Shown here: in pieces, positions 1 through 39,884 of the stretch
How positions within the stretch are numbered: the stretch's first letter is position 1
Layout: each line of letters opens with the position of its first letter
NCBI RefSeq assembly: GCF_000768675.1
Contig: NZ_AVPI01000015.1
Span: 1 to 39,884, forward strand
Length of the DNA stretch: 39,884 nt
Origin: Knoellia flava TL1
GTDB lineage: Bacteria > Actinomycetota > Actinomycetes > Actinomycetales > Dermatophilaceae
Direction: 5' to 3'
Notes under the pieces: model-generated
What the model was told of the DNA's origin: nothing
Database searches by the model: none
What the model saw: only the letters and a program-made list of their open reading frames with translations
Position numbers and translations under genes: made by a program

Positions 1-145
1 AGCTGTTCAGCACCGGGACAGACACATCCGCCGAGACCGCGGCGGCAGCTTGGTGACTTGGACTGAACGCCACAGCCAAGATCAGGACGGACAGCATGCT
101 TAGCACACGGCTTGCGATGGCTCGTGCGTGAGCAACCCGACGCAT
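1..145 (-). CDS. Secreted protein, N-terminal part only (cut by window edge)
   Basis: Reading leftward from an ATG at 145 there are 48 open codons to the window edge. The translation starts MRRVAHARAIASRVL, continues with a hydrophobic stretch (about residues 15-28, LSMLSVLILAVAF) and reaches an Ala-rich AAAAVSA around residues 33-39, which is a classical Sec signal peptide with a likely cleavage site near residue 39. A GGGGAG ribosome binding site lies about 6 bases upstream of the ATG. The mature protein is outside the window, so no function can be given. The signal peptide and the RBS together make this a real gene start and not chance coding. Confidence 0.7.
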   Translation of the reverse strand, partial: MRRVAHARAIASRVLSMLSVLILAVAFSPSHQAAAAVSADVSVPVLNS

Positions 146-315
146 AGGACTCCCCGAAGAAAATCAACTTGGCATACACCGCCGATCCGGGGTGCCGAGT
201 TCGCATCCTAAGCGTGCCGAGATAGGGCGCACACAGAGTTCGCCCTTTCGAGGCGAAATACATCCCCTAGGAGCCGTTACACGAGGTCCGCCCACTCCTA
301 TCGATGCTGATTGAC
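146..315. other. Gap between the partial secreted gene and phoD
   Basis: No gene is seen here. It must hold the promoter of the leftward secreted-protein gene and the 3' end of phoD. A small hairpin, TTCGCC (239-244) with GGCGAA (252-257), could end phoD transcription but has no clear T-run. A GGCATAC heptamer is at 171. Confidence 0.4.
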
Positions 316-2151
316 CTAGCCGCCTCTCGGACGGTCCGAGCGCGGGCCGACGGGACCGGACGCCGGGGTGGCCCGGCGGCTGCCGGCTAGCGTCTGGAAG
401 CTGCGGGCATAGGTCGGCACGACCGAGGAGTCGGTGCGCGGGTCGGGCCGCGCGCTCGTCGGCACCGGCGTGTGGTGGTAGTCGGCCTGGACCCGCTCGG
501 GGGTGACGTCGATGACGGCGTAGCCGTGGCTGATCCCGTCGATGTAGCGCAGCCACGGGTTGAGCTGCTGCGCGGCGCCGATGGCCTGGCGGGTGGCGCC
601 GACGACGACCTCCGGCGGCTGGCCGGCGAGCTGCGCCGTGCCGGCGAGGACCTCGACGAAGCCATCGCTCGTCACGCTCGGGCAGACGAACTCGACGCCG
701 GCCGAGGTGTAGCTCGGGCTGCCCGGGGTCGCCGCGACGGGCAGGTCGCCGACGAACGACGCGTGGATGTCGCCGGTGAGGACGACGACGTCCCCGGAGT
801 CCGCGCTCGGCTGGGCGGCCGCGTGGGTGAGGAGGTTGGTGCGGTCGGCGGTGTAGCCGTCCCACTGGTCGGCGTTGACGAAGGTGAGGCCGGGGGCGCC
901 GAGTGCCGCGCCGGGATAGAGGACGGGCGTGACCATGACCTGGTTGCCGAGGAGGTGCCAGCGGCGGTCGGCCTCGAGGCCGTCCTTGATCCACTCGAGC
1001 TGCTCGGGCTCGGGCAGGTGGCGGCCGGGGTGCGCGATGGCGCCGTCGATGGCGGGGTTGAGGCCGACCGGCACGAAGCCGTCGAACGGCACGCCCGGCA
1101 CGGTCACCTGGAGGCTGCGGTTCTGCCGCGTCTCGACGATGGAGAGGTCGCCGAGGTCGCCGAACGTGAAGCGCCGGAAGAAGCGGGTGCCCCGGTGCGG
1201 CGTCGACTGCGACTGGTCGGGCAGGCGGAAGGGCATCCACTCGAGGTAGGCCTGCATCGCCTGCTCCCGGCGCGCGAGGTAGTCGCCCTCGGAGCCCTGG
1301 TGGTTGCCGGCGCCCGCGGCCCACGCGTTGTTGGCGACCTCGTGGTCGTCGAAGATCGTGATCCACGGGTGCTGGCGGTGTGCCGCCTGGAGGTCGGGGT
1401 CGGCCTTGTGGAGGGCGTGGCGCAGCCGGTAGCCGGTGAGGTCGATGGTCTCGGTCTCGGGCTGGCTGTCGCGCACGCCGGCGAGCGAGGCGGGGCCGTA
1501 ACGGTCGGCGCCGTTGCCGTACTCGTAGATGTAGTCGCCGACGTGGAGCACGAAGTCGAGGTCGTCGCGCTCCGCGAGAGCCCTGTATGCCGTGAAGTAG
1601 CCGCCCGTGTAGTTGCTGCAGCTCACGAGTGCGAGACGGAGGGCGTGGGTCTCGCCGGGGACGTCGCCCGCGGTCTGGGTGCGGCCGGTCGCGGAGAACT
1701 CGCCGAGGCTCTGGAAGCGGTAGTAGTAGCGCGTGTAGGGGTCGAGCCCCGTGACGTCGACCTTGACGGTGTGGTCGGTGTCGGGACTCGTCATGACGGT
1801 GCCGTGCTTGACGACCCTCGTGAAGCGGGTGTCGCGGGCGACCTGCCAGCGCACCGGGATCGGGGCTCCGAGGCCGCTTCCCGGGGTGGCCACCGGGTCG
1901 TCCTTGTGTCTCGTGGGCGGGGTGGCGCGGGTCCAGATGACGACCGCGTCGGCGGTCGGGTCGCCGCTCGCGACGCCATAGCCGAAGATGCCCTTGCTCG
2001 CCGGGGCGGCCGCGGCCACCGGGTCGAACGCGCGGGGCAGGGCGAGGGCGGCGCTGGCGGCCGCGACGCCCTTGAGGAGGCTGCGGCGGTCGAGCGCTGC
2101 ACTGGTCAGCGGGGTCGCGTTCGCCGGGGTGTCGGCCGAGGGGTGCGTCAT
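316..2151 (-). CDS. phoD: Alkaline phosphatase D (PhoD), Tat-exported
   Basis: 611 residues. The N-terminus carries a twin-arginine signal (DRRSLLKG, residues 21-28, then an Ala/Leu hydrophobic segment), followed by the PhoD N-terminal fibronectin-like domain (GYGVASGDPTADAVVIWTR) and the phosphatase domain. Visible metal-site motifs include HVGDYIYEYG, FDDHEVANNAW and a late GDIHASFVGD, which match the Ca/Fe site of PhoD enzymes. It should release phosphate from phosphodiesters and monoesters outside the membrane during phosphate starvation. Length is slightly above the usual 500-560 because of internal loops. It stands downstream of the topoisomerase gene on the same strand with a 154-bp gap, so it probably has its own promoter. 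I saw no clear PhoP box. Confidence 0.93.
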   Translation of the reverse strand: MTHPSADTPANATPLTSAALDRRSLLKGVAAASAALALPRAFDPVAAAAPASKGIFGYGVASGDPTADAVVIWTRATPPTRHKDDPVATPGSGLGAPIPVRWQVARDTRFTRVVKHGTVMTSPDTDHTVKVDVTGLDPYTRYYYRFQSLGEFSATGRTQTAGDVPGETHALRLALVSCSNYTGGYFTAYRALAERDDLDFVLHVGDYIYEYGNGADRYGPASLAGVRDSQPETETIDLTGYRLRHALHKADPDLQAAHRQHPWITIFDDHEVANNAWAAGAGNHQGSEGDYLARREQAMQAYLEWMPFRLPDQSQSTPHRGTRFFRRFTFGDLGDLSIVETRQNRSLQVTVPGVPFDGFVPVGLNPAIDGAIAHPGRHLPEPEQLEWIKDGLEADRRWHLLGNQVMVTPVLYPGAALGAPGLTFVNADQWDGYTADRTNLLTHAAAQPSADSGDVVVLTGDIHASFVGDLPVAATPGSPSYTSAGVEFVCPSVTSDGFVEVLAGTAQLAGQPPEVVVGATRQAIGAAQQLNPWLRYIDGISHGYAVIDVTPERVQADYHHTPVPTSARPDPRTDSSVVPTYARSFQTLAGSRRATPASGPVGPRSDRPRGG

Positions 2152-2305
2152 TCTCCGGAGGCTAGACCTGACATCGGTGGCGCGAAGGCGGTTTGGCGCG
2201 GAACCACTCCGTCGGGTCGTGCCTGCTCACTCGCGCTGCTTGCGTCCGCCACTGTGGTGGCTATGCCGTCAATGTGCCGGACGTTGCGTATGCCGGGCCG
2301 GCACC

Positions 2306-3310
2306 TCAGCTGAGGAGGGCTCGGACCTCCTTCTCGATGCCCTCCTGGCGCTTCATCGGGTCGCGGCCGGTCGACTTGGGGACGGTGATCGTCTCGCCGT
2401 TGTCGTAGAGCTCGAGGACCCGCGGGTCGACGTAGGAGTTCTTGGCGATCGTCGGGGTGTTGCCGAGGTAGTCGGCGACCTGCTCGACGGCCTCCTTGAT
2501 CGCCCGCTTCCTCGACGCCTGGGTGTCGCCCGGCTCCGGCGACGCGGCGAGCGCGGCGGCGGCATGGACGGTGGCATGCCAGGTGCGGAAGTCCTTGGCG
2601 GTCACCTCGGCGTCGAAGATCTCGTGGAGGTAGGCGTTGACGTCGGACGCCTCGAGGTCGCGCCAGCCGTCGTCGGTCCGGTAGGCGAGGACGCGCTGGG
2701 ACTTCGACCGGCGCCGTCGCATCTCGCCGATGGCCGTTGCGACGTCCTTGTCGCGGATCGTCACCTGCTGGTCGATGCCGCTCTTGCCCTGGAACTCGAA
2801 CCGCAGCCCTTCGCCGACCTTGCGGACGTGCTGGCGCTCAAGGGTCGTGAGCCCGAAAGAGCCGTTGGCGTCGGTGTAGACGTCGTTGCCGATGCGGAAG
2901 TAGCCGAGGTCGAGCAGACGCACGGCGACAGCGGCGGCCCGCTCCAACGGCATACCCTTCTTGCGCAGATCCCGGGTCACCCGGCGGCGGGCGCCGGGAA
3001 GCTGGGCGGCCGCCTCGAGGATGCGGTCGAACTTGAGCTGGTCTCGCTTGACGCGCCACTCCGGGTGGTAGAGGTACTGCCGCCGTCCGGCGTCGTCGGT
3101 GCCGACAGCCTGGAGGTGGCCGTTGGCGACCGGGCAGATCCACACGTCCTCCCACGCGGGCGGGATGGCGAGGGAGCGGATGCGCTCGACCTCGTCCGCC
3201 GGGAGGCGCTTGCCCGAGTCGTCGAGGTAGGTGAAGCCCTTGCCCGCGCGGCGGCGCGTCCAACCGCGGTCCGAGGGCGAGGTGGTGCGCAGTCGCGTCA
3301 TGCGGGCCAT
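2306..3310 (-). CDS. DNA topoisomerase IB (poxvirus-like)
   Basis: 334 residues, the usual size for bacterial type IB topoisomerases. It relaxes supercoils by nicking one strand through a 3'-phosphotyrosyl link. The N-terminal domain (about 15-95, ending in QYLYHPEWR) is followed by the catalytic domain, with FQGKSG (lysine-loop region), KDFRTWHAT (second catalytic Arg), and GNTPTIAKNSYVDPRV. There Tyr293 is the nucleophile, and Asn284 stands where poxvirus enzymes have His, a swap known in bacterial members. It lies alone on the minus strand between a small membrane protein and phoD. The ATG at 3310 has only a weak ribosome site; Met4 (3301) is a possible alternative start. Confidence 0.93.
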   Translation of the reverse strand: MARMTRLRTTSPSDRGWTRRRAGKGFTYLDDSGKRLPADEVERIRSLAIPPAWEDVWICPVANGHLQAVGTDDAGRRQYLYHPEWRVKRDQLKFDRILEAAAQLPGARRRVTRDLRKKGMPLERAAAVAVRLLDLGYFRIGNDVYTDANGSFGLTTLERQHVRKVGEGLRFEFQGKSGIDQQVTIRDKDVATAIGEMRRRRSKSQRVLAYRTDDGWRDLEASDVNAYLHEIFDAEVTAKDFRTWHATVHAAAALAASPEPGDTQASRKRAIKEAVEQVADYLGNTPTIAKNSYVDPRVLELYDNGETITVPKSTGRDPMKRQEGIEKEVRALLS

Positions 3311-3394
3311 CGTCGCAGGTCAGGACGACTAATTGCCCGTTCCAGCGCGGCGGTCTGTCCCGGAAGCGGCCAGCCCCAGCGCCCGTCTTCGACG

Positions 3395-3447
3395 TCTTGC
3401 CCCGTCGCGACACGCTCGCTGCGCTCGCCCGTCCCCACGGGGCAAGA
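3395..3447. repeat. 11-bp perfect inverted repeat between genes
   Basis: TCTTGCCCCGT at 3395-3405 pairs perfectly with ACGGGGCAAGA at 3437-3447, with 31 bases between. It sits in the 153-bp gap after the small membrane protein gene and before the topoisomerase start, both read leftward. It could be a terminator for the former or an operator for the latter. There is no T-run on either side, so the role is open. Confidence 0.55.
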
Positions 3448-3463
3448 GGTCGCCGTCTCAGGG

Positions 3464-3799
3464 CTACCAGTCGTGGCCGGAGGCGAGGAGGGCCGACTCG
3501 AGCTCGAAGCGCTGGCTGCGGGAGAGGGTGCCGTGGCCCTCCGGCACGGGCAGGTCCACGCTGCGGCAGTAGTCCCGCAGCGCGAGGTCGTAGGCCAGCG
3601 TGCTCGCGGCGAGGCGCTCGGCCTGGTTTGGCTGGTTGCCCTCCTCGACGTGCCGGAGGTGCTCGGCCAGACGCGCCAGCTCGAGCCCGAGCAGGACCGG
3701 CGCGAGCGGTTCCGCAATCCGACGCTGTCGCCGTGCCACGACGACAGGGAGCACGGCGCCGAGCAGCGCCATCGCGACCATTGCGAGGCTCCTGGCCAT
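3464..3799 (-). CDS. Small membrane-anchored protein, unknown function
   Basis: 111 residues if read from the ATG at 3799, which has a GAGGTG ribosome site 6 bases upstream. A longer open frame begins at 3850 but has no such site. Residues 3-21 (RSLAMVAMALLGAVLPVVVA) form one membrane segment, followed by basic RRQRR, so the rest should be cytoplasmic. The remainder is predicted helical, with conserved-looking LRDYCRSVDLPVPEG. I do not recognise a family. It shares strand with neighbours but is separated by about 150 bp on both sides, so it is probably a single gene. Confidence 0.6.
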   Translation of the reverse strand: MARSLAMVAMALLGAVLPVVVARRQRRIAEPLAPVLLGLELARLAEHLRHVEEGNQPNQAERLAASTLAYDLALRDYCRSVDLPVPEGHGTLSRSQRFELESALLASGHDW

Positions 3800-3954
3800 C
3801 ACGTTCACCTCGGGACCAGTCTGCTCCGCGTCCCTCGTCGTCCACAACACCGGCGACGACAGGTGGCCCGGAATGCCCTCCTGCGGACGACACCGACGAT
3901 GAGCCGGCGAGCGGCAGGCAGACCACTCGGTGGATGACGGACGAGCGCGACGGA

Positions 3955-5694
3955 TCAGGCGGCGTGCGACCAGTCGACGCCAGTCACCGGTTCCTCATCG
4001 GGGTCGGCGAGGTGCATCGCCTCGAGCTCGGCGACGAAGTCCTCGTCGTCGAGGAGCTCGTGGTCAGCCCACGGGTCGCGCGCACCGGTGTCGAGAGCCC
4101 GCCGTCGTCGTTCGGCATCTCTCAGGCGGCCATCTTGTCGTCGCTCGGCGTCACGTCGCATCGCGGCGAGCCGTCCGGGCAGGGCGAGGTCATAGCTCCC
4201 GGGCGAGGTGTCCCAGGTGACGGAGCGTCCGTCCTCGTCGGGCGGATGGACCGTCGCGATGAGGCGTCGGTCGTGCACGTGGGTGTGATGTCGCTGGCAC
4301 AGGAGCGCGGCGTTGCCGAGGTCCGATCGGCCTCCGTCGACCCAGTGGATGACGTGATGGGCGCGGACCCACGACGCCGGGGCGTCGCAGCCGGGCCACG
4401 TGCACCCGCCGTCGCGGTGGGTGAGCGCGCGACGCTGGCCGCGCGTGAAGAGACGGGCCGCGCGACCGACGTCGAGCACCTCACCGTCCGCCCCGAGGAC
4501 GACCGGGATGACGTCGGCGTCACAGGCGAGACGTCGGATGGTGCCGGCGTCGAGGATCGTGCCCGCCGCCGTGGAGCCGACCACCTGGCCGAAAGCCCCC
4601 GTCGACGCACATCCGCCCCCTGAGACTCCGGCGACGCCGGCAAGGGCGAGCAGGCGCACGAGGTCGGACAGTCCGATGGTGACGTGGAGCGCGGTGGGCG
4701 CCCCAGCGGGACCCACGCCCTCACCGTCGCGAGCGGCGCGTCCGGTGACGATCTCCATCAGGGCTTCGGCGCGACGCTGGCCGTTGGACCGTGGGTCGAA
4801 GACACCGGTCTCCGGGTCGGGCACCGGCCGGGCCAAGGGGCCGAGCGCGGCCTCGAACGCGGCGGACTGGTCCGGCGTGAGGCCCAGCCGGTACTCCGTG
4901 ATGTCACCCTCGGCGACCGCTGGATGGGACAGGTGCGCAGCCGTCCGCAACCGACGGTTCTTGTCCTCCAGCTCACCGTCGAGGCCGTACTGGGCAAGGA
5001 GCCGAGTCCGAACCCGCTTCACGTCATGAGCACCGCACAGCGCCCCGTGGTCGAGCATCGCGCGGGCGACGGTGGGAACGGCCGCGGGCTGGAGCCGCTC
5101 GGCCAACCGAGCCATCTCGGTGAGGACCGCCTGCGCCAGGGGCAGACCGACCTCGCCGGTGACGACACGCGCCCAGACCACTCCTTCGGGCCGCTCCGCG
5201 TCCGCGAAGGCTCCGGCACGCGGCCCGGCCGTCGACCACTGACCGGCAGGGGTGCAGTGAGCAACCTCGGTGGCGAACGCCGCGAGTTGGGCCGCACCCG
5301 CCTGCCGGAGCGTCGGCGCGTGCTCGAGGACCCATTCGTGGGCGGATCCGACGCCACGCCTGGCCGAGATGAACTCGCCTCGGTGCGCGGCCTCCGTCGT
5401 CACGAGAACCTGCGTTGCGGACGCCCCGGCCTTGACCTCATCGGCCAGCCTCATCGCACGCGCGAGCTCGACACCACTGAGCCTGGGCAGCACCGCCCGC
5501 ACCCCGGCGGGCGCCACCCGAGCGGCCTCGAGTGCCTGCAACGCGGACTCGGGGGCCACGTCGCCGCCGGTCGTCTGTGCGGTGCACGCCTGCTCATCAA
5601 GACCACTCGTCGCGCCCTGCGCCTGGCCGGCGTCGAGGGCCGGGGCGGCATCCCTCATGCCACCCCAGCCCTCGCTGCCGTCCCCCACGTCCAT
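3955..5694 (-). CDS. DUF222 / HNH endonuclease (13E12-type) under SOS control
   Basis: 579 residues. The N-terminal two thirds is a helical DUF222 region. The C-terminus holds a complete HNH zinc-type nuclease motif: C431-x4-C436, HHVIHW at 446-451, GG-x-SDLGN to Asn461, and C466-x2-HH469-470. The family is common in actinobacteria, often in many copies, and includes the 13E12 repeat proteins of mycobacteria; members of that family have been reported among SOS genes. A perfect LexA box lies 12 bp upstream, between a TTGACA -35 and a weak -10, which places the predicted start of transcription at or next to the ATG (leaderless reading). Met13 (5658), preceded by GGGGTGGC, is the alternative start. 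Likely role: nuclease acting on damaged or invading DNA. Its substrate is unknown. Confidence 0.9.
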   Translation of the reverse strand: MDVGDGSEGWGGMRDAAPALDAGQAQGATSGLDEQACTAQTTGGDVAPESALQALEAARVAPAGVRAVLPRLSGVELARAMRLADEVKAGASATQVLVTTEAAHRGEFISARRGVGSAHEWVLEHAPTLRQAGAAQLAAFATEVAHCTPAGQWSTAGPRAGAFADAERPEGVVWARVVTGEVGLPLAQAVLTEMARLAERLQPAAVPTVARAMLDHGALCGAHDVKRVRTRLLAQYGLDGELEDKNRRLRTAAHLSHPAVAEGDITEYRLGLTPDQSAAFEAALGPLARPVPDPETGVFDPRSNGQRRAEALMEIVTGRAARDGEGVGPAGAPTALHVTIGLSDLVRLLALAGVAGVSGGGCASTGAFGQVVGSTAAGTILDAGTIRRLACDADVIPVVLGADGEVLDVGRAARLFTRGQRRALTHRDGGCTWPGCDAPASWVRAHHVIHWVDGGRSDLGNAALLCQRHHTHVHDRRLIATVHPPDEDGRSVTWDTSPGSYDLALPGRLAAMRRDAERRQDGRLRDAERRRRALDTGARDPWADHELLDDEDFVAELEAMHLADPDEEPVTGVDWSHAA

Positions 5695-5699
5695 GCTCC

Positions 5700-5728
5700 A
5701 TGGTCTCGAACATCTGTTCGACTGTCAA
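5700..5728 (-). promoter_or_regulatory. Promoter of the HNH gene overlapping the LexA box
   Basis: On the minus strand a consensus -35 TTGACA (5728-5723) is followed after 17 bases by GACCAT (5705-5700), a weak -10 with A and T at the two best conserved positions. The spacer is almost exactly the LexA box. The predicted transcription start is near 5693, at the annotated ATG. Confidence 0.6.
5706..5721 (-). promoter_or_regulatory. LexA (SOS) box, perfect palindrome
   Basis: TCGAACATCTGTTCGA matches the actinobacterial SOS box TCGAAC-N4-GTTCGA at every fixed position. It stands immediately upstream of the DUF222/HNH gene and fills the promoter spacer, so bound LexA would block RNA polymerase directly. 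Confidence 0.9.
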
Positions 5729-5882
5729 GACCTGAGCCGCGCGACTCCCGGTCACGTCCCTGTCTGTGGGGTCGCAGCGCGGGGGATGCAGTCACGACTG
5801 GGAGCAACCCCGGACCGTGCTGACGACATTCGGCACCGACGCGGGAGCGGATTGCCCGACCATCACGGACACCGCCCCGCTG

Positions 5883-6542
5883 TCAGGGCGCGAGGTCGAC
5901 GACGGTCTCGCGACGCCCCCGCCGGGCGAGGTAGCCGTGCCACAGCAGCCGCGCCGCCGTCGACCGGTGCGGCCGCCACTGCTCACCCAGCGCCTCCAGC
6001 TCGACACCGACCGGCACCTCGTCGAGGCCGAGCCGCTCCGCGACGGCGACCTGCAGCGCGCGGTCGCCGATGGGCCACACGTCCGGCCGGTCGAGGCACG
6101 CCAAGAGATAGGCCTCGGCCGTCCAGCGACCGATTCCCGGCAGGGCGGTCAACGCAGCGGCCACATCGTCGTCCGCCATCCCGTCCAGGGCGACCAGGTC
6201 GAGCTCGCCCGACTCGACCGCATCGGAGAGCGCCCGAAGGTAGCGGTCCTTCTGTCGCGAGACGCCGTCCTCGCGCAGCTCCTCCGGCGTCGTCGCGAGG
6301 ACCGCCGCCGGCGTCATCGCCCCTGTGCGAGAACGGATTCGGCCATACGCAGCGGCGGCCGACGCGAGCGAGACCTGCTGCTCGAGGATGAGGAGGACGA
6401 GGCTCGGGAACCCCGGCGGCCGGGACCAGCGCTCGGGCATCCCGTGGTCCTCGAGCTCGGCTGCGAGCGCCGGGTGCATCGCCGCCACCTCATGGACGTG
6501 CGCCTCCCACGCCCGCCGGCCCACGGCCTCCAGGTCATCCAC
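5883..6542 (-). CDS. DNA-3-methyladenine glycosylase, AlkA-like (HhH-GPD)
   Basis: 219 residues from a GTG at 6542, which lies 5 bases after the stop of the SDR gene. The open frame continues upstream only as Arg-rich nonsense antisense-type sequence, so the GTG start is preferred. It is an HhH-GPD fold enzyme that removes alkylated bases. The hairpin LPGIGRWTA (134-142) binds DNA, and Asp160 in WPIGDRALQ is the catalytic aspartate position. Compared with E. coli AlkA it lacks the N-terminal TBP-like domain, as short actinobacterial forms do. It is the last gene of a coupled unit with SDR and copper-storage genes. An odd partnership, but the tight spacing argues for co-transcription. Confidence 0.87.
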   Translation of the reverse strand: MDDLEAVGRRAWEAHVHEVAAMHPALAAELEDHGMPERWSRPPGFPSLVLLILEQQVSLASAAAAYGRIRSRTGAMTPAAVLATTPEELREDGVSRQKDRYLRALSDAVESGELDLVALDGMADDDVAAALTALPGIGRWTAEAYLLACLDRPDVWPIGDRALQVAVAERLGLDEVPVGVELEALGEQWRPHRSTAARLLWHGYLARRGRRETVVDLAP

Positions 6543-6547
6543 CGATG

Positions 6548-7504
6548 TCAGGGAGTGAGCCCGGTCGCGGACGCGACCCACTGCCACATCCGTCGCCGCT
6601 CGTCCGAGGTCGGCGAGTTGCGCCCGAAGAAGGAGGTCGACCGCTCCCGCCTGTCCATCCACAGCCCGCCACCACGAGGCCGCGGCGACGCAGCGACCAG
6701 CCACGTCGACGTGTCGGCGCCCTCGTCGGCGTCGCGCAGGATCGGCCCCATGACCTTGTCGAACGTCGGCAGCGACTCGGTGACGCCGGGCGTCGCGGCC
6801 CAGCCGGGGTGCATGACGTAGACCGCGATCCCCGCCGCGGCCCACCGCACCGTGAGCACCGGCAGCAGCTCGACCTGGGTGCGCTTGCTCCGGGCATAGG
6901 CCGTGGCCGGGGCGTAGTCACCGCGCTCGTAGTCAGGGTCGTCGACGGGCAGCGCCTGCGCATACATGCCACCCGACGTCACCAGCACGACGCGCGCATC
7001 GTGACCCTCGAGCTTGGGCAGGAGCAGGTCGGTGAGCAGCACCGGCCCGAGGACGTGGATCGACATCGACAGCTCGTGACCCTGCGGCGATTCGGTGCGC
7101 TCGGGCGGCATGGCCCCGGCGTTGTGGACGATGGCGTCGATGGGTGGCGCGTCCGCGAGCATCGCCTCGGCACAGGCGCGCACGCTGTCGAGGTCGCCGA
7201 GGTCGCACACCCAGGTCGTCGACGGCCCGGTCAGCTCACGCGCCACCTTCTCGGCCTTGTCGGCGTTGCGCACGACGAGGTGCACGTGCGCCCCGAGGTC
7301 GCTCAACTGGTGCGCGGTGGCGGTGCCGAGCCCCGAGGTAGCACCCGTGACGACGACGTGCTTGCCCACGAGCGAACCCGGGCGCGGGTCGGCCGGCCAC
7401 GACGGGAGGCGACGGCGCACGGCATACCCGATCTTCGAGAATCCGGGCACGACGGTCCGGTCGAGCGCCGTGTCGAGGGCCCCGGAGAGCGCTGCCAGCA
7501 CCAT
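6548..7504 (-). CDS. Short-chain dehydrogenase/reductase (SDR)
   Basis: 318 residues from the ATG at 7504, whose bases overlap the stop of the upstream copper-storage gene (TGATG), giving translational coupling. The Rossmann motif TGATSGLG is at 53-60, then NAGAMPPE, and a YARSK active-site motif (Tyr-x3-Lys) after VTSGGMYAQ. An N-terminal stretch (FSKIGYAVRRRLP) resembles the retinol-dehydrogenase/WW-oxidoreductase-like group of SDRs. Substrate unknown; NAD(P)H use is inferred from the fold. The open frame extends upstream to 8116, but that part overlaps the copper-storage gene in another frame and is not real. Confidence 0.85.
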   Translation of the reverse strand: MVLAALSGALDTALDRTVVPGFSKIGYAVRRRLPSWPADPRPGSLVGKHVVVTGATSGLGTATAHQLSDLGAHVHLVVRNADKAEKVARELTGPSTTWVCDLGDLDSVRACAEAMLADAPPIDAIVHNAGAMPPERTESPQGHELSMSIHVLGPVLLTDLLLPKLEGHDARVVLVTSGGMYAQALPVDDPDYERGDYAPATAYARSKRTQVELLPVLTVRWAAAGIAVYVMHPGWAATPGVTESLPTFDKVMGPILRDADEGADTSTWLVAASPRPRGGGLWMDRRERSTSFFGRNSPTSDERRRMWQWVASATGLTP

Positions 7505-7896
7505 CAGTTCGCCGCGTCGAGCAGGGCCCGGCAGGCATCTGCGCAGGCGCGACAGGCCTCGGCGCAGATGCGGCAGTGGTCGTGGTGCTCGGCGTGCTGG
7601 GCACACTCCTGCGCGCACTCGGTGCAGACCGCGATGCACGCCTCGACGATCGCCCGCCAGGAGTCGCCGTTCGGGCCCGGGCGCGACAGGATGTCGGCCG
7701 TGGTGCGGCAGATCGCGGCGCACTGGTTGTCGAGGTCGATGCAGCGGGTCATCGACCCGGCGTCCTCGCCGTGGAGGCACGCGTCGGAGCAGGTGGCGCA
7801 GGTGCTGGCGCAGGCGTGGGCGGCGTCGATCGCGGCTCGCAGCAGCTCGAGGTCGAAGGTGTCCTTCTTCGGGTGGGTGCTGAGGATCTCGTCCAT
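7504..7896 (-). CDS. Four-helix-bundle copper-storage protein (Csp/DUF326-like)
   Basis: 130 residues with 16 cysteines in CxxxC and CxxC patterns down four helices (for example ACASTCATCSDAC, then CIAVCTECAQEC and CRICAEACRACADAC), plus a HAEHHDHC cluster. This is the pattern of Csp-type proteins, which fill the inside of a four-helix bundle with Cu(I). No signal peptide is visible, so it should act in the cytosol like Csp3. First gene of a three-gene unit. I saw no CsoR-type operator in the 78-bp divergent region to the SRPBCC gene, so copper control is not shown by the sequence. Confidence 0.88.
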   Translation of the reverse strand: MDEILSTHPKKDTFDLELLRAAIDAAHACASTCATCSDACLHGEDAGSMTRCIDLDNQCAAICRTTADILSRPGPNGDSWRAIVEACIAVCTECAQECAQHAEHHDHCRICAEACRACADACRALLDAAN

Positions 7897-7974
7897 GTTC
7901 CGACCCTAGGACCGTTTGGCCCACGACGGCGGCGCAGGCCTTGAGCATCGCGCCCGACGGGAGGACGCTGGGGT

Positions 7975-8439
7975 ATGGGCGTCGTCGAGTTCGAGCTGGC
8001 GCGGGTCGTGCACGCGCCGATCGGCGACGTCTTCGACCGCCTCGCCGACATCGAGGGCCACTCCGACTGGATGCCGAAGCGCGGCAGCATCCACCGCACC
8101 TCGAAGAAGACCTCACCCGGGCCGGTCGGCGTCGGCACGACCTACGTCGACCGCACGTCGGTCGGGTCCATGCCCGGTGACGTCGTCGAGTTCGAGCGGC
8201 CGACGCGCCTCGTCTACCACTGGTGGGACCGGTCCAAGGGTGGGCGGCTCAAGGCGGAGGGCTGGCCGGGCTACCGGCTCGAGGCCAAGGGCGACCACAC
8301 GACGATCGTCCACCACCACGCCCGCGTCGAGACGCACGGCCTGCACCACCTCGCCACCCCGGTCTACTCATGGCTCGCCCGGCGTGAGCGCACTGCCACC
8401 GTGGAGGCCCTCCAAGCCTCCTTCCACCCTCACGACTAG
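7975..8439 (+). CDS. SRPBCC-family (START/polyketide cyclase-like) protein
   Basis: 154 residues. It opens with MGVVEFELARVVHAPIGDVFDRLADIEGHSDWMP, the standard start of the SRPBCC ligand-binding fold, followed by GVGTTYVDRTSVGSMPGDVVEF and a C-terminal amphipathic helix. The fold binds a hydrophobic ligand; the ligand cannot be read from the sequence. It is divergent from the copper-storage gene, with only 78 bp between, and a GGGAGG purine run precedes the start. Confidence 0.82.
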   Translation: MGVVEFELARVVHAPIGDVFDRLADIEGHSDWMPKRGSIHRTSKKTSPGPVGVGTTYVDRTSVGSMPGDVVEFERPTRLVYHWWDRSKGGRLKAEGWPGYRLEAKGDHTTIVHHHARVETHGLHHLATPVYSWLARRERTATVEALQASFHPHD

Positions 8440-8470
8440 TCATCCGTCGCTGCCCGTAGGCCGGCTCCTT

Positions 8471-8564
8471 CCGTATGCCGTCCGCTCGCGTGTGCCTGCC
8501 GCGCCCGTATGCCGGCCGGGCACCTCGCGCGCGAGTCCCGCGAAGGTGGGCGGACGGCATACGG
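8471..8564. repeat. Inverted repeats built on CGGCATAC after the SRPBCC gene
   Basis: CCGTATGCCGTCCGC (8471-8485) and GCGGACGGCATACGG (8550-8564) are perfect complements over 15 bp. A third copy, CCCGTATGCC at 8504-8513, also pairs with GGCATACGGG at 8557-8566, so two alternative stems share one arm. The structure lies in the gap between two rightward genes and may work as a terminator. All three arms contain the octamer that recurs through the core part of the window. Confidence 0.75.
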
Positions 8565-8595
8565 GCGGGTGAGTCGGCAACTACGCTCGGGAGGC

Positions 8596-9651
8596 ATGAC
8601 GCAGACGCCTCTAGAACTGGGGCTCGACACCTTCGGTGACATCGCGCTCGGCCCGGACGGGGAGCCGCTGCCGGCCGCCGTCGTCATCCGCGAGGTGCTT
8701 GCCGAGGGGCAGCTCGCGGACTCCCTCGGCCTCGACTTCTTCGGGGTGGGTGAGCACCATCGGCCCGACTACGCGATCTCGGCGCCGGACACCCTCCTCG
8801 CCGGGCTCGCGACGACGACCCGGCAGATCAGGCTCGGCACGTCGGTCACGGTGCTGTCGTCCGACGACCCGATCCGGGTGTTCCAGCGGTTCTCGACCGT
8901 CGATGCGCTCTCCGGCGGGCGGGCCGAGATCTGCGTCGGCCGCGGGTCGTTCATCGAGTCGTTCCCGCTCTTCGGGCTGTCGCTCGACAACTACGAAGTG
9001 CTCTTCGCCGAGAAGCTCGACCTCCTCGCAAAGGTGCTGCAGGAAAGGGCCTTCGACTGGGCGGGCACCATCCGTCCCAAGGTCTCGACGAACGGTCCGG
9101 TCATGCCGCCGACCGAGTCGGGCCACCTGCGCACCTGGGTCGGCGTGGGCGGGACGCCGGCGTCGGTCGTGCGGGCCGCGCAGTACGGCATGCCCATCGT
9201 CATCGCCATCATCGGCGGCTCGTCGGCGTCGTTCGCGCCGCTCGCCGACCTCTACCGCCGCGCGTGCGAGGAGCTCGGCAACACCGGGCTGCCGATCGGG
9301 GTGCACTCGCCCGGGCACGTCGCCGAGACGGACGAGCAGGCGGTCGAGGAGTACCTGCCGCACTTCATCGAGCAGATGCGCAAGCTCGGCCGCGAGCGCG
9401 GGTGGGCGCCGATGAGCGAGGAGGCGGCACTGGCGCAGGTCGGGCCCGAGGGTGCGGCCTACTGCGGCTCGCCCGAGACGGTCGCGCGCAAGATCGTGGC
9501 CACGTGCCGGGTGCTCGGGGCGTCGCGCTTCCAGTTCAAGTACTCCAACGGGCGGCTGCCGCACGACCTGCGCATGTCGTCGATCCGGCTCTTCGGCGAG
9601 CAGGTGGCGCCGCGGGTGCGTGAGCTGCTGGCCGAGGGCGCCGATGACTGA
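8596..9651 (+). CDS. LLM-class flavin-dependent oxidoreductase (luciferase-like)
   Basis: 351 residues from the ATG at 8596, preceded by GGGAGG. The TIM-barrel monooxygenase pattern is clear: GLDTFGD near the start, SLGLDFFGVGEHHRPDYAISAP, TTRQIRLGTSVTVLSSDDPIRVFQRFSTVDALSGGRAEICVGRGS, and a late GSPETVARKI. These enzymes use reduced flavin (FMN or F420). The sequence does not tell which, though F420 use is common in actinobacteria. The last 8 bases overlap the following gene, so the pair is translated together. Confidence 0.9.
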   Translation: MTQTPLELGLDTFGDIALGPDGEPLPAAVVIREVLAEGQLADSLGLDFFGVGEHHRPDYAISAPDTLLAGLATTTRQIRLGTSVTVLSSDDPIRVFQRFSTVDALSGGRAEICVGRGSFIESFPLFGLSLDNYEVLFAEKLDLLAKVLQERAFDWAGTIRPKVSTNGPVMPPTESGHLRTWVGVGGTPASVVRAAQYGMPIVIAIIGGSSASFAPLADLYRRACEELGNTGLPIGVHSPGHVAETDEQAVEEYLPHFIEQMRKLGRERGWAPMSEEAALAQVGPEGAAYCGSPETVARKIVATCRVLGASRFQFKYSNGRLPHDLRMSSIRLFGEQVAPRVRELLAEGADD

Positions 9652-10147
9652 CCCGGCTCGCGCAGCTGCCGGACTCGACGTCATGGAGCACTGCCGGCTG
9701 CTGCTGCGCGGCGTCGCCGTCCTGCACTCACGCGGTTTTGAGCTGGCACGGGTCGTCAGCGGCATGGCGCCGTCGGGGATGTACTGGCGGCTCAGCATCG
9801 TCTCCGCCCGCGACCTCGATCCGCGTGACCCGTTGGGGCGCACGGTCCGCACCGGCGCCGAGCCCATCTGGTGGACCTCGGGTCAGAGCCCGGAGTTCGC
9901 CGGGGTCGAGATGACGTCGCGCACCACACCCGATGAGGTCGCGGACGTCGTGCTGCGCACCCTCGGCGAGGGCAGTCTGAGGGGCGAGGACACGGCATAC
10001 ACGCGTTGGTATGCCGGCCTGCTCGCCGAGTGCGACCGCGCCGGCACCGTGCCGGTCGCCTTCTCCGACTCGTGGGAGCCGCATGGCTGGCAGGTCGGGT
10101 TCGGTGGTCCCGACCACGAGCCTCCGCCACCGCCTCTCTTGGGGTGA
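9644..10147 (+). CDS. Hypothetical protein coupled to the LLM oxidoreductase
   Basis: 167 residues; its ATG at 9644 overlaps the end of the oxidoreductase gene by 8 bp. The sequence has a plausible soluble fold (MEHCRLLLRGVAVLHSRGFELARVVSGMAPSGMYWRLSIV, later YAGLLAECDRAGTVPVAFSDSW) and a proline-rich tail. I do not recognise a family. The overlap is the only hint to its role. It contains the octamer twice as an inverted pair (9993-10016), read as Thr-Ala-Tyr and Tyr-Ala-Gly codons. Confidence 0.7.
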   Translation: MTDPARAAAGLDVMEHCRLLLRGVAVLHSRGFELARVVSGMAPSGMYWRLSIVSARDLDPRDPLGRTVRTGAEPIWWTSGQSPEFAGVEMTSRTTPDEVADVVLRTLGEGSLRGEDTAYTRWYAGLLAECDRAGTVPVAFSDSWEPHGWQVGFGGPDHEPPPPPLLG

Positions 10148-10167
10148 GGCCGCTGGTTCGGGGCCGG

Positions 10168-10596
10168 TCAGCGGTCGCGAAACGGGTAGGAGGCGAGGAT
10201 CCGCTCGTGGTGGGCACGCTCGAGCTCGCCCCACCTCGGGTCCATCGCGCCGAGCCATTCCTCGGCGAGAGCGAACCACTGACGACGTGAGTCCTCTCCG
10301 CGCCGACGGTGACGGGCCTCGTGTTTCGTCGCGACCTCCATGACGTGCGAGCGCATGACGAGCCGGACGAGCTCGTCGACGTCGTCGGTCCACTCCTCGC
10401 TGACGACCCTGCCTCGCTCGTTGGCCCGCAGGACCAGCCGGCCGCCTTCCTCGCGGTAGTAGGGGTAGCCCGCGTCGAGGTTCTCCGTGTCGGTGACGTG
10501 CCAGGGGCGCCGGCCCGAGAGCCGCTCGAGGTGCGCGACGTGCTCGTCGATGCGGCGCGCGACCTCGGCAAGGCGGTCGGAGGAGGGCATGCGCAC
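10168..10596 (-). CDS. Hypothetical protein, possibly Imm63-like
   Basis: 142 residues, read leftward and convergent with the preceding gene (20 bp apart). The start is GTG 10596 or, two codons in, ATG 10590; neither has a strong ribosome site. The C-terminal half (VDELVRLVMRSHVMEVATKHEARHRRRG then RRQWFALAEEWLGAMDPRWGELERAHHERIL) recalls the Imm63 immunity family of actinobacteria, from memory only. No toxin gene is adjacent, so a toxin-immunity role is not supported by context. It could simply be a stand-alone family member. Confidence 0.6.
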   Translation of the reverse strand: MRMPSSDRLAEVARRIDEHVAHLERLSGRRPWHVTDTENLDAGYPYYREEGGRLVLRANERGRVVSEEWTDDVDELVRLVMRSHVMEVATKHEARHRRRGEDSRRQWFALAEEWLGAMDPRWGELERAHHERILASYPFRDR

Positions 10597-10774
10597 AGTC
10601 TGCTGTTGCCGGCCTGCCTGTGGACAACGCCGCGGTGGGTCTCGCGGACTGGACGATGCTGGGCGGACGCTCCCGAGTGGCGAGATCGCGGGACGTGCCT
10701 AGGCTGGAAGCCAGTTCGTGCTCGGTTTTCGCGTTCTTGCGCGGGGGCGGGCCCACGTGAGGGGGAGAGTTCCG

Positions 10775-11392
10775 ATGCGGTCAAGTTCCACCATGTCGTA
10801 TGCCGTCGCGCTCGCGACCGCGGCCTGCCTGGCGCTCGCGGGGTGCGCCGACGGTGACGCCGCGAAGCCGAGCGCGACGCCGTCGGGGTCGGGTTCGAGC
10901 AGTGCGTCGGGAACGGCAAGTCCGTCGGCCTCTCCGAGCGGTTCGGCCTCGGCGTCGCCGAGCGCGACGGCGTCGGTGACCGTGCCTGCTGCGGCCCGGG
11001 CGCACACCGAAGCCGGAGCCATCGAGTTCGCCAAGTTCTACATGCTCGAAGCCGACAAGGCCTACGTATCCCTCGACTCCTCGACCTTGCAGTCCTTGGC
11101 CGGGCCCAACTGTGAAGGTTGCCAATCGGCCATCGACGGGGTCGCAGAGTTCAAGTCGGCCGGAGAACGACAAGTACGTCCATCGATGACGATCGCGGCT
11201 ACGAACCCACTGCCCAACAGCACGAAGGACGTCGCGCAGGTCCAGGTGCAGATTCGAGCCGCCGAAGTGGACATCGTCAACGCGAAGGGTGCAGTCGTTG
11301 GGGCTACTGAGACTGGCACCACGGTCTACCGGTTGGCGATTCGATGGATGTCGAACGGCTGGCGAACCGCGGATCTCGGACTTGAGCAATGA
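10775..11392 (+). CDS. Lipoprotein, DUF6318-like
   Basis: 205 residues from the ATG at 10775, which has GGGGGAG upstream. The signal sequence ends in a lipobox, LALAGC, with the lipidated Cys24. A long Ser/Ala/Pro/Thr linker (about 30-65) leads to a folded domain, AIEFAKFYMLEADKAYVSLDSSTLQSLAGPNCEGCQSAIDG, which fits the DUF6318 pattern with its Cys-x2-Cys. Bound to the outer leaflet of the membrane; function unknown. The stop overlaps the next start as ATGA, so both are made from one transcript. Confidence 0.8.
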   Translation: MRSSSTMSYAVALATAACLALAGCADGDAAKPSATPSGSGSSSASGTASPSASPSGSASASPSATASVTVPAAARAHTEAGAIEFAKFYMLEADKAYVSLDSSTLQSLAGPNCEGCQSAIDGVAEFKSAGERQVRPSMTIAATNPLPNSTKDVAQVQVQIRAAEVDIVNAKGAVVGATETGTTVYRLAIRWMSNGWRTADLGLEQ

Positions 11393-12303
11393 GAACCTCA
11401 GCCACTCTCGGCGTGGCCTTGGTCGCCCTCTCGCTCGTGACCCCGGCTGCTTCTGCTGCTGCTGAGAAGAAGAGAAAAGGCCTCACAAGCAACCTCCGCA
11501 ATGACGGGATCATCGTGAAGGCGGTGGAGAAGAAAGCCGCATGGGACGTCGACCTCCCCGCGGGTGCCCAATGGAGTGACGCCCAGCCGGTGTCGAGCGG
11601 GCCGACGTGGGAGTACCGCGAAACGCTGGGCTGCGGATCCACGTCGAACCCCGACGCACCGAACGACCTCTCGTCCTGCTCCCTCGCCATCTCCGCGTGC
11701 CCTCCCGTCGCAGGTCGAGCGGTCAACCAGCTCTATCTGTGGCGGCGGATCGTCGGGACGACCCGGTGGTTCTTCAACGGCACGACCTGCGGCAGCGCGA
11801 ACCTCCCCAACACCGTCTCCACCCCGCCACCCACGCCGACCCTGGCCGACATCCTCGCCGCGTTCCGCGAGCTGCCCTTCGGCAAGCCGACGGTCAACAT
11901 CCAGCCCGAGGGAGACGTCACCCTCGTCAACCTCCCGACCTACTTCGAGGCACAGTGGCCCGCAGGTCGGCTCGGTCCCGGTGACGTGAGCAAGCCGGTG
12001 CAGCTGCTGTCGTGGTCGGTCGAGTTCAGGATCGACCCAGCCCGCTACGACTTCGACTTCGGCGACGGCTCCTCTTCCGGTTGGACGACCGACCGCGGCG
12101 GGCCACACCCCGACGGCGGCATCCGGCACACCTACGACCAGTCCCGGCCGCAGGCCCAGGTCAAGGTCGACGCGACCCTCACCGGCTCCTACCGCGTCGG
12201 CGGCGGAGCGTGGGTGCCGCTCGACGGCCTCGCCGACCTCCAGGACGAGCCCGTGACGACCCTCCAGGTCCGCGAGGCCAAGGCTCGACTGCAGACCAGC
12301 TGA
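11389..12303 (+). CDS. Secreted protein with a PKD-like motif
   Basis: 304 residues with an N-terminal signal peptide (MRTSATLGVALVALSLVTPAASA, cleavage near residue 24). The mature part has two cysteine pairs, a Pro-rich linker (TVSTPPPTPTLADIL) and a C-terminal segment with FDFGDGSSSGWTTD followed by IRHTYD, the hallmark turn of PKD-type Ig folds (FGDG ... H-x-Y). It starts in the stop codon of the lipoprotein gene, so the two probably form one cell-surface unit. Related pairs of DUF6318 lipoprotein and PKD-like secreted protein occur in other actinobacteria as far as I recall. Confidence 0.75.
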   Translation: MRTSATLGVALVALSLVTPAASAAAEKKRKGLTSNLRNDGIIVKAVEKKAAWDVDLPAGAQWSDAQPVSSGPTWEYRETLGCGSTSNPDAPNDLSSCSLAISACPPVAGRAVNQLYLWRRIVGTTRWFFNGTTCGSANLPNTVSTPPPTPTLADILAAFRELPFGKPTVNIQPEGDVTLVNLPTYFEAQWPAGRLGPGDVSKPVQLLSWSVEFRIDPARYDFDFGDGSSSGWTTDRGGPHPDGGIRHTYDQSRPQAQVKVDATLTGSYRVGGGAWVPLDGLADLQDEPVTTLQVREAKARLQTS

Positions 12304-12328
12304 CCCCTCGAACCCCAAGAGGTCAGGG
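12299..12328. terminator. Likely bidirectional terminator between convergent genes
   Basis: The 19-bp gap and both stop codons form a hairpin: CTGACC near 12300 pairs with GGTCAG near 12321, and CCTC/GAG extend the stem inward. Both convergent genes end in it. There is no T-run, as often in high-GC actinobacteria. Confidence 0.5.
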
Positions 12329-13234
12329 GCGAAGCTCGAGGACGATCTCGCCGTCCTCGTCGGTCTCCCCGGTCCGCGTGAACCCGAGGTCGGCGTAGAG
12401 GCTCGCCGCAGCGACGTTGTCGGGGTGGTGGGTCAGCCGGGTCACCCAGTGGCCGGGTTGCTCGGCGAGCCAGCCGACCAGCGCCACCATCGCCGCACGG
12501 CCGAGCCCTCGCCCTTGGGCCGACCGGTCGATGACGAACCCGCCGATCCAGTGCGAACCGTCGTCGTCGAGGCCCCACATGACGTGGCCCACGACGGTCT
12601 CGCCCTCGTGGATGCCGAGCGAGGTCCACGGTCCGCCCTTCTGGTTGGTCAGCATGTAGCGCGCGGCCATGGGGTGGACGAACGCCCGCTGCTCGTCGGT
12701 CGGCACGACGTCGGCGACCGCGCGCCAGTCCTCGCCGATCGGCCGCAGGCTCACGACCGGGCCGGTGGAGAGCTCCTCCTCCGGGACGGTGATCTCCTCG
12801 GGCTCGGGGACCGTGGGCACCGTCTGCCACCCCTCGTTCTCGAGGCGCAGGTGGTCGATGGTCACGGCATTGGCGTCGGCGTCGAGGTCCGGGAGGGCCT
12901 GAAGCTCGGAGACCCAGCAGCCGGTGAGGTGATAGGTCCGGACGAGCCGACCCGCCTCGTCGTGGACGGCGATGTCGAGGTCCATGCGGGAGGCCAGCTC
13001 CCCGCGCGTGGCCCATGCGACGAAGTCGGGGTCGTGGCTCACGCCGCGCTCGAGCGCGAAGGCCTCCGACACCGCACCGCTGGTCGGGGGCGCGTCACCG
13101 ATGACGACGGCCGTGGTGCGCTTGACGGCGCTCAGGCTGGAGAAGCCGGCCACCTCGCGGCCTCCGCCGCTCACCGTGAACATGAACGAGCCGTAGGGCT
13201 CCGAGCGCTCCACGCTCCCCGGATCGACGCTCAT
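12323..13234 (-). CDS. Tail-tube (gp19/eCIS-like) domain fused to GNAT acetyltransferase
   Basis: 303 residues from the ATG at 13234, chosen because a strong GGAGGTGAGG stands just before it; the open frame runs further up only as unlikely sequence. Residues 11-139 match the conserved tail-tube fold of contractile phage tails and extracellular contractile injection systems: GSFMFTVSGGGREVAGFSSLSAV, ALERGVSHDPDFVAWA, DIAVHDEAGRLVRTYHLTGCW and LPDLDADANAVTIDHLRLENEGW. After a Pro/Glu linker (140-158), residues 160-303 form a GNAT domain with the acetyl-CoA loop QGRGLG (240-245) and HPDNVAAASLYADLGF. No other tail genes are nearby. The fusion suggests either an enzyme carried inside or on a tube, or a tube fold reused as a partner domain. 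This is inference. Confidence 0.88.
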   Translation of the reverse strand: MSVDPGSVERSEPYGSFMFTVSGGGREVAGFSSLSAVKRTTAVVIGDAPPTSGAVSEAFALERGVSHDPDFVAWATRGELASRMDLDIAVHDEAGRLVRTYHLTGCWVSELQALPDLDADANAVTIDHLRLENEGWQTVPTVPEPEEITVPEEELSTGPVVSLRPIGEDWRAVADVVPTDEQRAFVHPMAARYMLTNQKGGPWTSLGIHEGETVVGHVMWGLDDDGSHWIGGFVIDRSAQGRGLGRAAMVALVGWLAEQPGHWVTRLTHHPDNVAAASLYADLGFTRTGETDEDGEIVLELRP

Positions 13235-13461
13235 CCTCACCTCCACAGGGCCAGCCGGACTGCTCGACGGTACCTGCGCATCCTGCGAGCCCGGACGAAA
13301 CGGGAGGACCGGACACACGTGGCTCGACGGCATACGGGATCGCGGACGTCGTCGCGGGATTCGTGACGGGACCCGCCTCACAGGAGGGGCACAGACCAGG
13401 CACAGTGCCGGCACGACGGCAGCATCCACAGTGGGAGGACCACCCCAGCCAAGGAGCCGTC
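13235..13461. other. Divergent gap with likely promoters for both neighbours
   Basis: 227 bp between the tail-tube/GNAT gene (leftward) and the dioxygenase gene (rightward). Open frames here are Arg-rich and unlikely. One CGGCATAC octamer lies at 13328-13335. I could not find convincing -35/-10 pairs. Confidence 0.4.
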
Positions 13462-14409
13462 ATGAGTCCCATGTCCCGTCCCGACCAGCCCACCTTCGAG
13501 GGCCGCCCGCTCGCCCGTCCCCAGGACGAGCTCGTCGACCAGGGCGCGGCGTTCGACGCGACCACGCTCTTCTCACGTCGCCGGATGCTCAGCGTCCTCG
13601 GCATCGGCATGGGGACCGTCGCCCTTGCAGCCTGCGGTGCGGACACGACGAGCTCGAGCGGCACCACGAGCAGCGGATCCGCGAGCGCCTCCGGCACCGC
13701 GACCGGTGAGATCCCCGAGGAGACCAACGGTCCCTACCCCGCCGACGGCACGCAGGACCTCAACATCCTCGAGCAGTCCGGCATCGAGCGGCAGGACATC
13801 CGCACCAGCCTCGACGGCGGCGAGGCCGTTGCCGGTGTCGCGCTGACGATGGCGTTCGTCGTCACCGACATGGCGAACGACAAGCCCTTCGAGGGCGCGG
13901 CCGTCTATGCGTGGCAGTGCGACGCCGAGGGCCGCTACTCGATGTACTCCGACGGCGTCACCGACCAGACCTGGCTGCGCGGCGTGCAGGTCGCCGACGC
14001 CGACGGCAAGGTGAGCTTCACGACGATCGTGCCCGGCTGCTACTCCGGCCGCTGGCCACACATCCACTTCGAGGTCTATCCCGACAAGGCCTCGGCCACC
14101 GACGTCGACAACGTCATCGCCACGTCGCAGGTCGCCTTCCCGCAGGACATGCTCACGCCCATCTACGCCCGCTCCGAGTACGGCGACTCCGCCCGCAACA
14201 TGGCCTCGGTCGGCTCCGTCGAGGACGACATGATCTTCTCCGACAGCCTCGACCTCCAGACGCCAACGATCACCGGCTCGATCGACGCCGGCTACACCGC
14301 GACCCTCAAGGTCGGCGTCGACACGACGACCGAGCCGTCCGCCGGCGGCGGTGGAGGTATGCCGGGTGGTGGCCCCGGTGGTGGCCAGCCACCCGCTCCC
14401 CGCAGCTGA
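13462..14409 (+). CDS. Extracytoplasmic intradiol ring-cleavage dioxygenase (Tat lipoprotein)
   Basis: 315 residues from the ATG at 13462 (AAGGAG upstream). Residues 39-41 are Arg-Arg-Arg, followed by a hydrophobic segment and a lipobox ending at Cys58 (LAAC), so it is exported by the Tat route and lipidated. The dioxygenase domain keeps the four Fe(III) ligands, Tyr149 (VYAW), Tyr194 (GCYSGR), His200 and His202 (WPHIHFEV), as in protocatechuate/catechol 1,2-dioxygenases. It would open catechol-type rings outside the cell membrane, perhaps from lignin or humic material. The C-terminus is a Gly/Pro tail. It is convergent with the subtilase gene, with a strong terminator between. Confidence 0.88.
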   Translation: MSPMSRPDQPTFEGRPLARPQDELVDQGAAFDATTLFSRRRMLSVLGIGMGTVALAACGADTTSSSGTTSSGSASASGTATGEIPEETNGPYPADGTQDLNILEQSGIERQDIRTSLDGGEAVAGVALTMAFVVTDMANDKPFEGAAVYAWQCDAEGRYSMYSDGVTDQTWLRGVQVADADGKVSFTTIVPGCYSGRWPHIHFEVYPDKASATDVDNVIATSQVAFPQDMLTPIYARSEYGDSARNMASVGSVEDDMIFSDSLDLQTPTITGSIDAGYTATLKVGVDTTTEPSAGGGGGMPGGGPGGGQPPAPRS

Positions 14410-14424
14410 CCCGGGAGGCCGCGG

Positions 14425-14515
14425 CACGGCATACGGGGCAGGAGAGCAAGCACACGAGGAGGTGCCCCCGCGCCGGATTCCGACGCAGGGGCACCTCCTT
14501 CTCACGTATGCCGTG
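14425..14515. repeat. CGGCATAC inverted pair enclosing a terminator
   Basis: CACGGCATACG (14425-14435) and CGTATGCCGTG (14505-14515) are perfect 11-bp complements. They enclose the rho-independent-type hairpin at 14457-14499 in the gap between two convergent genes, so the whole region can fold into a double stem. Confidence 0.75.
14457..14499. terminator. Strong bidirectional terminator hairpin
   Basis: AGGAGGTGCCCC (14457-14468) and GGGGCACCTCCT (14488-14499) form a perfect 12-bp stem with a 19-base loop, between the convergent dioxygenase and subtilase genes. It should stop transcription from both sides. Confidence 0.85.
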
Positions 14516-14527
14516 TGCGCGGCTGCG

Positions 14528-17500
14528 TCAGAGGTCGCTCCTCTCCTGGACCTTGAGGGTGTTGACGACCGGGTCGCCCATCGCCTTGCGCGGGATGAAC
14601 TCGACCGTCAGCATGCCGCCGCCGTGCTCGACCGTGATGCTGTCGAGGTCGGCGGTGAAGGTGCCGGCGTCCTTGGCGATGTCCTTGCCGACGATGACGT
14701 AGGCACCGTTGACCTTGACGTCGAACTGGTGCTTGCCCGTCTTGACGTTCGCGAGCTCGGCGAAGCCGAACTCCACGGCATAGGTCCCGGCGGGAGCCTC
14801 GTCGAAGCGGTAGGTCATCGCACCGAGCCGCTGCGTCTGGAAGAGCCGCGGGTCGTCGGTCCCGGCGACCGGCTTGTTCGTCGTGACGACCCGTGTGCCG
14901 GAGCCGACGTAGCCCCAGCCACCGGCCGAGAACGCCCGGTCGCCCTGCCAGAGGAAGAGGTCCTTGCCCTGGCTGGCCGCGCCACCGGTGTCGACCCCGA
15001 CCTGGTAGGCCGAGATGACGACGGTGAACGGGACGGAGACGGCCTTGACTCGGCCTGCGCCCGTGCTCATCCGCAGCGCACCCGTCCACACACCGGGCTC
15101 GGCGAGGGAGGCGTCGACGTCCACGGTGAACGTCTTCGTCTCGCCCACCGCGATGGTGGTCGTCTGCGGTGCGACCGTCAGCCACGGGACGTCCGTGACG
15201 ATCGGGTCGCCCACGTCGACGAGGTAGGCGTCGCCGGTGACCTGGTTGGCCGCCCAGACGTTGCCGTCGCCGTCGACCTCGAGGCCGGCGCCGGGGAACT
15301 CCTCGGACGACGGGTAGGCCACCGTGCGCAGCGTCGAGCAGTCGGTCGTCGACAGCTGGTAGAACACCGTGCCGGTCTCCGCGCTCGGCACCATCCACAC
15401 GGTGTCGGACTCCGGGTTGTAGCCGAGGCCGGCAATGCCCGGCTCGGCCGGCTCGCACGACCCGAGGGTCGCGCCCGGGGTGTCGTGGCTCGGACCGGCG
15501 ACGGTGTAGACGACGCCCTCGTTCCAGCCGCCGACGTAGAACACGTCGTCGGCCTCGTTGTAGGCGAGGCCGCGCTGCGACACGCTCGACCACTCCGCGC
15601 CGTCGATGCGCGACGACTCGGCGCCGGTCTCGGGGTCGAAGCAGACGATGGCGTTGTCGCCGCCGACGTTGACCTGGCACATCTCGCCCGTGCGGGTGTT
15701 GCGCGCCAGGTCACCGTTCCACGTGCCACCCCAGTCGCCGGAGAACGACTGCTGGAGCGCGCCGTCCGCGGTGAACCGGTTGTTGGTGACCGCCTCCGGG
15801 TCGGAGAGCCACACGGTGCCGTCACCGACACCGACGCCCCACGCGACGTCGAGCCCGGAGGCCCACGTCTTGAGGACGTCGCCGGTGGCCGTCGGGCCGA
15901 CGAGCGACTTCTGCGCCGCACGCTGCGTGGCGCTGAAGAGGCCCTTCGTCGAGCGCGCCGTCGAGTCCTGCTTCGTGGCGGTGCGCAGCGCCGTGGCGCC
16001 GAGCGAGGCCGGGCGCTCGGCCGAGGCCGCCGTCCGGCGACCGGACTCCGCGATCGAGAGCTCGAGCGGGGCCGTCCCGGTGTTCTTGACGGTGAACGTC
16101 TCCCGACGCTTGTCCCCGTCACCGAGCACGCCCCAGTCGTAGGACGTCTTGCCGGTGATGGTCGCGATGCCCGTCCTGAGGGCCGGGCTGAACTCGGCCG
16201 TGTCACCGTCGCCGTCGAAGGTGACCGACGTCGACTCGGTGACGTAGTTCTCCGACTCGACCGTGACGGCATACGTCCCGAGGGAGAGGACCTTGGCGTA
16301 GGTGCCGTCCTCCGCGGTCCGCAGGACGATGGGGTCGCCGGTCTCCGGCGTGATCGTCACCTTGGCATCGGCGACCGGGAGCCGGTCGTTGGCGTCGGTG
16401 ACGGTGCCGGTCAGGGTGCCGGTGGCCGGGGGCACGAAGGTCAGCGCCATGTTGGGCGAGACGGACCCGGCCGTGTTGTAGGCGTACTGCCACGCGACGG
16501 TGCCGGTGGCGTTCTCGATGCCGACCGTGGCCGAGGTGCCGGTGAGCGCCGGCTTCGCCTCGGTCATCGGCCCGTAGCCCATGACGACCCGGCCGTTGCG
16601 CAGCAGCGCGACCGAGAAGTTCGCGCGGGCGTTGGCGTCACTGAAGAGCCGCACGTTGCGCCACTCGATGACGAACGCCTCGACTCCGCCGACGGTCGCC
16701 GTGCCGGTCCAGACACCCGCCGTCGCGTCGACGTTGAGGTCGTCCCAGAACGGGTAGATCGCGGCGTTCGGCGCGGCCGGGCGCGGGAGCGTGGCGTTGC
16801 TGTAGACGGTGGCCGGCGCGAGGAAGTTCACGTGGCCGTTGGTCGAGACGAACGCCTTCGCGTAGCGGTCGCCGTAGAACGGGAAGCTCCACGGCAACGG
16901 CACCTCGAGCGCCTTCTCGTCACCGGTGAGGCTGGTGAGCGTCGAGCCCTGGAGGTAGCCGCCGGTCCCGACGGTGCACGTGTAGCCGTAGTCGTCGGCG
17001 CGTCCGGAGAGCGCGACGTCGGCGGTCTCGTCGCCGTCGACGACGAGCTCACGCGAGTAGGGAGCAGCACAGCCACCGATCGACACGGCGAGGGTGTAGG
17101 TGCCCTCGGGCACGTCGGCGATGGAGTAGCGACCGTCCGATCCTGTTGTCACAGAGGGGATCTGGGACGCGAGCGTGACCGTGGCGTTCGGGACCACCGG
17201 TCCACCTGCGCCGAGGGTCACGACACCCGAGACCGTATGCCGTGGAGCAGCTTCCAGCGCCACGTCGATCCTCACCGTCTCGCCCTCAGCGACGGAGGCG
17301 GTGCGGGTCGAGGTGAGGTAGCCGAAGGCGCTCGTGGTCACGGTGTAGTCGCCGGCGCTGACGGCCACGTCGAACGAGCCGTCGGTGCCGGTGGTGAGGG
17401 AGCGGGTCGTCGGGCCGGCGATGCGGACCTGGGCGCCGCTGACCGGTGCCCCGTTCGCGGTGACCGTGCCCGCGACGTGCCCGGCGTTGCCGACGGGGGC

Positions 17501-18970
17501 CGCGGCGAGGAGCGCCTGCACGTCGAGCTTGCCCTCGCCCCAGACGTTGTTGTTGGCGGCGGTGCCACCGCAGGTGAGGTCGCTCGTGTCCGTCGCGGTC
17601 TGGTTGAGCAGGGCCCGGGTGCCGGGGATGTCACCGACGAGGGCCGGTGCCGCACTCCAGAGGAGGGCGACGGCTCCGGCGACGTGCGGCGAGGCCATCG
17701 ACGTGCCGTTGGCGGTGCCGTAGCCACCGCCCGGGAGCGAGGAGCGCACGGCCACACCGGGTGCGGCGATGTTGGGCTTGACGGCGCCGTCCTGCCCGGC
17801 GCCGCGGGCCGAGAAGCTCGCGATGCGGCCGGAGGAGTCGAACGCGCCGGCGGAGTAGTTGCTGATGCGGGAGCCAGGGCTGCCGCTCGTCGTGCAGCCG
17901 GGGCCGCTGTTGCCGTTGGACCACTGGCCGAAGATGCCGGCGGCCTCCCACGCGAGGGTGATGTCCTCCATGAAGGGGGCGGTCGACGGGTTGCGCGAGC
18001 CCCATGAGTTGTTGATGACGTGCGGGCGCTTCGTCGGGTCGGGCGCGCTGCCGTCGAGCCGGGTCGGCGCGAGCATCCACTGGCCGGACTCCATGAGGTC
18101 GGCGTCGGCGCAGGTGCTGCAGCCGTTGGCCTCGATCCAGTTGGCGTCGGGCGCGACACCGATCTGGTTGGTGCCGTCGCCGCCGAGCATCGTGCCCATC
18201 GTGTGGGTGCCATGGCCGTCGGTGTCGCACGGGTCGCCGGCCGCGTTGCAGTCGCCGCTGGAGTCGAAGAAGTTGTAGTTGTTGTCGAGGGCGCCGCCGG
18301 GCAGGAGTCCGCGGTACTTGGACTTGAGCGCCGGGTGGGTGACGTCGGTGCCGGAGTCGATGCTCGCGACGGTGATGCCCTGACCCTTGATGCCGGTGGC
18401 CCAGACGTCGTCGGCGTTGATGGCGGCGATGCCCCACTCGACCGCGTTCGTGCCCTTGTCGCTGGCGGCGGTCATGCGCTCGGGCTTCTCGAGCTCAAGG
18501 ACGGCCGTCTCACGGATCTGGGAGACCTCGGCGTTGGCGGCGAGGGATTTCGCGAGCTCCTCGGTGCCGCCGCGGACGAGGACGGCGTTGCTGATCCAGT
18601 AGGAGGTGTGGTCGATGCTTGCCTTGGTCAGCTGGGCGCGGACGTCGGCCTGGGAGGCGTCGGCCTGCTTGCGGAGGGCGTCGTGAACGGCGACGCCACG
18701 CTTGGCCCAGTCCTTCTCCGCGCTGGCGGCGCGCAGGTCGGCGCGGTCGGCGAAGCGGACCCAGAAGTCGGCGGTCTTCTGCTCGTCGAGCTGCTTGGCG
18801 ACGGCTGCGGTGAGCTTGGCGTCCGGGTCTGGTGCGGCCGACGGAGTCGTTGCTGCCTGCGGTGTTGCTGATGCCGGGAGGCTGCCGAACCCCCATGTCG
18901 CCATGAGCAGGGCGAGCACTGCGAGAACGGCTGTGCCCAGCCGCCCGGAACGTTCGGGATGGGATCGCAT
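14528..18970 (-). CDS. Secreted subtilisin-like (S8) protease with accessory C-terminal domains
   Basis: 1480 residues from the ATG at 18970 with GGAGGT five bases upstream; the open frame beyond it is not credible. Signal peptide about 1-36 (LGTAVLAVLALLMATWGFGSLPASA), prodomain to about 170, then the S8 domain with Asp205 (VASIDSGTDV), His253 (DGHGTH), the oxyanion Asn354 (NGNSGPG) and Ser424 (NGTSMASPH). Downstream are two carboxypeptidase-regulatory-like Ig folds (GHVAGTVTANGAPVSGAQ; VSGVVTLGAGGPVVPNA), a domain related to secreted-protease adhesion modules, a third regulatory-like fold, a beta-propeller-like region (WGVGVGDGTVWLSDPEAV to DGDGNVWAANQVTG), and a malectin-type carbohydrate-binding domain at the end (NTLKVQE). 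No LPxTG or membrane anchor, so it is released. Confidence 0.92.
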   Translation of the reverse strand: MRSHPERSGRLGTAVLAVLALLMATWGFGSLPASATPQAATTPSAAPDPDAKLTAAVAKQLDEQKTADFWVRFADRADLRAASAEKDWAKRGVAVHDALRKQADASQADVRAQLTKASIDHTSYWISNAVLVRGGTEELAKSLAANAEVSQIRETAVLELEKPERMTAASDKGTNAVEWGIAAINADDVWATGIKGQGITVASIDSGTDVTHPALKSKYRGLLPGGALDNNYNFFDSSGDCNAAGDPCDTDGHGTHTMGTMLGGDGTNQIGVAPDANWIEANGCSTCADADLMESGQWMLAPTRLDGSAPDPTKRPHVINNSWGSRNPSTAPFMEDITLAWEAAGIFGQWSNGNSGPGCTTSGSPGSRISNYSAGAFDSSGRIASFSARGAGQDGAVKPNIAAPGVAVRSSLPGGGYGTANGTSMASPHVAGAVALLWSAAPALVGDIPGTRALLNQTATDTSDLTCGGTAANNNVWGEGKLDVQALLAAAPVGNAGHVAGTVTANGAPVSGAQVRIAGPTTRSLTTGTDGSFDVAVSAGDYTVTTSAFGYLTSTRTASVAEGETVRIDVALEAAPRHTVSGVVTLGAGGPVVPNATVTLASQIPSVTTGSDGRYSIADVPEGTYTLAVSIGGCAAPYSRELVVDGDETADVALSGRADDYGYTCTVGTGGYLQGSTLTSLTGDEKALEVPLPWSFPFYGDRYAKAFVSTNGHVNFLAPATVYSNATLPRPAAPNAAIYPFWDDLNVDATAGVWTGTATVGGVEAFVIEWRNVRLFSDANARANFSVALLRNGRVVMGYGPMTEAKPALTGTSATVGIENATGTVAWQYAYNTAGSVSPNMALTFVPPATGTLTGTVTDANDRLPVADAKVTITPETGDPIVLRTAEDGTYAKVLSLGTYAVTVESENYVTESTSVTFDGDGDTAEFSPALRTGIATITGKTSYDWGVLGDGDKRRETFTVKNTGTAPLELSIAESGRRTAASAERPASLGATALRTATKQDSTARSTKGLFSATQRAAQKSLVGPTATGDVLKTWASGLDVAWGVGVGDGTVWLSDPEAVTNNRFTADGALQQSFSGDWGGTWNGDLARNTRTGEMCQVNVGGDNAIVCFDPETGAESSRIDGAEWSSVSQRGLAYNEADDVFYVGGWNEGVVYTVAGPSHDTPGATLGSCEPAEPGIAGLGYNPESDTVWMVPSAETGTVFYQLSTTDCSTLRTVAYPSSEEFPGAGLEVDGDGNVWAANQVTGDAYLVDVGDPIVTDVPWLTVAPQTTTIAVGETKTFTVDVDASLAEPGVWTGALRMSTGAGRVKAVSVPFTVVISAYQVGVDTGGAASQGKDLFLWQGDRAFSAGGWGYVGSGTRVVTTNKPVAGTDDPRLFQTQRLGAMTYRFDEAPAGTYAVEFGFAELANVKTGKHQFDVKVNGAYVIVGKDIAKDAGTFTADLDSITVEHGGGMLTVEFIPRKAMGDPVVNTLKVQERSDL

Positions 18971-19300
18971 GCAACCTCCGTCAACTAGCCCGGAGGGGCG
19001 TCCGGGACGCGGGAAACGCCCCCGCGATCGAGGACGTGGCCTCACGCTGGCAGTGGACAGCGCTGCAGGACAGGGCGGTTCGGGGTCAGGCAACGGGCAG
19101 GTTCCGGGTGGTCCGTCGCGGTCAGTCCGGGCAGGTTCGGGTCGGTTCTCGGGCAGTCCGGTCAGCCTCGTGCTCGCACGGGGTGGCGTCTTTGCCAACT
19201 ACTGACCTGTAGCGAACCCGCTGCTTACTCGCGCACCCCTAGGTTCTGGTCATTGGGTGGAACATTCACATGGCTGTCTCTGGGGATGGAGAAAACTGTC
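18971..19300. other. Divergent regulatory gap, protease and winged-helix gene
   Basis: 330 bp without a convincing gene. It holds the start regions of both divergent genes. Around 19090-19160 there are direct repeats of GGGCAGGTTC and of CAGTCCGG-type words (GTCCGTCGCGGTCAGTCCGG, GGCAGTCCGGTCAG), which could bind the adjacent winged-helix regulator. Near the right end ACTGACCTGTAGCGAAC is less GC-rich, as promoters are. No operator can be assigned with certainty. Confidence 0.35.
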
Positions 19301-19840
19301 ATGAGTTCGGGACCAGTCGCGAGCACGCTCGTCCTCTGCGTGGGGCTGCCACTTCAGGAGGTGGCTGCCCTGGCCGGCGCGGTGAGACGCGGAACCCTCG
19401 TCCTTGCCGCGGGTGACGCCGAGTCGGCGTGGGAGCTGCTGCGGTCACCGGCGGTGGAGCGCGGAGGCGCTGCGCCGACGGTTGTCGCCTCCGAGCCGGT
19501 GGCGGCTGCTCCGGTGGTTGCGGCTGGGCAGACTCTCAAGGTCGGGCGGCTGACCATCGACGGGCGGTCGCGCGAGGTGTTGTGCGGTGAGGAGCCGGTG
19601 CACCTGTCTGCGCGCGAGTTCGACCTCTTGTTCCTGCTGGCGTCGGACGTTCAGCGGGCATGGCCGTTCGCCGCGCTCGTCCAGGCGCTGTGGCACACCG
19701 ACTACCTCGGCGACCACGACCAGCTCGCTTCGACGGTGAAGCGCCTGCGCAAGCGGCTCGGTCGGGACGCGGGATGCGTCGTGCACTCGGTGCACGGTGT
19801 CGGCTACCGACTCGTCGATACGGAGTCCGCGGTCGCGTAG
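19301..19840 (+). CDS. Winged-helix (OmpR/PhoB-type) regulator without a receiver
   Basis: 179 residues from the ATG at 19301, preceded at 10 bases by TGGAG; an in-frame ATG at 19286 is an alternative. The C-terminal half is a complete OmpR/PhoB-type DNA-binding domain (KVGRLTIDGRSREVLCGEEPVHLSAREFDLLFLLASD ... STVKRLRKRLGRDAGCVVHSVHGVGYRLV). The N-terminal 80 residues have a short beta-helix stretch (STLVLCVGLPLQEVAALAGAV) but no phospho-acceptor Asp pattern, so it is not a normal response regulator. Divergent from the secreted subtilase, it may control it. This is inference from position only. Confidence 0.82.
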   Translation: MSSGPVASTLVLCVGLPLQEVAALAGAVRRGTLVLAAGDAESAWELLRSPAVERGGAAPTVVASEPVAAAPVVAAGQTLKVGRLTIDGRSREVLCGEEPVHLSAREFDLLFLLASDVQRAWPFAALVQALWHTDYLGDHDQLASTVKRLRKRLGRDAGCVVHSVHGVGYRLVDTESAVA

Positions 19841-19905
19841 GAGGGGGCGTGCTGCTCTCTCGGAAGGCGGGCTGCCGCTGTGTGCCGCGGAGGGGTGTCT
19901 TTGCT

Positions 19906-20418
19906 TCAGAAGGTGAAGCGCGTGCAGTCCGTCGGGAACGCGAACCACGCCATCGCCCGATGCGGCGTGATGACCCGAAGGCCACCGCCGTCCTCGCCCG
20001 ACCACGAGTCGGGGCCGGGGGAGTAGCCGCTCGCCTTGTACTTGAGGAACGCCTCGGACAGTCGCTTGCCCAGGTCGTCGGCGTCGGCCCGGGTGGCCGT
20101 GGACTCGCCCTCGACGATGACGACCTCGGTGCCGCTCTCGAGCGTCAGCGTGACGGCGGGGTTGCGTTCGACGTTGCGCGTATGCCGTGTCGTCGGCGCC
20201 CCGTCGTACCAGAATCTCCCGTCGAGCCAGACTCCCCAGCGCGGCACGGAGTGCGGGGTGCCGTCGGGTCGGACGCTGGTGAGCCAGTAGTGCAGCGAGT
20301 CGACGAGCCGCGGCTCGACATCGGACCAGGCCAGCTGCCCCTTGGCGGTCGTCGGGAGGCCGTATCCGTCAGGGATGACCGGCCGGTCAGCGGTGGGTTC
20401 GGTTGATGTGGCATCCAT
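19906..20418 (-). CDS. Pyridoxamine 5'-phosphate oxidase-fold (PPOX) protein
   Basis: 170 residues. The split-barrel flavin fold is shown by HYWLTSVRPDGTPHSVPRWGVWLDGRFWYDGAPTTRHTRNVERNPAVTLTLESGTEVVIVEGE, the standard pattern of PPOX and F420-binding reductase-like proteins, and by a C-terminal W-F-A-F stretch. Substrate and cofactor (FMN, F420 or heme) cannot be read. It is convergent with the winged-helix gene; I saw no obvious terminator in the 65-bp gap. It contains one octamer, read as Arg-His-Thr. Confidence 0.85.
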   Translation of the reverse strand: MDATSTEPTADRPVIPDGYGLPTTAKGQLAWSDVEPRLVDSLHYWLTSVRPDGTPHSVPRWGVWLDGRFWYDGAPTTRHTRNVERNPAVTLTLESGTEVVIVEGESTATRADADDLGKRLSEAFLKYKASGYSPGPDSWSGEDGGGLRVITPHRAMAWFAFPTDCTRFTF

Positions 20419-20573
20419 GAATCGACGCTACGCCTGAGGTCCGACACCGGAGAGGACATCGCTCCGGCGGCATTCCGCGGGACGCTCAGCGAGCTGCGTG
20501 AACCCGTCTCGTCGGGGCCGCACATCACATATGGTGAGGCGGCCACAAGGGCAGCGGGGGAACGGGGACGGAC
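20419..20573. other. Divergent gap between PPOX and lipoprotein genes
   Basis: 155 bp, with promoter regions expected for both. Near 20523 CACATCACATATGGTGAGGC is locally AT-rich and could hold the -10 of the rightward lipoprotein gene. Nothing firmer can be said. Confidence 0.3.
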
Positions 20574-21017
20574 ATGAGCATGTTGCGACGTGGCAATTTG
20601 GTGGCGGTGATGCTGCTGAGCGGCCTCACCCTGACTGCGTGCGGAAGTGACTCGCAGGACAACGCGCAGCCGAGTGCAGCCAAGGACTCCGTATCCCCTC
20701 AGGCGTCACCCTCGCCCACCCCGAGCGCCACCATCCCGTCGCCTACTTCCACCGACACCAGCGTGGAGTCGCTCGGCGAGCAGATGGGCGCCAAGATCGC
20801 CTTCTACGCCGTGGCCAAGGCAGCAGGCATGACTGAGTCCGCGAAGATGGACGAACTGGCCGCCGGCATCTGCAGCCGGATCGGGGCGGGGAAGCCCGAG
20901 GACGTGGGGCCCTGGATGAAGGACACCTTCAAGCTCGAGGGCGACGTGGCCGCGAAGGTCGCCGTCACCGCGATCGAGGTCCAGTGTCCCGAGTTCAAGT
21001 CGAAGATGGGTCTTTAG
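20574..21017 (+). CDS. Small lipoprotein, DUF732-like
   Basis: 147 residues. A basic start (MSMLRRGN) and hydrophobic segment end in LTACGS, a lipobox with Cys23. A Pro/Ser/Thr linker (about 30-62) is followed by a helical domain with two cysteines (ELAAGICSRIGAGKPEDVGPWM ... TAIEVQCPEFKSKMGL), similar in layout to mycobacterial DUF732 proteins. Probably anchored on the outer membrane face of the plasma membrane. No partner gene is evident. Confidence 0.72.
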   Translation: MSMLRRGNLVAVMLLSGLTLTACGSDSQDNAQPSAAKDSVSPQASPSPTPSATIPSPTSTDTSVESLGEQMGAKIAFYAVAKAAGMTESAKMDELAAGICSRIGAGKPEDVGPWMKDTFKLEGDVAAKVAVTAIEVQCPEFKSKMGL

Positions 21018-21110
21018 CCCGCCCGGACGTCCCCTGGTGAATCCGGGTCCTGGAGAACGCGTTCCCTGTGACGCCTTTGCAAGGACCGGGAGCAGTCCCG
21101 CCGCGCGCAG

Positions 21111-22076
21111 TTACGCCCCTCGCGCGCGACCTCTCACGACGACACCCGGCTCGAGCCGACCGCCGCCATAGCCCGCCTCGGCCAGCGCCTTGGGGTGGGC
21201 GAGCGGGAGGTACTGGCCGAAGCGCACCGTCACCGTCTCGTCCTTGCCGACCTCGACGCCGCTGACCGATCCCTCGACCATGAGCGCCGGTGCCGCGAAC
21301 GTCTGCACGACGTCGGCCGGCAGTGCCAGCAGCCCGAACGTCGCTGCCGTGATCGTGATCCGGCCCTCGCCGTCACGGATGCCCTTGCCCGACCAGCTCT
21401 GCCGGAGCAGCCCGGAGAACGCCTCGTCGAGCGACTGGGTGGCGACCTCGCCGGTCGTCTCGATGCCGCGGTTGACGTGGAACATCCGCGCGAGCGCCGG
21501 TGTCTGGCCGTCGTCCTGGGGGTCGAAGTGCAGGTTCGTCTTCGCGCCGGGACCGATGAGCGGCAGTCCGTGGACGGCATACGAGAGGCGGACGGTGGCA
21601 CGTCCGGGACCGGAGTCCTCCTCCTTGCCGTCCTCGTTGAGGCGGGCCCACTGGCCGAGGGTAACGTCGAGTCCGGAGTACTCGGCGCGGATGCCGACCT
21701 GGTGCAGGACCTCGAGCCCGTGCTGGCTCAGGCGCTTGCTCGCGTCGTCGGAGAGGCGGTAGGTGCCGTCGTCGTCGCGCTCGACGCCCTCCCAGCGGCG
21801 GCTCTCGTCCTCGTATGCCGTGAGCCGCTCGGTGTTGCGCGCCCGGACCGCGCCGCTCGCGGCGAAGACCTCGACCTGGCCGCGGCTGCTGCCGATGGCG
21901 TAGCCGTGGGGGACCTGGGCGGTGCCGCGGACGTCGATGTCGAGGACCTTGGCGATGGCCCGGGTCGTCTCGTCGTGCTCCTTGAGGCAGGGCGCGGTGT
22001 GGGACACGACCGGGCTGGTGCGCGGAATGTCGGGGAGTTCGACCTTGAAGTCGATCTCGTTGAATGTCAGTGGCAT
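21111..22076 (-). CDS. Hypothetical partner of the caspase-like gene
   Basis: 321 residues from the ATG at 22076 (AAGGAA upstream), beginning MPLTFNEIDFKVELPDIPRTSPVV. No signal peptide or membrane segment. It has long beta-rich stretches, such as VRLSYAVHGLPLIGPGAKTNLHFDPQDDGQ and GEGRITITAATFGLLALP, and ends with PGVVVRGRARGA. I do not recognise a family. It follows the DUF6345-type gene by 38 bp on the same strand, so they are likely co-transcribed. It could be a regulator, substrate or structural partner of the protease-like protein. Confidence 0.72.
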   Translation of the reverse strand: MPLTFNEIDFKVELPDIPRTSPVVSHTAPCLKEHDETTRAIAKVLDIDVRGTAQVPHGYAIGSSRGQVEVFAASGAVRARNTERLTAYEDESRRWEGVERDDDGTYRLSDDASKRLSQHGLEVLHQVGIRAEYSGLDVTLGQWARLNEDGKEEDSGPGRATVRLSYAVHGLPLIGPGAKTNLHFDPQDDGQTPALARMFHVNRGIETTGEVATQSLDEAFSGLLRQSWSGKGIRDGEGRITITAATFGLLALPADVVQTFAAPALMVEGSVSGVEVGKDETVTVRFGQYLPLAHPKALAEAGYGGGRLEPGVVVRGRARGA

Positions 22077-22114
22077 GGCTGGTTCCTTGGGTCTCGGGCG
22101 CGGCTGGGGCGCGG

Positions 22115-22798
22115 TCAGCAGGTGCCGCGCGCGGTCCAGAAGGACCGGTTGCTCACGGGGTCGGTGGTCTCGGCGACGCGCAGCCGCTCGTTGTAGGTGG
22201 GGGCGCCGGGGGCCTCGGCCCGCAGGTAGGCCCACTGCACGTTGCTGCCCTCGACGATCTCGTTGGCCTCGGCCCACGCCTCGCGCACCGGCATGTCGAT
22301 CTTGAAGAGCCAGCTCAGCGGGCCGTAGAAGAACCACGCGGCATACATGGCGAACCACTGGCCGCGGGCGTTCTGGCCGCCGCCGGAGTAGCTGCTGTTG
22401 TGGAAGCCGAGCATGTAGTGGAGGCGTGAGAAGGCGGGGATCCAGCGGCCGACGCTGTTGTCAGAGCCGTGGTGGAGCAGGTCGCACGCGTGCGTCGCGA
22501 AGATCTCGAGGTCGTTCTTGCCGAAGTCGACGGCCTCGCTCGTGTCGACGCTGCCGCCCCAGACGAGGAAGCCGTCCTGCCAGCCGTGCGAGCTCATCTG
22601 CATCGCGTCGACCTGATCGCTGCGTTGCATCGTGCTCGCGGTCGTGACGAAGTCGGACTCCTTGACGTCGCTCTCGCCGTGGTTCTGGGTCCAGTCGAAC
22701 TCGGCGAGGCCGCCGAGCGTCGACGCGAAGCCCTCAGCCTCGAGACGGCGGCCGTCGATGCCGTCCTTGATCCACCACGACCCCACGTACTTGGCCAT
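22115..22798 (-). CDS. Caspase-like (clan CD motif) protein, DUF6345-type
   Basis: 227 residues from the ATG at 22798 (AAGGGAG seven bases upstream). It resembles the DUF6345 family. Two motifs fit the cysteine-protease clan CD dyad: MQMSSHGW, where His71-Gly72 follows a hydrophobic strand, and DLEIFATHACDLL, where Cys105 follows a second strand. Between and after them are strands expected of a caspase/gingipain fold (DGFLVWGG; YMLGFHNSSYSG). The N-terminus MAKYVGSWW lacks a signal peptide, so it would be cytosolic. Activity is inferred from the motif pair only. It is followed by the hypothetical partner gene. Confidence 0.72.
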   Translation of the reverse strand: MAKYVGSWWIKDGIDGRRLEAEGFASTLGGLAEFDWTQNHGESDVKESDFVTTASTMQRSDQVDAMQMSSHGWQDGFLVWGGSVDTSEAVDFGKNDLEIFATHACDLLHHGSDNSVGRWIPAFSRLHYMLGFHNSSYSGGGQNARGQWFAMYAAWFFYGPLSWLFKIDMPVREAWAEANEIVEGSNVQWAYLRAEAPGAPTYNERLRVAETTDPVSNRSFWTARGTC

Positions 22799-22898
22799 GT
22801 CGTGCTCCCTTGCGTTCCCCTGCGCCGTCACGGTGACGGCTACAGCGAGAAGGAGGCCGACGTATGCCGCCCAGATACGTTCCGGACGCGGCTTCCGG

Positions 22899-23237
22899 TC
22901 AGCGCTTGGCTGCGCTGCCCTTGGAGTGCTCGACGGTGTAGCGCTTGGCGCTGCTTGCAGTCTTGGCGGCCATCGCGGCGTCGAGGTCGATGTCCAGGAC
23001 GTCGGCGAAGCGCAGCAGGTAGGTCATCACGTCGGCGACCTCATCGCGGACGGCCTGTCCGCGGTCGGTGCTCATGATCGCGGCGGATTCCTCGGGCGTC
23101 AGCCACTGAAAGATCTCCACGAGCTCCGACGCCTCGACGCTCAGAGCCATCGCGAGGTTCTTGGGGGTGTGGAACTGCTGCCACTCCCGCTCCTCGGCGA
23201 ACGTGCGGATCCGGTCGGTCCAGTCGCTCGTCTCCAT
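22899..23237 (-). CDS. MazG-like nucleotide pyrophosphohydrolase
   Basis: 112 residues, a single MazG/RS21-C6-type domain. The metal motif is complete: LSVEASELVEIFQW (Glu-x2-Glu at 35-40) and DEVADVMTYLLRFADVLDI (Glu-x3-Asp). It should hydrolyse a (d)NTP to the monophosphate. The start lies 7 bases after the stop of the nuclease-helicase gene, so the two are one operon. In this company a role in draining nucleotides during phage infection is possible, but house-cleaning of damaged nucleotides is the known default for the family. Confidence 0.9.
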   Translation of the reverse strand: METSDWTDRIRTFAEEREWQQFHTPKNLAMALSVEASELVEIFQWLTPEESAAIMSTDRGQAVRDEVADVMTYLLRFADVLDIDLDAAMAAKTASSAKRYTVEHSKGSAAKR

Positions 23238-23244
23238 GGATGTC

Positions 23245-25128
23245 CTACTCGTCGTCGCTGAGTCGTCCCGGGATGAGCGACTCGAGGTGGGACTGGGTCT
23301 CGGGGTCGGTCGAAAAGATGACCACCGACCGCATGCCGCGCGTCATCAACACCTTGTAGACGTTGCGGACCAGTCGATCGAAGTCATCATCACCGACCGT
23401 CTTGCGACTGCGGAAATCCGGGTCCTTGCTCGCGTCACGCACAGTGACCCAGCGACCGTCGCGCCACACGAGGTCGGGGCCGATGATGACTCCGGCGTGG
23501 TCATACTCGAAGCCCTGGGCCGTGTAGACGCACCCGATCTGGCCGAACCCTGCGGGGTCCGTGGCCCAGAGCGCTGCGGGCGGCGCCCCACCGACCGAGC
23601 GCTCACCGCGAAGGTTCCACGGACGCGCCCAGTCGCCGATCGCGACGTCGGGGACGAGCGTTCCGTCGGGCTGTGGGTCGCTCCACGGCCAGGCGTATCC
23701 AGCGGCGATCCGGGCGGTCAGCCCGTCCTCCTGGTGCTTCCGCAACCAGGTCTCCATCTCCTCCGGAGAATTTGCCGTTCGAAGCTCGAAGCGCGGGTCG
23801 CCGGGCCACACCGAGGGCGTGCCACCCTCGAGGCCGAGCAGCTGCTGCACCCATGAGACGTAGACCTCCGAGCCTCCGCTGCGGAACTGGTCGTCGAGGC
23901 TGATACGACGGACACGAAGGCCGCGCTCGACTGCGTACTCCTCGATCTCGTCCGCGGTGCCCAGCTCGCCGGGGCGCACGACTTGGTGGTCATCGAGCAG
24001 GAAGACGGGGACACGAGCGGCGTCGACGAGCTCTTCGATCTGCCGCCGCGCGACGAGCCGCACCTCCTTGCGCGTGTATCGGTTGACCGAGGTCTCGCGG
24101 AGGCGGTGGGCCTCGTCAAGGATGAGGCAGTCGAGGCCGTTCTTCTCGGCATCCATGAACGAGTTGAAGTAGGCGAAGAGCTTCTGCACCCTCGGTGCTC
24201 GCTTCCCTGCCACCTTTCTCAGGGTCTGGGTGAACGACCGCGACCCCGTCGCGTGCATCACGGAGCGGCCCTGCCGGGCCAGCTCGCCCATGACGGACAG
24301 GGCGATCACGGACTTGCCACTGCCGGGGCCACCGGTCACGATGACGACCGTCTTGGTGTCCGCGCCCCGCGCCTGGCTCACGCCATGAAGCACCTGCTCG
24401 TAGGCCAACCGCTGCTCGTCGAGGAGGGTGAACATCTCGCGCTGCTGGACCTCTTCGGCCGCTACGGCCAAGAGGTGACGACTGGGCGCGATGCGGCTCG
24501 CAAGAAGCGCGTCCGCCGTCGCGGCGCCGGGCTCGGGCGCCAAGTGCTTGCGGAGGAAGTCGACGAAGTCTCCTCGCCGTTGGCCAGTGAAGACGCGTGA
24601 GCGCGAGCCACTCGGGGCGGCGACGACGTCACCGACACCCGCATCGGTGGCGTTGTGCAGATATGCCGCCCCGACGAGCGAATGCTCGTTCTCGGCCAGG
24701 TAAGTGGTGAAGTCTCGAAGGTAGTCGCAGTAGCCGTCGACTTGCAGGCCGGGGTGGAGGTACTCGCGCTTGATGTGTGGAGCGACTCGGAAGAGGGTGT
24801 CCGACCCCTCGATGCCCTCGGCTTCGCTCCACTGCTTGAGCTCCACGACGACGAACGAAGGCTTGCCGCTTGTCGGGTGCTGGCCGGCGAGGACGACATC
24901 AGCACGCTTGCTCGTGAGCGGCAGACGGTACTCGAGAAGCACCTCGACGTGGCCCAGCCCAGCGTCTATGAGGTCGGCACGCAGCGCAGGGATCGAGCGC
25001 TCCCACGAGTGACGCTCACTGGGGGATGGGCGGTGTCCAACCTGGATAGCCATCTGCTCCGCCAGTCGATCAGCAAGATGAGCCTCGAGTGCCGACAGCC
25101 CGTCGACGGAGGTGCGAAGCAAGTGCAC
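23245..25128 (-). CDS. PD-(D/E)XK nuclease fused to DUF2075 helicase
   Basis: 627 residues from a GTG at 25128; no other start codon exists upstream before the stop. The N-terminal domain has a PD-(D/E)XK nuclease core (Glu66, Asp77 in SKRADVVL, Glu96-Leu-Lys98 in VVVELKQW). The helicase domain follows with Walker A GGPGSGKS (266-273), Walker B LILDEAHRL (Asp338-Glu339), an RSGG arginine-type segment, and a late VYTAQGFEYDHAGVIIG (motif V-like). DUF2075 proteins are superfamily-1-type and often sit in defence contexts. It leads the operon with the MazG-like gene. A nucleic-acid-cutting anti-invader role is the best inference. The region upstream has an in-frame GAGTTACTTCGT stretch without a start, so the true N-terminus might be slightly different. 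Confidence 0.88.
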   Translation of the reverse strand: MHLLRTSVDGLSALEAHLADRLAEQMAIQVGHRPSPSERHSWERSIPALRADLIDAGLGHVEVLLEYRLPLTSKRADVVLAGQHPTSGKPSFVVVELKQWSEAEGIEGSDTLFRVAPHIKREYLHPGLQVDGYCDYLRDFTTYLAENEHSLVGAAYLHNATDAGVGDVVAAPSGSRSRVFTGQRRGDFVDFLRKHLAPEPGAATADALLASRIAPSRHLLAVAAEEVQQREMFTLLDEQRLAYEQVLHGVSQARGADTKTVVIVTGGPGSGKSVIALSVMGELARQGRSVMHATGSRSFTQTLRKVAGKRAPRVQKLFAYFNSFMDAEKNGLDCLILDEAHRLRETSVNRYTRKEVRLVARRQIEELVDAARVPVFLLDDHQVVRPGELGTADEIEEYAVERGLRVRRISLDDQFRSGGSEVYVSWVQQLLGLEGGTPSVWPGDPRFELRTANSPEEMETWLRKHQEDGLTARIAAGYAWPWSDPQPDGTLVPDVAIGDWARPWNLRGERSVGGAPPAALWATDPAGFGQIGCVYTAQGFEYDHAGVIIGPDLVWRDGRWVTVRDASKDPDFRSRKTVGDDDFDRLVRNVYKVLMTRGMRSVVIFSTDPETQSHLESLIPGRLSDDE

Positions 25129-25287
25129 GAAGGGTCCCCAAGCAGCACGAAGTAACTCGTGCGGGTGGGGGCATATCCGTGGGAAGCCCGTCGGGCCGCA
25201 ATGACGAGGTCAGGCTATGACACGGAGGCGCCGTCGTCGCGAGTCCACGCCAACGCCGACTGGTCCCGCTAGTTCTCAGGCTGGGTC

Positions 25288-25338
25288 CGGGCCCGCCGAG
25301 AGGAATACTGCCCTTCAGATACGAAGGCAGCGGGCCCG
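25288..25338. repeat. Nested inverted repeat beside a weak island-repeat copy
   Basis: CGGGCCCGC (25288-25296) pairs with GCGGGCCCG (25330-25338), and inside it CTGC-CTTC (25308-25316, one base bulged) pairs with GAAGGCAG (25323-25330). The structure ends directly at GCGTCACACCGCC (25338-25350), a 13-base match to the island repeat. A terminator is one reading, a recombination hairpin another. Confidence 0.5.
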
Positions 25339-25350
25339 CGTCACACCGCC
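25338..25350 (+). repeat. Island direct repeat, weak copy
   Basis: GCGTCACACCGCC matches 13 bases of the repeat found at 28925, 32241, 32904 and 33984, and has the same orientation, but it lacks the following CGCG. It stands right before the decayed exporter fragment. Confidence 0.35.
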
Positions 25351-25352
25351 CA

Positions 25353-25605
25353 CTATGGGCGCCCCACCCCGCCCAGATTGTCGCGGCCATCGCCGGCCCG
25401 GCCCTCCTGCCTCACGCCCTCGAGCTGCGGGCCCCGCGCCGGATGACCCACAGCGCATTCGGCACCTGATGGCACTAGAGCCTGCCTTCGGAGTCCTCCT
25501 CGGATTGCTCCTGATGCACCAAGGCCCTCGATTGTCCAGGTCTTCGGCGTCAGCCCGGTGGTCGTCGCAGGTGCGGCCGCCAAGCGAGGCGGACAATGCG
25601 AGCTG
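25353..25605 (+). pseudogene. Decayed EamA/RhtA-type exporter, C-terminal remnant with frameshifts
   Basis: Three stretches in successive frames together spell the C-terminal part of a DMT-superfamily exporter of the RhtA type: IVAAIAGPALLPHALELRAPRRMTHSAFGT (25377-25465 approximately), then after a shift LMALEPAFGVLLGLLLMHQ, then after another shift SIVQVFGVSPVVVAGAAAKRGG. Known RhtA proteins have this order (ALELRALRR ... LMSLEPA ... GLLLLHQ ... QLxGVALVVVAG). The N-terminal half is missing, starting just after the weak repeat copy. Two frameshifts and the truncation show it is dead. It is useful as a mark of a former boundary. Confidence 0.7.
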
Positions 25606-25718
25606 ATGCGGCTTGCAGCGGGCTCACGTCCCGTCTCAACTGGACGTATGGGCATGACCGTCTGGTAGCTCAACTACGAGTCCGGCTAAGCATCGGCCGT
25701 ACGGCAGCCAGCGAGTGG

Positions 25719-28700
25719 CTACTGCGCCGGAAGGCCGCGGAACTTGCCATAGCGGTTCTCGAGAGCCGGCTTGGTCCCCTCCAGCACCCGAACTGCCCTC
25801 CCCGCTGTTTCGACCTGTGAGATCGCACCGGCGGCAACATGGAAGCTGTCGTTCTCGTAGCGACACTCAACGACTTGGTCCGCGTCGCCGACCACAGCGA
25901 GGTTGGCGTTGTGAGTAACGGCGATGATTTGTCGCCGCTTAGACGCTTCGCGCAGGGCCGGAACAACCACGCTCGCGACAGTGTCGTTGTCGAGATTCTC
26001 CTCGGGTTGGTCTAGTAGTAGGGGAGACCTGCCTCGGTCAATCAGTAGATAGAAGAGCAGAAGCACGAGACCGCGTTGCCCGGGCGAAAGCGTGCTCAGC
26101 GGAGCATCGCCGCTGAGCAACTCGACTCGTTGCCTCACCCACGTCATTCCCAAGATGTCAGTCAAAAAGCCTTTGGCCGAGAATCCGGACTTGAAGTTGG
26201 CATCCGGGTCGAGTGGAGCTTCGGGGGTTCCAACAGTCAGGTCGACCAGCCTAAGAACTTGGGCCTCAAGTGATCCCCAGTCGTCTACATCTCCGACCGG
26301 GAAATCCAAGGTCGTTGGTAGCAGCGCCGTTGAGCGTCTGCGGTCGATTGAGTCCTGGATCATGGATAGCCGGGAGGCCGTATCCAAGGAGACGTTCGCC
26401 CGGATCTCAGTGGCACTAAGACTCTCGTTTTCAGCGGCAAAGCGCTCGACGGGGGCGAACAGTTCACTCACCTGTGCCGACGTACTCAACAGGTTGGCGT
26501 GGATCGCTCTTGAGTGGCTCATCAGCTCGGCACGCAAGTCAGCGATCTGCCGGGGGGTCGACTCCCTGCGACGCAACAACCCCTCAAGTCCTCTGAGGGA
26601 TTGGGGGTCCCCGTCTGCGCCGATGAGACCCGTCAAGTGCGCCTCACGGTCGCGCACCAACTGTCTCGCGTTCTCTCTTGCCGCATCAATTTGCGCCAAC
26701 TCTCGGGAGACCTCGGTCAGTTGCTGCTGCAACTCCTCGAGCCGCGCGTCGATGTCGGCCTGACTAGCAGCAAGACGCTCGAGCGCTGCGGTCCGCCGAC
26801 GCTGCGCTACCTCACGCCAGTCTTCACTCGCAATAAGTCGCAGTACCGGCGACGAGGCAGGATCGATATCGAGAACCCCGTAGACGTCGCTCTCGATTGT
26901 AGTGTTTATGGAGGCTAGTTCTCCCTCAACCTCCTGCACTCGAGCGGCAAGAGCCGCCTCTTCGAGTTCCGTTCCACGAATTGCAGCAAAGGACGCAACG
27001 ATCGTGGCCCGTTCTCCCAGAAGCCCAGCTCGCTGAGCCTCGAGGGCGTCCGCACGTTCACGGCGTCCGACAACTTCCATGTCATCCCGTCCAACCGTTT
27101 GCGCGGCAGCGAGCTCTGCGCGCGCCTCGGCCAGCGCGCTCTCAGCCTGAGCAACGGCCGCCTTCTGCCGCTCCACTGCCCCGCGGAGGTTGGCCAGCGG
27201 GTTCCGTCGGTGGAACTGCACGACGTCTAGGAGAGTCGCAATGTCCTGGCCAAGCTCGGCTCGCAAACTCTGCAGCTCTACTTCAAGAGCAGCCGTTCGC
27301 TTCTTCTGTAGGTCCTCGAAACTCAGGGCCCCGGCGCGTTCCTCCTCGCCAATGTGCGAGAACAGAACCTTCTTCAGCTCCGCCTCGAAGTCACGCGCTG
27401 CTTCGCTATTGGGCCGGGCCGTGCAAACGCGCTCAACGAACGCCTGCGGCAGATACTCGACTCGCACTTCGCCTGCGAACGGCTCTCGGGCTGTGTTTAA
27501 GTTCAGCGACGACGTGGTGCCGTTCTGCCAAGCAATCGTCGACGTGTACGAACTCGCCTCGTCCGAGTTTCGGGGAGCCAAGAACCGGCTCTCATTCAGG
27601 AACGCAAACTCCTTCCGGCGTGGGCTGCCCCCCGCAAGCGCGATGCAATCCAGCAGGGCCGACTTGCCTTGGCCCTTGTTTCCAACGATGGCCACAAACT
27701 GACTATTTAGCGGCAGAGAGTAGTCGAACTTTAGGTCACCACCGCCTGTTGAGACGGGACGGATCGAGACTGATTCGATGTACCGATCTGGATACCGATT
27801 GACGTTCTGGAGGTGCTGGGGTTGTACTCCAACGAAGACTCGCTCTTTGAACTCCGTGAGAGCGTGGCGCAGACCCGAAAACGAACGTTCGGCATTGACC
27901 CAATTTAGACAGTTGCCGAGGCGAGCGTTGTCAGTTGAGGATGCCCAGTTGTGCGCATCGCTGCAGTCGAAGAGCTTGGACAGGACGTTCTGCGCTTTCA
28001 GTGCCTCAACGCTCGGGGCCCACCGTTCCGGATCATCGAAAGCCGTGAACAGTAGGTCGGCTCGCTCGATCGTGTCCCGCTTGAGGGCGGCGGATTGATT
28101 CCACCGCATGTCCGACCACTCGGCCTTGCCGAGTGCTTGAAGCGTGCGGCCCTTGAAGTATGAGGACTTCAACACGTCGTCGATTCGCTCACGGGACATC
28201 ACCAAGTTCGCGAACCCGACCTGCAACGGTGACGCCATCTGATCACGCATTTCCTCGGGGGCTAGAGCGAGGATCTTGGTCCCCAAGTCCTGCAGGGACT
28301 CGCGAGTGACCACTCCAGACCAACTTCCCCGGTAGTCGTCCTTCGACAAGTCGAAGCCGGAGGTGAGGGCGGCCAGAAATTGCGCGTCGATGACATCCGG
28401 CTCGATCGTGGGATCGAACAAGACGTGAAGATTCTGGCGGCTGAGTTTGGTTTCAGCCCCACCGAGAATGTCCAATCGCATCTCCACGACAGGGAGGATC
28501 AGCTCGATGTTCGGAAGGTTGCCCGCCAGCCAAGCCGCGCGCACTCTCCGGTATCCGTCGATGAACCAGTAGTCGTTTATCCCCAGCACGCGGATGCTTG
28601 CTGGCAAGTCTGCGAGAGCTTGGAGGTACTTGTCCCAGACCTTGGCTTGGTCGCCGCCGTAGTTCTGAACTATCGATGCAGGCGTATGCACGTGTAGGTC

Positions 28701-28736
28701 CCAAATGGACCATTCGCTGCCGCGCTCAACGCTCAC
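25719..28736 (-). CDS. PHP phosphoesterase-ABC/SMC ATPase (TrlF-like)
   Basis: 1005 residues from a GTG at 28736 (GGGGGG run upstream). The N-terminus is a PHP metal-phosphoesterase with a full ligand set: His15 and His17 (DLHVHT), Asp55 (GINDYW), Glu85 (PVVEMR), His104 (NLHVLF), and Asp260/His262 (CSDAH). Next comes an ABC/SMC-like ATPase: Walker A GNKGQGKS (352-359), a long coiled coil (about 480-780), signature LSPGQRG (883-889), Walker B LLLDQPEEN (Asp909) and switch His942 (AVTHN). This layout matches the TrlF family of AAA-like ATPases. ATP-gated cutting of a nucleic acid or nucleotide is the likely action, and an anti-phage role is plausible. Its GC content is visibly lower than that of the left half, pointing to transfer. 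Confidence 0.9.
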   Translation of the reverse strand: MSVERGSEWSIWDLHVHTPASIVQNYGGDQAKVWDKYLQALADLPASIRVLGINDYWFIDGYRRVRAAWLAGNLPNIELILPVVEMRLDILGGAETKLSRQNLHVLFDPTIEPDVIDAQFLAALTSGFDLSKDDYRGSWSGVVTRESLQDLGTKILALAPEEMRDQMASPLQVGFANLVMSRERIDDVLKSSYFKGRTLQALGKAEWSDMRWNQSAALKRDTIERADLLFTAFDDPERWAPSVEALKAQNVLSKLFDCSDAHNWASSTDNARLGNCLNWVNAERSFSGLRHALTEFKERVFVGVQPQHLQNVNRYPDRYIESVSIRPVSTGGGDLKFDYSLPLNSQFVAIVGNKGQGKSALLDCIALAGGSPRRKEFAFLNESRFLAPRNSDEASSYTSTIAWQNGTTSSLNLNTAREPFAGEVRVEYLPQAFVERVCTARPNSEAARDFEAELKKVLFSHIGEEERAGALSFEDLQKKRTAALEVELQSLRAELGQDIATLLDVVQFHRRNPLANLRGAVERQKAAVAQAESALAEARAELAAAQTVGRDDMEVVGRRERADALEAQRAGLLGERATIVASFAAIRGTELEEAALAARVQEVEGELASINTTIESDVYGVLDIDPASSPVLRLIASEDWREVAQRRRTAALERLAASQADIDARLEELQQQLTEVSRELAQIDAARENARQLVRDREAHLTGLIGADGDPQSLRGLEGLLRRRESTPRQIADLRAELMSHSRAIHANLLSTSAQVSELFAPVERFAAENESLSATEIRANVSLDTASRLSMIQDSIDRRRSTALLPTTLDFPVGDVDDWGSLEAQVLRLVDLTVGTPEAPLDPDANFKSGFSAKGFLTDILGMTWVRQRVELLSGDAPLSTLSPGQRGLVLLLFYLLIDRGRSPLLLDQPEENLDNDTVASVVVPALREASKRRQIIAVTHNANLAVVGDADQVVECRYENDSFHVAAGAISQVETAGRAVRVLEGTKPALENRYGKFRGLPAQ

Positions 28737-28955
28737 CCTTCATCCCCCCTGCTGAAGACGGACACCGTAGGCGGATCGTAACGGCAACACACGTGTGGAG
28801 CGGGGTGCCACCCGGCGTTTCAGGGGCTCGCGGCAGCGCCCAGCGCTGAAAGGCCTGGGTCACGCAGCTGCCTCAGCCTGCCGCGCCGGTCCGCACCAGG
28901 TGATGGCTAGGGAGGTTCTGCCCCGTGCGTCATATCGCCGCGAAGCCGTAGATTC
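28737..28955. other. Gap with a copy of the island repeat
   Basis: 219 bp between the PHP-ATPase start and the broken gene. No gene seen. Besides the repeat at 28925-28948 there is the expected promoter of the PHP-ATPase gene, which I could not place. Confidence 0.4.
28925..28948 (+). repeat. Island direct repeat, copy 1
   Basis: Begins GTGCGTCATATCGCCGCGA, matching the copy at 33984 in 17 of the first 19 bases, then has one extra A before GCCG. Same orientation as all other copies. It lies between the PHP-ATPase gene and the broken gene. Confidence 0.7.
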
Positions 28956-29352
28956 CTAGGGCGCCTCGAGCGTCAATCGTGCATTCGCTGCCGCGGTGAG
29001 GTCGTACATCCACAGCACCGAGTCGGTTAGCCCGGGTAGGGACTGGCCGCGCAGTTGACCCGTGCCAAGCTCGTCGGCGCTAACGGCAGATCTGCTCTGG
29101 ACCTGTCGACGCAGGAGCCGGTGCTGCGCGCGCGCATCATGGTACTGACCGCTGGTCGAACCACCCATCAGCTTCGCGGTTCCTTGCGCTTCCTTCGCGC
29201 TGTTTAGCTCCTCGAGGTAGGCCCGTGCCAGCCGCTCCTCTGGTTCATCTCCGGCGTCTCCAAGAACCCAGAGTGCGTGGGCGCAATTCTCCATGACGGC
29301 GCGGACGAGTAGACCCGGAGAGAAGTGCACTTCCCCCGTGGCGTACATGCTC
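28956..29352 (-). pseudogene. 3' part of a gene interrupted by the IS481-type element
   Basis: Joined to the fragment at 31853-32073, with the element and one GCTAGC removed, the frame reads straight through the junction (GHLGGLA|SMYATGEVHFSPGLLVRAVMENCAHALWVLG). The product is helical. The stretch LLVRAVMENCAHALWVLGDAGDEPEERLARAYLEELNSAKEA resembles DUF5677/HEPN-like helical proteins, but I cannot name a family. It ends with a TAG at 28956, ahead of which lies the repeat copy. Before the insertion it would have been a gene of about 200 residues in the island. Confidence 0.8.
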
Positions 29353-29358
29353 GCTAGC
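29353..29358. repeat. Target-site duplication GCTAGC, left
   Basis: GCTAGC directly abuts the left end of the IS481-type element (29359) and is repeated at 31853-31858. It fits the NCTAGN target with a 6-bp duplication reported for IS481. Confidence 0.9.
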
Positions 29359-29380
29359 TGTACTGACCGGGGACGTTGAT
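29359..29380. repeat. Left terminal inverted repeat of the IS481-type element
   Basis: 22 bases starting TGTACTGACCGG, identical to the complement of 31831-31852 with no mismatch. The HxlR gene stop (29384) is only 4 bases inside it. Confidence 0.9.
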
Positions 29381-29383
29381 TGA

Positions 29384-30022
29384 TCAGCGCGTGGGTGGCA
29401 GGACTCGGTCAAGTGCACTGGCGTCTCCTTCGACGCGAACACCATTTGCGACGGCAACTGCTAGGGGCATGGTTCCCTGCAGAAGCGCGACCAGGACAGG
29501 GCCTGGGCCCGTGACGCTGGCACTGGGGCTCGCGTCGTGCTTGCAGGGCTGGACTGTCACGGCTCCCATCGCTGCGGTGAGGTCGAAGCCGTCGTCGAGG
29601 GTGCCGAAGCGGATGACGACGGCCGGCTCGGTCGGCCGGTGGTCGTGGAGCAGGAAGCGAGCTGGCTGGCTGAGCCAGTGCATCTGGAAGATCGCGTCGC
29701 GTGGCGCGTCTGGAACCGTGGGCGCGCCCCACTTCAAGAGCTCACGCAACACTCCGTCCAGGGCCATGCCACGGTCGGTGAGCCGGTATGTCGGGACGCC
29801 CGTCACCCCTGGGCATGAATCTCGGGTGACCACCCCGTTCGCCTCGAGGTCGCGCAAGCGCTGGGTGAGCAGGTTTGTCGCGATGCCGGGCAGGCCGCGT
29901 TGCACTTCCCCGAACCGCGAGGGCCCCTGGATCAGGAGCTCGCGCACGATCAGAAGAGTCCAGCGGTCGCCGACCACATCTAGGGCGCGGGCGATCGAGC
30001 ACAACTGTCCGTAGGACTTCAC
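29384..30022 (-). CDS. HxlR-family regulator with SCP2-like C-terminal domain (passenger)
   Basis: 212 residues from a GTG at 30022, chosen because AAGGAG lies 6 bases before it and the two operator-like palindromes lie just upstream; the open frame extends further but through these sites. Residues 1-110 are a winged-helix HxlR domain (CSIARALDVVGDRWTLLIVRELLIQGPSRFGEVQRGLPGIATNLLTQRLRDLEANGVV). The remainder fits the sterol-carrier-type domain often fused to actinobacterial HxlR proteins (VVIRFGTLDDGFDLTAAMG ... GVRVEGDASALDRV), which may bind a small hydrophobic effector. It is divergent from the SnoaL-TfoX pair and probably represses both that unit and itself. Confidence 0.88.
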   Translation of the reverse strand: MKSYGQLCSIARALDVVGDRWTLLIVRELLIQGPSRFGEVQRGLPGIATNLLTQRLRDLEANGVVTRDSCPGVTGVPTYRLTDRGMALDGVLRELLKWGAPTVPDAPRDAIFQMHWLSQPARFLLHDHRPTEPAVVIRFGTLDDGFDLTAAMGAVTVQPCKHDASPSASVTGPGPVLVALLQGTMPLAVAVANGVRVEGDASALDRVLPPTR

Positions 30023-30031
30023 CCAACACTC

Positions 30032-30046
30032 CTTGACTTTCTCAAG
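30032..30046. promoter_or_regulatory. Operator-like palindrome 1
   Basis: CTTGACTTTCTCAAG has complementary outer arms CTTGA/TCAAG. It is 10 bases upstream of the HxlR start and 21 bp centre-to-centre from the second palindrome, two helical turns apart. Confidence 0.65.
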
Positions 30047-30052
30047 TGCCTG

Positions 30053-30067
30053 CTTGAAAGTTTCAAG
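30053..30067. promoter_or_regulatory. Operator-like palindrome 2 (perfect)
   Basis: CTTGAAAGTTTCAAG is a perfect 15-base palindrome around the central G. It shares the CTTGA/TCAAG arms with the first site and lies between the two divergent genes, a good candidate binding site of the HxlR regulator. Confidence 0.75.
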
Positions 30068-30092
30068 CATCATTCTCACACCAAGGAGAGCC

Positions 30093-30479
30093 ATGCCCGC
30101 CACCCTGTCCTCTGCTGCCCCGCAGGTCCTCAAGGACTACTACCGGATCCTCGAGTCCGGCTCCGACCACTACGAGGACGGGGCCACCCTGCGGCCCCTG
30201 CTGAGCGACCATCTCGACTTCACCGGGCCCCTGGCCGGCCACCGCCCCGATGCGACTGAGGGCTTCCTGCGAGGCGTTTCAGGCTTCATCGCGACGGTCG
30301 GGCAGATCGAGATCATCCACGACGTGCACGGCCCCACCGGCTCGGCCGTGCTGTACACGGCGACCATGCCCGGCGGGCCCATGACCTTTGCCGAGTTCTT
30401 CACCTTCGACGGCGACCTCATCACGTCCCTGAACCTGCACTACAACGGCCCCGAGTACATCGAGAAGGGCGGCCGATGA
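30093..30479 (+). CDS. SnoaL-like (NTF2-fold) protein (passenger)
   Basis: 128 residues from the ATG at 30093 with AAGGAGAG just upstream. The NTF2/SnoaL fold is shown by VLKDYYRILESGSDHYEDGATLRPLLSDHLDFTGPLAGH, an alpha-beta start with a ligand pocket, and FFTFDGDLITSLNLHYN at the end. Such proteins are cyclases, isomerases or binding proteins; here the substrate is unknown. It overlaps the TfoX-like gene as ATGA and is divergent from the HxlR gene, so the three form a regulated passenger cassette. Confidence 0.85.
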   Translation: MPATLSSAAPQVLKDYYRILESGSDHYEDGATLRPLLSDHLDFTGPLAGHRPDATEGFLRGVSGFIATVGQIEIIHDVHGPTGSAVLYTATMPGGPMTFAEFFTFDGDLITSLNLHYNGPEYIEKGGR

Positions 30480-30808
30480 CGGCCCAGCAGAGCCTCGTTG
30501 AACGCGTTCGCCACGCGCTGCGGGACCGTAGCCCCCGCGAGGTACCGATGTTCGGGGGCGTGTCCTTCATGGTGGAGGGCCGCATGGTCGTCGCCGCGCG
30601 CCGCGAAGGGGCGCTCCTGCTGCGCATCAACCCCAGCGCGGCGGCAGAACTGCTCGCCCGCCCGGGCGCCCGCCCCGCGCTCATGGGGGCAGACCGCCCC
30701 ATGGGCGACGGGTGGATCAGCGTCGAACCGGCCGCGCTCGAAGGGACCGGACTCGACAGCTGGCTCGCGCCCGCGCTGTCCTTCCACGCAGCGCAGGGCA
30801 CCAAGTAG
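30476..30808 (+). CDS. TfoX N-terminal-domain protein (passenger)
   Basis: 110 residues, matching the TfoX/Sxy N-terminal domain (SLVERVRHALRDRSPREVPMFGGVSFMVEGRMVVAARREGALLLRINP ... WISVEPAALEGTGLDSWLAPALSF). Stand-alone domains of this kind are frequent in actinobacteria and have no proven link to competence there. Translated with the SnoaL-like gene. The gene ends just before a strong hairpin that separates it from the transposase. Confidence 0.87.
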   Translation: MTAQQSLVERVRHALRDRSPREVPMFGGVSFMVEGRMVVAARREGALLLRINPSAAAELLARPGARPALMGADRPMGDGWISVEPAALEGTGLDSWLAPALSFHAAQGTK

Positions 30809-30820
30809 AACGTCTCCCAC

Positions 30821-30850
30821 GGTGGCCGGTCGCTGACGCGACCGGCCACC
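30821..30850 (+). terminator. Terminator hairpin inside the element
   Basis: GGTGGCCGGTCGC (30821-30833) and GCGACCGGCCACC (30838-30850) form a perfect 13-bp stem with the loop TGAC. It ends the SnoaL-TfoX transcript and shields the transposase from read-through. Confidence 0.85.
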
Positions 30851-30870
30851 GACCCATGTCAGGAGGACCT

Positions 30871-31857
30871 TTGAGCCATCCCAACGCCGCACTGACCCCG
30901 CGCTATCGCCTGAAAGTCGCTCGCCTCGTGGTCGAGGACGGGTGGCCTATCAGTGAGGTCGCCGCCCGATTTCAGGTCTCCTGGCCGACCGTGAAGCGGT
31001 GGGTCGACCGTTACCTGGCCGGCGAGCCCATGCAGGACCGATCCTCGCGCCCGAGGACGTCGCCCAACAAGACGTCGAAGTCGGTGACAAAGCGCTGCGT
31101 GAGCCTGCGAATGCGGTTGCGAGAAGGGCCGGTTCAGCTCGCCGCTCGACTCGACATCGCACCGTCCACGGTGCATCGCATTCTCACGACGGCACGCCTG
31201 AACCGGCTGTCATACGTCGACCGGGCCACCGGTGAGCCGATCCGCCGGTACGAGCACCCCCACCCCGGTTCCTTGGTGCACGTGGACGTGAAGAAGCTCG
31301 GGAACATCCCCGACGGCGGCGGCTGGCGCTACGTCGGCCGCCGCCAAGGAGAACGGAACCGGGCTGCGACCCCTGGGAAGCCGAAGAGCAAGTGGCACAA
31401 CCCCAAGCTCGGGTACGCGTTCGTGCACACAGTCATCGACGACCACTCCCGCGTCGCGTACACCGAGGTCCACGACGACGAGACCGCCGTCACCGCCGTC
31501 GGCGTCCTGCACCGCGCTGTCGAGTGGTTCGCCGAACGGGGCGTCACCATCCAACGGGTGTTGTCGGACAACGGCGGCGCGTACCGGTCACACCTGTGGC
31601 GGGACACCTGCGAAGCGCTGTCGATCACGCCGAAGCGGACCCGCCCGTACCGCCCGCAGACCAACGGCAAGGTTGAGAGATTTCACCGCACCATGGCCGA
31701 CGGGTGGGCCTACGCCCGCTGCTACACCAGCGAGCAAGAACGACGTGACGCCCTTCCCGACTGGCTGCACCAGTACAACCACCACCGCCCCCACACCGCG
31801 TGCGGTAACCAGCCGCCCTTCTCACGATTGATCAACGTCCCCGGTCAGTACAGCTAG
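30871..31857 (+). CDS. IS481-family transposase (DDE)
   Basis: 328 residues from a TTG at 30871 with AGGAGG five bases upstream; the family typically begins SHPNAALTPRxRLxLARLVVDDGWP, as here. An in-frame ATG at 30856 is less likely. An N-terminal helix-turn-helix region (EVAARFQVSWPTVKRWVDRYLAG) is followed by the rve-type catalytic core: Asp in VHVDVKKLG, Asp in RVLSDNGGAYRS, and Glu in TNGKVERFHRTM (DDE). The last codons read GQYS and a TAG whose bases belong to the target duplication and not to the element. The gene looks intact, so the element may still be active. Confidence 0.95.
   Translation: MSHPNAALTPRYRLKVARLVVEDGWPISEVAARFQVSWPTVKRWVDRYLAGEPMQDRSSRPRTSPNKTSKSVTKRCVSLRMRLREGPVQLAARLDIAPSTVHRILTTARLNRLSYVDRATGEPIRRYEHPHPGSLVHVDVKKLGNIPDGGGWRYVGRRQGERNRAATPGKPKSKWHNPKLGYAFVHTVIDDHSRVAYTEVHDDETAVTAVGVLHRAVEWFAERGVTIQRVLSDNGGAYRSHLWRDTCEALSITPKRTRPYRPQTNGKVERFHRTMADGWAYARCYTSEQERRDALPDWLHQYNHHRPHTACGNQPPFSRLINVPGQYS
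31831..31852. repeat. Right terminal inverted repeat of the IS481-type element
   Basis: 22 bases ending GGTCAGTACA, the exact complement of 29359-29380. It overlaps the last codons of the transposase gene. Confidence 0.9.
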
Positions 31858-31858
31858 C
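31853..31858. repeat. Target-site duplication GCTAGC, right
   Basis: Second copy of GCTAGC. It supplies the last two bases of the final Ser codon and the TAG stop of the transposase. Confidence 0.9.
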
Positions 31859-32073
31859 CCACCGAGATGACCACTTGCCGCAAGCACGAAGGTCTGTGCG
31901 ACCTCGGCGACCAGCCTGAACCCCGTCTCCCCCTGACGATCCACGATCGCCGGGTCAGGCGACGGCAACGCGGTGGCGTCTTGAACCGCGGCGGAGCCTT
32001 CGGCGGGAATCCAGTGGTAGGGGTCTGCGATCTCGAGGAACACAGCCCGGCCGAAACCGAACAGGTCCCCCAA
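31853..32073 (-). pseudogene. 5' part of the gene interrupted by the IS481-type element
   Basis: It translates as GDLFGFGRAVFLEIADPYHWIPAEG and on to AEVAQTFVLAASGHLGGLA, which continues in frame at 29352. The start is uncertain: TTG 32073 is the first usable codon in the visible frame, while the frame stays open upstream to near 32200 without ATG or GTG. Helical, no signal peptide. See the 3' fragment for the joined product. Confidence 0.7.
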
Positions 32074-32325
32074 CTCGACAAGACGCGCCGGAACCTGCCC
32101 CGGCCGTGCGGATGATGAGGAAGATCGGCCTGCATAGTTGAGACCGTATCGCCCGGCAGTGGCGGCCCCTGAAAGGTCACTGACTCGGGCGGGGAGGCAT
32201 CAACAGGTCTTACCTACCGTTGACCCGATGGGTCTCAAGCGTGCGTCACTGCGCCGCGTGCCGGCCGAGGATAGGAGGGTTGGTCGGCTGGCTCGCTGGC
32301 GAGGGCGGTCAGATGGTCGCCAACG
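32074..32325. other. Gap with island repeat copy 2
   Basis: 252 bp holding the upstream region of the interrupted gene, the repeat at 32241-32266 and the 3' end of the GIY-YIG gene. No further gene is supported. Confidence 0.4.
32241..32266 (+). repeat. Island direct repeat, copy 2
   Basis: Begins GTGCGTCACTGCGCCGCGTG and continues with CCGGCC. The first 21 bases differ from copy 3 at one position. Same orientation as the other copies. Confidence 0.75.
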
Positions 32326-32838
32326 CTACGTGAGCCGCTGTTGCAAAGCCTCGAATGTGTGAACCTCGAGCGCTCTCGTTGCAACCTGCAGCCACTCGAT
32401 CTTGCCCGCAGCGAACTGGGTCTCTCGAACGTTGCCACTAGGCACTATGGCGCGCTGCAGGATCGCCTCCATCTCGTAGATGGCTAAGTTCGAGCTACCC
32501 GTGATGTCGCCTGCCTGTTCTACGGTGCGTACGCCCATTCGATCGGGATCGCCCGACGCCGCATCGAATGAGAACCAAGAGAAGCGCGTCCAAAGGCCGG
32601 CGTGATCGTCATCTAGATGATCGTAGAGACGCCCGCCAATGCCATTCGCGCCTTCTGACAACCCTACGTAGTAGGGGCCCACGTCGTTGTACAGCACATA
32701 CACCCCACGTGACCTCCGAAAGTTGGCGATCTGCAACGTCCCGCGATTGAGTCCCTGTCGTCCGAGCAGTTGCCAGCCGTGGCTGCCCCAATCGACTAGG
32801 TCGCGTTCCCAAAACCGGCCGTACGCCTGGATCAGCAT
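32326..32838 (-). CDS. GIY-YIG nuclease-domain protein
   Basis: 170 residues. GVYVLY (45-50) and YYVGL (56-60) form the GIY-YIG pair, followed by the Arg in GIGGRLYDHL (Arg70) and a later Glu in AIYEMEAILQRA that fits the catalytic glutamate. An N-terminal stretch (FWERDLVDWGSHGWQLLG) is of unknown fold. Single-domain GIY-YIG proteins cut DNA with one metal ion. Here no partner gene is coupled. It is a lone gene flanked on both sides by the island repeat. Ribosome site before the ATG is weak (GAAGG too close). Confidence 0.8.
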   Translation of the reverse strand: MLIQAYGRFWERDLVDWGSHGWQLLGRQGLNRGTLQIANFRRSRGVYVLYNDVGPYYVGLSEGANGIGGRLYDHLDDDHAGLWTRFSWFSFDAASGDPDRMGVRTVEQAGDITGSSNLAIYEMEAILQRAIVPSGNVRETQFAAGKIEWLQVATRALEVHTFEALQQRLT

Positions 32839-32903
32839 CCCTTCATGCTGTCTCAGGCGGGTAGTGCCGCCCGCCGCGACACGCCCTGTTCATCCGATCC
32901 ACA

Positions 32904-32929
32904 GTGCGTCACTCCGCCGCGTGCGGCCC
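32904..32929 (+). repeat. Island direct repeat, copy 3
   Basis: Begins GTGCGTCACTCCGCCGCGTG and continues with CGGCCC. It lies between the divergent starts of the GIY-YIG and PD-(D/E)XK genes. Confidence 0.75.
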
Positions 32930-33017
32930 GTGCCTCGTCGGCCGCTTGATGCTTTGGCAAGCCGACGTCGGTGGTCCCTGACACACTGCTGGAACGCGGG
33001 ATGGAAGGGAGAGGCCA

Positions 33018-33956
33018 GTGCTGCCAGACGACCCAGCAGACTTGATCCTTGGCAAGACGTACGGCTCGGAGGGAACCGCTCAGCGCTATCTGTGCGCATT
33101 GTTGATCAGTGGCTCTTCGTACGGGTATCACAAGTCTTGGGCACTAACGGAGCGAGGTGCTCGGTTTGTCGCTGGCCTGTACTCGCGGAAGTTCGGTAAC
33201 CCACCACCCGGCCTGCCGCAGTTCTGGAATGAGATGAATCTGCGGGCCGTAGGGGCCCACGACGAGCAAGCGGTCGACTATGGGTTCATCTGGCCGGAGG
33301 TCCATTTCTTGGTCGAGTTGAAGACCCTAGGCAGTTCGCATCGCCCGGGCCAACTCACCGAGTACCTCGTGAGAGCACGCCATCACAACCCCGGCCCAAG
33401 CATTGACCTGCTGTACCTCACCCAGCCGATGGCGGCTGCAATCCCCGATGACATGCCGGAGCGTTGCCGCTTCGCGCACCTCACTTGGCTCGAAGCTATG
33501 GAAGTTGCCAACGAGGTATGGGCCGACTCAACGGATCCGAGAGAGGTACGCTGCCTGGCGCTGCTGAGGGAACACTTGGACCGAGAAGGGGCGTTGGCTG
33601 CAGGGCCGACCCCGACGAAGAGGACCACGGCAGGTGAGGCCGCAACGGCCAATGACTTGCCCGAGGAGTGGGAGCAAGTTCTTCATGGGGCCGTCCTAGC
33701 AGCCGCCCAGGCAGCCGCGGGCAGAAGGACCGCCGTCGATGTTCCGGAAGCGCTGGTGACCGATAGCGCCATTGCTGCCCGTCTGCGCCAAGTCAGGGGG
33801 CTGCTTGAGGACCGCATCGACGGAGACGCTCGACTCGCTGGAGTGAAGGTCTGGGAGTGGACGTCGCGAACTGGTGGACGCGCCTACACCGAGGTCGGCG
33901 AGCGCGTCGGAGTAGAGCTGCGGCTCACGCCACCGAGTACCCGCACTCCTGTCTGA
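33018..33956 (+). CDS. PD-(D/E)XK nuclease-like protein
   Basis: 312 residues from a GTG at 33018 with a GGAAGGGAGAGG purine run upstream. A restriction-nuclease core is visible: Asp87 (AVDYGFIW), Glu100-Leu-Lys102 (HFLVELKTLG) and Gln112 in GQLTEYL, as in many PD-(D/E)XK proteins. The C-terminal half (about 205-312) is unlike any fold I know. Cytosolic, no signal. No methyltransferase is nearby, so a classical restriction-modification role is not supported; an independent nuclease that recognises invading DNA is a guess. Flanked by repeat copies 3 and 4. Confidence 0.72.
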   Translation: MLPDDPADLILGKTYGSEGTAQRYLCALLISGSSYGYHKSWALTERGARFVAGLYSRKFGNPPPGLPQFWNEMNLRAVGAHDEQAVDYGFIWPEVHFLVELKTLGSSHRPGQLTEYLVRARHHNPGPSIDLLYLTQPMAAAIPDDMPERCRFAHLTWLEAMEVANEVWADSTDPREVRCLALLREHLDREGALAAGPTPTKRTTAGEAATANDLPEEWEQVLHGAVLAAAQAAAGRRTAVDVPEALVTDSAIAARLRQVRGLLEDRIDGDARLAGVKVWEWTSRTGGRAYTEVGERVGVELRLTPPSTRTPV

Positions 33957-33983
33957 GGCCAACAACTTGGGCGCCGACCAAAG

Positions 33984-34009
33984 GTGCGTCACACCGCCGC
34001 GAGCCGGCC
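33984..34009 (+). repeat. Island direct repeat, copy 4
   Basis: Begins GTGCGTCACACCGCCGCGAG and continues with CCGGCC. It starts 27 bp after the stop of the PD-(D/E)XK gene. Confidence 0.75.
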
Positions 34010-34123
34010 CTGTTCGATCGTCCAGTGCGGCCGATGCGTGCCGGGTGTCATTTATGTGAGAGCTGTTCTTGCGATCCGCCATCTCGACGTTCAACAGACG
34101 TTCACCCCGAAGGTGCGGCGTCT

Positions 34124-35395
34124 ATGGTCGCAACCGTGGTGGACACCGAGGTGGTCGTGGTGGGTGGAGGGCTCGCGGGCCTCCGCTGCGGATGGCGGCT
34201 TGCGGAGGCGGGCCGCTCGGTCGTCGTCGTCGAGGCGGCGCAGGCAGTCGGCGGCCGCGAGCGCACCGACACGGTAGATGGTTTCCTCCTTGACCGAGGG
34301 TTCCAGGTGCTCAACCCGGCGTACCCGGCGGTTCGCCGGTGGGTGGACCTCGATGCCCTTGAGCTGCGGCCCTTCGGTGCCGGAGTGCTCGTCCGCCGCG
34401 AGCGCGGCCTCACCGAGCTGTCGCATCCGCTGCGGAACCCGGCGGGTCTGTTGGCGACGTTGCGTAGCGGACTGCTCACCCCTCGGGGTGTGGCCGCCAT
34501 GGTGCGCTGGGTGGGGCCGGCGCTGGCCGCCCCGCGCCGTGTGGTCGACGGCCCGGATCGGTCGTTGAGCGAGGGCCTGGACCGCGTGGGGCTGGCTGGC
34601 CCGCTGCGCGATGAGGTCATCGAGCCCTTCCTCGCTGGGGTGCTCGCCGAGGACCGGGGAGAGACCTCGGAGGCCTTTGCGAAGCTGCTTGTGCGGATGT
34701 TCGCGCTGGGTGTGCCTGGCTTGCCGGCACGCGGCATCCGGGCGCTGCCCGAGCAGTTGGCTGCCGCGGCCGTGCGGGCCGGGGCCGACCTCCGGCTGGG
34801 CGAGGCGGTCGTCGAGGTGAGCGGCGGGGTGTCCAGCGCGGTCCTCCGACTGGCCGGTGGCGAGCGTTTGGCGGCTCGCGCGGCCGTGGTGGCGGTCGGC
34901 CCGGAGGCCGTGGGCGGGCTGCTCGAGGTGCCGCCGCTGCGGACCCGGGGCCTGCAGACGTGGTGGTTCGCGGCGGGCGAGCCCCCGACGGCATCGACCA
35001 TGATTGCGGTCGACGGCCGGCGCCGAGGGCCGGTCGTCAACACTGCGGTGATGACGAATTGCGCTCCGGAGCTGGCGCCGCCGGGTCGGCACCTCGTGCA
35101 GGCCACCTGCCTCCTGCCGGCCTCGGCAGACGCGGCCGCGACAGAGGCGCAGGTGCGTCGGCAGGTGGGCGAGATCTACGGCGTCGACACCTCGGGGTGG
35201 CAGCTGGTGCACCGCCACGACATCCGGCACGCACTGCCGGCCCAACCGCCCCCGCTGCGCACGACGTCGCCGGCACGGGTCTCGCCGTCGGTCTACGTGT
35301 GCGGCGACCACTGTGACACCGCGTCGATCCAGGGGGCGCTCGTCTCCGGACACCGCGTCGCCGGTGCTGTGCTTGCGGACCTCGCGTCGGCATGA
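34124..35395 (+). CDS. FAD-dependent oxidoreductase (amine oxidase/phytoene-desaturase-like)
   Basis: 423 residues from the ATG at 34124. The dinucleotide motif VVVVGGGLAGLRCGWRLAEAGRSVVVVEA is at the N-terminus with VGGRERT following, and a C-terminal FAD motif is seen in VYVCGDHCDTASIQGALVSGHRVAGAVL. This layout is that of flavin amine oxidases and protoporphyrinogen/carotenoid oxidoreductases. Substrate unknown. Its GC content is high like the left half of the window, unlike its PHP-ATPase neighbour, so it may be an older resident or come from a similar genome. It stands alone between copies 4 and 5 of the repeat. Confidence 0.87.
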   Translation: MVATVVDTEVVVVGGGLAGLRCGWRLAEAGRSVVVVEAAQAVGGRERTDTVDGFLLDRGFQVLNPAYPAVRRWVDLDALELRPFGAGVLVRRERGLTELSHPLRNPAGLLATLRSGLLTPRGVAAMVRWVGPALAAPRRVVDGPDRSLSEGLDRVGLAGPLRDEVIEPFLAGVLAEDRGETSEAFAKLLVRMFALGVPGLPARGIRALPEQLAAAAVRAGADLRLGEAVVEVSGGVSSAVLRLAGGERLAARAAVVAVGPEAVGGLLEVPPLRTRGLQTWWFAAGEPPTASTMIAVDGRRRGPVVNTAVMTNCAPELAPPGRHLVQATCLLPASADAAATEAQVRRQVGEIYGVDTSGWQLVHRHDIRHALPAQPPPLRTTSPARVSPSVYVCGDHCDTASIQGALVSGHRVAGAVLADLASA

Positions 35396-35804
35396 TGGCG
35401 CGCCGCCGCGTTGGCCGCCAGCGGTGCGGGAAATCGCCGCGTGCCGGCCTCTGGATGTGGGTATCGCCTGCGAGGTTTTCCCATGGACTGGGGATGTCGT
35501 CGAGGCGTCGGTCCGACCGCGCCGCGCCGTTCGCGCCGTAGCGCTTGTTGCGATAGTTGCGTTCGCGGCCGTACCGGCGGTCCGATAACCGGTCGTCGAG
35601 TGGTGGATTGGACAAGGCAGACTAGGTGACTTTTCGCCTCGAACAACTTCTTCGCCCTGTCGCGCCGTCTGTGACACCAACGGGCTGAGCCTCGCTCGCA
35701 AGGTCTTTCCTTGGCGAGGTCGAGCTAGCCCACTCCGCCGCAAGTCGGTCCCGCTCCGTCGATTGTGAGGTGGGTGCACCCGCAGAGTGGCCGCGCAGGG
35801 CAGA
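35396..35804. other. 409-bp gap, possible gene remnant and weak repeat copy
   Basis: No convincing gene. On the minus strand from about 35615 to 35400 the reading NPPLDDRLSDRRYGRERNY and LDDIPSPWENLAG looks protein-like, but the frame then runs into the antisense of the FAD gene, so it is at best a fragment of a lost gene. The weak island-repeat copy is at 35725-35751. Confidence 0.35.
35725..35751 (+). repeat. Island direct repeat, degenerate copy 5
   Basis: Shares the 11-base core CACTCCGCCGC and about 18 of 27 positions with the consensus. Same orientation and a comparable place, between the FAD gene and the second GIY-YIG gene. Confidence 0.45.
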
Positions 35805-36626
35805 TCAGTTGATATTGAGGCCGAAGGTGCGAGTCAGCAGCTTGTTCTTCCAGTAGGACTCGATCTGCTCGATCGTGGCGTCGGGGGTGTTCTCGTCGAC
35901 TACCTCAAGCACCGACACCTGGTATCGACGTCGGCCATCGGATGCGGATCTCCGGAGGCCGACGTTTCCGCCATGCCCGTCGGTCGCGTACTGGACCCAG
36001 CGGCCATACAGGCTGTCTGCGCCCTTGGCCGATCCGACGTACTGCTGTCCGGAATCTAGGTCGACCAGAAGGTATACACCTTTGACGCTGCGAAGGACCT
36101 GCTGCCAGCCGTTTGGGAGTGTAGGGATGTCGTTGATGGGCCTCACGAATTCACGGAAGCCGGGGAAACGAGGTTCATACTGCTCGGCGATCTCGACTAC
36201 TGGCTTGGGTTGCTTCACTGCGCGCTGTACCCAGCTCCTCGTCCCAGCGCCCCAGTCGATGACGACTCGGTCGATGTAGTCGACCAAGAGGTCCGTGAGG
36301 GTCAGGTCGTAGCGGAAGTGCCCAGTGATATCGAGGCTGAGAAGCTCGTCAGTGCTACCAAGCGGGCAGAGATCGACCGAGTTGACGCGGTAGATCCCGA
36401 CGAAGACCGTCTTCTGCGCCTCAGTGACGACGAACTCAGCGAGTAAGCCGCCGATCGGAAACCTGTCCTTGCTCTGCACGCTCTGGTAGCTCTCGAACCT
36501 TGAACGGTCGTTCCGCCAGGCTTCGTACATCCGACCGCGCCCCAGCCTGCCGTCCTGATGCCTGACCAAGCGCACCTCATTGCTGTCGATCGCTTCAAGA
36601 GACAGTAGATCGTTGAACGTCAGCAA
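35805..36626 (-). CDS. GIY-YIG nuclease with unknown N-terminal domain
   Basis: 273 residues from a TTG at 36626 (GGAGAT upstream). The C-terminal 90 residues are a full GIY-YIG domain: KGVYLLVD (182-189), QQYVGSAKG (194-202), Arg209 in YGRW, a His in DGHGGN, and Glu256 in IEQIESYWKNKLLTR, ending GLNIN as in many family members. The first 180 residues (VRLVRHQDGRLGRGRMYEAWRN; FPIGGLLAEFVVTEAQKTVFVGIYRV) form a separate beta-rich domain that I do not recognise; it may bind the target. Not similar to the GIY-YIG protein at 32326. Confidence 0.82.
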   Translation of the reverse strand: MLTFNDLLSLEAIDSNEVRLVRHQDGRLGRGRMYEAWRNDRSRFESYQSVQSKDRFPIGGLLAEFVVTEAQKTVFVGIYRVNSVDLCPLGSTDELLSLDITGHFRYDLTLTDLLVDYIDRVVIDWGAGTRSWVQRAVKQPKPVVEIAEQYEPRFPGFREFVRPINDIPTLPNGWQQVLRSVKGVYLLVDLDSGQQYVGSAKGADSLYGRWVQYATDGHGGNVGLRRSASDGRRRYQVSVLEVVDENTPDATIEQIESYWKNKLLTRTFGLNIN

Positions 36627-36742
36627 GGTTCATCTCCAAAGTCGCTACCCCTGCGACAGCCAACCACGGGGCTCTCCAAGTTCCGTCAGCCATATCTACG
36701 TCAACCAGCCGCGTGTCCAAACGGGTTACACGAGCTGTGGCG

Positions 36743-38143
36743 TCAGCCGACCTCTTCTATAACGCTTGCGGCCTGGCGGTCGGAACCGTCGCCTTGATCC
36801 GGGCCGTCCTGTGACGAGTAGTCGGTGGACACCAAGCTGGACGGCTGGATCGGCTCGCGCTCCTCCGAAACGGTGGGGCTCTCCGGGCGGAGCTTGGGCG
36901 GGGTCGCGGACCAGGTCTTCAAGTCGCCAAGGACGTTTGCGTAGAAGGCGTCGACTGCAGTGAGAACAGAGTCGATGAAAGCCCCACGGCCGCGGCCACG
37001 CTTGGTCCCCAACGGGCTGGTCAGCGCCACTCGGAACGATCGGATCTCCTTGGCGGGATCGCTCACAAGCAGGCCCGGGTTTTCGCGCACCGCCCGCAGC
37101 AACTCAGCGCTGGACGAACCGCGAGAGTGCGCGGTCATGCACTCGATGCGGGTGGTCTCGGGGGCGTTCTTCAACTGACGGATGAGCCAGTTGACCCGGG
37201 TGGTGGGTCGCCCTTCGCGTGGGGCATCGATGTCTACGTGACAGGTGATCTGGCCGGCGCGGAGGTCAGCGGTGATGACCAGATGACCCGCGGTGTCCGG
37301 GACCCGGATCGTGCCGGACAGCTGCCCGGTGCCTGCCAACTGCTGGGTCAGCGCGGACGCTCTCAGTGAAGGGTCGGCCAGCTCCTTGCGAGACAGGACG
37401 GGGACGACCTCGGTGCCCAGACGACGTCCCAGGCTCAGGCTGGTGAATCGCAGGAGAGCATCGAAGCGGGACACCACGGTTGGGAGGTTCTTGTCGGTTG
37501 CTCGCAGCGTGGCGGTGGCGACAGCGTCGCGGACCCCGGTCCAGGACTCGCCCATGTCATCGAACTCGAGCGCTCCACTTCGGGTGTGCTCGAGGTAGCG
37601 GATGAGCTCCCCCAGGATCCACGCCTGGTCCGGGTCCGCGACGCCACGGAACTCCTTCTGCATGACCGCCTCGGCGAGCACCTGCGACCAGGAAAGATGG
37701 CGCAGCTCGACCTTCCGGAGCTTGCGCTTGTCCACCTTGGTCGGGTGCTGTCCGGCGATGGCGGGAATCTCGTTGCTGATCGTCAGGAGTGCGTCGAATC
37801 CCTGCTCACGAGCCACGTCGAGGTAGTTCTCGAGCTGCTCGGTCGTGAGCTCATTGCTTCCGGTCTTGACCTCTACCAGTGCGGTCCATGTCTTAGTGCC
37901 TCGCGAAACCCTGATGAGACCGTCCGGGAAGACCTTCTTCTCGCCGAGCATGAAGGGCACTTCGATGTAGCACTCCACCGCTCCGGCGGGCGCCCCCAGC
38001 GGCTTCAGAAGAGCGCGATTGAACTCCTTGACCGCGCCAAGAACAGCCAACAGTGCCGATGTCGCTCGACGCTCTTGCTCCTCCGCCCCGTTGATGCCTG
38101 ACGTTGGGATGAGGCGCGCTTCGTGCCAGGACTGCTCGGCCAT
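36743..38143 (-). CDS. PD-(D/E)XK nuclease-like protein, larger
   Basis: 466 residues. The N-terminal domain has the nuclease core: Glu61 (YIEVPF), Asp74 (FPDGLIRV), Glu91-Val-Lys93 (ALVEVKTG) and Gln103 in TTEQLENYLDVAREQGFDALLTISN, typical of PD-(D/E)XK. The central part (about 200-330) is of mixed fold, including a strand-rich stretch SGTIRVPDTAGHLVITADLRAGQITCHVDIDAP. The C-terminal 70 residues are Ser/Pro/Asp-rich and probably disordered. It is the last gene of the island on this side and is divergent from the NmrA-like gene. Function in DNA defence or repair is inferred from the fold and company. Confidence 0.75.
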   Translation of the reverse strand: MAEQSWHEARLIPTSGINGAEEQERRATSALLAVLGAVKEFNRALLKPLGAPAGAVECYIEVPFMLGEKKVFPDGLIRVSRGTKTWTALVEVKTGSNELTTEQLENYLDVAREQGFDALLTISNEIPAIAGQHPTKVDKRKLRKVELRHLSWSQVLAEAVMQKEFRGVADPDQAWILGELIRYLEHTRSGALEFDDMGESWTGVRDAVATATLRATDKNLPTVVSRFDALLRFTSLSLGRRLGTEVVPVLSRKELADPSLRASALTQQLAGTGQLSGTIRVPDTAGHLVITADLRAGQITCHVDIDAPREGRPTTRVNWLIRQLKNAPETTRIECMTAHSRGSSSAELLRAVRENPGLLVSDPAKEIRSFRVALTSPLGTKRGRGRGAFIDSVLTAVDAFYANVLGDLKTWSATPPKLRPESPTVSEEREPIQPSSLVSTDYSSQDGPDQGDGSDRQAASVIEEVG

Positions 38144-38394
38144 GTGGTGATGCCCCCGGTTGGTGCGAGTGTGATTTGCGCACCGTACCGACTCTTACCG
38201 TGAATGACTTGCACCTTTGCCGTAACGGCTACACATCGCAATGAGACTCGACAGGGTTCGATGCGCCCTCGGCCGATCGGCGACCCGGGCAATGGTTGGT
38301 GATGGGCCCGCTGGAGTCGGGTGCAAGTGAGGCTCAAGAACCCGCCGTCACTGTCGTGGACAACAGCTCACACCGTCCACGACAGGAGTCACCG
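38144..38394. other. Divergent gap at the right edge of the island
   Basis: 251 bp. The left part (about 38165-38250) is less GC-rich and could hold promoters. The right part carries the inverted repeat at 38351-38385. No gene is seen. Confidence 0.4.
38351..38385. promoter_or_regulatory. Large palindrome overlapping the ribosome site of the NmrA-like gene
   Basis: CTGTCGTGGAC (38351-38361) and GTCCACGACAG (38375-38385) are perfect 11-bp complements with a 13-base spacer. The right arm ends inside the CAGGAG ribosome site of the gene starting at 38395. It could be an operator for an unseen repressor or a hairpin that hides the ribosome site. Confidence 0.7.
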
Positions 38395-39369
38395 ATGTCT
38401 GTCCCCGCCCACCCCACGATCCTCGTTCTCGGCTCGACTGGCCTCATGGGCCGCGAGGTCGTTCGGTCGCTCAACGGGCGCGGCGTCAGCCCGCGAGTGC
38501 TCGTTCGCGACCCGGGCCGTCTCCGCCCCACGGACCGCGTCGAGATCCACCGAGGCGACCTCCGCGACCCCGCCTCCCTCCGCGAAGCCATGCGAGGCGT
38601 CGACGCCGTCTTCCACATCTCCCCGCACGAGGCCGACGAGGTCGAGCTGACCCGCACCGCCCTCGACGCCGTCGAGGCCGAAGGCGCCCGCCTCGTCTTC
38701 TCCGGAATCCACATCGACGCCTCCAACCGCCTCGCCAAGTGGGTCATGCGCACCGTCTACGGTCGACTCCTCCCGCGCTACCGCGGCAAGATCGCCATCG
38801 GCCATCTCGTCGAGACCTCGAACACCAACCCGGTCATGCTCGGCGTCGGCAATTTCATGCAGTGCGACGAGGTCCTCCTCGACGTCATCCGCGACGGCCA
38901 GTTCGTCCTCCCGACCCACCCGAAGGGCCTCAACCGCGTCGACCTGCGCGACCTCGGAGACATCGCCGCCAACGTCCTGCTCGACCCGACCGTCCCCTCC
39001 GGCGCCTACCCCGTCTGCGGCCCACGCTCCCTCACCGGCCAAGAGTGCGCCGCCACGTGGTCCGACGCCCTCGGCACACCTGTCGAGTACGTCGGCGATG
39101 ACGACGCGGCCATCGACGCCGCCCTCACCGCCCACCTCACCGCCTACCGCCTCGAGGACTGGAAGTCGTCCTTCAAGGCCCTGCGCGGCTTCGCCGTGAA
39201 GACCAAGCAGTCCGAGCTCGACGCCACGACGAGACTTCTCGGTCACCCACCGACCGACTTCACCGAGTTCGTCCGCCGCATCGTTGACGAGCACGGACTC
39301 GCGCCGACGACGCACACGGGAGCGGACGGCATACCGGCCGCTTCGCAGACGGAAGGGGCACTGCGATGA
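38395..39369 (+). CDS. NmrA-like NAD(P)-binding oxidoreductase
   Basis: 324 residues from the ATG at 38395 (CAGGAG upstream). A Rossmann start ILVLGSTGLMGREVVRSLNGRGV with Gly-x2-Gly-x2-Gly, then VEIHRGDLRDPASLREAMRGVDAVFHISP, matches the atypical SDR group that includes NmrA sensors and quinone reductases such as QorB. No Tyr-x3-Lys pair is obvious, so a redox-sensing or non-classical role is possible. The stop overlaps the next start as ATGA, coupling it to a hemerythrin protein, which suggests oxygen or nitric-oxide stress. Confidence 0.85.
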   Translation: MSVPAHPTILVLGSTGLMGREVVRSLNGRGVSPRVLVRDPGRLRPTDRVEIHRGDLRDPASLREAMRGVDAVFHISPHEADEVELTRTALDAVEAEGARLVFSGIHIDASNRLAKWVMRTVYGRLLPRYRGKIAIGHLVETSNTNPVMLGVGNFMQCDEVLLDVIRDGQFVLPTHPKGLNRVDLRDLGDIAANVLLDPTVPSGAYPVCGPRSLTGQECAATWSDALGTPVEYVGDDDAAIDAALTAHLTAYRLEDWKSSFKALRGFAVKTKQSELDATTRLLGHPPTDFTEFVRRIVDEHGLAPTTHTGADGIPAASQTEGALR

Positions 39370-39884
39370 AGCAGCTCGACCTCCCCGGCCAGACGCACGT
39401 CGCCGAGGGCCCGCTCGACCACACCGGCATGTACGTCATGCACCACGCCTTCCGCCGCGACCTCGCGCGGTTCGCTGCAGCCGCGACCGCGACACCGCTC
39501 GGCGACCTGGACACCTGGGCCGCCCTCAGCGCGAGGTGGGACCGGTTCTGCCACGTCCTCCACGAGCACCACCACGCCGAGGACACGCACTACTGGCCCG
39601 TCCTCCACGCAGCCGTCAGCGCTCGCGGCACCGACTCTGACCGCGCGGAGGTCACCGCGATGAGCGACGAGCACGCCGAAATCGACCCCGCCCTCGCCGC
39701 CCTCACCACCGCCTGGCGCGCCATGGCCGACCACCCCTGCGACGACCACCGCCACGCCCTCGAGATCCGCCTCGCCGGCCTGCGCGAGCTCCTCGGCGCC
39801 CACCTCGAGCACGAGGAGACCGTCGTCCTGCCGCTCGTCCAGCGCGTCATGAACGAGGACGAGATGGCCGGCGTCGAGCTCGCG
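39366..39884 (+). CDS. Hemerythrin-like (HHE) domain protein, cut by window edge
   Basis: 173 codons are open to the end of the window. The ATG at 39366 overlaps the stop of the NmrA-like gene. The iron-site histidines and acids of the HHE fold are visible: LDHTGMYVMHHAFRRDL, LHEHHHAEDTHYWPVL, MSDEHAEIDPAL and LLGAHLEHEETVVLPLVQ. Such proteins bind O2 or NO at a di-iron centre. The C-terminus is missing here. Confidence 0.88.
   Translation, partial: MKQLDLPGQTHVAEGPLDHTGMYVMHHAFRRDLARFAAAATATPLGDLDTWAALSARWDRFCHVLHEHHHAEDTHYWPVLHAAVSARGTDSDRAEVTAMSDEHAEIDPALAALTTAWRAMADHPCDDHRHALEIRLAGLRELLGAHLEHEETVVLPLVQRVMNEDEMAGVELA

Follow-up and report, generated by a model that had tools for sequence, protein, structure and literature searches.

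The octamer CGGCATAC as a candidate DUS-like self-marking word in Knoellia and related actinobacteria

The 39,884-nucleotide stretch of Knoellia flava TL1 DNA analysed here (the window) raises the question of why one octamer, CGGCATAC, recurs along most of its length and is missing from one long block. An exact count on both strands found 22 copies, 10 forward and 12 reverse, which is the number and the near-even orientation given in the preliminary description; 19 of the 22 positions reported there were also correct, and three were one too high (true starts 8555, 14357 and 21575). The copies, all exact matches, and the block without them are listed below.

1585..1592, reverse strand, CGGCATAC copy
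2288..2295, reverse strand, CGGCATAC copy
2948..2955, forward strand, CGGCATAC copy
7420..7427, forward strand, CGGCATAC copy
8473..8480, reverse strand, CGGCATAC copy
8507..8514, reverse strand, CGGCATAC copy
8555..8562, forward strand, CGGCATAC copy
9993..10000, forward strand, CGGCATAC copy, paired in inverted orientation with 10009 (spacing 16)
10009..10016, reverse strand, CGGCATAC copy, the partner of 9993 in this inverted pair
10798..10805, reverse strand, CGGCATAC copy
13328..13335, forward strand, CGGCATAC copy
14357..14364, reverse strand, CGGCATAC copy
14427..14434, forward strand, CGGCATAC copy
14506..14513, reverse strand, CGGCATAC copy
16267..16274, forward strand, CGGCATAC copy
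17235..17242, reverse strand, CGGCATAC copy
20180..20187, reverse strand, CGGCATAC copy
21575..21582, forward strand, CGGCATAC copy
21813..21820, reverse strand, CGGCATAC copy
22339..22346, forward strand, CGGCATAC copy
22862..22869, reverse strand, CGGCATAC copy, the final one ahead of the desert
22870..39326, no strand, octamer desert, mostly of lower GC, carrying defence-like genes plus a fragment of an integrase-core transposase; interpreted as an acquired island
39327..39334, forward strand, CGGCATAC copy, the opening one past the desert

Dinucleotide-preserving shuffles of the window gave a mean of 0.49 copies and a maximum of 3, and none of 100 reached 22, in line with the earlier estimate that fewer than one copy is expected by chance in the 24 kb outside the island. 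The 3,561,699-bp draft genome from which the window comes (G000) contained 2541 copies (1273 and 1268 on the two strands) versus 94 (50 and 44) for the reversed word used as a control, a genome-wide count far from expectation. Within 360 kb, 263 copies were observed; an order-3 Markov model predicts 1.9 when the sites are masked and 12.8 when they are kept in. The excess is 20- to 140-fold. Codon usage does not account for this excess: as first described, the word draws on rare codons, and 128 of 280 TAT codons (~46%) and 21 of 29 ATA codons (~72%) in 560 kb sit within CGGCATAC. An artefact of chance, composition or codon usage was therefore ruled out by the shuffle, reversed-word and Markov controls together with the rare codons; nothing was found in its favour, and it has next to no chance of being correct.

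Gene context was examined with a home-made gene caller rather than a standard annotator; having been trained on Knoellia, it may overlook genes in other genomes. The density of CGGCATAC was 0.62/kb within called genes versus 1.40/kb outside, reaching 3.13/kb in tail-to-tail intergenic DNA. Among the 192 copies lying wholly inside genes in 360 kb, 90 were in the Tyr-Ala frame, 66 in the Ala-Tyr frame and 36 in the remaining four frames together. Thus, the claim that all frames are used holds in that six of six occur, but their use is uneven.

An octamer over-represented in the core and differing among genera could also be a KOPS-like polarity signal or a Chi-like recombination hotspot for an enzyme of the RecBCD/AddAB/AdnAB type. 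However, one contig carried 131 forward and 132 reverse copies, and the single-contig relative G003 carried 164 versus 155 in the two senses after replichore correction, so the replication strand bias of such signals is absent, as the preliminary description had supposed. The word is also enriched between genes, and the excess measured here lies far above that known for Chi; this explanation is very improbable.

The copies in Knoellia lie inside a one-sided context of ~22 bp, roughly AGGYGRGCGGA-CGGCATAC-GGG, and the word differs from its own reverse complement and is thus not palindromic. Between G000 and G003, 31 of 36 alignable sites were identical at an overall identity of 81%; as controls, 25% of random octamers were identical, and 16 control octamers were identical at 14 of 60 occurrences. 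A HIP1-like iterated word, maintained by methylation, restriction or a repair/mutation bias, would fit the very high copy number and the lineage-specific spelling. Against it stand the non-palindromic word with its one-sided flanking consensus, the site positions conserved across species and the scarcity in mobile DNA described next; a mutational bias should neither spare islands on the same chromosome nor concentrate the word between tail-to-tail genes. We regard a HIP1-like origin as decidedly unlikely.

The absence of copies between 22869 and 39327 was confirmed by exact count. At the genome-wide density, this 16.5-kb gap would hold ~11.7 copies (Poisson chance ~8e-6); the transposase fragment inside it is presumably of IS3 type. 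Two further deserts were found, one at 30-50 kb of C1, where a transposase is present, and one of 41 kb at 702-744 kb of G003, with a TrwC relaxase, TraG and integrases. The comparison of acquired with core DNA thus found CGGCATAC absent or nearly so in three mobile stretches, as the pattern in the window had suggested, and the scarcity in acquired DNA rests on these three. ICEs of Neisseriaceae have been detected through the distribution of DUS (PMC7371117, as far as the available part of that paper goes), and the G003 conjugation genes likewise coincide with a word gap; unlike that study, the present analysis covers only three deserts.

Carrier chromosomes in Knoellia and much of the family have hundreds to thousands of copies of CGGCATAC. 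Of 186 family genomes, 110 were rich in the word, as was none of 362 genomes sampled from the order's other families. In place of CGGCATAC, some genera have related words, CGGCATCC, CGGCGTAC and CCCCCTTCG, at comparable density. Copies of CCCCCTTCG numbered 797-1939 in every one of the 19 genomes from two genera; none of the remaining 167 exceeded 80. Because CGGCATCC and CGGCGTAC both have a high background, a cut-off of ~500 per Mb or more was used for them, which left seven genomes with the CGGCATCC dialect (2099-4480 copies) and seven with the CGGCGTAC dialect (2111-4185 copies). Under this cut-off fell G009 and G521 for CGGCATCC (1336 and 1210 copies) and G147, G408, G404, G303, G518 and G414 for CGGCGTAC (752-1359 copies). 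CGGCGTAC was raised in G464 (g135), with 1463 copies and, in 73 kb, 16 observed against 7.9 expected, at a density not clearly above that of some other-family genomes. CGGCATTC had 14 copies in an 18-kb sample of a single genome. Candidate words in G431 and G469 were rejected as local repeats and those in G410 for their array-like appearance. None stood out in a non-exhaustive word screen of samples from 16 further genomes and four named loci; whole-genome counts revealed words that this sample screen missed, CCCCCTTCG in G078 and CGGCGTAC in both G410 and G469. In G200, 10 kb of sequence contained two copies of CCCCCTTCG, with ~4 expected from its genome count.

These spellings bear on the proposal that a chromosome-organising or nucleoid-associated protein binds the word and needs many dispersed core copies of it. 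Dispersed sites on both strands, selection at the DNA level and scarcity in islands are what such a protein would produce, but related genera differ in whole-genome spelling, and switches of this kind are hard for a protein that depends on thousands of sites, with no drive behind the change. Density also peaks between tail-to-tail genes and ranges between 0 and 21 copies in 20-kb samples around the G003 chromosome. We consider this proposal unlikely.

Our preferred reading is that CGGCATAC is probably the recognition word of a DUS-like self-marking system of the Knoellia/Intrasporangiaceae group (GTDB Dermatophilaceae), with a probability of roughly 0.6. In its copy number, its dialects and its avoidance of mobile DNA, the word resembles DNA uptake sequences (DUS/USS). 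As judged from genome sequences, these features, the occurrence on both strands and in coding and intergenic DNA, and the conservation across species agree with the DUS-like element first suggested, in the sense of working like a DUS rather than as proof of one; the preliminary description took such an element to be undescribed in actinobacteria of this kind. Within the competence machinery, a DNA-binding protein at the cell surface would prefer word-bearing DNA, which would enter via the import channel ComEC and then recombine; biased uptake with selection would spread the word and keep it across the core chromosome, and DNA moving by other routes, such as islands and conjugative elements, would be without it. 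If the receptor of a lineage changed its specificity, the whole genome would be re-spelled, which would produce dialects. We infer a role in uptake for the word, with Tad/Flp pili serving it and a pseudopilin or another surface protein as the receptor.

Several observations count against the uptake reading. Single-mismatch neighbours of CGGCATAC were near background (210 seen, ~171 expected in sum), and more decayed copies than this would be expected from known uptake-sequence systems. The most codon-typical quartile of genes had 0.32 copies/kb versus 0.60-0.79 in the others, which was unpredicted. By the thresholds set, 46 of the 186 family genomes have no word, and ComEC was present in those checked. 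Of the 186 family genomes, only 7 yielded PilM_2, the one type IV pilus marker used, and G000 was not among them. The Flp/TadE/F/G genes of a second Tad cluster were not found with the Knoellia-trained caller in G464 or in the dialect genome G542, the latter counting against uptake, and were only partly found in G010 and G062. None of the genes examined (ComEC, the two Tad clusters) distinguishes word carriers from the other genomes: ComEC was found in 38/39 and 34/34 genomes searched, in both kinds alike, and both Tad clusters occur on both sides, so neither serves as a discriminator. Among 31 g20 genomes, G491 alone has fewer than 160 copies; its ComEC looked short, but this is no evidence because a contig end truncates the gene.

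DUS and USS were called known only from Neisseriaceae and Pasteurellaceae in a 2025 paper. The following comparisons draw on parts of the cited reports. Neisseriaceae DUS are 10-mers with roughly 900-3300 copies per genome and lineage-distributed dialects of one word in which some positions are invariant, and five genomes have no obvious DUS (Frye et al. 2013, PMC3630211). The present system resembles them in copy number, lineage dialects and some wordless family genomes; it differs in its word, its high-GC actinobacterial family, the failure to find PilM in G000, its still hypothetical uptake role and receptor, and a CCCCCTTCG dialect that matches the main word at only half of the first eight positions. 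Pasteurellaceae USS have a 9-mer in an extended motif of 17 numbered positions, two dialects and a predicted receptor in the type IV minor pilin PpdA/ComN (PMC12616744). A core word in a longer motif is common to both (~22 bp here), whereas phylum and machinery differ. The actinobacterium Micrococcus luteus takes up DNA with ComEA/ComEC and has two tad-like clusters (PMC6370729), and two comparable tad clusters were found here; the available part of that report mentions no uptake word for M. luteus, and competence in Knoellia is a prediction. A literature search for the octamer string gave unrelated papers among the matches listed.

Somewhat better than even, in our estimate, are the chances that this is the first DUS system beyond Neisseriaceae and Pasteurellaceae. 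In this actinobacterial family, a self-recognition word with four or more spellings would probably be read by Tad/Flp-pilus competence machinery, not by a classical type IV pilus, and would have been switched on more than one occasion as the family evolved. If so, a third, unrelated case, in Gram-positive bacteria and with another pilus type, would mean that DNA marking evolves repeatedly, and the many natural dialect switches would allow study of how thousands of genomic sites are re-spelled. On the uptake reading, environmental and wastewater bacteria should be naturally competent, and the word would be a practical handle for transforming them. Word gaps would offer a simple means of spotting acquired DNA in family genomes. 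Within the window gap, the protein encoded at 36743-37960 shares 89% identity over 386 aa with a G003 protein, and this counterpart lies in a word-poor stretch beside conjugation genes.

The window, contig 15 of the 3.56-Mb, 94-contig draft genome of Knoellia flava TL1, contains 22 copies of the octamer CGGCATAC, 10 forward and 12 reverse, whereas dinucleotide shuffles of the window gave a mean of 0.49 and a maximum of 3. The preliminary description had reported the same number; 19 of its 22 coordinates were exact and three were one off. The enrichment extends to the whole genome: the count that had been proposed gives 1273 forward and 1268 reverse copies, whereas the reversed word (the octamer read backwards, a control) reaches only 50 and 44. 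Likewise, 263 copies were counted in 360 kb of contig 1, compared with an order-3 Markov expectation of 1.9 when the sites are masked and 12.8 when they are kept. As the same 360 kb contains 283 occurrences of GGCATA, nearly all of these are part of the octamer, and the 24 single-mismatch neighbours of CGGCATAC summed to 210 observed versus ~171 expected. Separately, ATTGCGCA was noticed at 7 per 20 kb versus 0.06 expected at 100-120 kb of contig 1 (stretch L130), and TGCGCA was ~2-fold high in contig 1.

The sites in the 360 kb were split into 131 forward and 132 reverse. Chi and KOPS are polar chromosome signals, and CGGCATAC showed no replication polarity in a 600-kb sample of the single-contig relative G003, where GC skew is weak and uneven but mainly positive to ~1.9 Mb and mainly negative thereafter: summed by these skew halves, 164 sites point one way and 155 the opposite way. 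A Chi- or KOPS-type signal therefore fails, in agreement with the even orientation described before. According to a custom gene caller made for this analysis, 192 of the 263 sites are inside genes, 68 are intergenic, and 3 are at gene edges. The 192 intragenic sites are read as Tyr-Ala (90), Ala-Tyr (66), Met-Pro (17), Gly-Ile (14), or otherwise (5). Because the octamer contains 128 of the 280 TAT codons and 21 of the 29 ATA codons, selection acts on DNA, as the use of rare codons had suggested. Over 560 kb (contig 1, contig 45, and the window), density was 1.40/kb outside called genes (110 sites in 78.4 kb) and 0.62/kb inside them (298 sites, edge sites counted, in 481.5 kb). In spacers of up to 2.5 kb, it was 3.13/kb for tail-to-tail (25 copies in 8.0 kb), 1.78/kb for head-to-head, and 1.71/kb for codirectional arrangements. 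The flanks of intergenic copies show a one-sided consensus spanning roughly -11 to +11, G-rich upstream, with A at -1 in 65% and G at +8 in 69%. Eleven close inverted pairs were listed, including one in the window (9993/10009).

Stretches of the TL1 genome were aligned to stretches of G003, yielding 50.6 kb of alignable sequence with 81% identity. From TL1 to G003, 31 of 36 alignable CGGCATAC sites were identical (408 of 444 sites were unalignable), and from G003 to TL1, 31 of 40 (279 of 319 unaligned). In the same alignment, 25% of random octamers and 14 of 60 occurrences of 16 control octamers were identical.

An exact count agreed that no CGGCATAC occurs between 22869 and 39327 of the window. 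GC content drops from ~0.71 outside this desert to 0.60-0.68 over most of it, one kilobase reaching 0.73. Ten proteins of the island were compared with Pfam and eight with PADLOC.

Matches in the island (window 22899-38143)
23245-25128: Schlafen group 3 helicase, Pfam/PADLOC match
25719-28736: SMC/AAA protein, matches Ppl and mads_3 models
31276-31857: integrase-core transposase fragment, Pfam/PADLOC match
35805-36626: UzuA homologue, full-length match

Over 386 aa, the protein encoded at 36743-37960 shares 89% identity with a G003 protein (697.3-698.5 kb) within a word-poor stretch adjoining conjugation genes. In the 620-800 kb stretch of G003, the longest interval without CGGCATAC (702-744 kb, 41.5 kb) encodes the coupling protein TraG, the relaxase/primase TrwC, and a pair of integrase-like proteins, of which one scores slightly below the Pfam cut-off for the integrase domain. 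Contig 1 of TL1 has its largest gap at 30.3-49.6 kb, where a transposase with an integrase core is encoded. The three deserts covered hold mobile DNA, and the octamer is missing or scarce in them, in line with the difference between core and island described before. A mutational or compositional cause of the excess does not explain this scarcity, nor does it account for the conservation, the intergenic packing, or the rare-codon use. As a whole, ~680-744 kb of G003 (contig 1, L227-L230), nearly without the word, resembles an integrative conjugative element.

Relatives, to which the preliminary description had pointed, also carry the word. Genomes were counted as rich in CGGCATAC when they had 300 copies or more and no less than 2.4 times as many as of the reversed word; 110 of 186 genomes of the family Dermatophilaceae (31 of 53 genera) qualify, 67 have fewer than 160 copies, and 9 fall between. 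All nine genomes of the genus of the window carry 1971-3277, and none of 362 genomes sampled from other families of the order exceeds 180. The closest named relative by TL1 ComEC is Knoellia remsis (73% identity).

CGGCATAC at individual loci
Knoellia remsis, 14.7 kb: 11
Phycicoccus elongatus Lp2, 22.4 kb: 22
Humibacillus xanthopallidus, 22.1 kb: 13
Ornithinimicrobium sp. CNJ-824, 13.3 kb: 3 (few)

The loci examined in Intrasporangium flavum, Dermacoccus abyssi, and an uncultured Phycicoccus sp. had none.

When samples of up to 20 kb were taken from genera with little CGGCATAC and screened for over-represented 8- and 9-mers, related words emerged: CGGCATCC in G412 and G542, CGGCGTAC in G402, and CCCCCTTCG in G188. 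For G412, G402, and G188, the sites listed are scattered over both strands. CCCCCTTCG numbers 797-1860 in 16 of 16 genomes of genus g18, 1317-1939 in 3 of 3 of g15, and no more than 80 in any of the remaining 167 family genomes. CGGCATCC reaches 3816 and 3838 in both g116 genomes, 3949 in the single g146 genome, and 2099-4480 in all four g121 genomes, which also hold 288-1217 CGGCATAC. CGGCGTAC numbers 2366 and 2618 in two of three g113 genomes (785 in the third), 2216 in g114, 2529 in one of four g3 genomes, and 2111, 4185, and 3903 in the three of g137. The G438 sample had 14 CGGCATTC and no CGGCATAC, although the whole genome, with 1025 CGGCATAC, is not low; G011 has CGTCATAC, CGACATAC, and CGCCATAC alongside CGGCATAC. 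CGGCATAC, CGGCATCC, CGGCGTAC, CGGCATTC, and CCCCCTTC agree at four positions (C at 1, 4, and 8; T at 6); for CCCCCTTC the agreement could be chance. Under the thresholds used, 140 of 186 family genomes (110 + 19 + 7 + 4) have at least one word. In a CpaF tree of 20 genomes, rooted by midpoint only and with 7 of 17 inner branches open, both CGGCATCC genomes adjoin a CGGCATAC genome (support 100/99); within g13, and also within g20, a genome that carries the word pairs with one that lacks it.

Some stretches mix spellings. L174 (20 kb; G427 contig 1, 1-20000) has 13 CGGCATAC and 2 CGGCATCC, versus 361 and 4480 in the whole genome, and is an other-dialect patch within one 3.7-Mb contig, perhaps imported DNA. 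Contig 7 of G438 (L187, L049) has CGGCATTC over most of its sampled length and one patch with 8 CGGCATAC, reflecting either recombination between two dialects or a chimeric assembly. Local repeats were seen as an array in G431 (L169 5910-6798), a widely spaced family in G469 (L170 13830-19636), and probably an array in G410 (L177).

The word may instead be a nucleoid protein site or carry an epigenetic mark; either, however, would have thousands of sites to re-target at every genus-level change of spelling, whereas biased uptake would provide a drive able to re-spell them. As composition, mutation, Chi, and KOPS fail, the best supported reading, to which we give a probability of roughly 0.6, is that CGGCATAC is a word like the DNA uptake sequences of Neisseriaceae and Pasteurellaceae, as first suggested, with a putative role in uptake; conservation, intergenic packing, island scarcity, and dialects all point to it. 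No description of such a word in actinobacteria was found in the literature searched, mostly outside subscription journals and bioRxiv, and one may be in print elsewhere.

ComEC was found in 38 of 39 relatives and in 34 of 34 further family genomes, in one cut by a contig end and in one split. PilM, a type IV pilus marker, was found in 7 of 186 family genomes, and T2SSE ATPases in 60 of 60 genomes. Two types of Tad cluster, Ssd-TadA-TadB-TadC-Flp-TadE and CpaF-TadB-TadC-Flp-TadE-TadF-TadG, with gene names tentatively given by similarity, are present both with and without the word. Searches of this machinery (ComEC, PilM, T2SSE ATPases, and Tad clusters) found no receptor for the word. The equipment of the family, ComEC and two Tad clusters, is comparable to that of Micrococcus luteus, for which ComEA/ComEC and two tad-like clusters are described (PMC6370729).

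The split comEC is in G457, with residues 50-289 at 2174-2179 kb and 284-817 at 2203-2206 kb of contig 1 (L277, L278), ~27.7 kb apart, a layout suggestive of an element inserted into the gene; G457 is also without the words counted. In G542, where Flp and TadE/F/G of the second Tad cluster were not found, an ORF near that cluster (L265 8795-8956) is a tandem repeat of RCQSGTSGFWNNC. In TL1, a 186-aa protein that looks secreted and a 144-aa ORF resembling a sortase, both named by eye, lie between TadC and Flp of the first cluster (L197 12219-13597).
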